The position numbers were made by a program, and so were the translations under genes. Positions 1-64,000 of a stretch of DNA of 64,000 bases are shown here, in pieces (positions within the stretch are counted from its first letter, which is position 1; the number at the start of each line of letters is the position of its first letter). The notes under the pieces were generated by a model. That model ran no database searches. It saw nothing but the letters and a program-made list of their open reading frames with translations, and had not been told where the DNA came from. Source of the stretch: Microbacterium salitolerans. GTDB taxonomy: Bacteria > Actinomycetota > Actinomycetes > Actinomycetales > Microbacteriaceae. The DNA is taken from positions 310,001 through 374,000 of the forward strand of contig NZ_JAHKSH010000001.1 in assembly GCF_019720895.1 (NCBI RefSeq), in the 5' to 3' direction.

Positions 1-503
1 ACTTCGCGGCGACGTTCCTCGACATCGCGGGGCTGGACCCCGCGGAGGCGCTGCCGACGTCGCAGGGGCGCAGCTTCCGCCCGCTGCTGCGCGGCGAGGA
101 GGTCGCCGACTGGCCCGACGCCGCGTACTACCGCTACTGGGAGCACGACGACCCCATTCACGGCGCCCCCGCCCACTACGGGATCCGCACGGCCGACCAC
201 AAGCTCATCTACTACTACGGCGCGGGGCTCGGCGTGCCCGGAGCGTCGGACGCCGTGTTCGAGCCCGAATGGGAGCTGTACGACCTGAAGGCCGACCCGA
301 CCGAGGTGCGCAATGTCGCCGACGACCCGGCGTACGCGGGTGTCCGTGCGGATCTCGAGAAGAAGCTGGCCGCGTACCAGGAGCGCTACGACGACGAGCC
401 CTATCGCGGCGACGAGACCCCGCGCCCCGAGTGGGGTCCGTACGACGCCGAGCTCTTCGCCCGTGTCGAGGCGTACGTCGCGAAGATCCGGCAGACGAGC
501 TGA
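1..503 (+). CDS. Sulfatase, C-terminal part (cut by window edge)
   Basis: The reading frame is open from base 3 and ends with TGA at 501-503, giving 166 visible residues. The segment contains the features of the C-terminal subdomain of type I sulfatases: a stretch around YYRYWEHDD, the IRTADHKLIYYY strand in which an arginine-rich strand precedes Lys-Leu-Ile, and the ELYDLKADPTEVRN motif that closes most sulfatases. The N-terminal half with the Cys/Ser-x-Pro-Ser-Arg active-site motif lies outside the window, so the class of active-site residue cannot be read. The gene for a formylglycine-generating enzyme follows after 18 bases, which implies that this is a cysteine-type sulfatase matured by that enzyme. 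Its substrate, probably a sulfated sugar, is unknown. Confidence 0.9.
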   Translation, partial: FAATFLDIAGLDPAEALPTSQGRSFRPLLRGEEVADWPDAAYYRYWEHDDPIHGAPAHYGIRTADHKLIYYYGAGLGVPGASDAVFEPEWELYDLKADPTEVRNVADDPAYAGVRADLEKKLAAYQERYDDEPYRGDETPRPEWGPYDAELFARVEAYVAKIRQTS

Positions 504-521
504 TCTGCCAGAGTGGCCCCC

Positions 522-1481
522 ATGGGAACTGAGAGCTGCACGTGCGGATGCGGCGGGCCGTCGCGCGACTCGCTGCTGCAGGTCGGCCGGCCGCCGGCCG
601 CGCCGCAGAGCAGGAGCGAGCCCGGGGGCCACACGATCGAGCAGGCCCGCGTGCCCGCGGGATCCTTCCTCATGGGAGATCAGTCGGGTGACCGCAACCC
701 GGGCGATGGCGAGCTTCCCGTACACGAGGTGCGCCTCGACGCGTTCTCGATCGACGCGACGACCGTCACGAACGATGCCTTCGCGGCGTTCGTCGACGCG
801 ACGGGATATCGCACGGAAGCCGAGACGTTCGAGTTCTCCGCCGTGTTCCACCTCGCGCTGACGGCGCCCGACGAGGACGTGCTCGGCGTGCCACCGCAGA
901 CGCCCTGGTGGCGCGGCGTCCGCGGTGCCGACTGGCGCCGCCCGGGCGGCGCCGGATCCTCGATCGACGGCCTGGGCGACCACCCCGTCGTGCATGTCAG
1001 CTGGAACGACGCCGTCGCCTACTGCGAGTGGGCGGGGCGCCGCCTCCCGACCGAGGCCGAGTGGGAGTATGCGGCCCGCGGCGGGATCGCGGGGGCGAAG
1101 TACCCGTGGGGCGACGCGGAGGTCGACGCGGGCGGCTGGCGCGCGAACATCTTCCAGGGATCCTTCCCTCGCGAGAACACGCTCGAGGACGGATTCCTCA
1201 CCACCGCACCCGTGCGCACGTTCGAGCCCAACGGGTACGGCCTGTGGCAGCCCGTCGGCAACGTGTGGGAGTGGTGTGCGGACTGGTTCGACCCGCGCAC
1301 CTACGCGGCGTCACCCGCCGAGAACCCGACGGGCCCCGAGCGCGGCGGGGCGCGGATCCTCCGTGGGGGCAGCTACCTCTGCCACATCTCGTACTGCAAC
1401 CGCTACCGCAACGCGGCCCGCTCGCAGAACACCCCCGACTCCTCGATGGGCAACGCCGGCTTCCGCACCGTCGCGCGGTAG
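522..1481 (+). CDS. Formylglycine-generating enzyme (sulfatase-modifying factor)
   Basis: The 319-residue product oxidises the active-site cysteine of sulfatases to formylglycine. The whole FGE-sulfatase domain is present: PAGSFLMGD at about 45-53, HPVVHVSWNDAVAYC at 154-168, RLPTEAEWEYAARGG at 174-188 and the C-terminal GGSYLCHISYCNRYR, whose Cys287 and Cys292 match the copper-binding pair of human SUMF1 and the Streptomyces enzyme. These cysteines separate true FGE from the many non-catalytic relatives. It follows the sulfatase gene after 18 bp, as expected for a substrate-enzyme pair. Unusually, residues 6-10 read CTCGC, a cysteine cluster reminiscent of the N-terminal cysteine pair of human SUMF1. 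The ATG at 522 is chosen; an in-frame GTG at 513 would add three residues, and neither has a clear ribosome site. Confidence 0.95.
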   Translation: MGTESCTCGCGGPSRDSLLQVGRPPAAPQSRSEPGGHTIEQARVPAGSFLMGDQSGDRNPGDGELPVHEVRLDAFSIDATTVTNDAFAAFVDATGYRTEAETFEFSAVFHLALTAPDEDVLGVPPQTPWWRGVRGADWRRPGGAGSSIDGLGDHPVVHVSWNDAVAYCEWAGRRLPTEAEWEYAARGGIAGAKYPWGDAEVDAGGWRANIFQGSFPRENTLEDGFLTTAPVRTFEPNGYGLWQPVGNVWEWCADWFDPRTYAASPAENPTGPERGGARILRGGSYLCHISYCNRYRNAARSQNTPDSSMGNAGFRTVAR

Positions 1482-1506
1482 GCGCGCGGGGCGGGGACCC
1501 GCCGCG

Positions 1507-1887
1507 TCAGCCGTCGCGTCGCTGTTCGGCGAGGTGGGCGCGCGCGGCATTCCCGCCGACGCGTGCTCCATGCAGGACGAATGCCAGCATGATGACGGCG
1601 CCGACGAGCGCGCCCACAGCGATGACGGCGATCGGCACCGGAACGAGGGCGAACAGCCCCGCGGCGAGGGCGGCGATCCCGGCACGCTGGTTGTCGCGCT
1701 TCGCCCGGACGTGCGCGATGCGCCACGTCTCTTCGCTGTCCATCACGACGGGAGTGCGGATCCCCGCGAACGGGTTGCGCTTCAGCCGTCCCGACGCGGT
1801 GGCACTCGCCATCCAGAGGATGAGCAGCCCCGATCCCGTCATGCAGAGGAAGATGCTGGCGCGGCCGAGCAGGTCTTCCGTCGTCAT
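1507..1887 (-). CDS. SdpI-family membrane protein
   Basis: The 126-residue protein has three likely membrane spans (about residues 9-28, 72-90 and 88-108 as hydrophobic stretches) and, between the first two, the SdpI C-terminal signature with RNPFAGIRTPVVMDSEETW. The family founder, Bacillus SdpI, is an immunity and signalling membrane protein, but most actinobacterial members are uncharacterised, so a role in toxin immunity is not implied. The gene is transcribed toward the FGE gene and ends 25 bp from it. It stands alone; the next gene on the same strand (lacI-type) is separated by a dyad-symmetric repeat at 1964-2022. Family assignment is fairly secure, function is not. Confidence 0.75.
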   Translation of the reverse strand: MTTEDLLGRASIFLCMTGSGLLILWMASATASGRLKRNPFAGIRTPVVMDSEETWRIAHVRAKRDNQRAGIAALAAGLFALVPVPIAVIAVGALVGAVIMLAFVLHGARVGGNAARAHLAEQRRDG

Positions 1888-1963
1888 GTGTCGAGGATAT
1901 GGGGTGTCTGGGTGCGGATCCGGTATTCGGCCCGCTGCGCCGGATCGGGCGCGCGTTCGGGAG

Positions 1964-2022
1964 GAGATCTGCGTTCGGGAGGACCTTATCGGCGGTGTTC
2001 CTCCTTCGTTGTGCAGATCTCC
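1964..2022. repeat. Intergenic dyad repeat, copy 1 of the GAGATsTGC family
   Basis: Two arms, GGAGATCTGC at 1964-1973 and GCAGATCTCC at 2013-2022, are exact reverse complements and enclose a second potential stem (GGGAGGA near 1977-1983 against TTCCTCC near 1999-2005). The sequence aligns with the larger element at 18816-18903: both read GAGGAGAT, then TGCGTTC, then GAGGAC on the left side. It lies between a LacI gene and an SdpI gene on the same strand and could end transcription of the regulator gene. Confidence 0.7.
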
Positions 2023-2063
2023 GCCGGAGTGCGCGTTCGGTTCTCCGGAGCGCGCTCGCCGCG

Positions 2064-3068
2064 TCAGCCCCCGGTCGACTCCCGCACGACGAGTTCGGGC
2101 TCGAACTCGATCGCCTCGGGTGCGCGGGTGGGGTCCTCGGAGATCTCCGCGAGCAGGTCGAGGGCCGTGGATCCGATGAGGTGCGACGGCTGCCGGATCG
2201 ACGTGAGCGGCACGACGGTCGACTGCGCGAAGGCGATGTCGTCGTACCCGATGAGGGCGATGTCGTCGGGGACGCGGAGGGATCCCATCATCACGAGCGC
2301 CTGCATGACGCCGACGGCGACGAGGTCGTTCGCCGCGAAGATCGCGTCTGGCCGCTCGTCGGCCGGCAGAGCGGCGATGGCGGAGCCGGCCTCGCGCCCC
2401 GCGATGACCGTCAGCTGGTCGGTCGGCGTCGCGGTGAGCGTGGCGTCCGAGACCTCGGCGACGGCACGGCGGGCGCCCTCGAGGCGGTCGGCGACCTGGC
2501 GCAGGGAGGACTGCCCTCCGACGAACGCGATGCGCCGGCGGCCCTGGTCGAGCAGGTGCGCCGCGGCGATGTATCCGCCGCGGATGTCGTCGACGGCGAC
2601 GGAGGAGAAGTCGGATCCGGGCGCCGAGCGGTCGACGAGCACGACCGGGGTCCCGTGCTGCTGCAGGCGCTCGGCGGCGTCGAGCGTCTCGGAGGTGGGG
2701 GAGAGGAGCACGCCGCGCACCCGCTGCTCCTCGAAGAGACCGAGGTAGGCGTCCTCCCGATCGCGGCGCTCGCCGCTGTTGCCGAGGAGCACCGACAGCC
2801 CGCGTGCGGCGGCGGCGTCTTCGGCCCCGCGCGACAGCTCGGCGAAGAAGGGGTTGCCGGCGTCGAGCACGACGAGGCCCACCGTGGTGGAGCGGCCGGC
2901 CCGCAGCTGGCGTGCGGCATCGTTGCGCACGTACCCGAGCGCGTCGATCGCCGCGCGCACGCGCTCGACCGTGGCGTCCGCGACGGCGTCGGGCCTGTTG
3001 AGCACGTTCGACACGGTCCCCACCGAGACGCCCGCCTCGTTCGCGACATCGCGAATGCTGACCGCCAT
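2064..3068 (-). CDS. LacI-family regulator, probable L-rhamnose repressor
   Basis: The 334-residue product begins with a LacI helix-turn-helix (VSIRDVANEAGVSVGTVSN, residues 3-21) and the hinge sequence, followed by a periplasmic-binding-like effector domain with the usual NPFFAELSRG and SPTSETLDA segments and a closing LTSIRQP motif. It is divergent from rhaM with 161 bp between starts, and that gap holds a 12-bp near-palindrome, TGAAACGATTCA, overlapping the rhaM -10 box. This arrangement is typical of a local repressor of the rhamnose operon. The effector (rhamnose or rhamnulose phosphate) cannot be read from the sequence. A matching operator sits far away in front of a sugar-binding protein gene at 55201-55212, so the protein may control both loci. 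Confidence 0.85.
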   Translation of the reverse strand: MAVSIRDVANEAGVSVGTVSNVLNRPDAVADATVERVRAAIDALGYVRNDAARQLRAGRSTTVGLVVLDAGNPFFAELSRGAEDAAAARGLSVLLGNSGERRDREDAYLGLFEEQRVRGVLLSPTSETLDAAERLQQHGTPVVLVDRSAPGSDFSSVAVDDIRGGYIAAAHLLDQGRRRIAFVGGQSSLRQVADRLEGARRAVAEVSDATLTATPTDQLTVIAGREAGSAIAALPADERPDAIFAANDLVAVGVMQALVMMGSLRVPDDIALIGYDDIAFAQSTVVPLTSIRQPSHLIGSTALDLLAEISEDPTRAPEAIEFEPELVVRESTGG

Positions 3069-3169
3069 CCGTCCTCCTCGGGTATCCCCAGGATCCTACC
3101 GGCGGGGTGCGGTCGCGGAGGGAGGCCGCGGCCCCGCTGGCCGCATTTGTCCGAATCGCGGATCCGCCC

Positions 3170-3210
3170 TTGCTCCTCCCAGGATGGTCGGGGCATAATG
3201 AAACGATTCA
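3170..3210 (+). promoter_or_regulatory. rhaM promoter with LacI-type operator
   Basis: A -35-like TTGCTC at 3170-3175 and a -10-like CATAAT at 3194-3199 are 18 bp apart. The near-palindrome TGAAACGATTCA at 3199-3210 starts on the last base of the -10 box, so a bound repressor would block initiation. The related perfect palindrome TGAATCGATTCA occurs at 55201-55212. The rhaM ribosome site CGGAGG follows at 3217-3222. Confidence 0.6.
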
Positions 3211-3229
3211 AACCTTCGGAGGTGCCTCA

Positions 3230-3598
3230 ATGGCGAGCAAGACCGACACCACGCCCACGCGCGTGGCGTTCCGACTGCGCGTGAAGCCCGAGATGCTCGA
3301 CGAGTACATGCGCCGGCACAGCCCCGTCTGGCCCGAGATGCTCCAGGAGATCGCGGCTTCGGGACGACGCAACTACTCGATCTTCCACCTCGGAGGTGGC
3401 GAGCTCGTCGGGTTCTACGAGTCCGATGACGACGCCGCGTCGCAGGCATACCTCGCGCAGAGCGAGATCGCGGCGAAGTGGGAGGCCGAGATGGCTCCGT
3501 TCTTCGTCGCGCAGGACGGCCGCGCCGACCAGAACGCCGAGACGTTCCCCGAGGTCTTCCACCTCGAATCCCAGCTGCGCGCCGCGCACACCGACTGA
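3230..3598 (+). CDS. rhaM: L-rhamnose mutarotase
   Basis: The 122-residue protein interconverts the alpha and beta anomers of L-rhamnose before isomerisation. It shows the RhaM fold sequence: FRLRVKPEMLDEYMRRHSPVWPEML at residues 14-38, with His30 corresponding to the catalytic histidine of E. coli RhaM, then RNYSIFHL near residue 47 and the C-terminal EVFHLES tail. The start at 3230 is set by the ribosome site CGGAGG eight bases upstream. It is the first gene of the rhamnose run, 56 bp ahead of rhaI, and is controlled by the operator-promoter at 3170-3210. Length and motifs are ordinary for the family. Confidence 0.93.
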   Translation: MASKTDTTPTRVAFRLRVKPEMLDEYMRRHSPVWPEMLQEIAASGRRNYSIFHLGGGELVGFYESDDDAASQAYLAQSEIAAKWEAEMAPFFVAQDGRADQNAETFPEVFHLESQLRAAHTD

Positions 3599-3654
3599 CC
3601 CCATGACCCCGCGCGGCCGATGACGACCGCGACGACAACAGAAAGGCGTTCACG

Positions 3655-4818
3655 ATGAGCACCCTTCCTCAGGACGTTCTCGATCAGCTCGAGAAGCAGG
3701 CCATCGAGCTGCCCTCATGGGCGTTCGGCAACTCGGGCACCCGCTTCAAGGTGTTCCAGACGCCCGGCACCCCGCGCGATCCGTTCGAGAAGATCTCGGA
3801 CGCGTCGCAGGTCCACAAGCTCACGGGTCTCGCGCCGACCGTCGCGCTGCACATCCCGTGGGATCTCAGCGACTTCGGCGACCTGCGCAAGCACGCGGAG
3901 GATCACGGCGTCGAGCTGGGCACGATAAACTCGAACACCTTCCAGGACGACGACTACAAGTTCGGCGCGCTGACGCACGAGGACGCGAAGATCCGTCGCA
4001 AGGCGATCGACCACCACCTCGCGTGCATCGACGTCATGGACAAGACGGGCTCGCGCGACCTGAAGATCTGGCTCGCCGAGGGATCCAACTACCCCGGCCA
4101 GGCCGACATGCGCGGCCGCCAGGACCGTCTGAACGACTCGCTCCACACGATCTACGACCGCCTGGGCGACGACCAGCGCCTCGTGCTCGAGTACAAGTTC
4201 TTCGAGCCGTCGTTCTACCACACCGACGTTCCCGACTGGGGCACGTCCTACGCCCAGGTGGCGTCGCTCGGCGACAAGGCGCTCGTCTGCCTCGACACGG
4301 GCCACCACGCGCCCGGCACGAACATCGAGTTCATCGTCATGCAGCTCCTGCGCCTCGGCAAGCTCGGGTCGTTCGACTTCAACAGCCGCTTCTACGCCGA
4401 CGACGACCTGATCGTCGGATCCGCGGATCCGTTCCAGCTGTTCCGCATCGTCTTCGAGGTCGTGCGCGGCGGCGGGCTCAACAACCCCGACGTGCAGTTC
4501 ATGCTCGACCAGTGCCACAACGTCGAGAACAAGATCCTCGGCCAGACGCGCTCGGTGCTGAACGTCCAGGAGATGACGGCGCGCGCGCTGCTCGTCGACA
4601 CCGAGGCGCTGCGCGAGGCGCAGATCGCGGGCGACCCGCTGAAGGCCCACGAGGTCTTCATGAACGCCTTCTACACCGACGTGCGCCCGGCGCTCGCCGC
4701 GTGGCGCGAGGGCCGCGGCCTCCCGGCTGACCCGATGCAGGCGTACCTCGACTCGGGTTACCAGGAGAAGATCGAGGCCGAGCGCGTCGGCGGTCAGCAG
4801 GCCGGCTGGGGCGCCTGA
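3655..4818 (+). CDS. rhaI: L-rhamnose isomerase (Pseudomonas/actinobacterial type)
   Basis: The 387-residue enzyme converts L-rhamnose to L-rhamnulose in the cytoplasm. It belongs to the RhaI class first described in Pseudomonas stutzeri rather than to the E. coli RhaA class. A (beta/alpha)8 barrel is indicated by metal-ligand strands at LVLEYKFFE (Glu179), VCLDTGHH (Asp214, His217) and FDFNSRFYADDD (Asp241 and Asp249). The ribosome site GAAAGG precedes the ATG. The stop codon overlaps the start of the following esterase gene (TGATG at 4816-4820), so the two are translationally coupled. It works with rhaM upstream and with the aldolase/dehydrogenase and kinase genes at 11.3-15.1 kb. Confidence 0.95.
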   Translation: MSTLPQDVLDQLEKQAIELPSWAFGNSGTRFKVFQTPGTPRDPFEKISDASQVHKLTGLAPTVALHIPWDLSDFGDLRKHAEDHGVELGTINSNTFQDDDYKFGALTHEDAKIRRKAIDHHLACIDVMDKTGSRDLKIWLAEGSNYPGQADMRGRQDRLNDSLHTIYDRLGDDQRLVLEYKFFEPSFYHTDVPDWGTSYAQVASLGDKALVCLDTGHHAPGTNIEFIVMQLLRLGKLGSFDFNSRFYADDDLIVGSADPFQLFRIVFEVVRGGGLNNPDVQFMLDQCHNVENKILGQTRSVLNVQEMTARALLVDTEALREAQIAGDPLKAHEVFMNAFYTDVRPALAAWREGRGLPADPMQAYLDSGYQEKIEAERVGGQQAGWGA

Positions 4819-5660
4819 TGGAGCCCCGGGACACGACGCTCGACGGCCCGCACGGGCCGCTCGGCGTGCGCGTGTACCCGGCGGACGCACCGGCAGGACC
4901 CGTCGTCGTGTGGGCGCACGGCGGCGGGTTCGCCGCGGGATCCATCGACATGCCGGAGGGCGACTGGGTGGCGCGGGCGTTCGCCGCCCGCGGCATCACG
5001 ACGGTGTCGGTCGACTACTCCCTCGCGCCGATCGAGCCCGGCTCGCGCTGGGCCGATCGTGAGCCCCATGACGGCGTGCGCTACCCGATCGCGTCGGAGG
5101 AGCTCGAATCCGCCCTGAGCTGGACGCGTGAGCACGTGGCCGAGTGGGGAGCGGACCCCGACAGACTCGCGATCGGCGGCGCGAGCGCGGGGGCGAACCT
5201 CGCCGCCGGCGTCGTCGTGCGCCTGCTGCAGACGGGGCGCTCGCTGCCGGCGCAGGTGGTCCTCGCGTATCCGACCCTCCACGCGGTCCAGCCCGACGTT
5301 CCGGCCGATCTGGTGGCGGCGCTGGCCGACGCGGGCCTGAGCGCCCAATTCGCCCCTCCCGCCGTGCGCGAGATGTACGAGAACTACCTCGGCGGATCCG
5401 TCGACACGGCGGACGCCGTTGCGGCGCCGGGCACGGCGACGGAGGGAGAGCTCGTCGGCTTCCCGCCGACCACGATCGTCGCCAGCGACGTCGACGAGCT
5501 GCGCGTCTCGGCCGAGGCCTTCTCGCGCACGCTCGACAGTGTCGGCGTGGACGTGCGCTGCACGCTCGAGCGCGGCACCCGCCACGGCCACCTCAACCGC
5601 CCGGAAGAGCCCGGCGCGGAGGCGACGATCGACGCCTTCGTCGCGCGGCTCGTGGGCTGA
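4818..5660 (+). CDS. Alpha/beta-hydrolase esterase of the rhamnose operon
   Basis: The 280-residue protein is an alpha/beta hydrolase of the hormone-sensitive-lipase type. The oxyanion motif HGGGFAAGS lies near residue 35, the nucleophile elbow GGASAGANLA near residue 120, and a C-terminal SDVDELR plus HGHLNRP supply the likely acid and histidine of the triad. No signal peptide is visible, so it acts inside the cell. The gene overlaps rhaI by one base, and a strong terminator follows at 5676-5705, so it is the last gene of the first rha transcript. Removal of an acyl group from imported rhamnose or rhamnosides is a reasonable guess but is inference from position only. Confidence 0.8.
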   Translation: MEPRDTTLDGPHGPLGVRVYPADAPAGPVVVWAHGGGFAAGSIDMPEGDWVARAFAARGITTVSVDYSLAPIEPGSRWADREPHDGVRYPIASEELESALSWTREHVAEWGADPDRLAIGGASAGANLAAGVVVRLLQTGRSLPAQVVLAYPTLHAVQPDVPADLVAALADAGLSAQFAPPAVREMYENYLGGSVDTADAVAAPGTATEGELVGFPPTTIVASDVDELRVSAEAFSRTLDSVGVDVRCTLERGTRHGHLNRPEEPGAEATIDAFVARLVG

Positions 5661-5675
5661 GCGCCTCATGACGAC

Positions 5676-5705
5676 GGGGCGGCATCCTGATGAGGATGCC
5701 GCCCC
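5676..5705. terminator. Bidirectional terminator between convergent genes
   Basis: GGGGCGGCATCC at 5676-5687 pairs perfectly with GGATGCCGCCCC at 5694-5705 around a six-base loop, followed by GTTCT on the plus strand. It separates the rhaMI-esterase transcript from the convergent FGGY kinase gene and could serve both. Confidence 0.85.
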
Positions 5706-5717
5706 GTTCTCGTGACG

Positions 5718-7163
5718 TCAGGCGCGTGGCCCGGTGTGCGGCCAGGCCCGGTGGGCGTTGAGCTCGGCGAGACGCTCCATCCACGCGCGCTTCGCGCGGT
5801 AGGCGTCGCCGAGTGACTCGTCGGGCAGGTAGGTGGTCTCGCGCTCGGATCCCGTGACGACGTCCTCGAGCGCGTATGCGCCCGCCGCGAAGCCCGCCAG
5901 ATATGACGCGCCCTGTGCCGCGCCGTGCCCGCGTGTCGCCTTGTGCACGGGAACTCCCGTGACGTCGGCTTTGATCTGCAGCCACAGCGGCGAGCTGGCG
6001 CCGCCGCCCGTCGCCAGGACCTCCGTGACCGGGTGCTTCGACTGCGCGAACAGTGCGATGTCCGTCGCGAGGGCGAAGGCGTTGCCCTCCATCGCGGCGA
6101 TGAGCAGATCGATGTCGTCCGTCGCGAGGTCGACGCCGTCGAGGATCCCGCGCGCCATGGGATTCCACGTGGGCGTGCGCTCGCCTGCGAGGGAGGGCAC
6201 GACGCTCACACGCGATGGCCGCTCGCGCGAGCTCAGCTCGGGCGAGGTGCGCACATCGGTCGCCGGGTCGAGCCCGTTGACCCAGTCGATCGTCGCCCCG
6301 GCGGTCACCTGCGCCGCGATGAGGAGATCGACGCCGGGCACGCAGTGGCGCGAGTGGATGAGGCCCGGCACACTCGTGCCCGCGGGTACTGCGAGCATCG
6401 ACACGCTCGAGAACCCGGTCATCTCGACGAGGGGGCCGCCAGGGCGCAGGACGCCGGCCTCGATGGCGGATCCGACCGAGTCGATCGCGCCGGCCGCGAC
6501 GCGCGCTCCCGCGGTGATCCCGGTCGCCCTCGCCGCCGCCTCCGACACGCGCCCGACGACGTCGGCGACCGGACGGATCTCCGGCAGCAGGTCGAGGCCG
6601 ACGTGGGCCTCGCGCAGCGCGGACGGGAAGTCGGAGGCGCTCTCGTCGAAGCCCTGCATGAGCGATGCGGAGCTGTCGTCGAGCACCATGACGTCCGTCA
6701 GGCGCGCCACGATGAATCCGTTCGCGGAGAGGATTCGGTGGGTGCGACGCGCGGTCTCCGGGCGCTCGCGCACGAGCCAGGGCAGCTTCGCCGTGCCGAA
6801 GAACGCGTCGGCGCCGTTTCGGCTGTCGACGAAGTCTGCGATGCGCGCCGCGTCGGCCTGCGCACGTCGGTCGAGCCAGGTCAGTGCCGGGCCGACCGGA
6901 TCCGCCGACGCGTCCACCGGAACGATCGTCGGCGCCTGCGAGGTGACGGCGACGGCCGCGACCGTGTCGCCTCCGACGACGTCGGGCGCGAGCGCGCAGA
7001 GCGCCTCCCACCAGGCCGACGCGTCCTGCTCGGCCCCGCCGTGGCGATCGGTCGTCGTCGGATAGCGCGTCGACGCCTCGCGCACGAGCTCCCCGTCGGC
7101 GGCCGTCGCGACGACCTTCACCGAGCTCGTTCCGACGTCGATGCCGAGGAAGATCGTGCTCAT
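5718..7163 (-). CDS. FGGY-family carbohydrate kinase, substrate unknown
   Basis: The 481-residue protein has the two actin-like ATPase halves of FGGY kinases: FLGIDVGTSSVK at residues 5-16 for phosphate binding, a SQAPTIVPVD strand near residue 85, TWLDRRAQ for the substrate side, and the C-terminal ATGGGASSPLWLQ adenosine-binding loop near residue 395. It is closer in style to xylulokinase-like members than to the rhamnulokinase encoded at 13636-15051, so the window holds two different sugar kinases. Its start overlaps the stop of the 2-hydroxyacid dehydrogenase gene by 4 bp (7160-7163). With the divergent DeoR regulator and polyol-type permease nearby, it probably phosphorylates a keto sugar or sugar acid from a separate pathway. 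Confidence 0.88.
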   Translation of the reverse strand: MSTIFLGIDVGTSSVKVVATAADGELVREASTRYPTTTDRHGGAEQDASAWWEALCALAPDVVGGDTVAAVAVTSQAPTIVPVDASADPVGPALTWLDRRAQADAARIADFVDSRNGADAFFGTAKLPWLVRERPETARRTHRILSANGFIVARLTDVMVLDDSSASLMQGFDESASDFPSALREAHVGLDLLPEIRPVADVVGRVSEAAARATGITAGARVAAGAIDSVGSAIEAGVLRPGGPLVEMTGFSSVSMLAVPAGTSVPGLIHSRHCVPGVDLLIAAQVTAGATIDWVNGLDPATDVRTSPELSSRERPSRVSVVPSLAGERTPTWNPMARGILDGVDLATDDIDLLIAAMEGNAFALATDIALFAQSKHPVTEVLATGGGASSPLWLQIKADVTGVPVHKATRGHGAAQGASYLAGFAAGAYALEDVVTGSERETTYLPDESLGDAYRAKRAWMERLAELNAHRAWPHTGPRA

Positions 7164-8206
7164 CGCAGCGCGCCCGTCAGCTCGTGCTGCAGCGGCTCGC
7201 CGCGCAGGAAGCGGCCGAGCTCTGCCGCGACACCCTCCGTCGCGCGGATCGCCGTCTGCGTGCTGGCGCCGGCGATGTGGGGAGTCATGACGACATTGTG
7301 GCCGTCGCGAGCGGCGGCGAACAGCGGGTGGGAGAAGTCGGCGGGCTCGCTCGGGAAGACATCGAAGGCGACGCCGCCGAGGTGTCCGGAGACGACGGCG
7401 TCGGTGATCGCGTCGTAGTCGACGAGGCCTCCGCGCGCCGCATTGACGAGGTAGGAGCCCGGCCGCATGAGCGCGAGGCGCTCGGTCGAGACGAGCCCGG
7501 ACGTCTCCGGCGTCAGACGCGCGTGGATCGACACGATGTCGGCACGGCGGAACACGTCGTCCACGGTGTCGATGCGCTCGATGACGCCATCGAGCACGCC
7601 CTCCGGCAGGAAGGGGTCGTAGACGATGACGTGCGCTCCCATGGCGTCGAGGATCCGAGCGACGTGTCCGCCGACCGCGCCGGCACCGACGAGGCCGATG
7701 GTCGCCCCCGACACCTCGAATCCGACGCGATCGTGTCGGTAGAAGCCCCCCTCCCAGCGCCCGTCCTCGAGGGTGCGCTGCGTCATCGGGATCCGGCGCA
7801 GGACGGCGAGCAGCAGGCCGAGCGTCATCTCGGCCGTTGCGATGCCGTTGCGACCGGGGACGTTGCACACCGCGATGCCGCGCTCGGCGGCCGCGGTGAG
7901 GTCGACGTTCGTGGGGCCGCCGCGCGACACTCCGATGAAGCGCAGGTCGGGGCACGCGTCGAAGACGCGCCGGGTGAGCGGGGCGAGCTGTGTGACGATC
8001 GCGTCGCGGCCGCGCAGTGCCTCGATGAGCGAGTCCTCGTCGCCGGATGCCTCGTCGACGCCGCCGACCGACCAGAACGGCTGGTCGGGCCACAGCAGCT
8101 CGAGCTCGGCGATGTCGGCGACGAGGTCGCCCGTCGCCGAGGCGACGCTCTCTCGGAACAGCGCGGGACGGATGAAGCGGTCCCCCGCAGCGAGCACGCT
8201 CGTCAT
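7160..8206 (-). CDS. D-isomer-specific 2-hydroxyacid dehydrogenase
   Basis: The 348-residue enzyme reduces or oxidises a 2-hydroxy/2-keto acid with NAD(P). The Rossmann motif GLVGAGAVGGH lies near residue 167, the catalytic arginine is in NAARGGLVD near residue 255, and the catalytic histidine in TPHIAGAST near residue 310. The ATG at 8206 is chosen because AAGGAGA stands directly upstream; an extension to 8266 lacks support. It is the promoter-proximal gene of a two-gene operon with the FGGY kinase (4-bp overlap) and is divergent from a DeoR regulator 95 bp away. The natural substrate is unknown; the pairing with a sugar kinase suggests a sugar-acid or polyol route. Confidence 0.88.
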   Translation of the reverse strand: MTSVLAAGDRFIRPALFRESVASATGDLVADIAELELLWPDQPFWSVGGVDEASGDEDSLIEALRGRDAIVTQLAPLTRRVFDACPDLRFIGVSRGGPTNVDLTAAAERGIAVCNVPGRNGIATAEMTLGLLLAVLRRIPMTQRTLEDGRWEGGFYRHDRVGFEVSGATIGLVGAGAVGGHVARILDAMGAHVIVYDPFLPEGVLDGVIERIDTVDDVFRRADIVSIHARLTPETSGLVSTERLALMRPGSYLVNAARGGLVDYDAITDAVVSGHLGGVAFDVFPSEPADFSHPLFAAARDGHNVVMTPHIAGASTQTAIRATEGVAAELGRFLRGEPLQHELTGALR

Positions 8207-8301
8207 GATGGTCTTCTCCTTCGTCAGGGGGTGGGATCCGCACGCCGGGCGGCGGCGCGCGAGCAACGGGGGCGGGCCGGGCGACGGCCTAGCATGGGGG
8301 G

Positions 8302-9054
8302 ATGGGCAGTCTGGCGAGCGAAGAGCGCGAAGCCTGGCTGCGCGCCGAGCTGTCCGCGACGGGCCAGATCACGCTCGCCGCGGCGTCCGCCGCCCTCGAG
8401 GTGAGTGAGCAGACCGTGCGGCGGCACCTGCGCGACCTCGAGGATCAGGGGGCCGCGCGTCGCGTCCGCGGCGGGGCGAAGGCCGTGGGGCCCGTCAGCT
8501 TCCACGGGCGCGCCCGCAGCCACGACGAGGCGAAGACCGAGATCGCGCGCAAGACGCTGCCGCTCGTACCGCGCTCCGGGACGATCGCGTTCGACTCGTC
8601 GACCACCATGGCGCGTCTCGCGACCCTGCTCCCGGGCGCCGATGACCTCGTGGTCGTGACGAACGGCCTCGACACCCTGCGCGCGCTCGAGGGCAAGCCG
8701 GGGATCCAGCCGCTCCTCGTGGGCGGCCGACTCGATCCGCGTGTCGACTCGTTCGGCGGCCCGCTCGCGGCTCGCGGGGCGGCCGACTTCTCGTATCGCA
8801 CGTTCTTCTGCTCGGTGGCCGGCCTCGATTTCGCTCGCGGCGGCTTCGAAGACACGCTCGACGAGGCGCACGTCAAGCGCGTGTTCCTCGACGCCGCGGA
8901 GTCGACTGTCGTCGGCATCGACGAGAGCAAGTTCGGCAGCACCTCGGCGGCGCTGTCCATCCCGATCGACGCGATCGACGTGCTCGCCACGAACGTCGAC
9001 GCGGACTCCCGCGCTCTCCAGCCGATGCGGGAGCACGGGAGCCGTGTGATCTGA
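8302..9054 (+). CDS. DeoR/GlpR-family transcriptional regulator
   Basis: The 250-residue protein has a DeoR winged helix at residues 9-60 (SATGQITLAAASAALEVSEQ followed by TVRRHLRDLE) and the sugar-phosphate-sensing domain with GTIAFDSSTTMA near residue 92, VVTNGLDTL near 118 and SKFG near 213. It is divergent from the dehydrogenase/kinase operon, which it most likely controls in response to a phosphorylated product of the kinase. It ends 11 bp before the convergent permease gene. A second DeoR protein is encoded at 10466, so the module carries two paralogous sensors. Confidence 0.88.
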   Translation: MGSLASEEREAWLRAELSATGQITLAAASAALEVSEQTVRRHLRDLEDQGAARRVRGGAKAVGPVSFHGRARSHDEAKTEIARKTLPLVPRSGTIAFDSSTTMARLATLLPGADDLVVVTNGLDTLRALEGKPGIQPLLVGGRLDPRVDSFGGPLAARGAADFSYRTFFCSVAGLDFARGGFEDTLDEAHVKRVFLDAAESTVVGIDESKFGSTSAALSIPIDAIDVLATNVDADSRALQPMREHGSRVI

Positions 9055-9065
9055 CGGCCGTCGGG

Positions 9066-10355
9066 TCATCGCGCCTCGGCGAGCGCGGCCTGGTCGGCCT
9101 CGTAGCGAGCGAGCGCGCCCTGATCGACCTTCATGAGATACGTCAGGCCGAATCCGACGAGGTAGATGGCCGCGATCGCGATCACCATTCCCGCCGTGCC
9201 GAGCAGTCCCCAGAACAGCGTGACGATGAGCGACCCCACGAACTGCGACAGGCCGGCCGCGAGGTTCAGCAGGGCGACCGCCTCGCCGCGATGCGCGGGC
9301 TCGAGCGCCGGCATGAGGGCGGACAGCGGCACGTATGCGGCGATCGCGATGCCGAACAGCACGACGGCGCCCGCCGTGATCCACGGCACGGGGCCGACGG
9401 CGAGCGGCACGAAGTACATGAGCAGCGTGGCGACGGCCATGCCGATGCTGCCGAACCAGCGCACTGTGCGGATCCATCCGAGACGATCTCCGAGCACGCC
9501 CCAGAGCAGGTTCGTGAAGACCGTGACGAGGTAGACGAGGCCCCACAGCTGCAGCCATTCGGTCTGCTCGAAGCCGATGTCGCGCACGAACACGATCGGC
9601 ATCATCACGATGAACGCGTAAAGCGCGATCTGGTTGATGATGCGCTGGACCATGCCGAGCGCGAGCTGCGTGTTGCGGAAGGGCAGGGCGATCGTCTGGA
9701 CGAGCGTGCGGCCGAGTCCGGCGAGGCTGCGCGGCCCGCTGTGCTGGGGGCCGCGGCCCGACACGAGGACGCCCGCGAGGATGCCTCCGGCGGCGATGAA
9801 TCCGATCGAGATCCACAGGGTGGCGACCTCGCCCATGAACGGGATCGTCAGGCTCGGAAGATAGGAGCCGAAGACTCCCACGCCGACCGAGTACGCGGCC
9901 CAGAACCACCCCATGGCGCTCGAGAGGCGGTTCTGCGGGGCGGCGTACGAGATCCACACGACGAAGCTGTAGACGAACATCGGATACGCGGCGGCGCGGA
10001 TCGCGTACATCACGAGCATCATCGGGTAGTTGTCGGCCATGACGCCGAAGACCAGGAAGCCGGCGTGGAACACGATCCACGCGACGGTCGAGAGCATCAT
10101 CACGCGGCGAGGTCCGTAGTACTCGGCGAGGACGCCGGAGGCGAAGGCCGCGAAAGCGACGACGAGGCCGTAGACGGTGAACAGGGTGCCGGACTGCTCC
10201 TGCGTGTACCCGAGCGAGGTCACGAGGTAGTCCGACAGGAAAGCCTGTTCGAGACCGTCTCCGGTCATGAACAGCGCGATGGCGACGTAGCCCCACAGCA
10301 ATGCGGGGGACAGGCCGAGGAAGTCCCGCTGGGCGGGAGCGCCAGGAAGCGACAT
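9066..10355 (-). CDS. MFS transporter, polyol-permease type
   Basis: The 429-residue protein has about 12 membrane spans and a major-facilitator layout with a central loop near residue 205. Its N terminus (LLWGYVAIALFMTGDGLEQ, residues 19-37) resembles the pentitol permeases RbtT/DalT of enteric bacteria, which suggests a sugar-alcohol substrate. The start ATG at 10355 is preceded on its strand by GGAG. It is divergent from the second DeoR gene across a region with three TGTCA-type direct repeats (10402-10429), so that regulator probably controls it. Together with the kinase and dehydrogenase it could form an import and phosphorylation module; the specific polyol is not determinable. Confidence 0.82.
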   Translation of the reverse strand: MSLPGAPAQRDFLGLSPALLWGYVAIALFMTGDGLEQAFLSDYLVTSLGYTQEQSGTLFTVYGLVVAFAAFASGVLAEYYGPRRVMMLSTVAWIVFHAGFLVFGVMADNYPMMLVMYAIRAAAYPMFVYSFVVWISYAAPQNRLSSAMGWFWAAYSVGVGVFGSYLPSLTIPFMGEVATLWISIGFIAAGGILAGVLVSGRGPQHSGPRSLAGLGRTLVQTIALPFRNTQLALGMVQRIINQIALYAFIVMMPIVFVRDIGFEQTEWLQLWGLVYLVTVFTNLLWGVLGDRLGWIRTVRWFGSIGMAVATLLMYFVPLAVGPVPWITAGAVVLFGIAIAAYVPLSALMPALEPAHRGEAVALLNLAAGLSQFVGSLIVTLFWGLLGTAGMVIAIAAIYLVGFGLTYLMKVDQGALARYEADQAALAEAR

Positions 10356-10401
10356 GCCGAAACTCCTTTGTTGTGCCGGCGTGAGAAAGGCGAGTCAGAT
10401 C

Positions 10402-10429
10402 TTGTCAACTCTGTCATGTTCTGTCAACT
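10402..10429. promoter_or_regulatory. Candidate DeoR operator repeats
   Basis: Three direct repeats, TTGTCAACT (10402), CTGTCATGT (10411) and CTGTCAACT (10421), are spaced 9-10 bp apart between the divergent permease and DeoR genes. Direct repeats at helical spacing are usual for DeoR-family operators. The assignment rests on position and repetition only. Confidence 0.5.
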
Positions 10430-10465
10430 CGGGATCGGATCCGCCGTCGGGATACGGTGCCGTCT

Positions 10466-11227
10466 ATGTCGACAACGAGTTCCGTGCACGGTGAGCAGCG
10501 CCGGCGCGCGCTGGCCGAGATCCTCGAGCGAGAGGGCAGCGTGCAGCTCGCCGAGGCTGCGGCCGCCCTCGGCGTCTCGGAGATGACGATTCGTCGCGAT
10601 CTCGACGGCCTCGAGCAGGAGGGCGTCGCCCGGCGCGTGCGCGGCGGGGCGACGCGGGCTGTGGGTCCGCGCCCCTTCGGTGAGCGGATGGGGCAGCGCC
10701 GCGCGGCGAAGGCCCGCATCGCGCAGAAGGTGCTCGATCTCGTCCCGGCGCACGGGGCGATCGCCCTCGACGCGTCGACGACGGCGGGCGTGCTCGCCGA
10801 GCAGCTGGGGCGGCACGAGGATCTTCTCGTCGTCACGAACTCGTGGGAGAACTTCGGTGCCCTGCGTCGCGCAGGAACGCCGCGGGCCACGCTCACAGGC
10901 GGCCAGGCCGACGACCTGACGGGCAGTCTCGTCGGTCCGATGGCCTGCCGGGCTGCCGCGGCCGTGCGCTACTCGACGCTGTTCGCCAGCGGCGCGGGCG
11001 TCGACGTCGCGCACGGGGCGAGTGACGTCTCACTCGAGGAGGCGCAGGTGAAGCTCGAGTTCGCGCGCGGCGCCGAGCGTGTGGTTCTGCTCGTCGACTC
11101 GACGAAGCTCGGCAATCCCGGCATGGCGCGTGGGCTCGAGTGGGGCGACGTCGCGCTTCTCGTGACCGAGCTCGACGTGGCCGATGCGCGGCTCGACCCG
11201 TATCGCGAGCTCGTCGAGATCCGCTGA
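10466..11227 (+). CDS. DeoR/GlpR-family transcriptional regulator (second copy)
   Basis: The 253-residue regulator has a DeoR winged helix at residues 6-55 with AAALGVSEMTIRRDLDGLEQ, the RRVRGGA linker, and a DeoR C-terminal sensor domain with AIALDASTTAGVLA near residue 93 and VDSTKLG near residue 210. It is divergent from the polyol-type permease gene and lies 106 bp upstream of the rhamnulose-phosphate aldolase/dehydrogenase gene, so it might control either side. The ATG at 10466 is preferred over an in-frame GTG nine bases upstream; no strong ribosome site distinguishes them. The gene contains no GGATCC site, in contrast to most neighbours. Confidence 0.88.
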   Translation: MSTTSSVHGEQRRRALAEILEREGSVQLAEAAAALGVSEMTIRRDLDGLEQEGVARRVRGGATRAVGPRPFGERMGQRRAAKARIAQKVLDLVPAHGAIALDASTTAGVLAEQLGRHEDLLVVTNSWENFGALRRAGTPRATLTGGQADDLTGSLVGPMACRAAAAVRYSTLFASGAGVDVAHGASDVSLEEAQVKLEFARGAERVVLLVDSTKLGNPGMARGLEWGDVALLVTELDVADARLDPYRELVEIR

Positions 11228-11235
11228 GCCGTTTC

Positions 11236-11264
11236 TTGCGTGGAACGTGATCTGGTGTGAGAAT
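11236..11264 (+). promoter_or_regulatory. Possible promoter of the rhaEW-rhaB operon
   Basis: TTGCGT at 11236-11241 and GAGAAT at 11259-11264 are 17 bp apart, upstream of the aldolase/dehydrogenase gene. A TTCTTG/CAAGAA inverted repeat (near 11234 and 11268) brackets the region. The 12-bp rhaM-type operator is not present here, so control of this second rha transcript may differ. Confidence 0.4.
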
Positions 11265-11333
11265 TACAAGAAGTAACATCGCGGTCGGCGTCTGAGCCTG
11301 CCACGTCCCCTGGTCCTCCGCGTTAGGAATCTC

Positions 11334-13370
11334 ATGACGAACCCCACCGTCACCGACCTGATCACCCGGTCGAACCGCCTCGGTTCCGACCCGAAGAACA
11401 CCAACTACGCCGGCGGCAACACCTCGGCGAAGGGCACCGAGACCGACCCGGTCACCGGCGAGCCCGTCGAGCTGCTCTGGGTCAAGGGGTCGGGCGGCGA
11501 CCTCGGCACGCTGCAGGAGAAGGGGCTCGCGACGCTCCGCCTCGACCGCATGCGCGCGCTCGTGAACGTCTACCCCGGCATCGACCGCGAGGACGAGATG
11601 GTCGCGGCGTTCGACTACTGCCTCCACGGCAAGGGCGGCGCGGCTCCGTCGATCGACACGGCCATGCACGGCCTCGTCGACGCCGCGCACGTCGACCACC
11701 TCCACTCCGACAGCGGCATCGCCATCGCGACGGCCGCCGACGGCGAGGAGCTCACTCGCAAGATCTTCGGCGACAAGGTCGTGTGGGTGCCGTGGCGCCG
11801 CCCCGGCTTCCAGCTCGGGCTCGACATCGCCGAGATCAAGAAGGCGAACCCGCAGGCGGTCGGCACGATCCTCGGCGGCCACGGCATCACGGCGTGGGGC
11901 GACACGAGCGAGGAGAGCGAGGCGAACTCGCTCTGGATCATCGAGCAGGCCCAGAAGTACATCGACGACAACGGATCCGCACAGCCCTTCGGCGGCGTGC
12001 GCGCCGGCTTCGAGGCGCTCCCCGCGACCGACCGCACGGCCAAGGCCGCGGCGCTGGCCGCGACCATCCGCGGACTCGCCTCGACGGACGCCCCGATGGT
12101 GGGTCACTTCACCGACGCCGAGGTCGTCACGGACTTCCTCGCGTCGGAGCGCGCGCCCGAGCTCGCAGCGCTCGGCACGAGCTGCCCCGACCACTTCCTC
12201 CGCACCAAGGTGAAGCCGCTCATCGTCGACCTGCCGGCCGACGCGTCCGTCGAGGACACGATCGCGCGTCTCAAGGAGCTCCACGAGGAGTACCGCGCGG
12301 ACTACGCGGCTTACTACGAGCGCTACGCGACCGATGAGAGCCCGGCGATGCGCGGCGCGGATCCGCTGATCGTCCTCGTCCCCGGCGTCGGCATGTTCAG
12401 CTACGGCAAGAACAAGCAGACCGCGCGCGTGGCCGGCGAGTTCTACATCAACGCGATCAACGTGATGCGCGGCGCCGAGGCGCTGTCGACCTACGCGCCC
12501 ATCGACGAGTCGGAGAAGTTCCGCATCGAGTACTGGGCGCTCGAAGAGGCCAAGCTGCAGCGCATGCCGAAGCCGAAGACCCACCAGGGTCGAGTCGCGT
12601 TCGTCACGGGCGCCGCGTCGGGCATCGGCAAGGCCATCGCGATCCGCCTCGCGAACGAGGGCGCGTGCGTCGTCGTCGCCGACCTCGACCTCGAGAAGGC
12701 CCAGGCGGTCGCCGAGGAGCTCGGCGGATCCGATGTCGCGATCGGCGTCGCCGCGAACGTCGCCGACGAGGAGGGCGTGAAGGCCGCGATCGACGCGACC
12801 CTGCTCGCCTTCGGCGGCATCGACCTCGTCGTCAACAACGCCGGACTGTCGCTGTCGAAGCCGCTGCTTGAGACCACGGAGAAGGACTGGGACCTCCAGC
12901 ACGACGTGATGGCGAAGGGATCCTTCCTCGTCTCGAAGGCGGCCGCGAAGCCGCTCATCGAGCAGGGCATGGGCGGCGACGTCATCTACATCTCGTCGAA
13001 GAACTCGGTGTTCGCCGGGCCGAACAACATCGCGTACTCGGCGACGAAGGCCGACCAGGCGCACCAGGTGCGCCTGCTCGCGGTCGAGCTCGGTGAGCAC
13101 GGCGTGCGCGTCAACGGCATCAACCCCGACGGCGTCGTGCGCGGCTCCGGCATCTTCGCGGGCGGCTGGGGTGCGCAGCGCGCCGCCACCTACGGAGTCA
13201 ACGAGGAGGACCTCGGCCAGTTCTACGCGAACCGCACGATCCTCAAGCGCGAGGTCGTCCCCGAGAACGTGGCTGACGCCGTGTACGTGCTGACGGGCCC
13301 CGAGCTCACGCGCACGACCGGCCTGCACATCCCCGTCGACTCGGGCGTCGCGCAGGCGTTCCTGCGCTGA
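11334..13370 (+). CDS. Bifunctional rhamnulose-1-phosphate aldolase / lactaldehyde dehydrogenase
   Basis: This 678-residue fusion cleaves L-rhamnulose 1-phosphate to dihydroxyacetone phosphate and L-lactaldehyde and then oxidises the aldehyde. Residues 1-400 form a class II aldolase/adducin domain with the zinc-ligand region HLHSDSGIAIA and GGHGITAWGD. Residues 420-678 form a short-chain dehydrogenase with the NAD motif TGAASGIG at 425-432, NNAG near 500, and the catalytic Tyr568 and Lys572. The fusion is the usual arrangement in Bacillus and actinobacterial rhamnose pathways (often named rhaEW or rhaD). It is followed by two dyad repeats and then rhaB. The ribosome site is weak (AGGA at 11324). 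Confidence 0.95.
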   Translation: MTNPTVTDLITRSNRLGSDPKNTNYAGGNTSAKGTETDPVTGEPVELLWVKGSGGDLGTLQEKGLATLRLDRMRALVNVYPGIDREDEMVAAFDYCLHGKGGAAPSIDTAMHGLVDAAHVDHLHSDSGIAIATAADGEELTRKIFGDKVVWVPWRRPGFQLGLDIAEIKKANPQAVGTILGGHGITAWGDTSEESEANSLWIIEQAQKYIDDNGSAQPFGGVRAGFEALPATDRTAKAAALAATIRGLASTDAPMVGHFTDAEVVTDFLASERAPELAALGTSCPDHFLRTKVKPLIVDLPADASVEDTIARLKELHEEYRADYAAYYERYATDESPAMRGADPLIVLVPGVGMFSYGKNKQTARVAGEFYINAINVMRGAEALSTYAPIDESEKFRIEYWALEEAKLQRMPKPKTHQGRVAFVTGAASGIGKAIAIRLANEGACVVVADLDLEKAQAVAEELGGSDVAIGVAANVADEEGVKAAIDATLLAFGGIDLVVNNAGLSLSKPLLETTEKDWDLQHDVMAKGSFLVSKAAAKPLIEQGMGGDVIYISSKNSVFAGPNNIAYSATKADQAHQVRLLAVELGEHGVRVNGINPDGVVRGSGIFAGGWGAQRAATYGVNEEDLGQFYANRTILKREVVPENVADAVYVLTGPELTRTTGLHIPVDSGVAQAFLR

Positions 13371-13387
13371 CCTGACCCGACATGGAC

Positions 13388-13471
13388 AACACAACGCAGT
13401 CGATCTGCACCGCCTCGGGCGTTTTCCGGCCTGATTCGGGCCGCGCGGGCTCAGGTCGACTGCGTTGTGTT
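13388..13471. repeat. Intergenic dyad repeat, copy A of the CACAACGCAGTC family
   Basis: Arms AACACAACGCAGTCGA (13388-13403) and its exact complement TCGACTGCGTTGTGTT (13456-13471) enclose 52 bp that include further GC-rich complementarity. A second copy with the same arms lies at 13542-13622, so four copies of the arm sequence stand between the aldolase and kinase genes of the rhamnose pathway. They could attenuate or process the rhaEW-rhaB transcript. Confidence 0.85.
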
Positions 13472-13541
13472 GAAGGAGGAACGATGACAGCTCTCGCCCC
13501 ACTCGGAACGGGCCCCGCAACCTCGGGCCTCGCGCTCTCCC

Positions 13542-13622
13542 ACACAACGCAGTCGATTCGGGCTGCCGGGGGCGGATACGGCCCGATCTGTGCTCGAACT
13601 CGCCGGAATGACTGCGTTGTGT
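13542..13622. repeat. Intergenic dyad repeat, copy B of the CACAACGCAGTC family
   Basis: ACACAACGCAGTC at 13542-13554 pairs exactly with GACTGCGTTGTGT at 13610-13622 around a 55-bp interior that differs from copy A. The right arm ends 13 bp before the rhaB start codon, so folding would affect access to the rhaB ribosome site (GGGGG at 13624-13628). Confidence 0.85.
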
Positions 13623-13635
13623 TGGGGGTACCGCG

Positions 13636-15051
13636 ATGACCTCAGTTGCCGCAGTCGACCTCGGAGCCACGAGCGGCCGCGTGATCGTCGGCCGCTTCGC
13701 GGGCGGATCCATCCAGATGGACACCGTCGGACGGTTCCCGAACAAGCCGGTCATGACGCCGAGCGGCCTGCACTGGGACCTCGTCGCGCTCTACCGCGGG
13801 GCCCTCGACGGGCTGGCCGAAGCGTTCCGCGTCGCCCCCGACATCGCATCGATCGGCGTCGACTCGTGGGCTGTCGACTATGCGCTCATGCGCGGCGACC
13901 GCATGCTCGGAACGCCCTTCCACTACCGGGACGAGCGCACGGCAGCCGGTGTCGACGCCGTGCACGCCGACGTCCCGTTCGACGAGCTGTATCGCCGCAG
14001 CGGCCTCCAGTTCCTGCCGTTCAACACGCTCTATCAGCTCGCCTGCGAGCGCGATCACGGCATGCTCGACCTCGCCGACGGCATGCTTCTCGTGCCCGAC
14101 CTGATCGGCTGGATGCTCACGGGCGAGAAGGTCGCGGAGCGCACCAACGCCTCCACGACCGGTCTGCTCGACGTCACGACGAAGCAGTGGGATCTCGACC
14201 TCGCGTCGCGCCTCGGCGTGCCCGAGCGGATCCTTCCCCGCCTCGTCGACCCCGGCGACACCGTCGGATCCCTCCTTCCGCACGTCGAGAAGGAGCTCGG
14301 CGGATCCGCGCCCGTCGTGGCCGTCGGATCCCACGACACCGCGTCGGCAGTGCTCGCCGTCCCGATGAAGGCCGACCGGGCCGCGTACATCTCCTGCGGC
14401 ACATGGGGGCTCGTGGGCGTCGAGACCGAGCGGCCCGTCCTCACCGACGCGGCGCGCGAGGCGAACTTCACGAACGAGGGCGGCGTCGACGGCCGCACCC
14501 GGTTCCTGCACAACGTCATGGGTCTCTGGCTGCTGAGCGAGGCGATCCGCGAGTGGGAGCGTCCGAACGGCGCCGAGAAGATCGACCTGCCTGCGCTGCT
14601 GGCCGAGGCCGCGGAGGTGCGCGGCGAGGTCGGCGTCTTCGACGCCAACGACCCCGTCTTCATGCCGCCCGGAGACATGCCGGGCCGCATCGCGACCTGG
14701 CTGCGTGAGCACGACCAGCCCGTCCCGCAGACCAAGGCGGAGTTCGCCCGCTCGATCGTCGAGAGCCTCGCCGAGGCGTTCGCCGGAGCGGTGCGCACGG
14801 CCTCCGAGCTCTCCGGTGTGCCCGTCGAGACGATCCACATCGTGGGGGGCGGATCCCTCAACGAGCTGCTCTGCCAGCTCACGGCCGACCGATCGGGGAT
14901 TCCGGTGGAGGCCGGCCCCGTCGAGGCCACGGCGATCGGCAACCTCCTCGTCCAGGGCCGCACCGCGGGCTTCGTCTCGGGCGACCTCGAGGCGCTCCGC
15001 GCCGTCGTGGCAGACGCCTTCCCGCCGAAGCGCTACACCCCGCGCGCCTGA
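13636..15051 (+). CDS. rhaB: Rhamnulokinase
   Basis: The 471-residue FGGY kinase phosphorylates L-rhamnulose to rhamnulose 1-phosphate. Rhamnulokinase-specific sequences are AVDLGATSGRVI at residues 6-17, SIGVDSWAVDYAL near residue 75, YRDERT near residue 97, LPFNTLYQL near residue 130 and CGTWGLVG near residue 254, with the C-terminal GGGSLNELLCQL adenosine loop. It follows the aldolase/dehydrogenase gene after 265 bp containing two dyad repeats and is closed by a hairpin at 15062-15094. All five Gly-Ser dipeptides in this protein are encoded as GGATCC, a striking codon-pair preference seen in much of the window. Confidence 0.94.
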   Translation: MTSVAAVDLGATSGRVIVGRFAGGSIQMDTVGRFPNKPVMTPSGLHWDLVALYRGALDGLAEAFRVAPDIASIGVDSWAVDYALMRGDRMLGTPFHYRDERTAAGVDAVHADVPFDELYRRSGLQFLPFNTLYQLACERDHGMLDLADGMLLVPDLIGWMLTGEKVAERTNASTTGLLDVTTKQWDLDLASRLGVPERILPRLVDPGDTVGSLLPHVEKELGGSAPVVAVGSHDTASAVLAVPMKADRAAYISCGTWGLVGVETERPVLTDAAREANFTNEGGVDGRTRFLHNVMGLWLLSEAIREWERPNGAEKIDLPALLAEAAEVRGEVGVFDANDPVFMPPGDMPGRIATWLREHDQPVPQTKAEFARSIVESLAEAFAGAVRTASELSGVPVETIHIVGGGSLNELLCQLTADRSGIPVEAGPVEATAIGNLLVQGRTAGFVSGDLEALRAVVADAFPPKRYTPRA

Positions 15052-15061
15052 CGCGGGGATC

Positions 15062-15094
15062 GGGGCCGCTACGCTCGTCGGAGCGCGGCGGCCC
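15062..15094. terminator. Hairpin after rhaB
   Basis: GGGCCGC at 15063-15069 pairs with GCGGCCC at 15088-15094, and CGCTC at 15072-15076 with GAGCG at 15081-15085, giving an extended GC-rich stem 11 bp after the rhaB stop. There is no U tract, so it is a probable rather than certain terminator. Confidence 0.6.
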
Positions 15095-15278
15095 TGTCGC
15101 GTCGTGAGGCGGCCTCCCGAGGCGAGCGCAGCAGCCGGTCGCGCGGGCGCGCACAGAACCCGGCGTGAATCGATCTGCGCCCCCTGGCGCGGCGACGTCG
15201 AGATGCCCTAACGTCGCGTGGATCAGGCAGGCGACGGCGCCGGCCACGGCCACCCAGAGGAAAGATCCCCGCTCCACC

Positions 15279-16643
15279 GTGACGAACGACCCGCGCACTG
15301 ATTCGATCCCGACGCCGACGGGCATGATCCCGACGTCGACGGGCCTCATCCCGATCCCCACCGGCGTCGTCTCCGTGACCGATGCGGTACGGGGCGCGGC
15401 GGGTGAGACCGCGCATGTCCACCCCGGCGATCAGCTCTCGAGCGCCCGGCGGCTCGCGTATGTGCTGCTGCTCGGCGCGCTCACCGCGCTGGGGCCGTTC
15501 ACGGTCGATCTGTATCTCCCGGCGTTCCCGCTGCTGGAGGCGGACTTCGACACGACGAGCGCCGCGATCCAGCTCACGCTGACAGGCACGATGGTCGGCT
15601 TCGCCCTCGGGCAGCTGATCGTGGGGCCCCTGAGCGACAAGTACGGTCGGCGCACGCCGCTGCTCATCGCGACGACGCTGCACCTGCTCGCGAGCACGGC
15701 GGCGGTGTTCGCGCCGACGCTCGAGCTGCTCGGCGTCACGCGCGTGCTCATGGGCATCGGCGCGGCGGGCGGCGGCGTCGTCGCGATGGCGATGGTGCGC
15801 GACCTGTTCGGCGGTCGCCGGCTCGTGATCATGCTCTCGCGGCTCGCCCTCGTGACGGGCGTCGCCCCCGTGATCGCGCCGCTCATCGGATCCGCCCTGC
15901 TCGAGGTGATGCCCTGGCGGGGGATCTTCGTCGTGCTCGCGCTGTACGGGCTGACGATCCTCCTCTGCGCGATCTTCGCGCTGCCCGAGACGCGTCCCGC
16001 GACCGATCGCATCTCGGCCGAGACGGTGTCGGTCCGGCATCGGTATCGCGTCGTGTTCTCGGATCGCGTGTACCTGGGCGTGCTGGTCATCGGCGCGATG
16101 ACGTTCTCGGGGCTGTTCTCGTATCTGTCGTCGTCGTCGTTCCTGTTCCAGGAGACTTACGGGCTGTCGACGCTGCAGTTCGGTCTGGTGTTCGCGGCCA
16201 ACTCGGTCGGACTCATCATCGGCAATCAGATCGCGGCGCGGCTCGCGGCTCGGGTCGGGCCGCAGTGGGTGCTCGCCTACTCGACGTCGATGCTGCTCGT
16301 AGCGGGGATCGCGATTCCGATCTGCGCGGCGATCGTTCCCTCGGTGTGGGGCGTGATCGTGCCGCTGTTCCTCTTCATGACGTCGTGCGGGTTCACGTTC
16401 CCCTGTGCCCAGGTGCTGGCGCTCGACCGCCACCCCGAGGCCGCGGGCACGGCGGCATCGGTGCTGGGCGCGGCGAACAACGGCGTCGCGGGGCTCATCT
16501 CTCCGGTCGTCGGCCTCGTGTCCGGAGCCGCAGGCATCACGCCCCTGTCGATGGCGACGATCATGATCGCGTGCTCGGCGATCGGGATCCTCGCCCTCTG
16601 GTTCATCGTGCGCCCGCGCACGCTGGGCATGCTGTCCGCCTGA
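15279..16643 (+). CDS. MFS drug efflux transporter, Bcr/CflA type
   Basis: The product has about 12 membrane spans starting near ALTALGPFTVDLYLPAFP, the Bcr/CflA first helix, followed by the motif A region GPLSDKYGRRTPL and motif C-like GVAPVIAPLIG. Members export chloramphenicol, bicyclomycin or small peptides. The ATG/GTG start is uncertain: the GTG at 15279 gives 454 residues with a 60-residue N-terminal tail, which contains a 7-residue tandem repeat (I-P-x-x-T-G-x, three times) encoded by a 21-bp DNA repeat at 15305-15367; the ATG at 15324 lies inside that repeat. The gene is 24 bp upstream of the alpha-galactosidase gene, but no functional link is evident. Confidence 0.82.
   Translation: MTNDPRTDSIPTPTGMIPTSTGLIPIPTGVVSVTDAVRGAAGETAHVHPGDQLSSARRLAYVLLLGALTALGPFTVDLYLPAFPLLEADFDTTSAAIQLTLTGTMVGFALGQLIVGPLSDKYGRRTPLLIATTLHLLASTAAVFAPTLELLGVTRVLMGIGAAGGGVVAMAMVRDLFGGRRLVIMLSRLALVTGVAPVIAPLIGSALLEVMPWRGIFVVLALYGLTILLCAIFALPETRPATDRISAETVSVRHRYRVVFSDRVYLGVLVIGAMTFSGLFSYLSSSSFLFQETYGLSTLQFGLVFAANSVGLIIGNQIAARLAARVGPQWVLAYSTSMLLVAGIAIPICAAIVPSVWGVIVPLFLFMTSCGFTFPCAQVLALDRHPEAAGTAASVLGAANNGVAGLISPVVGLVSGAAGITPLSMATIMIACSAIGILALWFIVRPRTLGMLSA
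15305..15367. repeat. Three tandem copies of a 21-bp unit in a coding region
   Basis: Units at 15305-15325, 15326-15346 and 15347-15367 share GATCCCGAC and a CGACGGG end; the third is more diverged. They encode I-P-T-P-T-G-M, I-P-T-S-T-G-L and I-P-I-P-T-G-V at the N terminus of the efflux pump, if translation begins upstream. Confidence 0.75.
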
Positions 16644-16667
16644 TCCGCCCCGTTCCGAAAGGATCCG

Positions 16668-18803
16668 ATGTCCGGCTCCCTTCCTCTCCATCTCTCCGCC
16701 GCCGGTGTGAGCGTCGTCGTCGACGTCGCGGCCGGCACGCCTCGGATCCTCTACTGGGGCGCCGCGGTCGCGTTCGACGACGCGGATCTCGCGGAGCTCG
16801 CCGACACGGCGCACCGGGTCGAGGTGGGGGAGGGCGTCTCAGCGCCCGTCGCCCCCACCGTGATCCCCCTGCCGGCGGACGGGTGGGTCGGCACCCCCGG
16901 CATCGAAGGGCATCGCGACGGCACGGCGTTCTCCCCCGAGCTGACGCTCACGGGGGTCGAGGTCGCGCGCACCGACGACGCGCAGACGATCGAGGCCGCG
17001 CTCGCCGATCCCGCCGTGGGCATCGAGGTGACGGTGCGTCTCGCCCTGCTGGCCTCGGGGATCCTCCGCGCCGACGCGGAGCTCGCCAATGTCGGTGAGG
17101 ACACCTACACGCTCGACGCCCTGCGCGTCCTGATTCCCGTTCCCGCGGAGGCCGACGAGCTCCTCGACTTCGTCGGACGGCACATCCGCGAGCGCTCGCC
17201 GCAGCGGAAGCCCTTCGACGTCGGCACCCACCTGCGCGAGGGGCGACGCGGGCGCACCGGGTCGGACGCGACGCCGGTGCTCGTGGCCGGATCCGCGGGG
17301 TTCGGCTTCCGGCAGGGCGAGGCCTGGGGCGTGCACGTGGCCTGGAGCGGGCACCATCGTGCGCTCGCCGAGCACGGGTACACGGGGACGCGGGTTCTGG
17401 GCGGCGGCGAGCTGCTCCTGCCGGGCGAGGTGCGACTCGAACCGGGCGAGGCCTACCGCGCCCCGGCCGTGTACGCGGCCTACGGCGACGGGCTCGACGC
17501 GCTCGCCGGGCGCTTCCACGCGCACCTCCGCGCCCGGCCGCAGCACCCGCGATCCCCGCGCCCCGTCGTCATCAACACGTGGGAGGCCGTCTACTTCGAT
17601 CACGACCTCGACGCGCTCACGGCCCTCGCGGAGAAGGCGTCTTCTGTCGGGGTCGAGCGGTTCGTGCTCGACGACGGCTGGTTCGTGGGACGGACGGATG
17701 ACACCCGGGCGCTCGGCGACTGGCAGGTCGACCCCGAGCGCTGGCCGGAGGGGCTGGCGCCGCTGTTCGACAGGGTCCGCGGCCTCGGCATGGAGGTCGG
17801 CCTCTGGTTCGAGCCCGAGATGATCAACGAGGACTCGGAGCTCTTCCGCGCGCATCCCGACTGGATCCTCGGCCCCGCCGGCCGGATCCCGCGTACGGGG
17901 CGCCACCAGCAGGTGCTGAATCTCGCGCATCCCGACGCGTACGCACATCTCCTCGAGACGATGAGCGAGCTCATCGCGCGCTACGGCATCGACTACATCA
18001 AGTGGGATCACAACCGCGACCTTCTCGAGCCGGGCGACGTGCGCACGGGACGCGCCGCGGTGCATGCCCAGACGCTCGCCGCGTACGCGCTGATCGACGA
18101 GCTGAAGCGGCGTCATCCCGGCCTCGAGATCGAGTCGTGCGCGTCGGGAGGCGGGCGGATCGACCTCGGGATCCTCGAGCGCACCGACCGCGTGTGGGCC
18201 AGCGACTGCATCGACGCCCTCGAGCGCCAGCAGATCGAGCGCTGGACCGCGCAGCTGATCCCGCCCGAGCTGATCGGATCGCACGTCGGCTCCCCGACGG
18301 CGCACACGACGGGCCGCACGCATACGCTCGGGTTCCGCGCCGCGACCGCGCTCTTCGGCCACTTCGGTATCGAATGGGATCTGCGCCGGGCGAGCGATGG
18401 CGAGCTCGAGGAGCTGCGCGGCTGGATCGAGCTCTATCGGCGAGAGCGCGCGCTGCTGCACTCGGGATCGCTCGTCCGTCTCGACGTGCCGGATCCGGCA
18501 TATGCTGCCCACGGCGTCGTGAGCGTCGACGGCGAGCGCGCGCTGTTCACGTTCGTCGCGACGGACACGGGCGTCTCGGCGTTCCCGGGCCGTCTGCGCC
18601 TCGCCGGGCTCGACCCCCGCCGCCGCTACCGCGTCGAGCCGATCGACCTGTCGCGCGGCGGACTGATCTCCTCGCCGACGGGACAGCCCGCATGGATCGA
18701 TGGCGAGGCCGTCGCGACCGGCGATGCTCTGCAGCGCGCGGGCCTCGCCATGCCGCGCCTGCATCCCGAGCAGGCGTTCGTCTTCCGGCTCACGGCCGTC
18801 TGA
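16668..18803 (+). CDS. Alpha-galactosidase, GH36
   Basis: The 711-residue enzyme releases terminal alpha-galactose from oligosaccharides. An N-terminal beta-sandwich (residues 1-300) is followed by the barrel with WEAVYFDH near residue 305, LDDGWF near 335, the nucleophile Asp447 in YIKWDHNRD, the ESCASGGGRIDLG motif near 485, and the acid/base Asp513 in VWASDCIDA. A C-terminal beta domain ends with a short tail. No signal peptide is present, so it acts in the cytoplasm on imported sugars. The ribosome site AAAGGA precedes the ATG. It follows an unrelated efflux gene and is convergent with an MFS gene across a long hairpin (18816-18903). Confidence 0.94.
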   Translation: MSGSLPLHLSAAGVSVVVDVAAGTPRILYWGAAVAFDDADLAELADTAHRVEVGEGVSAPVAPTVIPLPADGWVGTPGIEGHRDGTAFSPELTLTGVEVARTDDAQTIEAALADPAVGIEVTVRLALLASGILRADAELANVGEDTYTLDALRVLIPVPAEADELLDFVGRHIRERSPQRKPFDVGTHLREGRRGRTGSDATPVLVAGSAGFGFRQGEAWGVHVAWSGHHRALAEHGYTGTRVLGGGELLLPGEVRLEPGEAYRAPAVYAAYGDGLDALAGRFHAHLRARPQHPRSPRPVVINTWEAVYFDHDLDALTALAEKASSVGVERFVLDDGWFVGRTDDTRALGDWQVDPERWPEGLAPLFDRVRGLGMEVGLWFEPEMINEDSELFRAHPDWILGPAGRIPRTGRHQQVLNLAHPDAYAHLLETMSELIARYGIDYIKWDHNRDLLEPGDVRTGRAAVHAQTLAAYALIDELKRRHPGLEIESCASGGGRIDLGILERTDRVWASDCIDALERQQIERWTAQLIPPELIGSHVGSPTAHTTGRTHTLGFRAATALFGHFGIEWDLRRASDGELEELRGWIELYRRERALLHSGSLVRLDVPDPAYAAHGVVSVDGERALFTFVATDTGVSAFPGRLRLAGLDPRRRYRVEPIDLSRGGLISSPTGQPAWIDGEAVATGDALQRAGLAMPRLHPEQAFVFRLTAV

Positions 18804-18815
18804 CGCGCCGCGGCC

Positions 18816-18903
18816 GCGCGCGTAGCTGAGGAGATGTGCGTTCTTGAGGACGGATCCGCGTGAAGCGGTCCTCATCCCCGCACATCTCCTCAGCTACGCG
18901 CGC
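18816..18903. repeat. Long perfect hairpin between convergent genes (GAGATsTGC family, copy 2)
   Basis: The 25-base arms at 18816-18840 and 18879-18903 are perfect reverse complements, and an inner stem GAGGAC (18846-18851) / GTCCTC (18868-18873) sits inside. The right arm contains the TAG stop of the convergent MFS gene (18894-18896). The left half aligns with the element at 1964-2022. It most likely ends transcription from both sides, though the arms are much longer than in ordinary terminators. Confidence 0.85.
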
Positions 18904-20240
18904 CGTTCCGGTCGCGTCGGCACCGCGTTGGTCTGGGCGACGACGTCGTCGGTGCCGGTGGGCTCGACGACGGGGGTCACGACGGTGACGGGACGCGTCT
19001 CGTCGATCGTGAGGGCGAAGCGGCGGGCGTCCGCGCGGTGCAGGCGGCCGGAGAACAGCAGCCACGCCGCGCCGATCGCGGCGGCGAGGAGGCCGGCGAT
19101 GCCGCCGACGACGATGGCCGAGCGCGGGCCCCACGCGTCGGCGACGGCCCCAATGATGGGGGCGCCGATGGGCGTGGATCCCATCATCACGGCCAGGTAG
19201 AGGGCGAGGACGCGACCGCGGAGGGCGGGATCCGTCGTCGTCTGCACGAAGCCGTTGGCGGTCGTGAGCATGGTGACCGTGCAGAACCCGATGGCCATGC
19301 AGACGAGCGCGTAGGCGAGGTACCCCGGCATCGCGGCGGACACGATCGACATGGCGCCGAAGCCCGCCGAGGCGAGCATCACGACGCGCAGCCGTGCTCG
19401 GTCGCGGCGGGCGGCGAGCAGGGCGCCCGCGAGGGATCCGACGGCGAGGGCCGAGCTGAGCAGCCCGTAGCCGTCGGCATCGCGCCCGAACTCGACGGCC
19501 ATCGTCGACGCGAAGATCGGGAAGTTCATGCCGAACGCGCCCATGAGGAACGCCATCGTGAACGTGACGACGAGATCGGGCCGCGTCATGACGTACTTCA
19601 CGCCGTCGGAGAGCCGCCCGCTGCCCTTCTTCGAGCGCATGCTCGGCTGCAGCTCGCTCGTGCGCATGAGCATGATCGCGGCGAGCATGGCGGCGAAGGT
19701 CGCGGCGTTGATGATGAACACCCATCCGCTGCCCACGAGGATCAGCAGGATGCTGCCGACGGCGGGGCCGATGAGACGCGCCATGTTGAACGACGCGGAG
19801 TTGAGCGCGACGGCGTTCGACGCGTGGGAGCGGCCGACGATGTCGGTCACGAACGCCTGGCGAGCGGGGGCGTCGAACGCGTTCGCGACGCCGAAGAGGG
19901 TGGCGAGGGCGAGCATCATCGGCAGGGTGAGTACGTCCGTGAGGAGGAGCACGCCGATGAGGATGGAGAGGATCCCGAGGCTCGACTGCGTGAGGAGCAG
20001 GAGCCGGCGGCGATCGAAGCGGTCGGCGACCCAGCCGGTGACGCCGACCAGCACGAGCGGCGGGCCGAACTGGCACGCCATCGTGATGCCGACGGCCGTC
20101 GCGTCGTGGTCGGTGAGCTCGGTGAGCACGACCCAGTCCTGCGCGGTCGCCTGCATCCAGGCGCCGACGTTCGAGATGAGGGCGCCGAGGAACCACATCC
20201 GGTAGTTGAACAGGCCGAGCGAGCGGAACATGTTCTTCAT
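18894..20240 (-). CDS. MFS transporter, EntS/MFS_3 type
   Basis: The 448-residue protein has about 12 membrane spans. It starts with FNYRMWFLGALISNVGAWMQATAQDW in the first helix region and has GWVADRFDRRRLLLLTQ (motif A) near residue 68 and VANAFDAPARQAFVTDIVG near residue 118, a sequence typical of the MFS_3 group that includes the enterobactin exporter EntS and several drug exporters. It is co-transcribed with the MarR regulator upstream (4-bp overlap at 20237-20240), which is the common layout for an inducible efflux pump. The exported compound is unknown. Its stop codon is part of the long hairpin described for 18816-18903. Confidence 0.88.
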   Translation of the reverse strand: MKNMFRSLGLFNYRMWFLGALISNVGAWMQATAQDWVVLTELTDHDATAVGITMACQFGPPLVLVGVTGWVADRFDRRRLLLLTQSSLGILSILIGVLLLTDVLTLPMMLALATLFGVANAFDAPARQAFVTDIVGRSHASNAVALNSASFNMARLIGPAVGSILLILVGSGWVFIINAATFAAMLAAIMLMRTSELQPSMRSKKGSGRLSDGVKYVMTRPDLVVTFTMAFLMGAFGMNFPIFASTMAVEFGRDADGYGLLSSALAVGSLAGALLAARRDRARLRVVMLASAGFGAMSIVSAAMPGYLAYALVCMAIGFCTVTMLTTANGFVQTTTDPALRGRVLALYLAVMMGSTPIGAPIIGAVADAWGPRSAIVVGGIAGLLAAAIGAAWLLFSGRLHRADARRFALTIDETRPVTVVTPVVEPTGTDDVVAQTNAVPTRPERRA

Positions 20241-20668
20241 CGGTGCACCTCCCGCAGGATGATCTCGGCCGCCTCATGCAGGACGCGCCGCTCGTCGGGT
20301 CCGAGGCCCTCGAGCACCTGGGCGAGCCAGCCGTCGCGGCGCTGGATCGTCTCCTCGACGACGACGGATCCCTCATCCGCGATCGCGATGCGCACCTTGC
20401 GACGGTCCTCGGTGTCGGCGACGCGCGTGACATAGCCGAGCTCTTCGAGGGAGTTGATCGTGCGGTTCATCGAGGGTGCGGTGATGCCGTCGCGCTCGGC
20501 GAGGGCGCGGAGAGTGTGGGGGCCGTGCAGGTGCAGGTTGACGAGCACCGCGAACTGGCCGTCGGTCATCGTCGTGACCGACCGCTGCTGCCGGATCCGC
20601 CGTGCGAGCCGCAGCGTGGCGGCGCGCAGATCGGACGCTTCGTGGGAGAGGGAGTCTTCGTGAGTCAT
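20237..20668 (-). CDS. MarR-family transcriptional regulator
   Basis: The 143-residue regulator shows the MarR winged helix: LNLHLHGPHTLRALAERDGI and APSMNRTINSLEELGYVTRV in the middle third, with the wing DTEDRRKVRIAI following. MarR proteins repress efflux genes and release DNA upon binding phenolic or drug-like ligands. It is the first gene of the operon with the MFS pump. Two direct TTAGTTT repeats (20677-20683 and 20690-20696) lie immediately upstream of its start and are the probable autoregulatory operator. Confidence 0.92.
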   Translation of the reverse strand: MTHEDSLSHEASDLRAATLRLARRIRQQRSVTTMTDGQFAVLVNLHLHGPHTLRALAERDGITAPSMNRTINSLEELGYVTRVADTEDRRKVRIAIADEGSVVVEETIQRRDGWLAQVLEGLGPDERRVLHEAAEIILREVHR

Positions 20669-20676
20669 GCGAATAG

Positions 20677-20696
20677 TTAGTTTAGGCCATTAGTTT
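20677..20696. promoter_or_regulatory. Candidate MarR operator
   Basis: TTAGTTT occurs at 20677-20683 and again at 20690-20696, 13 bp apart, just upstream of the MarR start at 20668. It is one of very few AT-rich patches in the window and lies between divergent genes. Confidence 0.55.
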
Positions 20697-20729
20697 GGGC
20701 AAGGGGTCGACGTCGGCTGGATGCGCGGT

Positions 20730-20810
20730 GCAGGAGTACGGCAGAACGTCGACGGGACCACGGGACCCGTCCGGAATCAGCGGGGCATCAGCTGATCGCC
20801 GTACTTCTGC
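20730..20810. repeat. Intergenic dyad repeat between divergent genes
   Basis: GCAGGAGTACGGC at 20730-20742 pairs with GCCGTACTTCTGC at 20798-20810 with one mismatch, and an inner stem GACGGG (20751-20756) / CCCGTC (20766-20771) lies between. It has the same two-stem layout as the other intergenic elements but a unique arm sequence in this window. It stands between the MarR gene and a hydrolase gene. Confidence 0.7.
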
Positions 20811-20828
20811 GTGTGGGAGGATCCAGCC

Positions 20829-21665
20829 ATGCCTGAGTACGTCGACCGCCGCGGCACCACCATCGTCTACGACCGGTACGACCCGACGGGGGCCGCGCGC
20901 GGCGTCGTGCAGGTGCTCCACGGCGTCGGCGAGCACGCCGGCCGCTACGGCGCACTCGCGGAGGCGCTCGCCGCGGACGGCTGGATCGTCTACGCCGACG
21001 ATCACCGCGGCCACGGTCGCACGGGCATGACGCAGCACGGATCCGCCGACCTCCTGGCGCATCTCGGCGAGGGCGGGCATCGCGCGGCCGAGGATGCGGT
21101 CTGGCGGATGAGCGAGATCGCGCGTGACGAGAACCCCGGCCTGCCGCTCGTGATCCTCGGCCACTCGTGGGGGTCGTTCCTCACGCAGATCCTCGTCAAC
21201 GACCACCCGGGGGCCTATGACGGCGTCGTCCTGATCGGATCCTCGCTGCGCTGGCCCGGATCCCTCAACGCGATGCCGCTCAACGCGCGCTGGCACGGGC
21301 CCGACGCGAAGGGGAACGAGTGGATCAGCGAGGATCCCGCGGTGCAGGACGCAGCGCTCGCGGATCCGCTCACCACGCAGACGCCCCTCACGAAGGCGTT
21401 CGGGCCGTGGAACACGCTGCGGCTCGTCGGGCGGCCGAAGCGAGGCATGCCCGACACCCCGCTTCTGCTGATGGTGGGGCGCGACGATCCGGTGGGCGGC
21501 CCGCGCTCCGTGCACCGTCTGGCGGACGCATACCGGCGTCGCGCGGGGCTCACCGATGTGACGACCCAGGTGTACCCCGGGCGGCACGAGATCCTCAACG
21601 GCTACGCGCAGGAGCGCGTGCGCACCGATATCCGTGCCTGGCTCGACGCCCGCTGGCCGGTGTGA
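20829..21665 (+). CDS. Alpha/beta hydrolase, monoacylglycerol-lipase type
   Basis: The 278-residue protein is a serine hydrolase of the Hydrolase_4 group. VVQVLHGVGEHAGRY near residue 26 forms the oxyanion region, GHSWGSF near residue 113 holds the nucleophile, and a late DDPVGG and a histidine in YPGRHEILNG complete the triad, a tail typical of lysophospholipase/monoglyceride-lipase relatives. No signal peptide is seen. The start at 20829 is supported by GGGAGG at 20815-20820. It is followed by the lipoate-ligase-like gene on the same strand after 48 bp; no functional connection is obvious. Confidence 0.88.
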   Translation: MPEYVDRRGTTIVYDRYDPTGAARGVVQVLHGVGEHAGRYGALAEALAADGWIVYADDHRGHGRTGMTQHGSADLLAHLGEGGHRAAEDAVWRMSEIARDENPGLPLVILGHSWGSFLTQILVNDHPGAYDGVVLIGSSLRWPGSLNAMPLNARWHGPDAKGNEWISEDPAVQDAALADPLTTQTPLTKAFGPWNTLRLVGRPKRGMPDTPLLLMVGRDDPVGGPRSVHRLADAYRRRAGLTDVTTQVYPGRHEILNGYAQERVRTDIRAWLDARWPV

Positions 21666-21713
21666 GCCGCGCCCGACCGGATCCCTGTCAGCCCGCCGGA
21701 CTACCCTGAGGGG

Positions 21714-22763
21714 ATGCACGGCGAATACAAGGTGCCCGGGGGGAAGCTCGTGGTCGTCGACCTCGAGGTGGCCGAGGGGCGGATCACCGATTTCGCGCTC
21801 GCGGGCGACTTCTTCCTCGAGCCGGATGACGCGCTCCTCGACATCAATCAGGCCGTCACCGGCCTGCCCGACACCGCCGACGTGCCGACGATCGCGACGG
21901 CCATCCGCCGCGCGCTCCCCGTCGGCGCGCAGCTCCTCGGCTTCACGCCCGAGGCCGTCGGCACCGCCGTGCGCCGCGCGCTCGTGACGGCGTCGACGTG
22001 GACCGACTTCGCGTGGGAGATCATCGACGACCCCGCCGTCTCGCCCCTGATGAACCTCGCCCTCGACGAGGTGCTCACCGAGCGCGTCGGCGACGGCCTC
22101 CGCAAGCCGACGCTGCGCATCTGGGAGTGGGACAGGTCGGCCGTCGTGATCGGATCCTTCCAGTCGTTCCGGAACGAGGTGGACCCGGAGGGGGCGAAGC
22201 GGCACGGCTTCGACGTCGTTCGCCGCATCTCGGGCGGCGGCGCGATGCTCATGGGCGCCGAGCAGATCATCACCTACTCGCTCTACGTGCCCGCCTCGCT
22301 CGTCGCCGGGCTCACGTTCGCCGACTCGTACGCGTTCCTCGATGACTGGGTGCTGCAGGCGCTGAAGAAGGTCGGCATCGAGGCGACGTACCAGGGGCTC
22401 AACGACATTGCGAGCCCGCAGGGCAAGATCGGCGGCGCCGCGCAGAAGCGCCTCGCCAACGGCGGGATCCTGCACCACGCGACGCTCAGCTACGACATCG
22501 ACGGCGAGGTCATGACCGAGGTGCTGCGCATCGGGCGCGAGAAGCTGAGCGACAAGGGCACGACGTCTGCCGCGAAGCGGGTGGATCCCATCCGCAGTCA
22601 GACGGGCATGGAGCGCCGCGCGATCATCGACGAGTTCATGAGCGAGTTCCAGACGTTCACGGGCGCGACGCGCGGATCCGTCACGCCGGAGGAGCTCGCG
22701 CAGGCCGAGGAGCTCGTGCGCACGAAGTTCTCGACCGACCAGTGGCTGCACCGCGTCCCGTGA
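21714..22763 (+). CDS. Lipoate-protein-ligase-like protein with N-terminal accessory domain
   Basis: The 349-residue protein belongs to the biotin/lipoate ligase family. Residues about 5-85 resemble the small accessory domain (KVPGGKLVVVDLEV and the DINQAVTGLP end) that follows the catalytic domain in E. coli LplA or is a separate subunit LplB in archaea; here it comes first. The catalytic domain begins near residue 95, with NLALDEVL, the lipoyl-binding RRISGGGAM near residue 163 and SPQGKIGGAAQKR near 237, whose lysine is the family's invariant substrate-binding residue. It would attach or transfer lipoate to dehydrogenase complexes. Its stop overlaps the GTG start of the DNA methyltransferase gene by 4 bp, which couples two apparently unrelated functions. 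Confidence 0.86.
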   Translation: MHGEYKVPGGKLVVVDLEVAEGRITDFALAGDFFLEPDDALLDINQAVTGLPDTADVPTIATAIRRALPVGAQLLGFTPEAVGTAVRRALVTASTWTDFAWEIIDDPAVSPLMNLALDEVLTERVGDGLRKPTLRIWEWDRSAVVIGSFQSFRNEVDPEGAKRHGFDVVRRISGGGAMLMGAEQIITYSLYVPASLVAGLTFADSYAFLDDWVLQALKKVGIEATYQGLNDIASPQGKIGGAAQKRLANGGILHHATLSYDIDGEVMTEVLRIGREKLSDKGTTSAAKRVDPIRSQTGMERRAIIDEFMSEFQTFTGATRGSVTPEELAQAEELVRTKFSTDQWLHRVP

Positions 22764-23707
22764 CCGTCCTCGATCCCGCCCTGCAGAGGGGCCTCAGCAG
22801 GGCCGCGCCCGTGGCGATCCACCACGGAGACAATCTCGAGGTCATCCAGACGCTGCCGGACGGCGCGTTCACGATGATCTACCTGGATCCGCCGTTCAAC
22901 ACGGGCCGCAAGCGCCAGCACACGACCCAGCGGGTCACGCACGCCCCCGACGCCGTGCACATCGATGCCGTCGAGGACGACCCCGACGGCGCGCTGTTCG
23001 GATCCGACTTCCTCCACGCGACCGAGAACCCCGTGTGGAACGGGTTCCACGGGCGCAGGTACGAGCGGATCCGCCAGACGCTCACGACGTTCGACGACCG
23101 CTTCGACGACTACTGGTCGTTCCTCGAGCCGCGCCTCAGCGAAGCGTGGCGCCTGCTCGCCGACGACGGCACGCTCTACCTGCACCTCGACTACCGGGAG
23201 GCGCACTACGCGAAGGTCCTCCTCGATGTCGTGTTCGGGCGCGACCACTTCCTCAACGAGATCATCTGGGCGTACGACTACGGCGCCAAGAGCCGGTCGC
23301 GCTGGCCCACGAAGCACGACACGATCCTCGTGTACGTGAAGGACCCGGCCAAGTACCACTTCGACTCCGACGCCGTCGACCGCGAGCCGTACATGGCACC
23401 GGGCCTCGTCGACGCCGACAAGGCCGCGCGCGGCAAGCTGCCCACCGACGTGTGGTGGCACACGATCGTGCCGACGAGCGGATCCGAGCGCACGGGGTAT
23501 CCGACGCAGAAGCCCGAGGGGATCCTCACGCGCATGGTGCAGGCGTCGACGCGGCCGGGAGACCGGGTCCTCGACTTCTTCGCCGGCTCCGGCACGACCG
23601 GAGCCGTCGCCAGCCGCCTCGGCCGCCAGGCGGTCCTCGTCGACGGCAGCCCCCGCGCGATCGAGGTCATGCAGGAGCGCATGCCGCATGCCGTGGTGAT
23701 CCGGTAG
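22760..23707 (+). CDS. Orphan site-specific DNA methyltransferase (beta group, N6-adenine or N4-cytosine)
   Basis: The 315-residue enzyme transfers a methyl group to an exocyclic amino group in DNA. Motif IV is YLDPPFNTG (Asp43-Pro-Pro-Phe46) and the SAM-binding motif I, FFAGSGTTG, comes late (about residue 273-281), so the order IV then I marks the beta group that includes HinfI, CcrM and BamHI methylases. DPPF favours adenine over cytosine, but this is not decisive. No restriction endonuclease or specificity gene is adjacent, so it appears to be solitary. It overlaps the lipoate-ligase-like gene by 4 bp (GTGA). The target is unknown; because GGATCC is hugely over-represented in the window, that palindrome is a testable candidate. 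Confidence 0.88.
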   Translation: MTVLDPALQRGLSRAAPVAIHHGDNLEVIQTLPDGAFTMIYLDPPFNTGRKRQHTTQRVTHAPDAVHIDAVEDDPDGALFGSDFLHATENPVWNGFHGRRYERIRQTLTTFDDRFDDYWSFLEPRLSEAWRLLADDGTLYLHLDYREAHYAKVLLDVVFGRDHFLNEIIWAYDYGAKSRSRWPTKHDTILVYVKDPAKYHFDSDAVDREPYMAPGLVDADKAARGKLPTDVWWHTIVPTSGSERTGYPTQKPEGILTRMVQASTRPGDRVLDFFAGSGTTGAVASRLGRQAVLVDGSPRAIEVMQERMPHAVVIR

Positions 23708-23761
23708 CGGATCCCCGGATCCTCTGGCGCGGCTGCGCGTCCGCCCCCTAGCGTGTGGACC

Positions 23762-24754
23762 ATGCGCTTCGGAACCTTCATCCCGCAGGGCTGGCGATTC
23801 GATCTCGTCGGCATCGATCCGGTCGCCCAGTGGCAGACCATGCAGTCCCTCGCACGCCGCGCGGATGAGGGGTCCGCGTGGGAGTCGATCTGGGTCTACG
23901 ACCACTTCCACACGACCCCGGTGCCGAGTGCGGAGGCCACGCACGAGGCGTGGACGCTGATGTCGGCGTTCGCGGCATCGACGAGCCGCGTGCGGCTCGG
24001 CCAGATGTGCACGTGCATGGGCTACCGCAATCCCGCCTACCTCGCGAAGGTCGCGGCGACCGTGGACCACGTGTCGGGAGGCCGCCTCGAGATGGGGATC
24101 GGCGGCGGCTGGTACGAGCACGAGTGGCGCGCGTACGGCTACGGCTTCCCCGAGGTGCCCGACCGCCTGCGCGCGCTCCGCGAGGGCGTCGAGATCATGA
24201 AGCAGGCGTGGGAGACCGGATCCGCGACGCTCGACGGGCGCTACTTCCAGGTCGACGGCGCGATCGTGCAGCCGCAGCCTCTGCAGGATCCGTCGATTCC
24301 GTTCTGGATCGCCGGCGGCGGCGAGAAGGTGACGCTGAAGATCGCGGCGAAGTACGCGCAGTACACGAACTTCGCGGGCGGCGACATCGAGACCTTCCGG
24401 CACAAGGACGGCGTGCTGCGTGGGCACTGCGATGCGCTCGGCCGCGACCACACGGAGATCACCCGCACGACCGACATCAACGTCATCATCGACGAGACGG
24501 AGGCCGAAGTCGCCGATCGCGTCGCGGCCGTCGGCGCGCGCCTGAAGCCCCATCTCGGCGATGCCTACGAGGGGGCGATGAAGAACTACGGCTCGGGCGT
24601 CCCCACGGTCGGCACCGTCGAGCAGGTGACGGAGCACCTCCACGCGATGAAGGCCGCCGGCGTCGACTACACGATCGCCTACTTCCCCGAGATGGCCTAC
24701 GACACGAGCGGCGTCGAGCTCTTCGAGAAGAAGGTCATCCCCGAGCTGTCGTAG
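23762..24754 (+). CDS. LLM-class F420-dependent oxidoreductase
   Basis: The 330-residue protein is a luciferase-like TIM-barrel flavin/F420 enzyme. FGTFIPQGW at the start, SIWVYDHFH near residue 40, VRLGQMCTCMGYRNPAYLAK near residue 78 and GRLEMGIGGGWYEHEWRAYG near residue 108 follow the F420-dependent branch found in actinobacteria. The start ATG at 23762 is chosen over a GTG nine bases upstream. It is the last gene of a rightward run and converges on a carboxylesterase gene across a dyad repeat. The substrate is unknown. Confidence 0.9.
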   Translation: MRFGTFIPQGWRFDLVGIDPVAQWQTMQSLARRADEGSAWESIWVYDHFHTTPVPSAEATHEAWTLMSAFAASTSRVRLGQMCTCMGYRNPAYLAKVAATVDHVSGGRLEMGIGGGWYEHEWRAYGYGFPEVPDRLRALREGVEIMKQAWETGSATLDGRYFQVDGAIVQPQPLQDPSIPFWIAGGGEKVTLKIAAKYAQYTNFAGGDIETFRHKDGVLRGHCDALGRDHTEITRTTDINVIIDETEAEVADRVAAVGARLKPHLGDAYEGAMKNYGSGVPTVGTVEQVTEHLHAMKAAGVDYTIAYFPEMAYDTSGVELFEKKVIPELS

Positions 24755-24769
24755 GGGCAGCGGGTTCGG

Positions 24770-24817
24770 GTGACGCGTGCGACCCTTCGTCGCGGAAGGA
24801 GGGGTCGCACGCGTCAC
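24770..24817. repeat. Intergenic dyad repeat of the TGACGC-GCGACC family, copy 1
   Basis: The 19-base arms at 24770-24788 and 24799-24817 match in 18 of 19 positions when one is reverse-complemented, leaving a 10-base loop. It stands between convergent genes and is followed by a further GCGTCAC that contains the stop codon of the carboxylesterase. Related copies are at 37953-38003 and 46165-46216. Confidence 0.8.
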
Positions 24818-24834
24818 GCGAAGCGACGCCTGCG

Positions 24835-26319
24835 TCACCTCAGCGCCTGGGCCCCCGCGTACGCGTCCGTGACGGTCGTCGCGGGCACGTCGAAGATGCG
24901 CGAGGCGGGCCATGCATCCCATGGCGCGTCGTGGGTCTCGATGAAGCGCACGGCGGATCCGTGGATCTCGTCGGCGAGGCTCTGCGGCGGATCCTCCCCG
25001 GCGACGGCGGCGACGCCATGTGCCGACAGCACGTCGAAGAAGAACGGCACGTCGAGGCAGTGAAGCGCCAGGTGCCGCGTCGGCGAGGGCCAGGAGAAGC
25101 GGTACGTCCAGGTGTCGTCCCCGTGGGCGTCCGCGACGGCGGGGATGTGCCGCCGGAACATCATGTCGTTGACGTACCGGCCGAGCCGGGCGGCGGATCC
25201 CTCGAGCTCGGAGTTGGCGTGCCGGTACGAGCGGGCGCGGGATCCGCGCAGCCCCGCGAGCGCGAGGAGGGGCGCAACGGGAGCCCAGCGGAGCAGTCGG
25301 GCATACGGATCCAGCACCATCGAGAACTCGTCGTCGGTTGCGCCGACGACGAGTGCCTTGTCGCGTCCGATCCCCGCGCGCAGCGCTGCGATGGTCGGCC
25401 GGTCGATGAGGTCGCCGTCGATGATGGGACCCACATGGAGCCCGCGTTCGAGCATGCGTCGGTGTCTGCCGTGCGCGGTGCCCGCGATGTGCGGCTTCTG
25501 CGCCTCGGCGAGGACGCCCCGGCCGAGCCCGGCGAGCGCGCTGGCGCTGTTCTCGACCCCGGCCGAGGCGGCGATCGCGTCGCCGAGGTGCCGGGCCTCG
25601 TCCGCGCCGATGATGCCGAGCGTCGGCGACATTCCCCACGCGGCATGGAAGAGATGCTGCGCCTGAGGCATGCCGAGGAGCGTGAGGACGGCGCCCGCTC
25701 CCGCGGACTGACCGGCGAGGGTCACACGGCACGGATCTCCGCCGAACGACGCGATGTTCCGCTGCACCCATTCCAGAGCGAGCATCCAGTCGCGCACGCC
25801 GCGATTCTGCGGAGCGTCGCGGATCCATCCGAAGCCGGCGAACGCGATGCGGTACGACAGCGTGACGGTGACGACGCCGTCGCGCGCGAACGAGACGCCG
25901 TCGTACCAGGGGCTCGCGATGGATCCGGCCGAGTATGCGCCACCGTGAATGTAGACGAGCACGGGCAGCGCGGCGTCGGGTGACGGATCCGGCGTGAAGA
26001 CGTTGACGTTGAGGGTCGAGGTGCCGGGAACGCTCGGCTCGGGGATCAGTGTGACGCCGTGGTCGCCCTTCTGCGGCGTGGGCCCCTGACGCGTCGCGTC
26101 GCGCACGCCCTCCCACGGCGCGTGCGGGACCGGCGCGGCGAACGCGCGCTCTCCGACGGGAGGCGCCGCGTAGGGGATCCCGAGGAACGTCGCGCAGGAT
26201 CCGCGCCAGAAGCCGCGCACGGATCCGGATCCCGTGCGGACGACCGGGTCCGCACGGTCGGCGGGCGGGGAGTTCCGGGCGTCGATGAGCGGGACTCCGC
26301 GGATCTCGACCTCTGCCAT
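24835..26319 (-). CDS. Carboxylesterase, type B
   Basis: The 494-residue esterase opens with VVRTGSGSVRGFWRGSCATF and LGIPYAAPPVG, the type-B N terminus. The oxyanion motif VYIHGGAYSAGS lies near residue 145, the nucleophile in VTLAGQSAGAGAV near residue 225, and a late HCLDVPFFFD holds the probable catalytic histidine near residue 440. No signal peptide is apparent. The promoter side faces the MFS gene at 26409, which is divergent. Natural substrate is unknown; carboxylesterases of this kind often cleave short acyl esters or carbamates. Confidence 0.9.
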   Translation of the reverse strand: MAEVEIRGVPLIDARNSPPADRADPVVRTGSGSVRGFWRGSCATFLGIPYAAPPVGERAFAAPVPHAPWEGVRDATRQGPTPQKGDHGVTLIPEPSVPGTSTLNVNVFTPDPSPDAALPVLVYIHGGAYSAGSIASPWYDGVSFARDGVVTVTLSYRIAFAGFGWIRDAPQNRGVRDWMLALEWVQRNIASFGGDPCRVTLAGQSAGAGAVLTLLGMPQAQHLFHAAWGMSPTLGIIGADEARHLGDAIAASAGVENSASALAGLGRGVLAEAQKPHIAGTAHGRHRRMLERGLHVGPIIDGDLIDRPTIAALRAGIGRDKALVVGATDDEFSMVLDPYARLLRWAPVAPLLALAGLRGSRARSYRHANSELEGSAARLGRYVNDMMFRRHIPAVADAHGDDTWTYRFSWPSPTRHLALHCLDVPFFFDVLSAHGVAAVAGEDPPQSLADEIHGSAVRFIETHDAPWDAWPASRIFDVPATTVTDAYAGAQALR

Positions 26320-26408
26320 GACGTGAGCGTATCGGCGCCTCGCCGGGAATTTTCGTCGACGCCCTTCGTTTGTCAGAGGTACCTGCCTACTCTTCGGATG
26401 TGAACGAC

Positions 26409-27818
26409 ATGACCTCTTCTCAGCCCGTCGCGCCGCCGCATGGCATGCGCACGTTCGCAGGGCTGCTCGTCAACACGGGCGTCGCGAACATCTCGACCAT
26501 GTTCATGTGGTTCGGGCTCACGTTCTGGATCTACCTCGAGACCCGCAACGTGCTCGCGACGGCGCTCATCGGCGCCGCCCTCATGCTGTTCATCGCGATG
26601 TCGAGCATGTTCTTCGGCACCCTCGTCGACCGGTTCCGCAAGAAGAAGGTCATGGTCTGGGGCACGGGCATCGCGCTGGTCGTCTTCGTCGCCGATGCCA
26701 TGCTGTTCTTCTCGGTCGGCGCCGACGCAGTTGCCGACCTGTCGCTGCCGTGGTTCTGGATCTTCGCGATCGTCATGCTCGCGGGCGCCGTCGTCGAGCA
26801 GCTGCGCGGCATCGCCATGTCGACGTCCGTGACGCTCCTCGTCCCCGACGAGAAGCGCGCCAACGCCAACGGCATGGTGGGGGCGGTCGACGGCGTCTCG
26901 ATGCTCGTCACGAGCGTGTTCTCCGGTCTGGCGATCGGCTTCCTCGGCATGGGGTGGACACTCGTGATCGGCATCGCGGCCGTCTCGATCGCATTCCTCC
27001 ACCTCCTCACGCTGCGGATCCCCGAGCCCGAGATCGTGCACACCGAGGCCGACGCGGCGACCGGATGGGTCGACATCCGCGGCGGCTGGAAGGCCGTGCG
27101 CTCGGCCGACGGGCTGCTGTTCCTCATCTTCTTCACGATGCTCAACAACCTCATCGGCGGCCTCTACATGGCGCTGATGGATCCGTACGGTCTCGACCTC
27201 ATGAGCGTGCAGGCCTGGGGCATCTGGTTCGCGGTGGGGTCGACGGGCTTCGTCGTGGGCGGCGCGGTGATCGGCAAGCTCGGACTGGGGCGCAACCCGA
27301 CCCGCACGATGCTGCTCGTCGCGGCGGCGATGGGCGCGCTGGGGGCCGTCTTCACGCTCCGCGAGTGGGCGTGGCTGTACGTGCTCGGCATCTGGGCGTA
27401 CATGGCCCTGATCCCGGCGGTGGAGGCGGCGGAGCAGACGGTCATCCAACGGGTGGTTCCGTACCGCCAGCAGGGTCGCGTCTTCGGCTTCGCACGCACG
27501 TTCGAGGCGGCTGCGGCGCCGGTCACGTCGCTCCTCATCGGCCCCATCGCCGAGTTCTTCGTCATCCCCTATATGCGCACCGACGCGGGGCAGCAGCAGT
27601 GGGAATGGCTCCTCGGCACCGGGCATTCCCGCGGCATCGCTCTGATCTTCGTCGTGGGAGGCATCGCGGCCATCGTCCTCGCGCTCGGCGCCATGCTCAT
27701 GCCCCAGTACCGCGCGATCTCCCGCCGCTACGAGGAGTCGGCTCCGCCGCCCTCGGAGGAGGCCGAGGTCACCCCGGCCATCGGGTCTCCCCACCCTCTC
27801 ACTCACGACGAGACGTGA
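26409..27818 (+). CDS. MFS transporter
   Basis: The 469-residue protein has about 12 membrane spans. After a short tail, VNTGVANISTMFMWFGLTFWIY forms helix 1, GTLVDRFRKKKVMVWG near residue 74 is motif A, and ANANGMVGAVDGVSMLVTSV near residue 155 marks helix 5. This is an MDR-like MFS group common in actinobacteria. The ATG at 26409 is preferred over an upstream GTG at 26370 because the added 13 residues are not hydrophobic or conserved-looking. It is divergent from the carboxylesterase gene. The C-terminal 40 residues are charged and probably cytoplasmic. Confidence 0.85.
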   Translation: MTSSQPVAPPHGMRTFAGLLVNTGVANISTMFMWFGLTFWIYLETRNVLATALIGAALMLFIAMSSMFFGTLVDRFRKKKVMVWGTGIALVVFVADAMLFFSVGADAVADLSLPWFWIFAIVMLAGAVVEQLRGIAMSTSVTLLVPDEKRANANGMVGAVDGVSMLVTSVFSGLAIGFLGMGWTLVIGIAAVSIAFLHLLTLRIPEPEIVHTEADAATGWVDIRGGWKAVRSADGLLFLIFFTMLNNLIGGLYMALMDPYGLDLMSVQAWGIWFAVGSTGFVVGGAVIGKLGLGRNPTRTMLLVAAAMGALGAVFTLREWAWLYVLGIWAYMALIPAVEAAEQTVIQRVVPYRQQGRVFGFARTFEAAAAPVTSLLIGPIAEFFVIPYMRTDAGQQQWEWLLGTGHSRGIALIFVVGGIAAIVLALGAMLMPQYRAISRRYEESAPPPSEEAEVTPAIGSPHPLTHDET

Positions 27819-27940
27819 GGCGCACCCCGCAGCGCCCCCGCTCGGCCGTGAGAGGGGGGATGTCCCCCGGATCATGACGCCATCGGCGGATCCATAGCCC
27901 CCGCACATCCTCGTGCAGGCCACGCGAATAGGCTCATCAC

Positions 27941-28660
27941 ATGACTTCGGTTCAGCTCGACGACCGCGTGCTCGCTCTGGCTCGTGAACTGCGGGACGAC
28001 ATGCAGACGTTCCTCAACGAGTACCGGTTCGGTATGCGCGAGATCGAGACGAAGCTCGAGATCCTGCGCGACGACTTCGAGCACCAGCATGCGTACAACC
28101 CGATCGAGCATCTGTCGAGCCGGGTGAAGAGCGTCGATTCGATCATCGCGAAGATCGAGCGTAAGGCGATCACGCCGACCTTCCCCGCGATTCGGGCGAG
28201 TATCACCGACATCGCGGGTGTGCGCGTGACGTGCAGCTTCGTGAGCGATGCCTACCGGCTGTTCGAACTGCTGTGCGGCCAAGACGACGTGCGGATCCTC
28301 GAGGTCGAGGACTACATCGCCTCGCCGAAGGCGAACGGCTACAAGAGCCTGCACGCGGTGGTGGAGGTGCCGGTGTTCCTGCCGCGCGGCAGGGTGCACG
28401 TGCCGGTCGAGGTGCAGTTCCGGACGATCGCGATGGATTTCTGGGCGAGCCTCGAGCACAAGATCTACTACAAGTACGACAAGCGGGTCCCGCAGCATCT
28501 GCTCGACGAGCTACGCGACGCGGCGCACACGGCGGCCGACCTCGACAAGAAGATGGAGCGCCTGCACCGCGAGATCCGCGGCACCGATGAGGCCGAGACG
28601 AGCACCCCGGCCCCGGCGCCCCGCGAGATCACCGGCGGGGGTGCCACACACATCGCGTGA
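27941..28660 (+). CDS. Small alarmone synthetase, (p)ppGpp synthetase of the RelP/RelQ class
   Basis: The 239-residue protein contains a lone RelA/SpoT synthetase domain without hydrolase, TGS or ACT domains. Key segments are SVDSIIAKIERK near 64-75 (the ATP-side region), ITDIAGVRVTCSF at 88-100, DYIASPKANGYKSLH at 124-138 (GTP/GDP-binding loop with the stacking tyrosine), EVQFRTIAMDFWASLEHK at 157-174. It would make ppGpp or pppGpp in response to stress, separately from the ribosome-bound Rel. A C-terminal Ala/Pro-rich tail follows. The gene stands alone and is followed by a 14-bp hairpin at 28668-28709. Confidence 0.92.
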   Translation: MTSVQLDDRVLALARELRDDMQTFLNEYRFGMREIETKLEILRDDFEHQHAYNPIEHLSSRVKSVDSIIAKIERKAITPTFPAIRASITDIAGVRVTCSFVSDAYRLFELLCGQDDVRILEVEDYIASPKANGYKSLHAVVEVPVFLPRGRVHVPVEVQFRTIAMDFWASLEHKIYYKYDKRVPQHLLDELRDAAHTAADLDKKMERLHREIRGTDEAETSTPAPAPREITGGGATHIA

Positions 28661-28667
28661 CGCCGAT

Positions 28668-28709
28668 CTGAGGCGGAGACGAGGCCCAGAGGTCCCGTCT
28701 CCGCCTCAG
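28668..28709. terminator. Hairpin between convergent genes
   Basis: CTGAGGCGGAGACG at 28668-28681 pairs perfectly with CGTCTCCGCCTCAG at 28696-28709 around a 14-base loop. It lies between the alarmone synthetase gene and the convergent ABC ATPase gene and can serve both. No U tract follows. Confidence 0.75.
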
Positions 28710-28713
28710 GTGG

Positions 28714-29517
28714 TCATTCCTCGGAACCTGCGGCGCCCAACAGCGTCCGCACCCGGGACGACACGCGGTGGAACTCCGGGTCCTCGAGTGTCGCCGCGTA
28801 GTCGCGGCGCTTCGGGAGATCGACCGTGTGCTCCTCGACGATCCGCCCAGGGCGCGGGCTCATGACGACGACGCGACTCGCGAGATAGACGGCCTCGGCG
28901 ACCGAGTGGGTCACGAGGAGGACCGTGATCCCGGTCTCGGCCCAGATCCGGTTCAGCTCGAGGTTCATCTTCTCGCGTGTGAGCGCGTCGAGCGCGCCGA
29001 ACGGTTCGTCCATGAGCAGGACACCGGGTTCGTGCAGAAGTGCACGACAGAGCGACACACGCTGCTGCATTCCACCCGAGAGCTCGTATGGAAGTGCTTT
29101 CTCGAAGCCCGAGAGCCCTGTCATCTCGATGAGCTCGTCGGTGCGACGCCGCGCGGCCGTTGCATCCATCCCGCGCATCTCTGCCTGGAGAAGGATGTTT
29201 CCTCGCACGCTGCGCCATTCGAGCAGAGCGGCGCGCTGGAAGACGTATCCGATGTCCTGACGCGGCCCTGAGACAGTCTGGCCGCGCAGCTGAACCGTGC
29301 CGCTGCTCGGCAGAGTGAGGCCTGCGACAGCCTTGAGCAGCGTCGACTTCCCGCAGCCCGAAGGCCCGGCGATCGTGACGAACTCGCCGGCCTCGACGTG
29401 CAGGGACACGTTCTGCAGCGCCGCGACGCGGCTGCGCTTGGAGGCGAAGGTGATGTCGACGTCGTCGATCGCGACAGCAGACGTGGCGCGGGCGCTGTCG
29501 ATGGTGAGAGCAGTCAT
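28714..29517 (-). CDS. ABC transporter ATPase, nitrate/sulfonate/pyrimidine-precursor type
   Basis: The 267-residue ATPase energises the importer encoded by the two genes upstream. Walker A GPSGCGKST lies near residue 56, the Q-loop VFQRAALLEWRSV near 98, the signature LSGGMQQRVSLCRAL near 150, Walker B VLLMDEPFGALD near 170 and the H-loop VLLVTHSVAEA near 205. The sequence is of the SsuB/TauB/NrtD/ThiZ group. The ATG at 29517 is chosen because the downstream MTALTIDSAR begins the conserved N terminus; it follows the binding-protein gene after 2 bp. It ends near the hairpin at 28668-28709. Confidence 0.92.
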   Translation of the reverse strand: MTALTIDSARATSAVAIDDVDITFASKRSRVAALQNVSLHVEAGEFVTIAGPSGCGKSTLLKAVAGLTLPSSGTVQLRGQTVSGPRQDIGYVFQRAALLEWRSVRGNILLQAEMRGMDATAARRRTDELIEMTGLSGFEKALPYELSGGMQQRVSLCRALLHEPGVLLMDEPFGALDALTREKMNLELNRIWAETGITVLLVTHSVAEAVYLASRVVVMSPRPGRIVEEHTVDLPKRRDYAATLEDPEFHRVSSRVRTLLGAAGSEE

Positions 29518-29519
29518 GG

Positions 29520-30542
29520 TCACTCCGGCTGGAATTCGTCGTTGAAGTAGGTGTCGACGCTCTCGCCCTCGGCCGTGAGACCCGCGCCGGAGAGCACCTC
29601 GATCGTGGCCTCCCAGTCCGCGGTCGCGTTCGTACCGGGCACTTCGCCCGCGGTGGCCTCCGTCTCGAGAAGCTTCATCGTCTCCTCCCACTGCCCCTGC
29701 AGCACCTCGGCGTCGGGCATCTGCGGATCCTTGCCATCCATCGCCGCAACCGCGGCAGCGGGATCCTCGGCAGCGGCCTGGAACGCCTCCGATGTCGCCT
29801 GCACGAGGGCGTCGACGAGCTCGGGGTCCGACTCGATCGTCGAGGTCGGCGCGATGAGCCCATTGCTGTAGAAGTTGAGCCCCGCGTCGGAGTACCGAAG
29901 GTATGTCATGTCGCGACCGCTCTCCGCAGCGATCGTCGGCCCTTGGTCGTGCGCGAATCCGATCAGTCCGTCGACCTTCTCGGACAGCATGGCCGCGACC
30001 TTGCCAGCCGGGTCGAGATTCTGCTGCTGTACGTCGGACTCGTCGAGCCCGACGGCTTCGAGGTACAGCGGGAAGGTCGTCGTGGGGGCGTCGCCGGCTG
30101 AGACGGCGATGGTCGTGCCCTCGAGGTCAGCAGGCTCCTCGATGCCCGAGTCTGCGTACACCTGCACCGCAGACGGAGTGGTCTGAAGGAACACGCCGAC
30201 GCTCTGGATCCCGACGCCCTTGTCGACGTTCGCCATGACGGCGGGGCTGTCCGCCCAGCCGAAGTCGACCTGTTCCTGGCCGACTGCCTGTGCTGTCTTG
30301 GTGGAGCCCTGCCCGGCTTCGATCTGGAGGTCGATGCCGTGCTCCTCGAAGATCCCTTCCTCGACGCCGTAATAGAACGGGGCGTGCTCGCCGTAGGGGT
30401 ACCAATTCAGCATCAGCGTGACGGACTGCGCGCCGCCGTCGCTGCCGCCGGCGTCGTCCGAGGAGCCCGAGCATCCGGCGAGAGCCAGGGCGCCGATCCC
30501 GGCGATGGCGAGAGGGGCGAGGCGTCGTGTACTGGTGTTCAT
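29520..30542 (-). CDS. NMT1/THI5-type substrate-binding lipoprotein
   Basis: The 340-residue protein starts with a lipoprotein signal peptide ending LALAGC, with Cys24-25 for lipid attachment and a Ser/Gly-rich linker. The mature part matches the NMT1/THI5-like binding domain: LMLNWYPYGEHAPFYYGVEE, GSTKTAQAVGQEQVDFGWAD and SAGDAPTTTFPLYL. Such proteins bind thiamine-pyrimidine precursors, riboflavin precursors, sulfonates or nitrate; the opening LNWYP is closest to ThiY-like pyrimidine binders. The ATG at 30542 lies nine bases after AAGGAG. No TPP riboswitch was found upstream of the operon, so a thiamine role remains open. Confidence 0.88.
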   Translation of the reverse strand: MNTSTRRLAPLAIAGIGALALAGCSGSSDDAGGSDGGAQSVTLMLNWYPYGEHAPFYYGVEEGIFEEHGIDLQIEAGQGSTKTAQAVGQEQVDFGWADSPAVMANVDKGVGIQSVGVFLQTTPSAVQVYADSGIEEPADLEGTTIAVSAGDAPTTTFPLYLEAVGLDESDVQQQNLDPAGKVAAMLSEKVDGLIGFAHDQGPTIAAESGRDMTYLRYSDAGLNFYSNGLIAPTSTIESDPELVDALVQATSEAFQAAAEDPAAAVAAMDGKDPQMPDAEVLQGQWEETMKLLETEATAGEVPGTNATADWEATIEVLSGAGLTAEGESVDTYFNDEFQPE

Positions 30543-30576
30543 GTGATCCATCTCCTTCGATGGTGGGTGTGGTGGG

Positions 30577-31446
30577 TCAGGCGCTGACGGTCGTGGATCC
30601 GGTTCCGCGGCGCGAGGCATGCCAGGGGATGAGGAAGCGTTCGGCGATCTGGATGGCCGCGAACAGCAGGACCCCCATGAGCGACATGATGATGAGGGCG
30701 GCGAAGAGCATCGCGGTGTCGAGATTGCCGTTCGCCTGCAGGATGACGTATCCCAGCCCCTCGTTTGCGCCGACGAACTCGCCGACGACTGCGCCCGTCA
30801 CGGCGAGGGTTGCGGCGACCTTGAGACCGCTCAGAAGCTCGGGCAGCGCGGCCGGCAGGCGCACCTTCAGGAAGGTCTTGATGCGGCCTGCGCCCATCGT
30901 CGAGGTCAGCTGCAGGATCTCGGGGTCGACGGAGCGGAGTCCGGAGAGCGCCGAGATGACGACGGGGAAGAAGGCCATGAGCACCGCGACGAGGATCTTC
31001 GGGCCGGCGCCGAAGCCGAGCCACACGATGAACAGCGGAGCGATGGCGATCTTCGGAATGACCTGCGCAAACAGGATGATCGGATACAGCGTCTTCTCGA
31101 GACCGCTCGAGTAGACCATGACCACGGCGACCAGAACGCCGATGACGACGGCGATCACGAAGCCGATGAGCGTCTCGTACGTCGTCACCCACGTGTGGTC
31201 CATGAGGTAGGCGGTGTTGTCGGCAAAGGCCGCCCACGTGTCACTCGGGGACGGAAGGATGTAGGGAGCGACGGCTCCCGATTCGGTGGCGATCCACCAG
31301 GCGATGATGACGATCGCGAGGAAGACGATCGGGTGCCAGCTGTTGAGCCACCATCGGACGAGTGCGGGGGTGTGCTTCGTCGCTCGGGCGGCTGTCGTCG
31401 CCAGGGTCTCGGTCGCGCCGGCGTTGTGCGAAGTCTGCGTGCTCAT
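30577..31446 (-). CDS. ABC transporter permease for the NMT1/THI5-type importer
   Basis: The 289-residue membrane protein has six likely spans after a 35-residue cytoplasmic tail. The coupling loop, EILQLTSTMGAGRIKTFLKV near residue 185, contains the EAA-type motif that docks on the ATPase. The gene is first in the operon permease, binding protein, ATPase. Its promoter region carries a consensus-like TTGACA (31547-31552 on the opposite strand) and a LacI-type operator (31499-31514). Such a regulator is unusual for a transporter of this class. Confidence 0.9.
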   Translation of the reverse strand: MSTQTSHNAGATETLATTAARATKHTPALVRWWLNSWHPIVFLAIVIIAWWIATESGAVAPYILPSPSDTWAAFADNTAYLMDHTWVTTYETLIGFVIAVVIGVLVAVVMVYSSGLEKTLYPIILFAQVIPKIAIAPLFIVWLGFGAGPKILVAVLMAFFPVVISALSGLRSVDPEILQLTSTMGAGRIKTFLKVRLPAALPELLSGLKVAATLAVTGAVVGEFVGANEGLGYVILQANGNLDTAMLFAALIIMSLMGVLLFAAIQIAERFLIPWHASRRGTGSTTVSA

Positions 31447-31498
31447 TGGTGTTCCACATCGTCGTGAAGTCGGATCCGCGGCGGTGCGGACTCGATAT

Positions 31499-31514
31499 GG
31501 GAAAACGCTATCCC
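31499..31514. promoter_or_regulatory. LacI-type operator before the NMT1/THI5-type ABC operon
   Basis: GGGAAAACGCTATCCC has an AACGCT core and complementary GGGA/TCCC ends. It lies about 35 bp downstream of TGTCAA (31547-31552), the complement of a TTGACA -35 box, and 53 bp upstream of the permease start. It resembles the AAACGCTTTCC sites at 36245-36258. Confidence 0.5.
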
Positions 31515-31800
31515 GGGTCAGAACGTAACCATCGAGCCGGATGATTTGTCAAGATCGCTCGGCGCGGCGCAGGACACACTGCCACCGACGAAGGGGTGAT
31601 CTGCGCCCCGAGTGCGTGATGGATCCGTGCGCTGAGCAGGTGCCCAGGGCCGGAATCCTGGCGATTCGGGCCACGTCGCTCGTGCTGCGACGAGAGCCCG
31701 GTCGCTCGGGGCGTGCAGTGTCCCGGCCCCGGCGCCCCGCGAGATCACCCCGCCCGCGTTCGGCGGCGCGATCGACGCCTGACCCGGATCGGGCGTCCCG

Positions 31801-31846
31801 ACCCGCTGGCGATGCTCTGGCCCGCGGGTGATTCCCGCGGATCCGC
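31801..31846. repeat. Dispersed repeat, GCTGG-GATGC family, copy 1
   Basis: The segment reads CCGCTGGCGATGCTCTGG, then a GCGGGTGATT block, then GCGGATCC. The same order is found at 36383-36428, 36456-36502 and 61775-61819. It lies downstream of the LacI gene that ends at 31902. Confidence 0.6.
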
Positions 31847-31901
31847 GCCTGTCTCGGCGGATGACCAGCGGCACGGAACGGTCGGATCCGCCTAATGCGC
31901 C

Positions 31902-32942
31902 CTACCGGCGCGGGGTGCTGTCGCGCACGATGATGTCGACAGGCAAGGGAGCCGGATCCTCCCACTGGTCGGCGAGCACGGCCGTCACGGCCAGCCTGCC
32001 GAGCTCCTCGAGGGGCGCGTGCGCGGTCGTGAGCGAGGGGACGATGTCGCGGCCCGCATCGATGTCGCCGAAGCCGGCGACGGCGATGTCGGGGCCGACC
32101 TCGCGGCCCGCGTCGCGGATGGCCGACATGATGCCGAAGGCGACGACGTCCGAGATGCCGAAGACGACGGTGCCGGGCTCGATGCCGCCCGCGAGCGCCT
32201 CGGACATGAGTCGGTAGCCGGAGTCGCGGGAGAAGGATCCGCGCAGCACCTCGGGGCGGTGGCCGCCGGCCGACGCGAATCCGTCGAGGAAGCCGTCGAC
32301 GCGGGAGTCGCTCGTGACGATGCCGTCCGCGGCGGCGATGACGATCGCGTCGCGGTAGCCGAGGCCGACGAGCGTCTGCGCGAGCTCGCGCGTGCCGCCG
32401 TGATTGTCGAACGAGACCGTGCGCGAGGGCACGCCTTCGGCGGGAGAACCGAGTGTGACGACGCGCCCGCCGGCGGTGTCGAGGTCGCGCAGCGCGCTCG
32501 TGAGAGTGTCGCTGTGCGAGGCCGACTGGCGCGACGCGGCGAGCACGATGCCGCGGGGGCGCTGGCCGCGCAGAGACTGCACGAGCTGGGCTTCGCGTTC
32601 GGGCTCGCGGCCCGTGAGGCCCATCGTGACGACGAGGCGGTCATCGTCGGCCGCGCGGGCGACGCCCGACGCGATCTGTGAGAAGTAGGGGTCGGCGATG
32701 TCTGCGACGAGCAGGGCGAGCGTCGCGGACGTGCCGCGCGCGGTGGCCTGCGCGGAGAGATTCGCCGAGTAGCCGAGCTCGGCGGCGGCCTTCTCGACGC
32801 GCTCGCGATACGCGTCGGCGACCTTGCGGGTGGATCCGTTGAGGACCCGGGAGGCGGTGGCGAGGGATACGCCCGCCTCCCGCGCGACGTCGTGAAGCGT
32901 TGCGGCACGCGTCGTCGTGCGGGAGGCAGGCGCGTTCGTCAT
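31902..32942 (-). CDS. LacI-family regulator of the DUF993 operon
   Basis: The 346-residue regulator has the LacI helix-turn-helix ATLHDVAREAGVSLATASRV at residues 14-33, a canonical NGSTRKV hinge and an effector domain with VADIADPYFSQIASGV near residue 80 and a late VAGFGDIDAG. It is the last gene of a four-gene operon: its start overlaps the stop of the sugar isomerase gene by 4 bp. The likely operators, with AACGCT/AGCGTT cores, are at 36245-36258 and 36292-36305, upstream of the operon's first gene. The ligand is unknown and should be an intermediate of this pathway. Confidence 0.9.
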   Translation of the reverse strand: MTNAPASRTTTRAATLHDVAREAGVSLATASRVLNGSTRKVADAYRERVEKAAAELGYSANLSAQATARGTSATLALLVADIADPYFSQIASGVARAADDDRLVVTMGLTGREPEREAQLVQSLRGQRPRGIVLAASRQSASHSDTLTSALRDLDTAGGRVVTLGSPAEGVPSRTVSFDNHGGTRELAQTLVGLGYRDAIVIAAADGIVTSDSRVDGFLDGFASAGGHRPEVLRGSFSRDSGYRLMSEALAGGIEPGTVVFGISDVVAFGIMSAIRDAGREVGPDIAVAGFGDIDAGRDIVPSLTTAHAPLEELGRLAVTAVLADQWEDPAPLPVDIIVRDSTPRR

Positions 32943-33829
32943 GCTCGCGACGATACCGGCGCGCCGGTGAGATACGGCGCAACCGCCGCGTCGAACCCGT
33001 CGATCGTGCGGCGCACGGCCTCGGCGGGATCCGTGTCCCAGATCGCCTGGTTGAGCAGCTCGACCTCGACGTCGCCCGTGTATCCCGCGGCCTCGACGGC
33101 GCGGGTCATGTCCGCGAAGTCGATCATGCCGTCGCCGGGGTAGTGGCGCGACAGGAGGTTGTCGGCCTCGAGCGGCGTCTTCCAGTCGCACACCTGGTAC
33201 GACGAGATGCGGCCCTCGCGGCCGGCGCGGGCGATCTTGTCGAGGATCTGCGGATCCCACCAGAGGTGGAACGTGTCGACCGTCACACCGACGACCTCGG
33301 GGGCGAAGTCGCCCGCGATGTCGAGGGCCTGGTCGAGCGTCGACAGCACGGCGCGGTCGCTGCAGTACATCGGGTGCAGGGGCTCGAGCGCGAGCTGCAC
33401 GCCCGACGCCTCGGCGTGCGGAGCGAGCTGCGCGACGGCGTCACGGACGCGCTCGCGCGCGCCGACGAGGTCGCGGGATCCTTCCGGCAACCCGCCGACG
33501 ACGATGACGAGCGCCGCCTTCGAGCCCTCGGCGCCCGCGGCCGCGAGGGCGGCCGTCTCGTCGATCGCGACCCGGTTGTCGTCGAGGGCGGCCACGCGTT
33601 CGGGGCCCTCCTCGGCGGTGAACCAGCCGCCGCGGCAGTGCGTCGAGTACCGCAGGCCCGAGTCGGCGATCATCTTGACCGACTCATCGAGCCCGGCCTC
33701 CTGCACCTGCTCGCGCCAGAGGCCGATCGCGCCGACGCCGGCGGCCGTCGTGACGTCGATCGCCTGTGCGACCGTCGTGTACTTGATCGTCGCCTGATTG
33801 ATCGACAGGCGGGGGTGCGGGGTCGTCAT
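32939..33829 (-). CDS. Sugar phosphate isomerase/epimerase-like TIM barrel protein
   Basis: The 296-residue protein belongs to the xylose-isomerase-like TIM barrel superfamily. Metal-ligand positions expected in the family are visible: LALEPLHPM (glutamate on strand 5), VTVDTFHLWWDP (aspartate and histidine on strand 6), SSYQVCDWK (strand 7) and DVEVELLNQAIW (glutamate on strand 8). Family members isomerise keto sugars, epimerise inosose or cleave 3-keto glycosides. It overlaps the DUF993 gene before it and the LacI gene after it, both by 4 bp, so all are translated from one transcript. The exact reaction cannot be told from sequence. Confidence 0.87.
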   Translation of the reverse strand: MTTPHPRLSINQATIKYTTVAQAIDVTTAAGVGAIGLWREQVQEAGLDESVKMIADSGLRYSTHCRGGWFTAEEGPERVAALDDNRVAIDETAALAAAGAEGSKAALVIVVGGLPEGSRDLVGARERVRDAVAQLAPHAEASGVQLALEPLHPMYCSDRAVLSTLDQALDIAGDFAPEVVGVTVDTFHLWWDPQILDKIARAGREGRISSYQVCDWKTPLEADNLLSRHYPGDGMIDFADMTRAVEAAGYTGDVEVELLNQAIWDTDPAEAVRRTIDGFDAAVAPYLTGAPVSSRA

Positions 33830-35031
33830 GCGTCCACTCCGTTCAGGCGCAGGTGGTCGCGCCAGCGCTGCGCCGCGAGGTCGGGGTTCTCGAGCGCGTG
33901 CGCGGCGTTGGCGAGCTCGACGATGCGGCTGAGGTGCGGCAGGCTGCGCGCCGAGTGCAGACCGCCGACCATCTGGAAGGCGGACTGGTGCCCGTTGAGC
34001 CACGCAAGGAACGCCACGCCCGTCTTGTAGTAGAACGTCGGCTGCGCGAAGACCTGACGGCTGAGGGCCTCGGTCGGCGCGAGCAGCTCGTAGTAGCGGT
34101 CTGCGTCGCCCGCATCGAGCGCCTGGATGGCGGCCGACGCCACCGGCGTGATCGCGGCGAACGCGCCGAGTAGCGCGTCAGAGTGCGTGCGGTCCGTGTC
34201 GGCGGCGCGCGCCGGCTGCTCGGCCTGCGGCACGTCGGCGCCTCCGATGAGCCCGACGTAGTTGTAGTCGTCGCCCGTGTACATGCGCACGCCCTCGGGG
34301 AGGCGCTCGCGCACCGACACCTCGGCGGCCGCGTCGAGGAGGCTCATCTTGATGCCGGAGACCTTCGACGGATCCTCGCCGATGATGTCGACGACGACCT
34401 GCGAGGCCTCGCGCCAGTCGGTGGATCCGAAGTAGCCCTCGAGCTGCGGGTCGAACGCCGTGCCGAGCCAGTGCAGGACGACGGGCGTCGTGGCCGCGCC
34501 GAGCACGGCGCGGTAGACGCGGCGGTAGTCGTCGGCGGAGGTCGCGACGCGCGCCAGGTGGCGGCTCGCCATGAACACGGGGATCGCCCCGTGCTCCTCC
34601 GCGTGGTGCAGCTGGCTCTTGTAGCCGTCGATGATCTGCTCGAGGGAGATGATCTCGTCGTCGATGTGGTCGGTGTTGACGCCGACCGCGACGGATCCGC
34701 CCTCCTCGCGCGCGACCTCGGCGCTGCGGGCGATGAGCTCGCGCACGGCGGAGGCGTCGATGCCCATGTTGCGCTGCGCCGTGTCCATCGCATCGGCGAC
34801 GCCGAGGCCCCAGGAGTAGACGGCGCGGCGGAAGCCGAGCGTCGAATCCCAGTCGATCTCGGCCGGCTGGCCCGGGGTGTTGTCTGCCCAGGCGATGGGC
34901 GTGACGTGCGCCGCGGCGAACGCGACGCGCGACCGCAGCCCGTCCGCGGGCTTCTCGAACGCGGGGGCGGCGTTCAGATCGGCCTTCGTGAGGGATCCGT
35001 CCGCCCCGATCAGGGTGAGGCTGTCGCTCAT
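33826..35031 (-). CDS. DUF993 protein, dihydrodipicolinate-synthase-like aldolase
   Basis: The 401-residue protein has the DUF993 signature and the layout of DapA-type class I aldolases. Lys228 in VSGIKMSLLD corresponds to the Schiff-base lysine of that superfamily, and RMYTGDDYNYVGLIGG near residue 252 corresponds to the following GDD/Gly-Gly strand. A Ser/Thr-rich THID and VFMASRHLA region are specific to the family. It probably carries out a reversible aldol cleavage or dehydration on a keto-acid sugar. It is the second gene of the operon, 5 bp after the Gfo/Idh/MocA dehydrogenase, and overlaps the isomerase gene by 4 bp. No member in this context is known to me to be characterised. Confidence 0.82.
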   Translation of the reverse strand: MSDSLTLIGADGSLTKADLNAAPAFEKPADGLRSRVAFAAAHVTPIAWADNTPGQPAEIDWDSTLGFRRAVYSWGLGVADAMDTAQRNMGIDASAVRELIARSAEVAREEGGSVAVGVNTDHIDDEIISLEQIIDGYKSQLHHAEEHGAIPVFMASRHLARVATSADDYRRVYRAVLGAATTPVVLHWLGTAFDPQLEGYFGSTDWREASQVVVDIIGEDPSKVSGIKMSLLDAAAEVSVRERLPEGVRMYTGDDYNYVGLIGGADVPQAEQPARAADTDRTHSDALLGAFAAITPVASAAIQALDAGDADRYYELLAPTEALSRQVFAQPTFYYKTGVAFLAWLNGHQSAFQMVGGLHSARSLPHLSRIVELANAAHALENPDLAAQRWRDHLRLNGVDA

Positions 35032-35036
35032 CGTGA

Positions 35037-36206
35037 TCAGTCCAGCGAGAGCTCGGGCAGCGAGACCTTGCTGCCGGAGCGGTCGGACTCGAGGCCCGCC
35101 TGGGCCAGCTGCATGCCGCGCGCGCCGGCGAGCAGATCGAACTCGTAGTCGGTGCCCTCGACGTAGCTCGTCAGGAAGTCCTGCCACTGCTGGCGGAATC
35201 CGTTGAGGAAGACCTCGTTCGTGGGCACGTTCTGCCACGTCGCGTCGTAGTCGAGCGTGTCCTCGAGGTCGGGGTTCCAGACCGGCTTCGGGGTCGCGTT
35301 GCGCTCCTGGATCTTGGCGCCGAACAGGCCGACGACGGCGGAGCCGTGCGTGCCGTCGACGTGGAACTCGACGAGCTCGTCGCGGTTCACGCGCGTCGTC
35401 CAGCTCGAGTTGATCTGCGCGACGGCGCCGCCCTCGAGCTCGAACACGCCGTACGCGGCGTCCTCGGCCGTCGCGGTGTACTTCTCGCCCTGCTCATCCC
35501 AGCGCTCCGGGATGTGCGTCGCGGCCTTCGCGTACACGCTCTGGACGGATCCGAAGAGGTTCTCGAGCACGTAGTTCCAGTGGGGGAACATGTCGACGAT
35601 GATGCCGCCGCCGTCTTCGGCGCGGTAGTTCCAGCTGGGGCGCTGCGCGGGCTGCCAGTCGCCCTCGAAGACCCAGTAGCCGAACTCGCCGCGCACCGAG
35701 AGGATGCGTCCGAAGAAGCCGGAGTCGATGAGGCGCTTCAGCTTCTGGAGACCCGGGAGGTAGAGCTTGTCGTGAACGACGCCGGCCTTGACGCCGGCCT
35801 CCTTCGCGAGCTTCGCGATCTCGAGCGATTCCTCGAGCGACTCGGCCGTCGGCTTCTCGGTGTAGATGGTCTTGCCGGCGGCGATCGCCTTCTTGAGGGC
35901 CGTCGCGCGCGCCTTCGTGACGAGGAAGTCGCCGTAGATCTCCCACTTGGGGTCGGCGAGGGCCGCGTCGAGATCGGTCGTGTAGTCCTCGATGCCGTGC
36001 TCGGCGGCGATCTCGGCGAGCTTCGCCTCGTTGCGGCCGACGAGCAGGGGACGCACGGTGACCTTGGTGCCGTCGGACAGCTCGAAGCCGCCCGCGTCGC
36101 GGATCGCGAGGATCGAGCGCACGAGGTGCTGGCGGTAGCCCATGCGCCCGGAGGCGCCGTTCATGATGATGCCGATCTCGCGGACGGCGGGGGTCGTGTC
36201 GGTCAC
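35037..36206 (-). CDS. Gfo/Idh/MocA-family oxidoreductase (first gene of DUF993 operon)
   Basis: The 389-residue dehydrogenase has an N-terminal Rossmann fold, with GIIMNGASGRMGYRQHL in place of a tight GxGxxG, then the Gfo/Idh motif TEKPTAESLEE near residue 120, and a C-terminal alpha/beta substrate domain with YWVFEGDWQPAQRPSWNYR and DMFPHWNYVLEN near residue 215-225. It would oxidise a sugar or cyclitol hydroxyl with NAD(P). The start is a GTG at 36206, set by AAGGAAG seven bases upstream. Two operator-like sites at 36245-36258 and 36292-36305 lie ahead. It heads the run Gfo/Idh, DUF993, isomerase, LacI. Confidence 0.9.
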   Translation of the reverse strand: MTDTTPAVREIGIIMNGASGRMGYRQHLVRSILAIRDAGGFELSDGTKVTVRPLLVGRNEAKLAEIAAEHGIEDYTTDLDAALADPKWEIYGDFLVTKARATALKKAIAAGKTIYTEKPTAESLEESLEIAKLAKEAGVKAGVVHDKLYLPGLQKLKRLIDSGFFGRILSVRGEFGYWVFEGDWQPAQRPSWNYRAEDGGGIIVDMFPHWNYVLENLFGSVQSVYAKAATHIPERWDEQGEKYTATAEDAAYGVFELEGGAVAQINSSWTTRVNRDELVEFHVDGTHGSAVVGLFGAKIQERNATPKPVWNPDLEDTLDYDATWQNVPTNEVFLNGFRQQWQDFLTSYVEGTDYEFDLLAGARGMQLAQAGLESDRSGSKVSLPELSLD

Positions 36207-36244
36207 GATGATGCTTCCTTGCTCTCGTCGGGTGGTTCTCAGCG

Positions 36245-36305
36245 GGTAAACGCTTTCCGGTCCCACGAGTGTGCCACGAACGGATCCGGTGGGCAAGCGT
36301 TCTCC
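36245..36305. promoter_or_regulatory. Pair of LacI-type operators before the DUF993 operon
   Basis: GGTAAACGCTTTCC at 36245-36258 and GGCAAGCGTTCTCC at 36292-36305 share an ACGCT/AGCGT core with TTCC or TCTCC ends and are 47 bp apart centre to centre. A repressor bound to both could bridge the promoter of the operon starting at 36206. Confidence 0.55.
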
Positions 36306-36382
36306 GGGCATTCCGTCCTGGTGAGTGGGAGGCCGGCGGGACGGCGCGTGTCCGCGGAAGCGGAGCGGGGCGGATCCGTGCG

Positions 36383-36502
36383 CTGAGACGCTGATGATGC
36401 GCTGGCGTGCGGGGGATTGTGGTGGATCCTGGCCCGTCCTCGGCCCGCGCCCGTGCTGAGGCGCTGGTGATGACCCGGCGCGCGGGTGATACCGGTGGAT
36501 CC
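36383..36502. repeat. Two direct copies of the dispersed GCTGG-GATGC repeat (copies 2 and 3)
   Basis: Copy 2 at 36383-36428 and copy 3 at 36456-36502 each read CTGAGrCGCTGrTGATG, a GGCGyGCGGGkGAT block and GTGGATCC. Copy 2 shares a 23-base exact match (36396-36418) with 61784-61806. They lie just downstream of the second Gfo/Idh gene. Confidence 0.75.
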
Positions 36503-36530
36503 GGGGTGCTGTCGGGGAATGCTCCGCGGC

Positions 36531-37658
36531 TCAGCGCGCGTCGTCGAGGCTGGCGCGGAGGGTGCCGCGGCGGATCCGTGCGGTCGCGTCGGCAGGATCC
36601 GCGCCGCACATCGCGTCGTAGAACGGATCGCCGGGGGCGAGCTCCTCGCGAGAGACGGCTCGACCCGTGAGGGCTGACTTGTACATGCCGGCAGCGAGTT
36701 CGAGGGAGCGTCGACCGTCGGCGCCGCTGACGCGGGGGCGCTCGCCCCGCTCGTACGCGTCGAGCATGTGCGCGAGGTGCAGCGCGTGGGCGCGGCGTCC
36801 GTCCTCGGGTTCGGCCGGCCAGGTCGCCGCCTCAGCAGGGGTGACGCCGGTCGCGGGTGTCCACGTCCAGTCGTCGTTGGTGTAGCCGTACAGGTGCTCG
36901 AGCTCGACGGTCGCGCGCTCGAAGTCGAAGCGCACGGAACTCGTCTCACGCGGGGACAGGAGGCTGTTCGCGACGGACATCATGGCGCCGTTCGCGAAGC
37001 GCACGATCGCGAACGAGACGTCCTCGGTCTCGGTGTCGCGGCCGAGGCGGCCCATCGCGGCCGTGACCTCGGACCAGTCGCCGAGGATCGAGAGCACCAT
37101 GTCGGTCTGGTGGATCCCGTGGCCCATCGTGGGGCCACCGCCCTCGGTCGCCCACTTCGCACGCCACGGGGCGGCGAAGTAGTCGTCGCCCCGGTACCAG
37201 AGCGTGTCGCACGTGACGACGAGCGGGCGCCCGAGGGTCCCCTCATCGACGTGGCGGCGCAGGCGGTCGGCCGTCGCGCCGAATCGCTGCTGGAAGATGT
37301 AGCTGACGTAGGGGCCGTTCTCTCCCTCGTGCGCGGCGACCGCGTCGTAGTCAGCGAGCGACAGCATGGGCGGCTTCTCGCACCAGACCCACGCGCCCGC
37401 GTCGAGGGCGGCGATGACCTGGTCGCGGTGCGCGCCGGGAGGCGTCGCGATCGCGACGAGGTCGGGTCGCTCGGCGGCGAGCAGCTCGTCGGACGAGCTG
37501 TAGGAGGAGGGGATCCCGTGCTCGTCCGCGACGGCGCGCGCCTTCTCGCCGTCGATGTCGCACACGGCGACGATCTCGATGCGCGGATCCGCGGTGAGGG
37601 CGGGCAGGTGCTCGGTGAGCGTGATCGCTCCCGTGCCGATGATGGCGGCGCGGATCAT
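36531..37658 (-). CDS. Gfo/Idh/MocA-family oxidoreductase (single gene)
   Basis: The 375-residue dehydrogenase begins with the NAD(P) motif AAIIGTGAITLTEHL and continues with CEKPPMLSLADYDAV near residue 90, the Gfo/Idh catalytic lysine segment, and GHGIHQTDMVLSILGDW near residue 170 in the substrate domain. It is a distinct paralogue of the one at 35037 and probably oxidises a sugar or sugar derivative. The ribosome site GAGGAG is upstream of the ATG at 37658. A GGGAAAGCGCTTCCC operator lies 33 bp upstream (37691-37705), of the AAGCGCTT type rather than the AACGCTTT type seen before the neighbouring operon, so the two are probably controlled by different LacI proteins. Confidence 0.9.
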   Translation of the reverse strand: MIRAAIIGTGAITLTEHLPALTADPRIEIVAVCDIDGEKARAVADEHGIPSSYSSSDELLAAERPDLVAIATPPGAHRDQVIAALDAGAWVWCEKPPMLSLADYDAVAAHEGENGPYVSYIFQQRFGATADRLRRHVDEGTLGRPLVVTCDTLWYRGDDYFAAPWRAKWATEGGGPTMGHGIHQTDMVLSILGDWSEVTAAMGRLGRDTETEDVSFAIVRFANGAMMSVANSLLSPRETSSVRFDFERATVELEHLYGYTNDDWTWTPATGVTPAEAATWPAEPEDGRRAHALHLAHMLDAYERGERPRVSGADGRRSLELAAGMYKSALTGRAVSREELAPGDPFYDAMCGADPADATARIRRGTLRASLDDAR

Positions 37659-37690
37659 GGGACTCCTCGTGGCGTGTCGGCGCTCGGTGC

Positions 37691-37705
37691 GGGAAAGCGC
37701 TTCCC
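37691..37705. promoter_or_regulatory. LacI-type operator, AAGCGCTT core
   Basis: GGGAAAGCGCTTCCC is 33 bp upstream of the Gfo/Idh gene at 37658. Its AAGCGCTT core recurs at 55168-55182, 56642-56655 and 59917-59931, always close to a sugar-related start codon. Confidence 0.6.
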
Positions 37706-37738
37706 GGCACGATATCAGGACGCCCGGATCCCCAGGGG

Positions 37739-37824
37739 TGCTCCGAGACACGGAGATTGCGCTGAGACGCGGATGATTCCGCCCGATATCGGGATTCTCG
37801 GCGATTTCCCCGCGTCTCGGAGCA
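37739..37824. repeat. Intergenic dyad repeat, GAGACACGG family, copy 1
   Basis: TGCTCCGAGAC at 37739-37749 pairs perfectly with GTCTCGGAGCA at 37814-37824. The interior contains GCGCTGAGACGC and GATTCTCGGCGAT. The copy at 49055-49129 aligns in both halves, and the internal GCGCTGAGACGC...GATTCC also occurs, reversed, at 56853-56874 and 57036-57057. Confidence 0.75.
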
Positions 37825-37952
37825 TTCACCGCACGGGGCTGAGAGCCCGCCGACGCGCGTCGGGCGCAGGCGCGAGGACCGCTCGCGCTCCGGGCACCGC
37901 GCGCCTCACACTCCGCCGCGTGCGGTGAGCCGCTGGCGACGCGCGCGTTTCA

Positions 37953-38003
37953 GATGACGCTCGCGACCGCTCCGGGCGTGCTGAAGGGTCGTTTGCGTGA
38001 CGT
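37953..38003. repeat. TGACGC-GCGACC family repeat, copy 2
   Basis: GATGACGCTCGCGACC at 37953-37968 and GGTCGTTTGCGT at 37987-37998 correspond to the two arms of the copies at 24770 and 46165, with several mismatches that weaken the stem. Confidence 0.6.
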
Positions 38004-38007
38004 GAGG

Positions 38008-38041
38008 GCGGATCCGCGGGGTGCGTGCCCCGCGGATCCGC
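38008..38041. terminator. Terminator of the DUF5107/cellulase-like operon
   Basis: GCGGATCCGCGGGG (38008-38021) pairs perfectly with CCCCGCGGATCCGC (38028-38041) around TGCGTG. It begins two bases beyond the stop codon of the leftward cellulase-like gene. Confidence 0.8.
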
Positions 38042-38042
38042 G

Positions 38043-39350
38043 TCAGGCCGACAGGATCTCGGCGTTCATCTGTGTCTGCCAGTCGCGCTGCTGCCACAGG
38101 GGATGGTGGGGTGCGGCGTTCGACGACAGGACGACGCCCCAGACGCCGCGCTCCAGAGCCGTGCGGATCCCGTGCTCGGCGAGGGCTCGCCCCGTGTCGC
38201 CCTCCTCGAAGGTTCCGAGGAGGGGCGTGTAGCCGACCCAGCCCTCGCCGATCACCGCGGGCACCTCGCGCCAGCGCGCCCACTCGGCGATGGCGATGAC
38301 GCGCGACTCGATCTCGCGGTGCATGACGGCCGCGAACTCGGGGTAATGCGCGTCGAGCCAGGTGTCCCAGGCATGCGGATCCACCCAGTCGTATCCGTAC
38401 ACCATCTGGTCAGTCACGACGGTGGCGCGCAGCTTCCACGCGGCTGGCCTGCCGTACTCGGCGAAGGTCGGCGCGTCCGCGCGCAGCAGGGAGCGGAGGG
38501 CGCTGTTCGGGAAGCCCTCGGTCCCCTCCGAGCGGATGTCGATGCGCTTCTGCAGTTCGTCGAGAACGCCGTAGCTGTACACGTGGAACTGCGCGGCGCC
38601 GAGCTCGGCCGGAACCTGATGCATCGCGAGGTGCGGCGGCTTTCCGTAGCTCGCGGTTACGAACAGGTCGGGGTGAGCATCTCTCAAGCGGCGGACGGCG
38701 GCGCGCCCGGCGGCGCCCGCGATGTCCGGCAGGATCGAGAAGTCGACCTCGTTGTGCAGCTCGACCAGCGCGATGCGGTCGCGATGCCCGTGCGCGGTCA
38801 GCCAGCGGAGCAGATCCGTCCAGGCATCGGCCAGGACGTCGTAGCGGTCCGCAAGCGGGACGGCGTCGATCGCCTCGAACCACCGCGGATCCGCACAGAA
38901 CGCCGGCGACTGCTGATACTCCCAGCTCGCCAGGACGATCACCATGTCGTGACGTCGCGCCGCGCGGAAGAGACGATCCAGGCGGTCGCGCAGATCGACG
39001 CGGAACCCGCCAGGGGCGTCGTACCAGCGGGTGCGCTCGCCGTAGTGGCCGCCGTTCGGCGCGGATCCCAGTCCCTCGATGGGCAGGTCCTCGGCCAGCT
39101 CATCGAGTCCGAGCGCGCCCCCGAGCAGGAGCGGCGCGGCGCAGATGCGGATCGCGTTGTAGCCGAGGGAGGCGGCGTCGGCGACGGCCGCGTCGAGATC
39201 GGCATACGGCTGCCCGGGGCCGGCCTGCGTGTACCAGGAGAAGTCCCAGAGCGTGATGGCGAGCCGGCTCGGCAGATGGGTCGGCACCGCGCCGGTGGGG
39301 CCGAGATCGGGGGACGCCGCGGCGCCCGCCCCCAGGTAGCGATCCGTCAT
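38043..39350 (-). CDS. Cellulase-like glycoside hydrolase (clan A TIM barrel)
   Basis: The 435-residue protein resembles the sugar-binding cellulase-like family and GH5-type barrels. A barrel strand ITLWDFSWYTQAGPG opens the domain; VELHNEVDF places a catalytic acid at Glu201 and VIGEGWVGY a nucleophile at Glu369, in the correct order and spacing for clan A retaining enzymes. There is no signal peptide, so it should act on imported oligosaccharides or on glycosides. It overlaps the stop of the DUF5107-TPR gene by 4 bp, so the two are one operon ending at the hairpin 38008-38041. The substrate is unknown. Confidence 0.78.
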   Translation of the reverse strand: MTDRYLGAGAAASPDLGPTGAVPTHLPSRLAITLWDFSWYTQAGPGQPYADLDAAVADAASLGYNAIRICAAPLLLGGALGLDELAEDLPIEGLGSAPNGGHYGERTRWYDAPGGFRVDLRDRLDRLFRAARRHDMVIVLASWEYQQSPAFCADPRWFEAIDAVPLADRYDVLADAWTDLLRWLTAHGHRDRIALVELHNEVDFSILPDIAGAAGRAAVRRLRDAHPDLFVTASYGKPPHLAMHQVPAELGAAQFHVYSYGVLDELQKRIDIRSEGTEGFPNSALRSLLRADAPTFAEYGRPAAWKLRATVVTDQMVYGYDWVDPHAWDTWLDAHYPEFAAVMHREIESRVIAIAEWARWREVPAVIGEGWVGYTPLLGTFEEGDTGRALAEHGIRTALERGVWGVVLSSNAAPHHPLWQQRDWQTQMNAEILSA

Positions 39351-42300
39351 GCGTTCCGTCCTTCCTGCAGCGCGCGCCCGCGCGCCGCGAGTTCGTCGAG
39401 CTCGGCGGCGCGGCGCGAGCGAGTCAGAGCCGTGTCAGCCGTGAACGGCGCGAGCTCGGGGTGCGAGGTCTCGAAGTGGTCGACCGCGTCGCCCGCGCCG
39501 CGCAGGTCCGCTGCCCGGCGCGTCAGCCGCTCCCACGCGGCGGCGGACGCGTCTCCCTCCCCGAGGCGGAGATGGGCGACGCCTTCCCAGAAGGTGTGCG
39601 CGCCGGCCGGGCGCGGGTCGACGGCCAGGGGCGTCCTGGCGACGGCTCGCCACCAGGCGTCTCGAGCAGGATCGCGCTCGCCCGCCGCCATCCGTGCGTC
39701 GCCGAGCCGGACGAATCGCTCGACGGGCACGTCCGCCGGATGGCGCCCCTCGCCGAGCGACGACGGCGGCTCGATCCCGGCTTCGAGGAGCGCGGCGGCC
39801 TCGACCGGGTCGGAGTCCATCAGATGCGCGGCACGGGCGCACTGCGCGCGGTCGAAGGCGGCGATGACGCGGCCCTCGCCGCCCTCGAAGGGGCGGAACG
39901 CCCGGGTCGCGAGAACGCGTTCGGCGTCCTCGACGCGCCCCGCGTCGAGGAGGAGCTCTATGTGGCGGACCGCGAGGTCGTCGCGGGCTGCGAGCGCGTC
40001 CTCGTGCTCCTCGAGAAGGGCGAGACGATCGGCCGAGCCGACACCGCGTCCCGCGGCCAGGACATCGCGCTCGAAGAGCAGACGGGCGTCGGGGCGGATC
40101 CCCAGGGCCCGCGCGTACGCGGCATCCGCGCCGTCGACGTCTCCGCATTCAGCGCGCGCGATCGCGAGATTGCGCCAGGTCACGGGATCCGCGCCGCCGG
40201 CGGCACAGGCATCTTGGAGCGCACGGAGCGCGTCGTCCGTCCGTCCCGCGTCGAGCAGCCACATGCCGAGGAGCGACGCCGCGACCGGGTCGCCGGGGTC
40301 GGCGTCGTGTGCCGACTGGAGTGCGTCGTACTGGTCGAGACCGGCGGGGAAGGCGAGCGTGGGATCCGCCTCGCGCGCGACGCGCCGTTCGGCCCGCGCG
40401 CCGCGGTCGTCGCCGATCGCGGCGCGCCAGTGCGCGCGCAGGTAGGCGCGGATCGGACCGGCGAGCCCGGCAGCGGGCGGACCGGTCACGTCCATGTCGG
40501 TGACGGCGAGGGCCGTGTCGACCGCGCCGAGGCGCGCGAACTCCGCGCCGACGTCGAGGAGAGCGCGTGCGTCGACTGCGGTCTCGCCGACCCACGCGGC
40601 CAGCGCAGGATCCAGGGGATCCTGGTCGAACGCGCGCTGCACGGCATCCGGGGAGGGGCCCGCGGCGATCAGCGCGATCCGCGCCGCTTCGGGAATCCCT
40701 CGGGCCTCCTCCGCGAGCGCGGCGGCGGCCGCGGCGCGGCCCTCGCGCAGAGCGATCCGGGCGCGGCCGAGGCGTGCGGGTGCAGCCCAGGCGGCGCTCC
40801 ATGCCGCCTTGCCGAACCAGCGGTCCGCGGCGTCGAGGTCGCCCTGTCGCTCGCAGACGAGCGCCAGGAGGTAGCAGGCCTCGCCGTCGCGCGGGTTGAG
40901 ATTGCGCCGCATCTCGCGCGAGACGGCGGTTTCGAGGCAGGCTCTGGCCTCGGCGTACTCGCCGCGGCGGAGGTGCCACGCGCCGAGTGCGCGGGACGCC
41001 CGCGGGTCCTCGGGATCGCGGCGCAGCGCCTCGCGCAGGTAGGGCACGGGGGAGCGGGAGGGGTGACGATACTGCTCGAGGTGCGTCGCCGTGATGTGCA
41101 GCTCGTCCGCGGACGGGATCTGCGCGGGCTCGGCGGGAGCGGTGGCCACCCACGGCTCGGCGGGGCGCACCTCGCGCGCGACCCAGCGGACGATCTCCGC
41201 GCCGCGATGGCGGAGCGTCACGGTGAGGCCGTCTTCGCCGTCCGCGTCGATCCGCTCGGACAGGACGGCGTCCGGAGCGAGATCATGTGTCCAGCGCGCG
41301 AGCGGCTCACCGTCTCGCAGCACTTCGACGACGGCACCGGGCATCGGGCGGGTGGAGATCGCGGTGATGCGAAGTCCGTCGTCGTCGGCGCGGACTCCGA
41401 TCGCCCCCTCGGGCGCGGCCTGACGGACCGGACCCGTGGCGTGGATCGGGAACCAGAGCTGTCGGAATCGCTTCGTCTCGCCGGGCAGGAGCCAGCTGAA
41501 GTCGGGCTGATTGTCGGTGAAGACGCCCGCCATGAGCTCGACGTACGGCCCGTCGTCATCGGTGAGCTGGGCGTCCCACGCGCGCCCGATCGCGCCGTCG
41601 CCCCAGGTCCACTGCTTCTTGCCCGGAGAGACGGAGCGGTCGGCCCAGTGCACGAAGCCGGCGTCTCTGTCGTGGTCGTAGCCGCCGAAGAACTCGTCGT
41701 CGGTGTCGGTGATCATGTACGACGAGGGCACCGGGAGGCGGCTGACGAAGTCGATGCGGTCGGCGCCCGCGCTCTCGCGCGCGAGGGCGGGATAGTCCAC
41801 GCCGTAGTAGGGGCGGTCGGCGTGCGGGAAGGCGGTGATCGCACGGCGGGCGTGATCGGCGACGTACCGGACGTCGTCGGGGAAGAACGACTGATACCGC
41901 TCGTGCGCGGGTGCGGCGACGTTCGCCCACCACAGGAACGTCTGCGTCACGTCCGTGCGGTTGTGCAGCGCGACATCGAGTTCGATCGCCGAGGACCGGG
42001 GACGCAGACGCACGCCGTGCGTTCCGCGCATGCGCTGGAGCGGATCGAGATCGCTGTGCCACACGACGACGGATCCGTTGTCGTCGCGGACGATGCGCGT
42101 CGGCACGGGAAGGAAGGTGCCGGGGCGATGGTGCTGTGGCCAGTTGAACTCGATGCCGCCCGAGATCCACGGCCCGGCCAGCCCCACGAGCGCCGGCTTG
42201 ATCACGTTGTTCCGGTAGAGGAAGTCCTCGCCGGCGACCTTGTCGTAGCCGATGTGGATGCGTCCGCCGATCTCCGGGAGCAGCATCAGACGCACGTAGG

Positions 42301-42568
42301 CGTTCTCGAGATGGATCGCCTTCCAGCGGCGCGGGCGCTTCGCGTGCGAGACGCTGTCGACCATGGGGAGAGGGTAGATCCGTCCGCTCGAGCCCTGGTA
42401 CACGCGGCGGTGAAGGAACAGGGGATACGGATCCGGATCGCCGGCGTCGTACGTGTCGATCGTCACGGGCTCGCTCCAGCAGGCGACCCCGCCGTCGGCG
42501 AGGATCTGCGCTTGGTCGGCGGGGGCGTCGGGGAGGTGGATCTCGCTGCGGAGCGGTGTGTCGGTCAC
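39347..42568 (-). CDS. DUF5107 domain protein with C-terminal tetratricopeptide repeats
   Basis: This 1073-residue protein has an N-terminal DUF5107 domain (about residues 30-370) with KAIHLENAYVRLMLLPEIGG and GRIHIGYDKV, sequences similar to aldose-1-epimerase/galactose-mutarotase-like beta folds, and then an all-helical part from about residue 500 with many Ala-rich 34-residue TPR-like units. DUF5107-TPR proteins are found in plant-glycan operons and their reaction is not known to me. It starts with GTG at 42568, without a strong ribosome site. It is divergent from an AraC regulator, and two AraC-like half-sites lie between. The cellulase-like protein follows by 4-bp overlap. Confidence 0.82.
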   Translation of the reverse strand: MTDTPLRSEIHLPDAPADQAQILADGGVACWSEPVTIDTYDAGDPDPYPLFLHRRVYQGSSGRIYPLPMVDSVSHAKRPRRWKAIHLENAYVRLMLLPEIGGRIHIGYDKVAGEDFLYRNNVIKPALVGLAGPWISGGIEFNWPQHHRPGTFLPVPTRIVRDDNGSVVVWHSDLDPLQRMRGTHGVRLRPRSSAIELDVALHNRTDVTQTFLWWANVAAPAHERYQSFFPDDVRYVADHARRAITAFPHADRPYYGVDYPALARESAGADRIDFVSRLPVPSSYMITDTDDEFFGGYDHDRDAGFVHWADRSVSPGKKQWTWGDGAIGRAWDAQLTDDDGPYVELMAGVFTDNQPDFSWLLPGETKRFRQLWFPIHATGPVRQAAPEGAIGVRADDDGLRITAISTRPMPGAVVEVLRDGEPLARWTHDLAPDAVLSERIDADGEDGLTVTLRHRGAEIVRWVAREVRPAEPWVATAPAEPAQIPSADELHITATHLEQYRHPSRSPVPYLREALRRDPEDPRASRALGAWHLRRGEYAEARACLETAVSREMRRNLNPRDGEACYLLALVCERQGDLDAADRWFGKAAWSAAWAAPARLGRARIALREGRAAAAAALAEEARGIPEAARIALIAAGPSPDAVQRAFDQDPLDPALAAWVGETAVDARALLDVGAEFARLGAVDTALAVTDMDVTGPPAAGLAGPIRAYLRAHWRAAIGDDRGARAERRVAREADPTLAFPAGLDQYDALQSAHDADPGDPVAASLLGMWLLDAGRTDDALRALQDACAAGGADPVTWRNLAIARAECGDVDGADAAYARALGIRPDARLLFERDVLAAGRGVGSADRLALLEEHEDALAARDDLAVRHIELLLDAGRVEDAERVLATRAFRPFEGGEGRVIAAFDRAQCARAAHLMDSDPVEAAALLEAGIEPPSSLGEGRHPADVPVERFVRLGDARMAAGERDPARDAWWRAVARTPLAVDPRPAGAHTFWEGVAHLRLGEGDASAAAWERLTRRAADLRGAGDAVDHFETSHPELAPFTADTALTRSRRAAELDELAARGRALQEGRNA

Positions 42569-42601
42569 CTGAACACGCTACGAACGCGCCGTCGCCCGTG
42601 C

Positions 42602-42632
42602 CATGGGCGAAGTCGTGCCAGACATGGACGAA
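42602..42632. promoter_or_regulatory. AraC-type operator between divergent genes
   Basis: CATGGGCGAA at 42602-42611 and CATGGACGAA at 42623-42632 are direct repeats exactly 21 bp apart, the spacing usual for AraC/XylS dimers. They lie between the DUF5107 gene and the AraC gene. The same decamer occurs at 43683-43692, and with the G variant at 43841-43850. Confidence 0.65.
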
Positions 42633-42661
42633 TCGATGATGCCATGTGGGACGATGAGCGG

Positions 42662-43525
42662 ATGGAGCGCGCAGACGGGTTCGATCGGCAGCGGCTCAGC
42701 GTCGTCCCGCGCCCGCTCGTCGCCGCCGCGCTCGAGCGACCCGTCACCCGGCGCATCCTCGTGACCGACGCGGGGTGGTTCCCTCACGCGCGCCAGCACG
42801 GCAGGCATCGTCCGCAGGGCGCCGAGGAGACGATCGTGATCGTGTGCGCATCGGGCACCGGCTGGCTCGACGCCGACGGCGCCCGCCAGCGGATCGGATC
42901 CGGGCGCGCGATCGTCCTGCCCGGCGGCGTGCCGCATTCCTACGGATCCGACGACGAGGATCCCTGGACGATCTGGTGGTGTCACGTGCGCGGCTCCGAC
43001 GTGCCCGAACTCGTCGCCGCTGCGGGAAATCGCGCCGGGAACCGCACGATCTCGCTGCGCTCGCCGGACCGGGCGACGGCGCTGCTCGACGAGATCGCCG
43101 TCTCACTCGAGGCGGGCACGACCCCCGCCCGCCTGACGGCGACCGCCGGGCTCGCGTGGCACCTGTTCACGCAGCTGGCCGTCGATCACGCGCACCCCCA
43201 GGAGGGCACGCCGCTGGAGCGCGCCCTGCGCTACCTCGAGGATCGCGTCGACGGGCAGGTGCAGGTCTCCGAGCTCGCCGCCCTCGTCGGCGTCTCGCCG
43301 TCGCACCTGGCGGCGCTGTTCCGCCACGCGACGGGCGGCGGGGTGCTCGCCCACCACAACGCACTCAAGATGGCCCGCGCGCGGGTGCTGCTCGATACGA
43401 CCGACCTGCCCGTCGCCGAGGTCGGTCGCCTCGTGGGCCGCCCCGACCCGTTCTACTTCTCGCGCCAGTTCCGACGCATGCACGGCGTGAGCCCGCGGGC
43501 GTATCGCGAGCACCGCAAGGGGTGA
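42662..43525 (+). CDS. AraC-family transcriptional regulator
   Basis: The 287-residue regulator has an N-terminal cupin sugar-sensing domain, with GTGWLDADGARQRIGSGRAI and LPGGVPHSYGSDDEDPWTIW, and a C-terminal double helix-turn-helix in VSELAALVGVSPSHLAALFR and VGRLVGRPDPFYFSRQFRR, ending with the family tail HGVSPRAYR. It should activate the DUF5107/cellulase-like operon (divergent) and perhaps the GH35 gene downstream through CATGGrCGAA sites. An ATG at 42644 would add six residues; 42662 is preferred but neither has a clear ribosome site. Confidence 0.9.
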   Translation: MERADGFDRQRLSVVPRPLVAAALERPVTRRILVTDAGWFPHARQHGRHRPQGAEETIVIVCASGTGWLDADGARQRIGSGRAIVLPGGVPHSYGSDDEDPWTIWWCHVRGSDVPELVAAAGNRAGNRTISLRSPDRATALLDEIAVSLEAGTTPARLTATAGLAWHLFTQLAVDHAHPQEGTPLERALRYLEDRVDGQVQVSELAALVGVSPSHLAALFRHATGGGVLAHHNALKMARARVLLDTTDLPVAEVGRLVGRPDPFYFSRQFRRMHGVSPRAYREHRKG

Positions 43526-43529
43526 GGGC

Positions 43530-43631
43530 TCACCCCTTGCTCGCCCCCGCGGTGAGGTCGGCGCGCCAGAAGCGCTGGAGGCTGATCATGAGGATCGCGA
43601 GCACGAGCGCTGAGACCGCGGCGCCGGTGCA
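43530..43631 (-). pseudogene. C-terminal remnant of a MalG-type ABC sugar permease
   Basis: On the minus strand, the frame ending at TGA 43530-43532 encodes a final membrane span and the tail SLQRFWRADLTAGASKG. MalG-type permeases end with a helix followed by QRYFV.GLTAGAVKG, and the intact permease at 51881 in this window ends FQRFLVNGVATQGLKG. Only about 33 residues fit; further upstream the match stops and no ribosome site or start is seen. The remnant implies that the ABC importer once encoded between the AraC and GH35 genes was lost by deletion. It could also be read as a chance frame, but the specific Ala-Gly-x-Lys-Gly ending makes that unlikely. Confidence 0.65.
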
Positions 43632-43682
43632 GGCGGTGCAACGACCTCCCGTGCGCGGGCACATAGCCGGATCGCGGCTGTG

Positions 43683-43692
43683 CATGGACGAA
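43683..43692 (+). promoter_or_regulatory. AraC-like half-site upstream of GH35
   Basis: CATGGACGAA is identical to the half-site at 42623-42632. It lies 149 bp before the proposed GH35 start. A second related decamer, CATGGGCGAA at 43841-43850, overlaps that start. No 21-bp partner was found for either. Confidence 0.45.
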
Positions 43693-43841
43693 ACGCTGGT
43701 TCGCGATCGATTCTCTGCGCCGGCCGCCGTCCCCGCGTATCGTGCCCCTTCGTGACCTCCGTGCCCCCTCGCCGCCGCCTCGATAGCCCGCTGACATGCC
43801 GCGTGACCCGCGGGTCTCCCCCTCGCATCTCGCCCCTCGAC

Positions 43842-46100
43842 ATGGGCGAACCTGAGGGGGCAGCAGACCGCATCGAGGTGTTCGAGACGCACCTCGCCCG
43901 CGGAGGAGCGCCCTGGATCCCCGTCATGGGCGAGTATCACTTCAGCCGCGACCGGCCCGAGCGCTGGCGTGAGGAGCTGGCGAAGATGCGGTCCGGCGGC
44001 GTGACCGTCGTCGCGACGTATGTCCTGTGGATCCTGCACGAGGAGCGCCGGGGACGGGTGCGGTGGGAGGGGGCGCTCGATCTGCGCCGGTTCGTCGAGA
44101 CGGCGCGCGAGGTGGGGCTCGACGTCGTCGTGCGCATCGGCCCGTGGGCGCACGGCGAGACCCGCAATGGCGGCTTCCCCGACTGGCTGCAGGCGCTCCC
44201 AGTCGCACATCGCACCGACGACCCGGCGTACCTCGCCGTCGTGCGCCCGTGGTTCCGCGAGATCGCCCAGCAGCTGCGCGGGCTCCTCCGCGAGGACGGC
44301 GGGCCGATCGTCGGCGTCCAGGTCGAGAACGAGATCTACGACCAGGCCGGTCACGTGCGGACGCTGCGCCTGATGGCGGAGGAGCTCGGGATCCGGGCTC
44401 CGCTGTGGACGGCGACGGGGTGGGGCGGTGCGGCGCTTCCCTCCGGCGACGTGCTGCCGGTCTACGCGGGGTACTCCGACGGATTCTGGGAGGAGTCGGC
44501 GACCGGCTGGCCCGCGTTCGGGCGCGCGCACTTCGTCTTCAGCAATGTGCGCGACGACCTCACGGTCGGCGCCGACCTGCGCGCGACCCCGCTGCCGGAC
44601 GCGGCAGCTGGTGGGGGAGCGGATCCCTGGCCCTTCGCGACCTGCGAGCTGGGCGGCGGCATGACGGTCGCCTACCATCGGCGACCGCTCGTCGACGCGG
44701 AGGACGTCACCGCGCTCGGACTGACGAAGATCGGGAGCGGATCCGCGTGGCAGGGGTACTACCTGTTCCACGGCGGCCGTCACGTCGTGGGGGAGCTGTC
44801 GACGACGCAGGAATCCCAGGCGACCGGATACCCCAACGACGTCCCCGTCCTCGACTACGACTTCTTCGCGCCCCTCGGATCCGACGGGCAGCAGCGGCCG
44901 CACTTCCACGCGCTGCGTCTGCAGCACCTCCTGCTCGCGGAGTACGGACAGACGATCGTGCCGTGTCGCGCGGTCGTGCCCGCGCAGGATCCCGTGCGCT
45001 GGTCGGTCCGCGGTGACGGCGAGCGCGCGTGGCTGTTCGTCGGCAATCACCAGCCGGCGGCGGAGCCGCTGACGGCCGTCGACGGTGTGCAGTTCGACGT
45101 CGAGCTCGACGACCGGACGGTGCGGGTGCCGCCCGAGCCGTTCACCCTCCCGGCGGGGGCGTCGGCCGTCTGGCCCGTCCGCCAGCGGCTCGGTGGTCTG
45201 ACGGCCGTGACCGCGACGGCGCAGCCGATCACGGAGATCGAGGGGCCCGAGGGGCCCGTGGTGTTCCTCCGTGCCGCCGACGAGGTGCCCGTGCGGCTCC
45301 AGCTGGAGGGCGTCGCCGCGCACGAGGTGCGCGGCGCGACGACCTCGCCCGTCGCCGACGGGATCCTCGCGACGCCGGACGCGGCTCCGGGCCTCGCGTG
45401 CGAGGTCCGCGTCCGCGACACCACGTTCGTGTTCCTCGACGACGCGTCCGCCGCGGCGCTCTGGAAGGGTGAGATCGACGGGCGCACGCGCGTCGTCCTC
45501 TGGCCGGGGTCCGCGTGGTTCGATGGCGGATTCCACGTCGTCCTGCCTGAGAGCGATGCGGTGATCCGGGTGTGGCCGGCGCTCGAGGGAGGAGAGCTGG
45601 AGGAGATGCCCGCCGACGGATCCGTCTTCCGCGCGTATCGGGTGCCGGCGGCCGACGCTCCGGATACGGCGTTGGACGTGCCGCCGTTCTCTCGTCGCGA
45701 CACGGCGCCCGTGCGGACCGGGGGCGGCGCCGCGCGTCTGTCCGCCCCGGGTGACCGTGATTTCGCGGCGCTCGATCCGGTGCGCATCGGCGTGCCGGAC
45801 GACGCGTTCGTCGGGGCGCATCGCGCCGTGCTCGAGATCGACTGGGTCGGCGACGCGATGCGCGTGTATGCGGGAGACTTCCTGATCGCCGACCAGTTCT
45901 GGTCCGGGCGCTCGCTCGAGATCGACCTCCTGCCGTACCGGGACGAGGTGGTGAGGTCGGGGCTGTGCGTCCGAGCCTGTGCCTGGAACCCCGCCGCCGG
46001 CATCCACGTCGACCCGCGTGTCCGGCCCGCCGGAGACGATCCGGTCCTGAGGGTCCGCCGTGCGCGGATCCGTGTCGAGCGTGTGCGCGAGGTGCGCTGA
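43842..46100 (+). CDS. Beta-galactosidase, GH35
   Basis: The 752-residue enzyme hydrolyses terminal beta-galactosides. The barrel starts with WIPVMGEYHFSR, continues with VTVVATYVLWILHE and VVVRIGPWAHGE, and holds the acid/base glutamate in VQVENEI (Glu164). The C-terminal half contains beta-sandwich domains. There is no signal peptide with the ATG at 43842. Upstream in-frame GTG codons at 43752 or 43803 are possible, but the added residues are arginine- and proline-rich and unlike the family. The gene follows the remnant of an ABC permease and probably belongs to the AraC regulon. Its product may serve the same sugars as the GH42 enzyme at 49128. Confidence 0.9.
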   Translation: MGEPEGAADRIEVFETHLARGGAPWIPVMGEYHFSRDRPERWREELAKMRSGGVTVVATYVLWILHEERRGRVRWEGALDLRRFVETAREVGLDVVVRIGPWAHGETRNGGFPDWLQALPVAHRTDDPAYLAVVRPWFREIAQQLRGLLREDGGPIVGVQVENEIYDQAGHVRTLRLMAEELGIRAPLWTATGWGGAALPSGDVLPVYAGYSDGFWEESATGWPAFGRAHFVFSNVRDDLTVGADLRATPLPDAAAGGGADPWPFATCELGGGMTVAYHRRPLVDAEDVTALGLTKIGSGSAWQGYYLFHGGRHVVGELSTTQESQATGYPNDVPVLDYDFFAPLGSDGQQRPHFHALRLQHLLLAEYGQTIVPCRAVVPAQDPVRWSVRGDGERAWLFVGNHQPAAEPLTAVDGVQFDVELDDRTVRVPPEPFTLPAGASAVWPVRQRLGGLTAVTATAQPITEIEGPEGPVVFLRAADEVPVRLQLEGVAAHEVRGATTSPVADGILATPDAAPGLACEVRVRDTTFVFLDDASAAALWKGEIDGRTRVVLWPGSAWFDGGFHVVLPESDAVIRVWPALEGGELEEMPADGSVFRAYRVPAADAPDTALDVPPFSRRDTAPVRTGGGAARLSAPGDRDFAALDPVRIGVPDDAFVGAHRAVLEIDWVGDAMRVYAGDFLIADQFWSGRSLEIDLLPYRDEVVRSGLCVRACAWNPAAGIHVDPRVRPAGDDPVLRVRRARIRVERVREVR

Positions 46101-46164
46101 CGGGACCCGGGATTCCCCTGAGCGGCCACAGCACGCCCTTTCGCTGCCGGAGGGCACGTCACTG

Positions 46165-46216
46165 AGGTGACGCCCGCGACCCTTCGCCCGTCGATGAGGG
46201 GCCGTTCGCGTCACCT
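46165..46216. repeat. TGACGC-GCGACC family dyad repeat, copy 3
   Basis: AGGTGACGCCCGCGACCC begins the left arm (46165-46185); the right arm at 46196-46216 ends GCGTCACCT. The outermost nine bases pair perfectly and the inner part partly. A further left-arm copy (GTGACGCCCGCGACCCT) is at 46249-46265. The element lies between convergent GH35 and MerR genes. Confidence 0.75.
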
Positions 46217-46277
46217 GAAGGCGCGGATCTCGGCGCGTCGCCGTTCGGGTGACGCCCGCGACCCTGCCCGCACCGCG

Positions 46278-46646
46278 TCAGCGCGCGCGGAGCTCCGCGA
46301 TGAACTCGTCGGCCATCGTCAGCTGCGTCGCGAGCTTCTCGCGGCGGTCGGCCGCATCGGCGCGGAAGCGTTCGAGCGCCTCGTCGGCGTCGGCGGCGTG
46401 CACGCCGGTGCGCGCGTCGATCACCTCGAGCAGCTCGGCCATCTGCTCGAGGCTGTACCCCAGCGGCTTCATGCGGCGGATCAGCATGAGGCGGTCGAGA
46501 TCGCTCTCGCTGTACTCGCGGTAGCCGCCGTCGGAGCGTCCGGAGGGCTTGACGAGTCCGACTTCGTCGTAGTGCCGGATCGTCCGCAGCGAGAGCCCCG
46601 TGCGCTCGGCCAGCTCGCCGATGTGCATCATCGTGGTTTTCGTCAT
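46278..46646 (-). CDS. MerR-family transcriptional regulator
   Basis: The 122-residue protein has the MerR helix-turn-helix MMHIGELAERTGLSLRTIRH followed by YDEVGLVKPSGRSDGGYREY and the RRMKPLGYSLEQMAELLEV recognition helices, then a coiled-coil dimer helix to the C terminus. There is no cysteine-bearing metal loop, so it is probably a small-molecule or drug-type MerR. It is divergent from the SulP transporter gene. An 18-bp dyad TACC...GGTA (46687-46704) between the two genes is the likely operator. Confidence 0.92.
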   Translation of the reverse strand: MTKTTMMHIGELAERTGLSLRTIRHYDEVGLVKPSGRSDGGYREYSESDLDRLMLIRRMKPLGYSLEQMAELLEVIDARTGVHAADADEALERFRADAADRREKLATQLTMADEFIAELRAR

Positions 46647-46686
46647 GGCGGTCTCCCTCGAACGGGCGTGGAGGAGCGTTGAACCC

Positions 46687-46704
46687 TACCCTTACGTTAC
46701 GGTA
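46687..46704. promoter_or_regulatory. MerR-type operator
   Basis: TACCCTTACGTTACGGTA is a dyad centred on ACGT, with TACC/GGTA ends and matching positions throughout except the central pairs that differ symmetrically. This matches the ACC(n)...GGT layout of MerR/SoxR operators. It lies 41 bp upstream of the MerR start and 124 bp upstream of the SulP start. Confidence 0.65.
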
Positions 46705-46827
46705 GGCTTGGCGCGGTTCGCTCTGAACCGTCCCCTCATTCTTCCGTGTCGACCTGTGTCGGCGATCCGCGCGATGGTGCGCCCGGAGATTCCCGTCTAT
46801 GTCCCTGCCACCATGCCAAGGAGTCGC

Positions 46828-48378
46828 ATGACCACGGTCACCCCCGCGAAGGATCCCGCGTCCCGCTACCGCATCGAGCCGACGGTGATGCAGGCGATCA
46901 GGAGCCCGCGCATCCTCACGCGCGAGGTGCTCGCCGGCCTCGTCGTCGCGGTCGCCCTCATCCCCGAGGCGATCGCGTTCTCGATCATCGCCGGCGTGGA
47001 TCCGCGGGTCGGGCTCTTCTCGTCGTTCATCATGGCGGTCGCGATCGCCTTCGTGGGCGGACGTCCCGCGATGATCACGGCGGCGACGGGCGCTATCGCC
47101 CTCGTCGTCGCACCCGTCGCCCGCGAATACGGGCTCGACTACCTCATCGCGACAGTCCTGCTCGGCGGCCTCATCCAGGTCGTGCTCGGCGCCGTCGGCG
47201 TCGCGAAGCTCATGCGCTTCATTCCGCGGTCCGTCATGGTCGGGTTCGTCAATGCGCTGGCGATCCTCATCTTCCTGTCGCAGATGCCGCAGCTCGGTCT
47301 CGACAATCACGACTGGACCTGGCACGGCGTGCCGTGGATGGTGTATCCGCTCGTCGTCGCCGGACTCGTGATCCTCTTCGTGGCGCCCAAGATCATCAAG
47401 GCGATCCCGGCCCCGCTCATCGCGATCGTCGTCCTCACCGCCGTCGTCGTGGCCTTCGGCATCGACGTGCCGACGGTCGGCGACCAGGGCGACCTGCCCG
47501 ACAGCCTCCCGATGCTCTTCATCCCCGACGTGCCCTTCACGTTCGAGACGCTGCAGATCATCGCCCCCTTCGCGCTCGCCGTCGCGGTCGTCGGCCTGCT
47601 CGAGTCGCTCATGACGGCGAAGCTCGTCGACGACATCACCGACACGCACTCGCGCAAGCCGCGTGAGGCCGTCGGTCAGGGCATCGCCAACGTGCTCTCG
47701 GGCCTGTTCGGCGGCATGGGCGGCTGCGCCATGATCGGCCAGACGATGATCAACGTGAAGGCCTCGGGTGCGCGCACGCGCATCTCGACGTTCCTCGCGG
47801 GCGTGTTCCTGCTGATCCTCGTCGTCGCCCTCGGGGACGTCATCGCGATCATCCCGATGGCGGCGCTCGTCGCGGTCATGATCATCGTGTCGTACTTGAC
47901 GTTCGACTGGCACAGCATCCGCCCGGCGACGCTGAAGATCATGCCGAAGAGCGAGACCGCCGTCATGATCATCACGGTGATCGGCACCGTCGCCACCGAC
48001 AACCTCGCGATCGGCGTCGTGCTCGGCGTGCTGACGGCGATGGTGATGTTCGCGCGCCGCGTCGCCCACCTCGTGACCGTCACGCGCGTCGTGGACGAGG
48101 ACGCGGAGGTCCCCACGGCCACCTACACGGTGCGCGGCGAGCTCTTCTTCGCCTCGAGCAACGACCTCACCACGCAGTTCGAGTACGCGGACGACCCGGA
48201 GCGCGTCGTCATCGACATGTCCGAGTCGCACGTGTGGGATGCCTCGACGGTGGCGGCGCTCGACGCCGTCGTGACCAAGTACGAGCACCAGGACAAGCAC
48301 GTCGTCATCGAGGGGATCGAGGACGAGTCCGGCGACATCCACCGACGCCTCTCCGGCGGGCTCGGATCCGGCCACTGA
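46828..48378 (+). CDS. SulP-family anion transporter with STAS domain
   Basis: The 516-residue membrane protein has about 12-14 spans. The SulP signature is seen at [20 protein letters not shown] (residues 32-51) and further on in [20 protein letters not shown] near residue 305, and the C-terminal 100 residues form a STAS domain with [20 protein letters not shown]. It may carry sulfate, bicarbonate or other anions; this group with a short STAS domain is common in actinobacteria and usually uncharacterised. The start at 46828 has AAGGAG at 46818-46823. The divergent MerR gene could regulate it. Confidence 0.9.
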
Positions 48379-48391
48379 CCTCGAGCGCGTC

Positions 48392-48976
48392 TCAGTGCAG
48401 GGTGGGGCGGTAGACGAGCTCCTGCGTGCGCCCGTCGAGCGTGCGGGTCTCGAGGAGCTCGAGGTCGAAGTCGTCGGCGCCCCGCAGCACCGGCGCCGCG
48501 CCCGTGCGCCCGGTGAGGACGGGGAAGACCGTCACCTGCAGCCGGTCCACGAGCCCCGCGTTCAGGAGCGTCCGGTTGAGCGTGAGGCTGCCGTGCGAGC
48601 GCAGCGGGATGTCGGACGTCTCCTTGAGTCGACGCACGACGCCGACCGCATCGCCGTCCTCGACGGACACGTCGCCGGGCCACTCGAGCGGATCCGGGAG
48701 GGTCGACGACACGACCGTCAAGGGCATGTGCGTCATGCGCTGCACCCACGGATCCTGCAGCTCGGGCAGCTCGTCGGCCATGCGCAGGAACGACGCGAAC
48801 TGCTGATACGTGTTCGCGCCGAAGACCATGTGCTGTGCGTCGGCGAACTGCGCGCGGCGATGATCGAGCAGCTCGGGGCCCTGCTTGCCCCAGTAGCCGC
48901 CCCAGTCGCCCTCCGCGTCGACGGATCCGTACCCGTCGAGGCTTGAGAACACGTCGAAGGTGTAAGTCGCGGTCAT
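48392..48976 (-). CDS. Dihydrofolate-reductase/RibD-like protein
   Basis: The 194-residue protein has the RibD C-terminal/DHFR fold: YTFDVFSSLDGYGS at the N terminus, MVFGANTYQQFASF near residue 50, VVSSTLPDPLEW near 88, and HGSLTLNRTLLNAGLVDRL near 128 with the VFPVLTG strand. These proteins are mostly of unknown substrate; a folate role is not implied. It converges with the SulP gene with 13 bp between stop codons. The ATG at 48976 follows GGGAGG. Its stop codon is close to the SulP stop, so the two could share a termination signal. Confidence 0.88.
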   Translation of the reverse strand: MTATYTFDVFSSLDGYGSVDAEGDWGGYWGKQGPELLDHRRAQFADAQHMVFGANTYQQFASFLRMADELPELQDPWVQRMTHMPLTVVSSTLPDPLEWPGDVSVEDGDAVGVVRRLKETSDIPLRSHGSLTLNRTLLNAGLVDRLQVTVFPVLTGRTGAAPVLRGADDFDLELLETRTLDGRTQELVYRPTLH

Positions 48977-49054
48977 GATGCCTCCCGGGCTCGATCCTCC
49001 TCCGGGGATGCCGAGCCGACAAGGCACCCGGCCCGCGACGCCGACCCGCGTTGC

Positions 49055-49129
49055 GAGACACGGGGGAAAGCGCGGAGACAAGGACGATCTCGCGTCAGGG
49101 CGAGATTCTCAGCGATGTCGCCGTGTCTC
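49055..49129. repeat. Intergenic dyad repeat, GAGACACGG family, copy 2
   Basis: GAGACACGG at 49055-49063 pairs with CCGTGTCTC at 49121-49129, and the interior CTCGC/GCGAG forms a second stem. The TGA stop of the GH42 gene (49128-49130 on the plus strand) lies in the right arm. The right half aligns with 37785-37824. Confidence 0.75.
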
Positions 49130-51143
49130 AGCGCACCGCCCGAACGAACGCGAAGCCCTGCGGATCCAGCGTGCGGGTGCCGAAGGGATTCTCCGAGCCG
49201 AGCACGGTGCCGGGGGCCGTCACCTCGACGGCCTCGTCGCCGTGGTTGATGAGCGTCAGGAGGTCGCCGCGGCGGGCCACCTCCACCCCGGCGGGAACCT
49301 GGTCGAGTTCGCCGGAGACGCCCGCGTCGTCGAGCAGCGCGTCGAGCACGCCGTCGAGATCGGCGGGCATCGTCGCGAGGTACCAGGCGGATCCGTCGCC
49401 GTGCGCGCGACGCGTGAGGGCGGGGCGCCCGGCGGAGGGGCCGGTCTCGAAGGTCGCGAGCACCTCGGCGTCGTCGGCCCAGACGGACTCGGCGACGATC
49501 GTGCCGGAGCCTGCGACGCGCCCCGCGAAGCGGGCGTACGCGCGCGGGTCCTCGGCGGCGTCCGCGGCGGACCCCTCCTCGCCGGCGCGCTCGGCGATGC
49601 GCTCGCGGGCGGGCGGCACGAGCGCGCGGAAGTCTTCGAACGCGACGCCGAGCACGGGCCCGAGCTGCGTGAGGAAGCCGCCGTCGCGGAAGCGGTCGTT
49701 GTCGTCGACGATGTCGGTGAAGGGACCGGCCGCCAGCACGCCGCCGCCCGCGACGAAGGCGCGCAGGGCGTCCGCCCCGGAGGAGCGCAGCAGGTACAGG
49801 AACGGCGCGATCGCCAGCCGGTAGCGCGCGTCGACCTTCTCGGGCGGCACGATGTCGACCATGACACCGCGCCGCACGAGCGCGCCGTGCCAGTCGCGCA
49901 CGAGCTGCAGGTAGTCGAGGCGCGTCGGGTGGCCCTCGCCCTCGACGGCCCACCAGTTCTCCCAGTCGAACACGAGGGCGACGGGGGCGTCGTCGCCGGG
50001 CGCAGGGAGGGCGGGCAGCTCGGCGAGGCGCTCGCCGAGGGCGACGGTCTCGTTCCAGGTGCGCGTGCGCGTCCCGGCGTGCGGCACCATCGCCGAGTGG
50101 AACTTCTCGGCGCCCGCACGCGACTGGCGCCACTGGAAGAACATGATCCCGTCGGCGCCGCGGCCGATCGACTGTGCCGTCTCGGCGGCGAGCTGGCCCG
50201 GCTTCTTCGACGGGTTCGTCGGACGCCAGTTGACGGCGTCGGTCGCCTGCTCCATGAGGATCCACGGGGTGCCGCGCTTGAGCGAGCGCACGAGATCGCG
50301 CTGGAACGCGGTGGTGAGGGGGCGCTGCGGATCCAGCGGATCCGGGTAGCAGTCGTCGGTGATGACGTCGATGTGCGGCGCCCACTGCGCGTAGTTCGCG
50401 GGTGGGAACGCGCCCATCATGTTCGTCGAGATGGGCTGCGTCGCGCCCGCCTGGCGGATGATGTCCCGTTGCATCAGGTAGACCTCGAGCCACATGTCCG
50501 ACATGAAGCGCTTGAAGTCGAGGACCTGCGAGGGATTGCGGATGAACGGAGCCTTGCGCGGCGGGAAGACCTCCTCGAGCGATGCGTACCGCTGCGACCA
50601 GAACCCCGTGCCCCACGCGTCGTTGAGCTGCTCGACGGATCCGTATCGGCCCGCCAGCCAGCGTCGGAACGCGTCGCGCGCGCTGTCGGAGAACTCCTCG
50701 TTGAGGTGGCAGCCCAGCTCGTTGTCGACGTGCCACATGACGACGCCCGGGTGGTCGCCGTAGCGCTCGGCGAGGCGCCGCACGAGTTCCGATGCAAGGC
50801 GGCGCCAGGTGGGGGAGGACGGCGAGTGGTGCTGACGGGATCCGTGCCAGTACGGGGCGCCGTTCTCGTCGGCCGCGAGGATGTCGGGATGCGCCGCCGT
50901 CATCCACGGCGGCGCCGAGGCCGTCGCGGTCGCGAGGTTCACGCCGATGCCGCCCGCGTGCAGCAGGTCGATGATGCGGTCGAGCCACGCGAAGTCCCAC
51001 TCGTCGGGGCCGGGCTGGATCCGCGACCACGAGAAGATGCCGAGGCTCACGGTGGTGACGCCCGCCTCGCGCATGAGCGCGACGTCGTCGGGCCAGATGT
51101 CCTCGGGCCACTGGTCGGGGTTGTAGTCAGCGCCGTACAGCAC
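49128..51143 (-). CDS. Beta-galactosidase, GH42
   Basis: The 671-residue enzyme cleaves beta-galactosides, such as galactan side chains. The barrel starts with YGADYNPDQWPEDIW; Glu142 in WHVDNELG is the acid/base and Glu298 in ILMEQATDAVNW the nucleophile, both in the positions expected for GH42. A central trimerisation domain and a small C-terminal beta domain follow. The start is a GTG at 51143 with AAGGAGA just upstream. The gene ends the operon binding protein, permease, permease, DUF624, GH42, which mirrors the Bacillus subtilis yes locus, where YesZ is GH42. No signal peptide is present. Confidence 0.95.
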   Translation of the reverse strand: MLYGADYNPDQWPEDIWPDDVALMREAGVTTVSLGIFSWSRIQPGPDEWDFAWLDRIIDLLHAGGIGVNLATATASAPPWMTAAHPDILAADENGAPYWHGSRQHHSPSSPTWRRLASELVRRLAERYGDHPGVVMWHVDNELGCHLNEEFSDSARDAFRRWLAGRYGSVEQLNDAWGTGFWSQRYASLEEVFPPRKAPFIRNPSQVLDFKRFMSDMWLEVYLMQRDIIRQAGATQPISTNMMGAFPPANYAQWAPHIDVITDDCYPDPLDPQRPLTTAFQRDLVRSLKRGTPWILMEQATDAVNWRPTNPSKKPGQLAAETAQSIGRGADGIMFFQWRQSRAGAEKFHSAMVPHAGTRTRTWNETVALGERLAELPALPAPGDDAPVALVFDWENWWAVEGEGHPTRLDYLQLVRDWHGALVRRGVMVDIVPPEKVDARYRLAIAPFLYLLRSSGADALRAFVAGGGVLAAGPFTDIVDDNDRFRDGGFLTQLGPVLGVAFEDFRALVPPARERIAERAGEEGSAADAAEDPRAYARFAGRVAGSGTIVAESVWADDAEVLATFETGPSAGRPALTRRAHGDGSAWYLATMPADLDGVLDALLDDAGVSGELDQVPAGVEVARRGDLLTLINHGDEAVEVTAPGTVLGSENPFGTRTLDPQGFAFVRAVR

Positions 51144-51233
51144 AGCGATCTCCTTCAGGTGGGGCGGGAAGCGGCCGTCATCTTGTCCGCTCGGGAGCGC
51201 CCCGTGGGGTGCGGCGGATATCGAGAAGAGGGA

Positions 51234-51878
51234 TCAGCGGTCGCGACGCGGACGGGCGGGGATCGCCACCGTGGCGAGCGCCGCCAGCCCGAGCGCGGGA
51301 ACGAAGAGGGGGATGAGCATCCACGTCGCCAAGCCGACGAAAGCGGCTGCGATGACGACGTAGAGGAAGCCGGGGATGTCGCGCGCGATGTGCGCGGGGA
51401 GGAGGCGCAGCGTGCGGAGCCATCCGTACCCCGGCGTCCAGAGGCCCGCCGACGCGAGCAGGGCGCCGGCGCCGACGGCCGCGAGCGTCCAGCCCGCACC
51501 CGCGACGAGGGATCCGCCGGGGAGGACGCCGGATCCCGCGAGCAGGATGTCGATCGCGAGGACGGCCGCGATGACGGCGGCCGCGGCGCCGACGCCTAGC
51601 CCGCCAGGGAGGGCGCGCCGGAAGTCGTTCCAGAACGAGCGGAACGAGGATCCCTCGGCGCGCACGTACCGGCGGAGGTGGCGGGATCCCGCAGCCAGGG
51701 CGGCGGGGAGGGTGACGACGAGAAGGCCGAACGCCGTGACGAGGACGCCCGTATAGAGCGCCTCGCCGAGCAGACCGAACCACGACGTGGCGCCGGGATT
51801 CCCGGCGGGTTCGTCGAGGGTGGGGCCCGCGCCCGAGCGCGCGTCGCGCCGGGCGGCGCGTTCGGCCTTCGTCGCCAT
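51234..51878 (-). CDS. DUF624 (YesL-like) membrane protein
   Basis: The 214-residue protein has five likely membrane spans after a 35-residue cytoplasmic tail and the DUF624 pattern with LLGEALYTGVLVTAFGLLVV and FWNDFRRALPGG. YesL-type proteins of Firmicutes are always encoded next to carbohydrate ABC importers, particularly for rhamnogalacturonan, but their function is unknown. The gene starts 2 bp after the second permease gene and precedes GH42. It was recognised from family pattern and context. Confidence 0.82.
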   Translation of the reverse strand: MATKAERAARRDARSGAGPTLDEPAGNPGATSWFGLLGEALYTGVLVTAFGLLVVTLPAALAAGSRHLRRYVRAEGSSFRSFWNDFRRALPGGLGVGAAAAVIAAVLAIDILLAGSGVLPGGSLVAGAGWTLAAVGAGALLASAGLWTPGYGWLRTLRLLPAHIARDIPGFLYVVIAAAFVGLATWMLIPLFVPALGLAALATVAIPARPRRDR

Positions 51879-51880
51879 GA

Positions 51881-52771
51881 TCAGCCCTTCAGGCCCTGCG
51901 TCGCCACGCCGTTGACGAGGAACCGCTGGAACACGATGAAGAACAGCAGGACCGGGATCAGGGCCACGAAGGAGGCCGTGACGGTCGCGCCGTAGTCGCT
52001 CACTGCGGTCTGGTCGTTGTACAGGCGCAGGGCGATCGGCAGCGGGTAGTTCTCCGGGCTGTTCAGGTACAGCAGCGGCGCAAGGAAGTCGTTCCACGTC
52101 CAGATGAACGTGAAGATCGCGCTCGTGATGAGGGCGGGCTTGATCAGCGGAACGATGATCGACCAGAAGATGCGCACGTGACCGGCGCCGTCGATGCGGG
52201 CCGCCTCGTCCATGTCGCGGGGCAGGTTGCGGATGAACTGCACCATGAGGAAGACGAAGAACGCCTCGGTGGCGAGGAACTTCGGGAGGATCAGCGGCAC
52301 GAACGTGTCGACGAAGCCCAGCTGGTTGAACCAGATGTACTGCGGGATGATCACGACGTGGACCGGCAGCAGGAGCGTGCCGATCATCGCCGCGAAGAAG
52401 ATCCCGAGGCCCTTGAACTTGATGCGCGCGAACGCGTAGGCCGCGAGGGCCGACGACATCACCGTACCGATCACGGCCGACACGGCGATGATCGTGGAGT
52501 TGAGGAAGAAGCGCCACATCGGAACCCCGCCGATGCCCTCGGAGACCGTGGCGTAGTTCTCGAGCGTGGGGTTCCACGGGATGAGGCTCTGGTTCTGCCC
52601 GAACTCGGCGTTCGGCTTGAACGTCGAGGCGAACAGCCACGCGAGCGGGTAGATGACGATCGCGGTGATGGCGAGAAGGACGACGAACCAGATGACGGTC
52701 TGCCAGCCGCGGCGGGTGATCCGGCGGCGCGGGGCCGTCTGCCCGGTCGTGACGAGTTCTGTGGCGCTCAT
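51881..52771 (-). CDS. Carbohydrate ABC transporter permease, MalG type
   Basis: The 296-residue membrane protein has six spans and the EAA coupling loop MDEAARIDGAGHVRIFWSII near residue 195, which contacts the ATPase. The C terminus FQRFLVNGVATQGLKG is typical of MalG/LacG proteins. It overlaps the upstream MalF-type permease by 4 bp. No ATPase gene is in the operon, so the importer probably uses a shared MsiK-type ATPase encoded elsewhere, as is usual in actinobacteria. Confidence 0.93.
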   Translation of the reverse strand: MSATELVTTGQTAPRRRITRRGWQTVIWFVVLLAITAIVIYPLAWLFASTFKPNAEFGQNQSLIPWNPTLENYATVSEGIGGVPMWRFFLNSTIIAVSAVIGTVMSSALAAYAFARIKFKGLGIFFAAMIGTLLLPVHVVIIPQYIWFNQLGFVDTFVPLILPKFLATEAFFVFLMVQFIRNLPRDMDEAARIDGAGHVRIFWSIIVPLIKPALITSAIFTFIWTWNDFLAPLLYLNSPENYPLPIALRLYNDQTAVSDYGATVTASFVALIPVLLFFIVFQRFLVNGVATQGLKG

Positions 52772-53754
52772 CGGTCGTCTCCCGAGTAGTGGACCCAGTT
52801 CTTCTGGGTGCGGAACAGGATCACGGCGATGATCGCGACGGCGATCATGACGATCCAGGCGATCGCCGAGGCGTAGCCCATCTGGCCATCGGTGAATCCG
52901 CGCTTGTAGAGGTAGAGGGTGATGAAGTTCGTCATGCCGGCGGGGCCGCCGGTGCCGTTCGAGATGATGTACGCAGACGCGAACACCTGGAACGCGCCGA
53001 TCAGCTCGAGCAGCAGGTTGAAGAAGATCACCGGCGACAGCATCGGGAGCGTCACGGCCTTGAAGCGACGCAGCGCGCCGGCGCCGTCGACCTCTGCAGC
53101 CTCGTAGAGCTCCTTCGGCACCTGCTTGAGGCCCGCGAGGAAGATGACCATCGTCGCGCCGAACTGCCACACGGCGAGGAGGATCATCATCGGCACGACG
53201 AGGTTGACGTTGCCGATCCAGCCGCCGAGGTTGATGCCGAACAGCGACAGCGTGTTGTCGACGGGACCGTCGGTGCTGAACATCGCACGCCACACGATCG
53301 CGACCGACACCGAGACGCCGATGAGCGACGGGGCGTAGAACGCCGAGCGGAAGAACGCGGCGCCGCGGTCGCGGTAGTTCAGCAGCAGCGCGATCGCGAG
53401 CGCGGCCGCGAGCTTGATCGGCGTGCCGATGAACACGTAGATGAGCGTGATCTGCGCCGACTGGATGAACTGCGGGTCGTCCGAGAACAGTCGGATGTAG
53501 TTCTCGAAGCCGACCCATTCGGGAGCGGAGAAGAGGTCGTACGACGTGAAGGACAGGTACAGCGAGTACGCCATCGGCCCGAGCGTGAGGCCGAAGAAGC
53601 CGATCATCCACGGCGTCAGGAACGCGTATCCGGCGAACGTCTCTCTGAAGGTCCGCCTGCGGTGGGCAGCGGAGGACGGTGGCTTGCGCCCCGCTCCGGA
53701 TCGCTTCCCGCCGGAACCGGCGGTGACGACCGTTCTCGTCGTGCTGGTGCTCAT
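52768..53754 (-). CDS. Carbohydrate ABC transporter permease, MalF type
   Basis: The 328-residue membrane protein begins with a basic cytoplasmic tail, then six spans starting at FLTPWMIGFFGLTLGPM. The coupling loop ELYEAAEVDGAGALRRFKAV near residue 232 has the EAA motif. It follows the first binding-protein gene after 56 bp that hold a GC hairpin (53773-53801), so transcript abundance may drop there. The 4-bp overlap with the MalG-type gene indicates tight coupling. Confidence 0.93.
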   Translation of the reverse strand: MSTSTTRTVVTAGSGGKRSGAGRKPPSSAAHRRRTFRETFAGYAFLTPWMIGFFGLTLGPMAYSLYLSFTSYDLFSAPEWVGFENYIRLFSDDPQFIQSAQITLIYVFIGTPIKLAAALAIALLLNYRDRGAAFFRSAFYAPSLIGVSVSVAIVWRAMFSTDGPVDNTLSLFGINLGGWIGNVNLVVPMMILLAVWQFGATMVIFLAGLKQVPKELYEAAEVDGAGALRRFKAVTLPMLSPVIFFNLLLELIGAFQVFASAYIISNGTGGPAGMTNFITLYLYKRGFTDGQMGYASAIAWIVMIAVAIIAVILFRTQKNWVHYSGDDR

Positions 53755-53772
53755 GATCTCCCGATCGGTGGT

Positions 53773-53801
53773 GGCGGGCGGGACCAGGGATCCCGCCCGC
53801 C
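53773..53801. terminator. Intercistronic hairpin after the first binding-protein gene
   Basis: GGCGGGCGGGA at 53773-53783 pairs with TCCCGCCCGCC at 53791-53801 around a seven-base loop. Such a hairpin between binding-protein and permease genes commonly raises binding-protein abundance relative to the membrane parts by partial termination or RNA protection. Confidence 0.75.
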
Positions 53802-53810
53802 ATCGGTCAT

Positions 53811-55115
53811 TTAGTTGAGGGCGACGTTCATCTCGGTGAAGAACTGGTCGACGGCTTCGTCGACGGTCATGGTGCCGTAGCTGAGCTCGAGACCGAGCTG
53901 ACGGAACTCCTCTTCGAGGTTTCCGTAGCCGACGATCGGCACGGGCGGGGCGTCGCCGAGGCGGTCGGTGATCGACTCCTCGTAGTCCCGCACCTGCTGC
54001 GACAGCTCGTCGAGCTCGGCCGCCTCGAGGGCGGTCGTCGACGCGGGGAGACCGCGGTTGGTGCCGAAGATCTCACCCGACTCGGGGCTGTTGATGAGGA
54101 AGTCGACGAGCAGCGCCGCCGCCTCGGGGTGGTCGGTGCTCTCGGCGACCGAGTGCAGCATCGACGGCTTGAGGTAGAGGTCCTGGGCGCCTTCGACGTC
54201 GAGCGGCGGGGCCTGGAGGTTCAGCTCGGTGTAGCCCTCGCCGAGGTTCGCCAGGTAGCCGGCGCCGAAGTTGTCCCACGTGCCCTCGCTGAGCACGTTG
54301 CCCGTGTCGAAGCCGGCGAGCGGGAAGGTCTCCTCCGCCTTCTTCGCGGGGTATGCGGCGCCCGACTCGCGGATCTCGGAGCCCTGCTCCCAGAACGCCC
54401 GCAGGTCGTCCTCGGTGAAGTTCGGCTGGCCCTCGTCATCGAAGAGATCCTCGCCGTTGGCGCGCTGCTGCAGCTCGAAGAGCTGGATGCGGCCGGTCCA
54501 GTCGCTGGCACCCCAGACATCGTGGCCGCCGTCCTGCGCCGTCTCGGTGGCGTCGATGATCCACGCGCTGTAGTCCTCGTAGGTGCCGCCGGCGAAGTCC
54601 TCGACGCCGGTTTCTTCGAGCAGCTTGGGGTTGCTGAACAGGCCCCAGGCGTTGGTCGAGGTCGGGATGCCGAAGGTGCCGCCGGCGACCTCGCCGATGG
54701 CGAGGATCTGGTCGGAGAGCGGCTCGTCGTCGATCTCCTCGCCGATGTAGGGGGCGAGGTCGAGCAGGAGGCCGTTCTCGGCGTACTGGCGCAGGTACGA
54801 GTAGTCGAACTGCATGACGTCGGGGAGACCGCCTCCGGCGGCCTCGGTCTGGCGCTTCTCCCAGAAGGCGGGGAAGTCGAGGAACGAGACCTGGATCTCG
54901 ACGTTCGGGTATTCCTCGTTGAAGGCGTCGAAGACCTGGTTGTAGAGGTCGGCGCGGTCGGCGTTGCCCCAGAAGGCGAAGGTCAGGGTGATCTTCTCAT
55001 CGGGGTCGAAGCCATCGGAGTCGCCTCCGCCGGAGCTGCCGGAGCAGCTGGTGAGCAGGAGCCCGCCGGCGACTGTGACGGCCGCCGCGGCGAACAGCTT
55101 GGTGGTGCGGAACAT
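53811..55115 (-). CDS. Carbohydrate ABC transporter substrate-binding lipoprotein (first of two paralogues)
   Basis: The 434-residue protein has a lipoprotein signal with LLLTSC and a Ser/Gly linker, then a MalE-type (family 1) binding domain. It shares a long identical segment with the protein encoded at 55287: residues around WEKRQTEAAGGGLPDVMQF through YLRQYA match exactly, and 47 bases (54781-54827) are identical in DNA to 56242-56288. The ATG at 55115 follows AGAGGAC. The promoter has a TGAATCGATTCA operator, the type found before rhaM, and an AAGCGCTT operator, so the ligand is probably a rhamnose-containing oligosaccharide. Confidence 0.9.
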   Translation of the reverse strand: MFRTTKLFAAAAVTVAGGLLLTSCSGSSGGGDSDGFDPDEKITLTFAFWGNADRADLYNQVFDAFNEEYPNVEIQVSFLDFPAFWEKRQTEAAGGGLPDVMQFDYSYLRQYAENGLLLDLAPYIGEEIDDEPLSDQILAIGEVAGGTFGIPTSTNAWGLFSNPKLLEETGVEDFAGGTYEDYSAWIIDATETAQDGGHDVWGASDWTGRIQLFELQQRANGEDLFDDEGQPNFTEDDLRAFWEQGSEIRESGAAYPAKKAEETFPLAGFDTGNVLSEGTWDNFGAGYLANLGEGYTELNLQAPPLDVEGAQDLYLKPSMLHSVAESTDHPEAAALLVDFLINSPESGEIFGTNRGLPASTTALEAAELDELSQQVRDYEESITDRLGDAPPVPIVGYGNLEEEFRQLGLELSYGTMTVDEAVDQFFTEMNVALN

Positions 55116-55167
55116 CGGTGTCCTCTCGAACGACATTGTTCAGATCCGGCGTCAGCCGGGGGCGCCA

Positions 55168-55215
55168 GGGAAAGCGCTTGCCGAGGATATTAGGTCAGTC
55201 TGAATCGATTCACAA
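55168..55215 (-). promoter_or_regulatory. Promoter with two operators before the first binding-protein gene
   Basis: On the minus strand, TTGTGA (complement of 55210-55215) and TAATAT (complement of 55187-55192) are 17 bp apart and form a good promoter. The perfect palindrome TGAATCGATTCA at 55201-55212 overlaps the -35 box, and GGGAAAGCGCTTGCC at 55168-55182 lies just downstream of the -10 box. The first matches the rhaM operator at 3199-3210 in 11 of 12 bases; the second matches the AAGCGCTT class. Confidence 0.65.
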
Positions 55216-55250
55216 GGGGTGCGATCTCGTTGTCACCGGAATGTGACGGG

Positions 55251-55282
55251 GTGGGTGGGCCGATGCGAGTCGGCCCACCCAC
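55251..55282. terminator. Terminator after the second binding-protein gene
   Basis: GTGGGTGGGCCGA at 55251-55263 pairs perfectly with TCGGCCCACCCAC at 55270-55282 around a six-base loop. It lies five bases beyond the leftward stop codon at 55287, separating this gene from the importer operon. Confidence 0.85.
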
Positions 55283-55286
55283 AGCC

Positions 55287-56573
55287 TCAGTTGTCGAGGA
55301 GGACGTCGGCCTCGCTGAAGAACTGCTCGACGGCGGCGTCGACCTCCATCGTGCCGAGGCCCAGCTCCTTGCCGAGGTCCCAGAACTTCTGCTCGAGCGA
55401 GGAGTAGCCCTCGACCGGTGCGGCCGGGGCCTCGCCGAGACGGTCCTCGACCGAGGCGAGGAAGTCGGCGACCTGCTGGTCGGGACCCTCGAGGGTCGCG
55501 CCCTCGAGCTTCGTCTCGGAGGCGGGGAAGCCGAGCGACGTGCCGAAGAGCTCGCCGGCCTCGGGGCTGTTCACGACGTAGTCGAGGAAGATCGCCGCGG
55601 CCTCCGGGTGATCCGACTGCGCCGAGATGCCCATCTGGAGGCCGGACTGCTGGTACAGGTCCTGCGAGCCCTCCTCGAACGTCGGCGGTGCGACGATCGA
55701 GATGCTCTCCGCGCCCGAGTCGCCGAGGTAGCTCGCGATGAAGTTGCTCCAGCTCGCCTCGCTGGCGGTGAGGTTTCCGCCGAATCCCGAGACCGGGTTG
55801 ATCTCCTCCAGAGCCTTCTGCGGCACCACGACGCCGTCGCGGTCGGCCGCGCCGCCCTCCCAGAACTCACGCAGGTCGTCCTCGGTGAAGCCGAGCTCGC
55901 CCTCCTCCGTGAACAGGCCGCCGCCCTCGGCGCGCAGCTTCATCTCGAAGTTCTGGATGCGCTGCGTGTAGTCGGTGCCGCCGTAGACCTCGCCGTCAGT
56001 CGCCTCGGTGACCTCGGCCATCCACTCCGAGTACTCCTCGTAGGTGGTGCCGCCCGCGTAGGGCTCGATGTCGTACTCGGCGAGGATGTCGTCGTTGAGG
56101 AACACGGCCCAGGTGCTGTAGCCGAGCGGCAGCAGGTACTGCGTGCCCTCGATCTGGCCCGTGGCGAGGAGGCCGTCGGAGATCGCGGACGTGTCGGCGT
56201 AGTCCGACAGCTCGCCGAGGTCGGCCAGCAGACCGTTGCCCGCGTACTGGCGCAGGTACGAGTAGTCGAACTGCATGACGTCGGGGAGCCCGCCGCCCGC
56301 GGCCTCGGTCTGGCGCTTCTCCCAGAATGCCGGGTAGTCGGTGAACGACCCGTTGATCTTGATGTTCGAGTGCTCCTCGTTGAATGCCTCGATGAGCGCC
56401 TCGTAGCGGTCGGCGCGGTCGCTGTTGCCCCACCAGGCGAACGTCAGCTCGACGTCGGCCTCGGGGTCGTACTCGCCCCCGCCGGATCCGCCGGAGCAGC
56501 CGACCGCGAGCGCGGCGGTGAGCGCGAGAGCGCCACCCGCGAGGAGGGGGCGTCGGGTCTTGCGTGTGAACAT
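55287..56573 (-). CDS. Carbohydrate ABC transporter substrate-binding lipoprotein (second paralogue)
   Basis: The 428-residue lipoprotein (signal ending TAALAVGC) has the same MalE-type fold and many of the same residues as the protein at 53811, especially between residues 60 and 110, but diverges in the regions that line the sugar-binding cleft. It has no permease genes of its own; it is monocistronic, bounded by the terminator at 55251-55282. It probably shares the permeases at 51881-53754 and broadens the range of sugars bound. The ATG at 56573 has AAGGAGA upstream. Its promoter carries an AAGCGCTT operator but not the rhaM-type palindrome. Confidence 0.9.
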   Translation of the reverse strand: MFTRKTRRPLLAGGALALTAALAVGCSGGSGGGEYDPEADVELTFAWWGNSDRADRYEALIEAFNEEHSNIKINGSFTDYPAFWEKRQTEAAGGGLPDVMQFDYSYLRQYAGNGLLADLGELSDYADTSAISDGLLATGQIEGTQYLLPLGYSTWAVFLNDDILAEYDIEPYAGGTTYEEYSEWMAEVTEATDGEVYGGTDYTQRIQNFEMKLRAEGGGLFTEEGELGFTEDDLREFWEGGAADRDGVVVPQKALEEINPVSGFGGNLTASEASWSNFIASYLGDSGAESISIVAPPTFEEGSQDLYQQSGLQMGISAQSDHPEAAAIFLDYVVNSPEAGELFGTSLGFPASETKLEGATLEGPDQQVADFLASVEDRLGEAPAAPVEGYSSLEQKFWDLGKELGLGTMEVDAAVEQFFSEADVLLDN

Positions 56574-56641
56574 CGTCGTTCTCCTTCGGGTCGTTCGCGG
56601 CCGTAGGGGAGTCACACCACGGCGACGGGCTGGCCAGCATC

Positions 56642-56690
56642 GGCAAGCGCTTTCCAGGTCAGGCTACGGAGCGGGTCCGGGCGTGGTCAA
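56642..56690 (-). promoter_or_regulatory. Promoter and AAGCGCTT operator before the second binding-protein gene
   Basis: On the minus strand TTGACC (complement of 56685-56690) and TAGCCT (complement of 56661-56666) are 18 bp apart. GGCAAGCGCTTTCC at 56642-56655, just downstream, is the exact reverse complement of the site at 55169-55182. AAAACG direct repeats (complement near 56695 and 56705) lie upstream of the -35 box. Confidence 0.6.
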
Positions 56691-56818
56691 GTCCGTTTTG
56701 TAACGTTTTATGGCACAGGGCACGAGGATACCGGTATATGCCGCCGTCAGCGGTTGAAACGTCTCAGCGGATCCAGATGCCGCGCGGGGCGTACGGACGG
56801 GCAGCGCTGCCCTGGGGT

Positions 56819-56888
56819 GCTGAGTATTCGTCGGGACCGGCCCATCTGGCACGGAATCGCCAGCGTCTCAGCGCTTCGCCAGCGCCTG
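56819..56888. repeat. 70-bp direct repeat, copy 1
   Basis: The segment matches 57002-57071 with four mismatches in 70 bases. Its centre, GGAATCGCCAGCGTCTCAGC (56853-56872), is the reverse complement of the GCGCTGAGACGC core seen at 36379 and 37758. It lies downstream of the DUF6807 gene. Confidence 0.85.
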
Positions 56889-57001
56889 AGCGCGCTGAGC
56901 CAAGGAGATGCCGCGGGGAATCGCGTCTTCGGCCCGGATCCCCCGTGTCTCGGAACAGGGATCCGCCGCGCGCGCCGCCCGCAGCACTCCAGCCGTGAGG
57001 C

Positions 57002-57071
57002 GCTGAGTATTCGTCGGGATCGGCCCGTCTGGCACGGAATCGCCAGCGTCTCAGCGCATCGTCAGCGCCTG
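57002..57071. repeat. 70-bp direct repeat, copy 2
   Basis: It repeats 56819-56888 with four mismatches, at a spacing of 183 bp. The right part, GCGCATCGTCAGCGCC, overlaps a short inverted repeat with the preceding GGCGCTGAG (56999-57007). Confidence 0.85.
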
Positions 57072-57149
57072 GCTGCACGGATCCGCCGCCTCGCCGCGCG
57101 CAGATCGCTCGCCTCGGCGGCAAGCCCCCCCTCGCGCGAGGCGGCCCCC

Positions 57150-58043
57150 TCATTCCACCCGCAGCCGCTCCGCGAGGGCGGCGGCCTCGTCTCGGGGCGG
57201 CGTCTCGTCGAGCACGACGAAGCGGTGGGAGACGTCGAGCGAGGCGCGGGGGCCGAGGAACTGCGGCTCGTCCCAGTGGGTCGAGGGGCCGAGTGCGGGG
57301 TACTCCTCCGAGCGCGCGAACCACTTCAGGCGCGGCCCGGTCGAGCGTCCCGCGAGCGCGAGCACGGCGGCCGACCCGGTGCGCGAAGCGAACAGCGCCC
57401 AGTGGGCGGGCGCTCCCCGCACCTCCTCCTCGCCGTCGAGCCATGCGCCGCTGGCCGTCTGCCCGATGACGGATCCGTGGTGGAACGACGGCGCGAGCCG
57501 CAGGATCCAGCCCGTGTAGCCGGCGTCGGGGCGGCCCTTCGTCGTGGGGCTGCCGAGCTCGAGCTCCCGGCCCGACACGTTGCGGACCGACGTGCGAAGA
57601 TCGATGGCCCAGAGGCCGTCGGCGGGGGCGTGGATCCGCTGCTCGCGCTGTTCGGTGAGCAGGACGGATCCTTCTGGGGACACCCAGGACAGCTGCTCGC
57701 GGATCCGGGCGTCGCCTTCCGCGGACGACGTCGCCACCTCATCGCGGCGCACACGGCCGACGACGTCGAGCGCCTCGTATCCCCGGCCAGGCACGTACGT
57801 GTTGCCGCCCCAGAAGTTCCTGCCCGCGACGTCGGTCAGCGCGAACTGCAGGCCCTTGTGCCACACGTGATCCGCGGGGCGCATGTCGGTGACGACCTCG
57901 CCCGCACGCGTGCGCACCGGGTGCAGGTAGGGCTTGGGTGACTCGAAGGGTGCGATGTCGGCGCCCTCCTCGTAGGTCGCGATCGGGGCGCCGTCGGCGG
58001 CGATCTCGATCCGCCCGTCCGCTGTCGTCGTCGTGATGGTCAT
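57150..58043 (-). CDS. DUF6807 (PmoA-like) family protein
   Basis: The 297-residue protein has the family pattern KPYLHPVRTRAGEVVTDMRP near residue 37, DHVWHKGLQFALTDVAG with a conserved histidine pair near residue 58, and NFWGGNTYV. The N-terminal name PmoA in databases reflects an old and misleading link to methane monooxygenase; these proteins occur in plant-glycan clusters beside Gfo/Idh dehydrogenases and ABC transporters and are probably sugar-binding or sugar-modifying beta-sandwich proteins. The ATG at 58043 follows GAGGAG. It lies between the binding-protein genes and the ABC exporter on the same strand. Confidence 0.82.
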   Translation of the reverse strand: MTITTTTADGRIEIAADGAPIATYEEGADIAPFESPKPYLHPVRTRAGEVVTDMRPADHVWHKGLQFALTDVAGRNFWGGNTYVPGRGYEALDVVGRVRRDEVATSSAEGDARIREQLSWVSPEGSVLLTEQREQRIHAPADGLWAIDLRTSVRNVSGRELELGSPTTKGRPDAGYTGWILRLAPSFHHGSVIGQTASGAWLDGEEEVRGAPAHWALFASRTGSAAVLALAGRSTGPRLKWFARSEEYPALGPSTHWDEPQFLGPRASLDVSHRFVVLDETPPRDEAAALAERLRVE

Positions 58044-58162
58044 GCGTCTCCTCGGGGGGTGTCGAATGGATCGGTCGCCGCGAGACTCGTCGCGCGCGCC
58101 GGTGCACAGGGCATGTCGTGGCTCGCCATCTGGGGTGTGCGCGCCGCTGGGTGCCGGGTCAG

Positions 58163-59950
58163 TCACTGCGACCCGTCCTGCGTCGCGTGCAGCTCGGCGT
58201 AGCGACCGCCGCGGGCGAGCAGCTCGGCGTGCGGGCCGGACTCGACGACGCGCCCGTGCTCGAGCACGACGATGCGGTCGGCGCTGCGGATCGTCGACAG
58301 GCGGTGCGCGACGACGAGCGTCGTGCGGCCCTGCATGAGCCGTTCCATCGCCTGCTTCACGAGCAGCTCGGAGGTCGGATCCAGGGCGCTCGTCGCCTCG
58401 TCGAGCAGCAGGATCCGCGGATCCCGGACGAGAGCGCGCGCGATCGCGATCCGCTGGCGCTGTCCGCCCGACAGTCGCGCACCGCGCTGACCGACGACCG
58501 TGTCCCAGCCGTTCTCCTGTCGCGTGACGAACTCCCAGGCGTTGGCGTCGACGAGCGCGCGGTGCACGCGGTCGTCGGAGACGCCCTCGAGGCCGTAGAC
58601 GACGTTCTCGCGGATCGAGCCCTCGAAGAGGATCGACTCCTGCGGCACGACGGACAGGTGCTGGCGCACGGAGCGCATGTCGAGCGCGGCGGCGTCGTGT
58701 CCGTCGAGGAGGATCCGCCCCGCGGTCGGGCGGATGAACCCCAGCACGAGGTTCAGCAGGGTCGACTTGCCGGATCCGCTGGAGCCGACGAACGCGACCG
58801 TCTCGCCGGGCGAGATGTCGAGGTCGATGCCGCGCAGGGCCGGTTCGTCGGTGTCGGGGTAGGTGTGCGTGACGTCGTCGAGGGAGATCGCGCCTGCGAG
58901 CTCGTCGACGGCGTCGCGGCCGTCGTTCTCTTCGAGGTCGGGCTCCTGGAGCACCTCGGCGATCGATCGCACCGATTCGACGCCGCGCGTCGCCACGGGG
59001 ATGAGCATGAGGATCTGCGTGAGGCCCTGCGTGAGCAGCGTGAAGTACGACGACAGCATGACGACCTCACCGGGGGTGATCGGCAGGATGTCCGTCAGTG
59101 CGAACGTCGCGGCGAGGACGAGGCAGAAGGCGCCGAGCAGCTGCATGGCGACCCACGACATCGACGCGATGCGGCCGTTGAGCATGTCGAGCACGAGACC
59201 TACGCGGCGCACCTCGTCGGCGCTCGAGGCGACGCGTGTGACCGCCGTCTGCTCGAGGCCGTGCGCGCGGGTGATCGGGATGAGCGACGCCATCTCGCCG
59301 ACGCGTGCCGCGAAGCCCTCCATCTCGCGCCGAAATCGCTCGTTCTGCACGCGCGAGCGCTTCGCGGCGAACCAGCGGATCCCGATCGCCAGCGGCACGG
59401 CGAGCAGATACACCGGCAGGAACTCCGGCACCTTCACGGCCGTCATGACGAGCGCGCCGATGAGGACCATCGTCGCCGACAGCAGCGGGTGCGCGACCTG
59501 CTGGAGCATGATCTCGATGTTCTCGACATCGCGCACGACCTTGGTCTGGACGATCGAGGCGCTGACGCGGGAGTGGTACCCGATGGACAGGTTCTGCAGT
59601 CGATCGGCCAGCGCGTTCCGCAGGCCCGCGCCCGTATCCCGGACGACCGTCATGAACATGCGCGTGTAGACGAGGTGGTTCGGATAGTTCTGCAGCAGAA
59701 GCGCGGCGGCGATCGCGAACCACCACCACACGGCGCTCAGCTCGCCGCCCGTCGCGACGAGGTCGACGACGGCGGCCGTGATGACCGGCATGGCCCACAT
59801 CGGGATCTCTTTGAGCGCGAAGGCGACGAGAGCGAGGGTCATCCGGCCCGGCCTGCGGGCGAGAAGGCGGAGGATCGTGCGGCCCGGTCTCGCGCCGTCC
59901 ACGAGACCGGAGGTGTGGGAAAGCGCTTGCTGAGGCATGATGTCCATCAT
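58163..59950 (-). CDS. ABC exporter, fused membrane and ATPase domains
   Basis: The 595-residue half-transporter has six spans in its first 330 residues and an ATPase domain at the C terminus with Walker A FVGSSGSGKST near residue 390, signature LSGGQRQRIAIARAL near 491 and Walker B ILLLDEATSALD near 512. It should work as a homodimer and export a lipid, drug or peptide. The start is uncertain among ATGs at 59950, 59947 and 59938. An AAGCGCTT operator at 59917-59931 falls inside its first codons, so a sugar-responsive LacI protein may restrict its expression. It is divergent from the CE12 gene. Exporters are unusual in sugar clusters. Confidence 0.9.
   Translation of the reverse strand: MMDIMPQQALSHTSGLVDGARPGRTILRLLARRPGRMTLALVAFALKEIPMWAMPVITAAVVDLVATGGELSAVWWWFAIAAALLLQNYPNHLVYTRMFMTVVRDTGAGLRNALADRLQNLSIGYHSRVSASIVQTKVVRDVENIEIMLQQVAHPLLSATMVLIGALVMTAVKVPEFLPVYLLAVPLAIGIRWFAAKRSRVQNERFRREMEGFAARVGEMASLIPITRAHGLEQTAVTRVASSADEVRRVGLVLDMLNGRIASMSWVAMQLLGAFCLVLAATFALTDILPITPGEVVMLSSYFTLLTQGLTQILMLIPVATRGVESVRSIAEVLQEPDLEENDGRDAVDELAGAISLDDVTHTYPDTDEPALRGIDLDISPGETVAFVGSSGSGKSTLLNLVLGFIRPTAGRILLDGHDAAALDMRSVRQHLSVVPQESILFEGSIRENVVYGLEGVSDDRVHRALVDANAWEFVTRQENGWDTVVGQRGARLSGGQRQRIAIARALVRDPRILLLDEATSALDPTSELLVKQAMERLMQGRTTLVVAHRLSTIRSADRIVVLEHGRVVESGPHAELLARGGRYAELHATQDGSQ
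59917..59931. promoter_or_regulatory. AAGCGCTT operator within the 5' end of the ABC exporter gene
   Basis: GGGAAAGCGCTTGCT matches the site at 55168-55182 in 14 of 15 bases. It lies at codons 7-11 of the exporter gene and 99 bp before the CE12 start, so it may serve either direction. Confidence 0.55.
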
Positions 59951-60029
59951 GCCGTGTGGAGCTCCGCGCGTCGTCGTCGGATCTGACGGCGGCCGACGGA
60001 TCACCACCCCACGCACCGAGAGGGAGACG

Positions 60030-60701
60030 ATGACGTACCACCTTGCCGGAGACTCGACGGTCGCGGCGTGCCCGCCCGAGGAGCACCCCATGAGCGGATG
60101 GGGGCCGCACCTCGACGCGCATGTCGACGAGTCCGTGCGCAACCTCGCCTTCGGGGGTGCCACGACGGAATCCTTCCTGCAGACGAAGTGGGACGAGCTG
60201 ATCGCGGACGTGCGCGCCGGAGACACGGTCGTGATCCAGTTCGGCCACAACGATCAGAAGGAGTCCGAACTGCTCGCGGCGCGCGGGGGCTACGCGGACC
60301 GCCTGCGCCGCATGGTCGCCGAGACGCGCGAGCGCGGGGCCGACGCGGTGCTGTGCACGTCGTGCGAGCGGCGCTGGTTCGACGGCGACCGCATCACGCC
60401 CACGCACGGCGACTACCCGAACGCCGTCCGGGACCTCGCCGTCGAGCTCGGCACGCCGCTGATCGATCTGACCGCCTTCACGACGTGGCTGTACGAGGAC
60501 GCGGGGCCAGAGGGATCCGTGCGCCTCCTCAGCCACTTCCCGCCGGGAGCGCACGCGCACTGGCCCCAGGGCCTCGCCGACGACACGCACTTCCACGAGC
60601 GCGGGGCGACGCGCATCGCGGCCTACGTGGGCCAGCGGCTGCGCGGCATCGCGCGCCTCGGCGGCGACGCACCGGCACGGGGCAGCGAGCTGGTGCACTG
60701 A
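60030..60701 (+). CDS. Rhamnogalacturonan acetylesterase-like SGNH hydrolase, CE12
   Basis: The 223-residue esterase removes acetyl groups from rhamnogalacturonan-type polymers. The four SGNH blocks are present: LAGDSTVA with the nucleophile Ser9, a glycine in NLAFGGATT, the oxyanion Asn74 in FGHND, and the Asp184-His187 pair in ADDTHFHERGA near the C terminus. No signal peptide is seen, so it acts on imported oligomers. The ATG at 60030 follows AGGGAG. It is divergent from the ABC exporter and is followed by a LacI gene after 68 bp, probably in one transcript. Bacillus YesT and YesY are relatives in the rhamnogalacturonan locus. Confidence 0.92.
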   Translation: MTYHLAGDSTVAACPPEEHPMSGWGPHLDAHVDESVRNLAFGGATTESFLQTKWDELIADVRAGDTVVIQFGHNDQKESELLAARGGYADRLRRMVAETRERGADAVLCTSCERRWFDGDRITPTHGDYPNAVRDLAVELGTPLIDLTAFTTWLYEDAGPEGSVRLLSHFPPGAHAHWPQGLADDTHFHERGATRIAAYVGQRLRGIARLGGDAPARGSELVH

Positions 60702-60769
60702 CCCATGCGCACCCATCACTCGCGTCGCACAGCGTCGTGCGGCGAGTTCCCCGGCTCGGGGGACCCCCG

Positions 60770-61774
60770 ATGAAGCGCGTCGGCATCAAGGACGTCGCCG
60801 AGCACGCGGGCGTCTCGATCGCCTCCGTCTCGAACGCGCTCAACCGGCCGCAGCAGGTGAGCGATCGGCTGCGGGAGCGGATCCAGCAGTCCGTCTCGAC
60901 GCTCGGCTACGCCCCCATGCCCGCCGCGCGACAGCTGCGCGCGGGGCGCAGTGGCCTCATCGGCATGACGGTCATCAACATCTCGAACCCGTTCTTCGCG
61001 GCGCTCATCGCGGGTGCCGAAGGGGCGGCATCGGCCGGCGGCATGCGAGTGCTGGCGGCGAACAGCGACGACGACGCCGCGCAGGAGCACGATCACCTGG
61101 GCCTCTTCGAGAGCGTGCAGGTCGAAGGGGCGCTCGTCTCGCCCTTCAGCGACACGCACACCCCCGTCGCGCACCTGCGCGGGCAGGGGATCCCCGTGGT
61201 TCTGGTCGACGCGGTCGATCCCGGCGGCGAGCTGTCGTCGGTGTCGTTCGACAACGTCGCGGGCGGGCGGATCGCGGCCGACCACCTCGTGTCGCTCGGC
61301 CGCCGCCGGGTCCTGTTCCTCGGTGAGCGCGACGAGCTGGCGCAGGTGCGCGACCGCGCCGAGGGAGCCCGCCGCTGCCTCGCCGACATCGGCGTCGACA
61401 TGCCCACGGTGCGCCTGCCGCGGACCGATCCGGCAGCGGGCCTCGCCTACGGGGCCGAGCTGGCGCAGCGGGATCCCCGAGACCGCCCCGACGCGATCAT
61501 CTGCTCGAACGACCACCTCGCGATGGGCGTCGTGCGCGCCCTCCTTGACGGCGGCGTCCGCGTGCCGGACGACATCGCGGTGCTCGGCTACGACGACACG
61601 GCGCTCGCCTCCGTCGCCTCGGTCCCGCTCACGAGCGTGCGCCAGCCCGCCGAGGCGATGGGCCGTCGCGCCGTCGAGCTCCTCGTCGGGAGGATCCAGG
61701 ATCCGACCGCGCCCCGCGAGGCCGTCGTGTTCCCACCCGAGCTGTCCGTGCGGGCCTCCACGGTCGGGGGCTGA
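60770..61774 (+). CDS. LacI-family transcriptional regulator
   Basis: The 334-residue regulator has the LacI helix-turn-helix VGIKDVAEHAGVSIASVSNA at residues 4-23, the NRPQQVSDRL hinge and an effector domain with VINISNPFFAALIAGAEG near residue 67 and the LTSVRQP motif at the end. It is the last gene of the CE12 transcript. It is a good candidate for the protein that binds AAGCGCTT operators at 55168, 56642 and 59917, but several LacI proteins are encoded in the window and the pairing is inference. GGGGGA precedes the ATG. Confidence 0.92.
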   Translation: MKRVGIKDVAEHAGVSIASVSNALNRPQQVSDRLRERIQQSVSTLGYAPMPAARQLRAGRSGLIGMTVINISNPFFAALIAGAEGAASAGGMRVLAANSDDDAAQEHDHLGLFESVQVEGALVSPFSDTHTPVAHLRGQGIPVVLVDAVDPGGELSSVSFDNVAGGRIAADHLVSLGRRRVLFLGERDELAQVRDRAEGARRCLADIGVDMPTVRLPRTDPAAGLAYGAELAQRDPRDRPDAIICSNDHLAMGVVRALLDGGVRVPDDIAVLGYDDTALASVASVPLTSVRQPAEAMGRRAVELLVGRIQDPTAPREAVVFPPELSVRASTVGG

Positions 61775-61819
61775 GCCGCCGACGATGCGCTGGCGTGCGG
61801 GGGATTCGGGCGGATCCCC
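61775..61819. repeat. Dispersed GCTGG-GATGC repeat, copy 4
   Basis: The segment between two convergent LacI genes contains a 23-base exact match (61784-61806) to 36396-36418 and the same following GGGCGGATCC. It is in the plus orientation, as are the other copies. Confidence 0.75.
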
Positions 61820-61857
61820 TGGGTTCTCGCTGGATCCTCAGCGGCTCGGGCAGAGAC

Positions 61858-62871
61858 CTACGGCCGCGGGCGCGCCGTCGACGAGCGCACGACGAGCTCG
61901 AACGGCATCGGCTCGGGGGCGGGAGGGGCGTCGGCGCCGGGCTCGAGCTCGCTCATGAGGAAGTCGACGGCGAGGGCGCCCTGGCGGCGGGGGTGGTGCG
62001 CGATCGTGGTGAGGCCGAAGAAGTCGGCCATGTCGTGGTCGTCGACGCCGACGATGGACACGTCGTGGGGCACCACGAGCCCGAGATCGCGGGCGGCGAG
62101 GATCGCGCCGAACGCCATCTCGTCGCTGGCGGCGAAGATCGCGGTCGGCCGCTGTGCGGCGGGGGATCCGAGAAGCTGCTTCGCGGCGCGGTAGCCGCCG
62201 GGCATGGTGAAGTCGGCGCCGACGATCAGCGTCTCGTCGATGTCCAGGCCGGCGGCGGTCAGCGCGTTCTCGTATCCGCGGCGGCGCTTGGTGGGCAGGT
62301 GGAAGTCGAGATCGCTGGCCGAGTCGCCGCCGATCAGCGCGACGCGCGTGTGCTCGAGGCCGAGCAGATGGCCGGTCGCCAGCTCGGCGGCGGCGACATC
62401 GTCGACGGCGAGCGTGCGGACGCCCTCGATCGGGCCGCCGACGCCGACGAGGGGCTTGTTGAGGTCGTGGAGGCGCTGCACCTCGCTCTCGGTGAGCTCG
62501 AGCGAGACGGCGATGACGGCGTCGACGCGCTGGCGCAGGAGGAACTGCTCGAAGACCGTCGTGCGCGGGGTGCCGCTTCCGGCGAGGTTGTAGAGCGTGA
62601 CGTCGTAGCCCGACTGCATGAGGCGCTGCTGCGCGCCGTCGAGCACCTGCGTGAAGAACCACTTGTCGAGGAACGGCAGCACGATGCCGACGTTGCGGTT
62701 GCGCCCGCTCGCGAGCGTCGAGGCCGCCTGAGAGACGACGTAGCCGAGGCTCTGCGCCGCCGCCATGACCTTCTCGCGTGTGGATGAGGACACGGATCCG
62801 CGTCCGGACAGGGCGCGGGACACGGTCGCCGTCGAGACCCCAGCCGCCTCGGCCACCTCGGTGATGCTCAT
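61858..62871 (-). CDS. LacI-family regulator, probable repressor of alpha-glucoside genes
   Basis: The 337-residue protein has the LacI helix-turn-helix [20 protein letters not shown] at residues 2-21, the GRGSVSS hinge, and an effector domain with [20 protein letters not shown] near residue 65 and [20 protein letters not shown] near the C terminus. The latter two segments resemble maltose and trehalose regulators in actinobacteria. It lies 103 bp downstream of the GH13 alpha-glucosidase on the same strand, which supports a maltose-type role. It converges with the LacI gene at 60770. Confidence 0.92.
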
Positions 62872-62974
62872 GAGCGCCTATCTTCCCACTGTCGTCGAGG
62901 GGCGCGACTGCGCCCCGGCTCGCGCCCCACGTCCCGGTAGAGGGATGGGCGCGGGCCGGGGCGACGTCATGCGA

Positions 62975-64000
62975 TCACGCCTGCGTGAGCCATACGGTCG
63001 TATCTGTCGGGATCGCGTCGCCGTCGAGCGCGTCGCTCGCCACGAGCACCTGCGCGCCCACGGGGAGGGCGACCGGATCCGCGCCGAGGTTCGCGACGAC
63101 GGTCACGGTCCCGACGCGGAACGCCAGCGTCTGCGCGGGGAGGCCCTCGATCCACTCGAGGGTCTGAGTGGCGGTGTCGTGCGCGCGGCGGAGGCGCAGC
63201 AGGGTTCGGTACAGCTCGAGCGTCGACGACGGATCCCCGACCTGCCGGTCGCGGGCGACATTGGCCCACATGTCGGGCTGGGGCAGCCAGGAGGATCCGG
63301 TCTCGTTGAACCCGTACGCGGGGCGGTCCGCCTCCCAGGGGATCGGCACGCGGCAGCCATCACGACCGTATCGTTCGCCCTTCATTCGGAACCAGGTCGG
63401 ATCCTGGCGCGCGTCGTCGGGCAGGTCGATGACCTCGGGCAGGCCGAGCTCCTCGCCCTGGTAGATGTACGCGGATCCGGGCAGCGCGAGCATGATGGCG
63501 GTCGCGGCGCGGGCGCGACGCAGCCCCACCACGGGATCCGGCTGGCCGGGTGAGGCCGGGCCGATGCCGTGGCCCTGCGGGAAGTCGGATCCGAGCGCGA
63601 GGCGCGTGGCGTGGCGGATGACGTCGTGGTTCGACAGCACCCACGTCGATGGCGCGCCGACGCTGCCGAAGGCGCGCAGCGACTCGTGGATGACCTCGTG
63701 CAGGGCCTGCGGATCCCAGTCGCTCATCACGTACGAGAAGTTGAAGGCCTGGTGCATCTCGTCGCGGCGCACCCACTGGGCGATCTCGTCGACCGTGGGC
63801 ATCCACGCCTCGGCGCAGAGCACGCGCTCGCCGTCGTAGGTCTCGAGGAGCCGACGCCAGTCGCGGTACACCTCGTGGACGCCCTCCTGTCCCCAGTAGG
63901 GGACGGGCTCGATGCCGCCCATCGAGTCGGCGTCCTCCGGCGGCGTGTAGTCGGGCAGCTCGTCGGCCTTCACGAGGCCGTGCGCCACATCGACGCGGAA
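62975..64000 (-). CDS. Alpha-glucosidase, GH13 (cut by window edge)
   Basis: The frame is open to the right edge and gives 341 residues of the C-terminal part. The first visible residues, FRVDVAHGLVK, hold the catalytic aspartate nucleophile; VLCAEAW supplies the acid/base glutamate, and WVLSNHDVIRH the transition-state aspartate, in GH13 order. This matches the alpha-glucosidase subfamily that cleaves maltose and maltodextrins. The conserved YQGEELGLPEV follows. Its stop precedes the LacI gene by 103 bp. The upstream part and any ABC genes lie beyond the window. Confidence 0.94.
   Translation of the reverse strand, partial: FRVDVAHGLVKADELPDYTPPEDADSMGGIEPVPYWGQEGVHEVYRDWRRLLETYDGERVLCAEAWMPTVDEIAQWVRRDEMHQAFNFSYVMSDWDPQALHEVIHESLRAFGSVGAPSTWVLSNHDVIRHATRLALGSDFPQGHGIGPASPGQPDPVVGLRRARAATAIMLALPGSAYIYQGEELGLPEVIDLPDDARQDPTWFRMKGERYGRDGCRVPIPWEADRPAYGFNETGSSWLPQPDMWANVARDRQVGDPSSTLELYRTLLRLRRAHDTATQTLEWIEGLPAQTLAFRVGTVTVVANLGADPVALPVGAQVLVASDALDGDAIPTDTTVWLTQA

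Follow-up and report, generated by a model that had tools for sequence, protein, structure and literature searches.

Iteration of GGATCC in Microbacterium genomes and a solitary methyltransferase as its probable cause

The stretch of Microbacterium DNA analyzed here (64,000 nt, the window) raised the question of why one palindrome, GGATCC, is so frequent in it and what holds it there. An earlier note, made from the sequence of the window, had put GGATCC at about 195 copies, or one per 330 bp. Our count was 198 copies with a mean interval of 323 bp, and base composition predicted 21.5.

1..64000, no strand: GGATCC sites (n = 198), from the count, null models and spacing

All three codon phases carried the excess (69, 44, and 52 copies in phases 0, 1, and 2), as did genes on both strands, as the note had described. 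The spacers were also rich, with 34 copies compared with 2.6 by base composition in 7.8 kb of non-coding DNA; genes were called as open frames picked by third-position G+C, and this non-coding part may contain missed genes. The FGGY kinase (13636-15051), read previously as rhaB, showed GGA-TCC at all five of its Gly-Ser dipeptides, and GH42 (49128-51143) at three of six, exactly as reported.

In the window an order-4 Markov model gave an expectation of 115.5 copies, and the resulting ratio of 1.71 was the highest among palindromes occurring more than once, although the sites themselves feed this null. The note had asked for a codon-shuffled model. Synonymous-codon shuffling within genes gave 35.6±4.9 copies against 165 coding copies in the window, and a stricter shuffle preserving the neighboring bases of each codon gave 65.7±5.2, so the two nulls missed the coding count by 26 and 19 standard deviations, respectively. 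Composition, Markov, and codon-pair explanations were rejected by these window counts.

The excess extended beyond the window, with 6,614 copies in the genome containing it (G000). Away from contig C5, 14 stretches of 20 kb were examined, and GGATCC reached 2.8–5.2 times the synonymous null in every one; the pooled value for 16 stretches was 4.23 times. The thinnest 20-kb stretch (L015) had 950 copies/Mb, and a 5.4-kb contig of 55% G+C had a single copy. The density in the window (3,094/Mb) was above the genome mean (1,913/Mb). Spacing was Poisson-like in the window and in 14 further stretches, and a regular spacing of sites was rejected.

Across 367 Microbacterium genomes, GGATCC counts fell into two groups with few intermediates: 24 genomes had at least 3,610 copies, and the remainder had 341–2,491. 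GGATCC was favored in two separate clades, A and B, with ratios to the codon null of 4.80 and 4.77, against 0.92 in the low Microbacterium genomes. The ordinary word of the genus was the non-palindromic GCATCC/GGATGC; GCATCC topped all hexamers by score in the low set, and its ratio was 2.18 there, 0.54 in clade A, and 0.96 in clade B. Another word, the non-palindromic GGAACC, was favored in a third clade, C, and its counts picked out exactly the three genomes of that clade among the 367. GGATGC/GCATCC stood at 1,219 per Mb per strand in low genomes but at 272 and 448 in high ones. It was the only strongly reduced one-base neighbor of GGATCC; the others stood at 0.80–1.49 of the low value. Deviations from a HIP are expected to avoid the central AT; one-base neighbors in the high genomes were rarest at positions 2/5 and next at 3/4, a ranking confounded by the loss of the old motif, which differs at position 2. 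GGATCC density was 1,615–2,346 per Mb in nine A and twelve B genomes, excluding G187 (992) and G004 (492); these densities are counts over genome sizes, which except for that of G000 were rounded to 0.1 Mb. No conspicuous alternative motif was seen in a nine-genome third group with mid-level GCATCC (G152 and kin). The statement that GATC in other contexts is not enriched held only in part: CGATCG reached 117 copies in the window, yet relative to synonymous shuffling it stood at 1.48 in A, 1.68 in B, and 1.52 in low species. Given these similar values, a simple GATC effect was rejected.

The window itself encodes the probable cause of the excess, a solitary methyltransferase, listed here with its two neighbors:

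22742..23707, + strand: solitary beta-class DNA methyltransferase, 321 aa, PF01555 (Pfam 2.2e-44), m6A-type by resemblance, putative GGATCC recognition
21714..22763, + strand: lplA, lipoate-protein ligase family gene, upstream (PF21948, 2e-42), its last bases overlapping the methyltransferase start
23753..24754, + strand: luciferase-like monooxygenase family gene, downstream (PF00296, 9e-48)

This gene was the sole PF01555 match in G000, and its PDB relatives were M.RsrI (6e-27) and CcrM (8e-20). Pfam detected no restriction endonuclease in its two neighbors, and the adjoining cognate endonuclease of a restriction-modification system was thus not seen at the locus, which was the region examined. 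A cytosine-5 enzyme (PF00145) was rejected as the cause, since G000 had no match; of 55 genomes, 26 carried one, and both high and low genomes were among them. The lplA gene was found within 10 kb on either side of the methyltransferase in 79 of 80 named loci, and the luciferase-like gene at 26 of the 80. When plasmids and phages were searched, the enzyme matched only relatives below 60% identity. The enzyme gene is not exclusive to the high genomes, since matches at E ≤ 1e-40 were present in 334 of the 367; what differs is a loop.

23072..23086, + strand: codons 111-115 (R-Q-T-L-T), the stretch differing between motif states, from alignments
23288..23302, + strand: codons 183-187 (K-S-R-S-R), equivalent of CcrM Loop-45, from the CcrM alignment

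Residues 111-115 sit between the DPPF motif and the following helix, which by our alignments and the sections of PMC6787082 drawn on here is the place of CcrM Loop-2B. Ordinary species mostly have R-G-x-L-x here; clade A has RQTLT or RETLT, clade B RELLH, and clade C RKTVS. For 133 of the 367 genomes the identity of residue 112 was established. Gly was present in 106 of these, none of them switched; Gln or Glu in 23, of which 21 were GGATCC-rich; Lys in three, all GGAACC-rich; and Ser in one unswitched genome (G080), which also has His115 and retains the GCATCC state. Clade C was recognized first by its motif, and Lys112 in its enzymes was seen afterwards. Residue 186 is Ser in A and Thr in B; as a switch on its own it was rejected because low species also carry Ser.

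In the enzyme tree A and B formed separate clades, and in clade A the enzyme and lplA trees were concordant; the clade C loci, which are short, showed no lplA, and the tree agreement covers clade A. The first enzyme tree gave three label changes, the third of which was attributed to a row labeled low (L174), a second match of genome G279 identical to L170.

Conservation at synonymous positions, proposed in the note as a check, was evident. In orthologue comparisons, the Asp codon GAT within GGATCC was kept in 76–79% of cases compared with 27–30% elsewhere, while in low species it was kept in 30–32% compared with 33–34% elsewhere. GGA-TCC was retained at 304 of 637 positions in A and 488 of 727 in B, against 4 of 89 and 4 of 34 in two low sets. 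Overall hexamer identity was.339 in A,.469 in B, and.337 and.344 in the low sets; A, being close to the low sets, is the matched comparison. These comparisons draw on the DNA surrounding the methyltransferase, together with the window in the case of G000, and use ordered pairs of related species in both directions, so the numbers are not independent; low sets were handled alike. The proteins were also altered. Gly-Ser dipeptides were elevated in A (1.37) and B (1.51) versus 1.06 and 1.06 in low species, and the reverse Ser-Gly showed 1.08 and 1.03 versus 1.01 and 1.02. Conversion of GCATCC to GGATCC in place was notable at one codon phase only (12–25% of partners); at the other phases old GCATCC mostly became ordinary codons and new GGATCC appeared elsewhere.

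We consider it probable that GGATCC is a highly iterated motif collected as the target of the resident orphan methyltransferase, with the word set by the loop. Three favored hexamers, parallel loop changes, agreement of the enzyme and lplA trees in clade A, and retention of sites in A and B were all observed. That the word changes together with part of the enzyme across lineages suggests that the enzyme decides which word a genome collects. The ordinary enzyme, with Gly at 112, would have GCATCC/GGATGC as its word. Changes in the DNA-facing loop (residues 111-115) would have shifted specificity to GGATCC in two lineages and to GGAACC in a third. After each switch old sites would decay to ordinary codons, and new sites would rise at thousands of places and then be held. 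The enzyme presumably methylates the favored hexamers, and the loop would set its specificity. Weak purifying selection on the methylated mark, rather than mutation bias, may hold the sites. The mark would most likely be a chromosome-wide self or strand signal that some protein would read.

A solitary methyltransferase, sites a few hundred bases apart with Poisson-like spacing, and retention between species would also be expected if the methylated hexamer labeled kin DNA for natural transformation, so that site-bearing alleles are taken up and recombine more often and accumulate by molecular drive without benefit at the locus. The requirement for a CtsM-methylated motif in Campylobacter jejuni, as described in PMC8468864, is a precedent. 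That the excess is general, covering every phase and the spacers, does not set this explanation apart from the others, and we hold it to be rather unlikely.

Some exceptions to the match of enzyme and word count against the methyltransferase reading and bear on a further alternative, that the sites are held by another reader of GNANCC words (a nucleoid protein or regulator), with the methyltransferase loop following it. Clade A has sisters lacking the enzyme that were mildly GGATCC-rich (G361 2.74, G061 2.00, G269 1.53, and G353 1.97, with 8 sites); the core enzyme was not found in G360 or G361, both GGATCC-rich. G147 had no detectable core enzyme, yet its GCATCC ratio was 3.13 (20 kb). Two genomes have switched enzymes without enrichment: G004 (B-type) showed GCATCC at 2.04 times and GGATCC at 0.82 times the null, and G064 (A-type) showed 0.91 for GGATCC and 1.03 for GCATCC, but 1.60 for GGAACC. 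Against this explanation, it would take three occasions on which two proteins both turned to one new word, and we regard it as unlikely. Further departures from the match were a Gly-112 genome mildly rich in GGATCC (G209, 1.70, 8 sites) and Gly-112 enzymes of other genera, not all of which favor GCATCC (Frigoribacterium 0.92, Labedella 0.83, Curtobacterium 1.20). GCATCC was only slightly lower without the enzyme (median 1,850 vs 2,158 per Mb, 19 vs 40 genomes, p = 0.003; p = 0.03 excluding three sisters of A). The enzyme-less set was 19 of 20 genomes listed, with 13 more outside the listing and G278 being left out for its enzyme fragment, and the comparison set was 40 Gly-112 genomes.

Biased repair or mutation, in which methyl-site-directed repair (Elhai's HIP model or a Vsr-like process) or lower mutability creates or protects functionless sites, would account for sites at all phases and in spacers, for Poisson-like spacing, and for the methyltransferase association, and retention too would follow if methylated sites mutated less often. 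However, a search of 18 genomes, among them G000 and representatives of clades A, B, and C, gave no MutS_V match (PF00488, 0 of 18; the positive control was detected in 11 of 14 known genomes). With MutS absent, methyl-directed MutS repair is not expected, and the MutS on which a Dam-like mismatch-repair mark depends was not seen in these 18. One-base neighbors were not drained in high genomes, the old motif excepted; many new sites lay opposite ordinary codons two bases different, with CGACCC in low species opposite 39–48% of phase-2 GGATCC sites; and the protein sequence itself was altered (Gly-Ser). This explanation is improbable. An artefact of composition, codon, or codon-pair use can be set aside: G+C is high and the CGATCG background is raised, but both codon nulls failed in the window, congeners of similar G+C (0.71 vs 0.70) had 0.92 times the expected GGATCC, and the split of GGATCC counts over the 367 genomes speaks against it as well.

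Returning to the methyltransferase reading, its broadest form is that one loop of a vertically inherited orphan methyltransferase dictates a genus-wide word, with at least three switches, thousands of sites turned over, and protein composition shifted; G004 would have been caught before turnover, G064 and G187 between, and the others after. G187 was intermediate, with 1.95 for GGATCC and 1.13 for GCATCC on 13 contigs and 1.04 for GGATCC on two other contigs (52 kb). We find this form evenly poised between true and false. In Microbacterium the switch is replicated inside a single genus whose members include named species, M. gubbeenense for example. MutS was not found, and the candidate switch comes down to a few residues in one enzyme, so it can be asked directly whether methylation drives the accumulation of its own target and what holds the sites, be it selection, DNA uptake, or repair. 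The results suggest that the target of a methyltransferase can influence codon usage, and even the use of dipeptides, proteome-wide.

Among known systems, CcrM (GANTC) and M.RsrI are beta-class m6A methyltransferases and sequence relatives with solved structures, and their recognition words differ. M.RsrI recognizes GAATTC. CcrM has a C-terminal DNA-binding domain beyond the part matched by the Microbacterium enzyme (PMC6787082). M.AspU41ORF21335P of Arthrobacter sp. U41, which forms m6A at GGATCC (PMC5356067), shares the proposed specificity and modification and an actinobacterial host, a likeness by description. CtsM of C. jejuni, whose motif for methylation-dependent uptake is written RATTY in PMC8468864, is likewise a methyltransferase with a frequent genomic target.

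The nearest parallel is with the cyanobacterial HIPs, as described by Elhai 2015 (PMC4390886). Among these, HIP1 is GCGATCGC, alternate HIPs include GGGATCCC of Synechococcus OS types A and B, and competing ideas on function are still unsettled. The likeness to HIP1 drawn in the note held for the genome-wide excess in all phases and spacers, beyond base-composition, codon, and Markov expectations, for synonymous-site retention, and for the solitary methyltransferase; palindromy was not the point, as GGATCC is a palindrome and GCATCC/GGATGC and GGAACC are not. As in that account, the words are short and GC-rich, at about 500–2500 copies per Mb, are swapped for another in some lineages, and accompany a putative cognate methyltransferase. 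Unlike the cyanobacterial HIPs, the host belongs to the Actinobacteria, two of three words are non-palindromic, and there is a single m6A-type orphan enzyme that is apparently vertical and whose putative recognition loop covaries with the word. The repair model of that account does not fit, as MutS was not found in the 18 genomes searched. Among the listed matches from open PMC papers, none described an element of this kind in this group. Because the host is in Actinomycetota and not a cyanobacterium, the element is not classed as HIP1 itself; the Microbacterium word is read here as a variant of the cyanobacterial HIPs.

GGATCC occurred 198 times in the window, against 21.5 predicted by base composition, in close agreement with the earlier note (about 195 and about 20). 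The excess also exceeded both nulls proposed there: an order-4 Markov model, itself inflated by the sites, expected 115.5, and codon shuffling that preserved the protein and each gene's codon use gave 35.6 ± 4.9 for 165 observed coding copies. When each codon's neighbouring bases were also fixed, the expectation for these 165 copies was 65.7 ± 5.2. The 7.8 kb left as non-coding held 34 copies versus 2.6 by base composition. The codon details of that note were exact, as Gly-Ser was written GGA-TCC in 5/5 cases in the rhaB-like gene and 3/6 in GH42. The excess extended beyond the window, which corresponds to C5:310001-374000 of the genome (G000, 3.46 Mb): the whole genome had 6,614 copies, and 14 stretches of 20 kb taken from other contigs each showed 2.8–5.2 times the synonymous expectation (codon shuffling within genes). 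The lowest density among the stretches examined was 950 per Mb (L015), and the spacing of sites was Poisson-like.

Within the window, 52001-56000, which contains a solute-binding protein gene (53811-55136), held one GGATCC in 4 kb, compared with 5–20 in the remaining 4-kb bins; it is perhaps a recent acquisition. A 5,430-base contig (L333, G000:C1) with 55% G+C and a single GGATCC is foreign or plasmid DNA. CGATCG, at about 1.5–1.7 times synonymous expectation in rich and poor Microbacterium stretches alike, is background.

Across the genus, the excess is restricted to a few lineages. At least 3,610 copies were found in 24 of 367 Microbacterium genomes and 341–2,491 in the remainder; G187, G361, G172, and G269 showed intermediate densities of 992, 1,003, 755, and 732 per Mb, respectively. 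M. gubbeenense and M. azadirachtae were both GGATCC-rich in their 20-kb loci, and 25 stretches from poor species gave 0.92 times the synonymous expectation.

Family searches of G000 (PF01555 and PF00145) found no PF00145 methyltransferase and one PF01555 match:
window 22742-23707, methyltransferase, the sole PF01555 match found in G000
Its motif order (DPPF precedes FAGSGTT) indicates the beta class, and its relatives of solved structure are M.RsrI and CcrM. The gene is solitary, with lplA upstream and a luciferase-like gene downstream. As lplA was also present in 79/80 named methyltransferase loci, mostly Microbacteriaceae by title, the methyltransferase has the appearance of a core gene. In 334/367 genus genomes, both rich and poor, it had a match at E ≤ 1e-40, so its presence alone does not account for the excess. 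One locus titled Planococcus sp. (L080, JASDDH010000003.1; 71% G+C) carried a Microbacterium-type methyltransferase (68%); this record is probably mislabelled or contaminated.

The methyltransferase loop (residues 111–115) does covary with the favoured word. Among the rich and poor enzymes compared at first, residue 112 was Gly in 96/97 poor-labelled rows and Gln or Glu in the rich ones; the exceptional row was a second match from the rich genome G279. Read in 133 genomes, this residue was Gly in 106 (none switched), Gln/Glu in 23 (21 GGATCC-rich), Lys in three (all GGAACC-rich), and Ser in one unswitched genome (G080). Three rich genomes gave no reading: the enzyme of G278 was a contig-edge fragment matching the B type, and the core enzyme was not found in G360 and G361. 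In the enzyme tree, rich enzymes formed two distinct, well-supported clades, A (including G000) and B. The lplA tree recovered the same clade A; among its sisters were G209 and G148, both with a Gly-112 enzyme. By sequence alignment, residues 111–115 would occupy the position of Loop-2B in CcrM. Frondihabitans sp. Leaf304 (L128) showed GGATCC at 2.1 times synonymous expectation, with a Gly-112 enzyme and H at residue 187. The core methyltransferase of G214 (L294) had an unusual loop, FGERREYVDRF; GCATCC was low (963 per Mb), and no clear favoured word was detected in 20 kb.

The gain of GGATCC was matched by a single loss. In hexamer tables (A 483 kb, B 201 kb, poor species 579 kb), GGATGC/GCATCC dropped from 1,219 per Mb per strand in poor species to 272 (A) and 448 (B), and other one-base neighbours of GGATCC stayed at 0.80–1.49 of the poor-species level. 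By genome, GCATCC plus GGATGC amounted to 437–731 per Mb (9 A genomes) and 799–1,080 (12 B genomes), and to a median of 2,158 in 40 poor Gly-112 genomes. Under the synonymous null, GCATCC scored highest among the hexamers of poor Microbacterium (1,257 vs 576), so poor species do favour a word, a non-palindromic one. It was raised in Agromyces (2.04) and pooled Humibacter/Herbiconiux/Diaminobutyricibacter (2.73), less raised in Cryobacterium (1.66) and Curtobacterium (1.20), and not raised in Frigoribacterium (0.92) and Labedella (0.83).

Sampling of genomes poor in both words revealed a third, GGAACC/GGTTCC, the top word in G154 and G282 at 3.5–4.1 times expectation (20 kb each). Their enzymes, obtained after the word, carried RKTVS versus RGxLx in others. 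GGAACC counts in the 367 genomes picked out G154, G282, and G355 (clade C; 1,547–2,169 per Mb, next G064 with 780), and the loop of G355 was identical (RKTVS). GCATCC in ordinary species preferred the surroundings CGGCATCCG (27 loci of low Microbacterium, among them L081) and GGAACC in clade C the context cGGAACCa (L276, L277); the favoured words may therefore exceed six bases.

GGATCC sites are held in A and B. In codon-aligned orthologues flanking the methyltransferase, GGA-TCC was retained in 304/637 (A) and 488/727 (B) comparisons, versus 4/89 and 4/34 in poor sets, at overall hexamer identities of.339,.469,.337, and.344, respectively. Asp GAT was retained in 198/262 (A) and 268/338 (B) cases inside GGATCC versus 27–30% outside it; poor sets gave 15/47 and 13/44 inside and 33–34% elsewhere. 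Gly-Ser dipeptides reached 1.37 (A) and 1.51 (B) times expectation, compared with 1.06 in both poor sets, and Ser-Gly dipeptides were not above expectation in A and B. New sites arose mainly at ordinary codons of poor species, frequently two bases different, and old sites mainly turned into ordinary codons. The pattern reads as slow turnover with a pull on each site, rather than conversion of old sites.

Several genomes are exceptions. The enzyme of G004 is of the B type, yet this genome keeps the old word (GCATCC 2.04, GGATCC 0.82). Its relative G187 was halfway in 13 contigs (1.13 and 1.95) and unraised in two others (52 kb, GGATCC 1.04). G064 (A-type enzyme, 64.5% G+C) had neither word raised. 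G064 was the first branch in A of the lplA tree, where G004 and G187 lay apart from other B genomes; within B of the enzyme tree, the first branches were G187 and G004. These positions are compatible with a lag between enzyme and word. Enzyme-less sisters of A were mildly GGATCC-rich (1.5–2.7), likewise G209 with its Gly-112 enzyme. GCATCC was only slightly lower in genomes lacking the enzyme, and reached 3.13 times expectation in G147, which has no detectable enzyme. The misfits require a second factor or slow decay.

We think that the methyltransferase would dictate the favoured word, and that methylated words may be worth keeping, or may spread. A live candidate rival is that DNA carrying the methyl mark is taken up preferentially, as described for Campylobacter (PMC8468864). 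Methyl-directed repair, proposed for the highly iterated palindromes (HIPs) of cyanobacteria (PMC4390886), does not carry over, since MutS was not found in any of the 18 genomes searched.

Among the open-access papers listed by literature searches, some judged by title, no earlier report of such an element in the Microbacterium group was found. Highly iterated words that are linked with a methylase and replaced by others in particular lineages are a kind already known from cyanobacterial HIPs. Compared with these, the Microbacterium case is new in its lack of MutS, its phylum, its non-palindromic words, and the loop changes that occurred in parallel in a single enzyme of apparently vertical descent.
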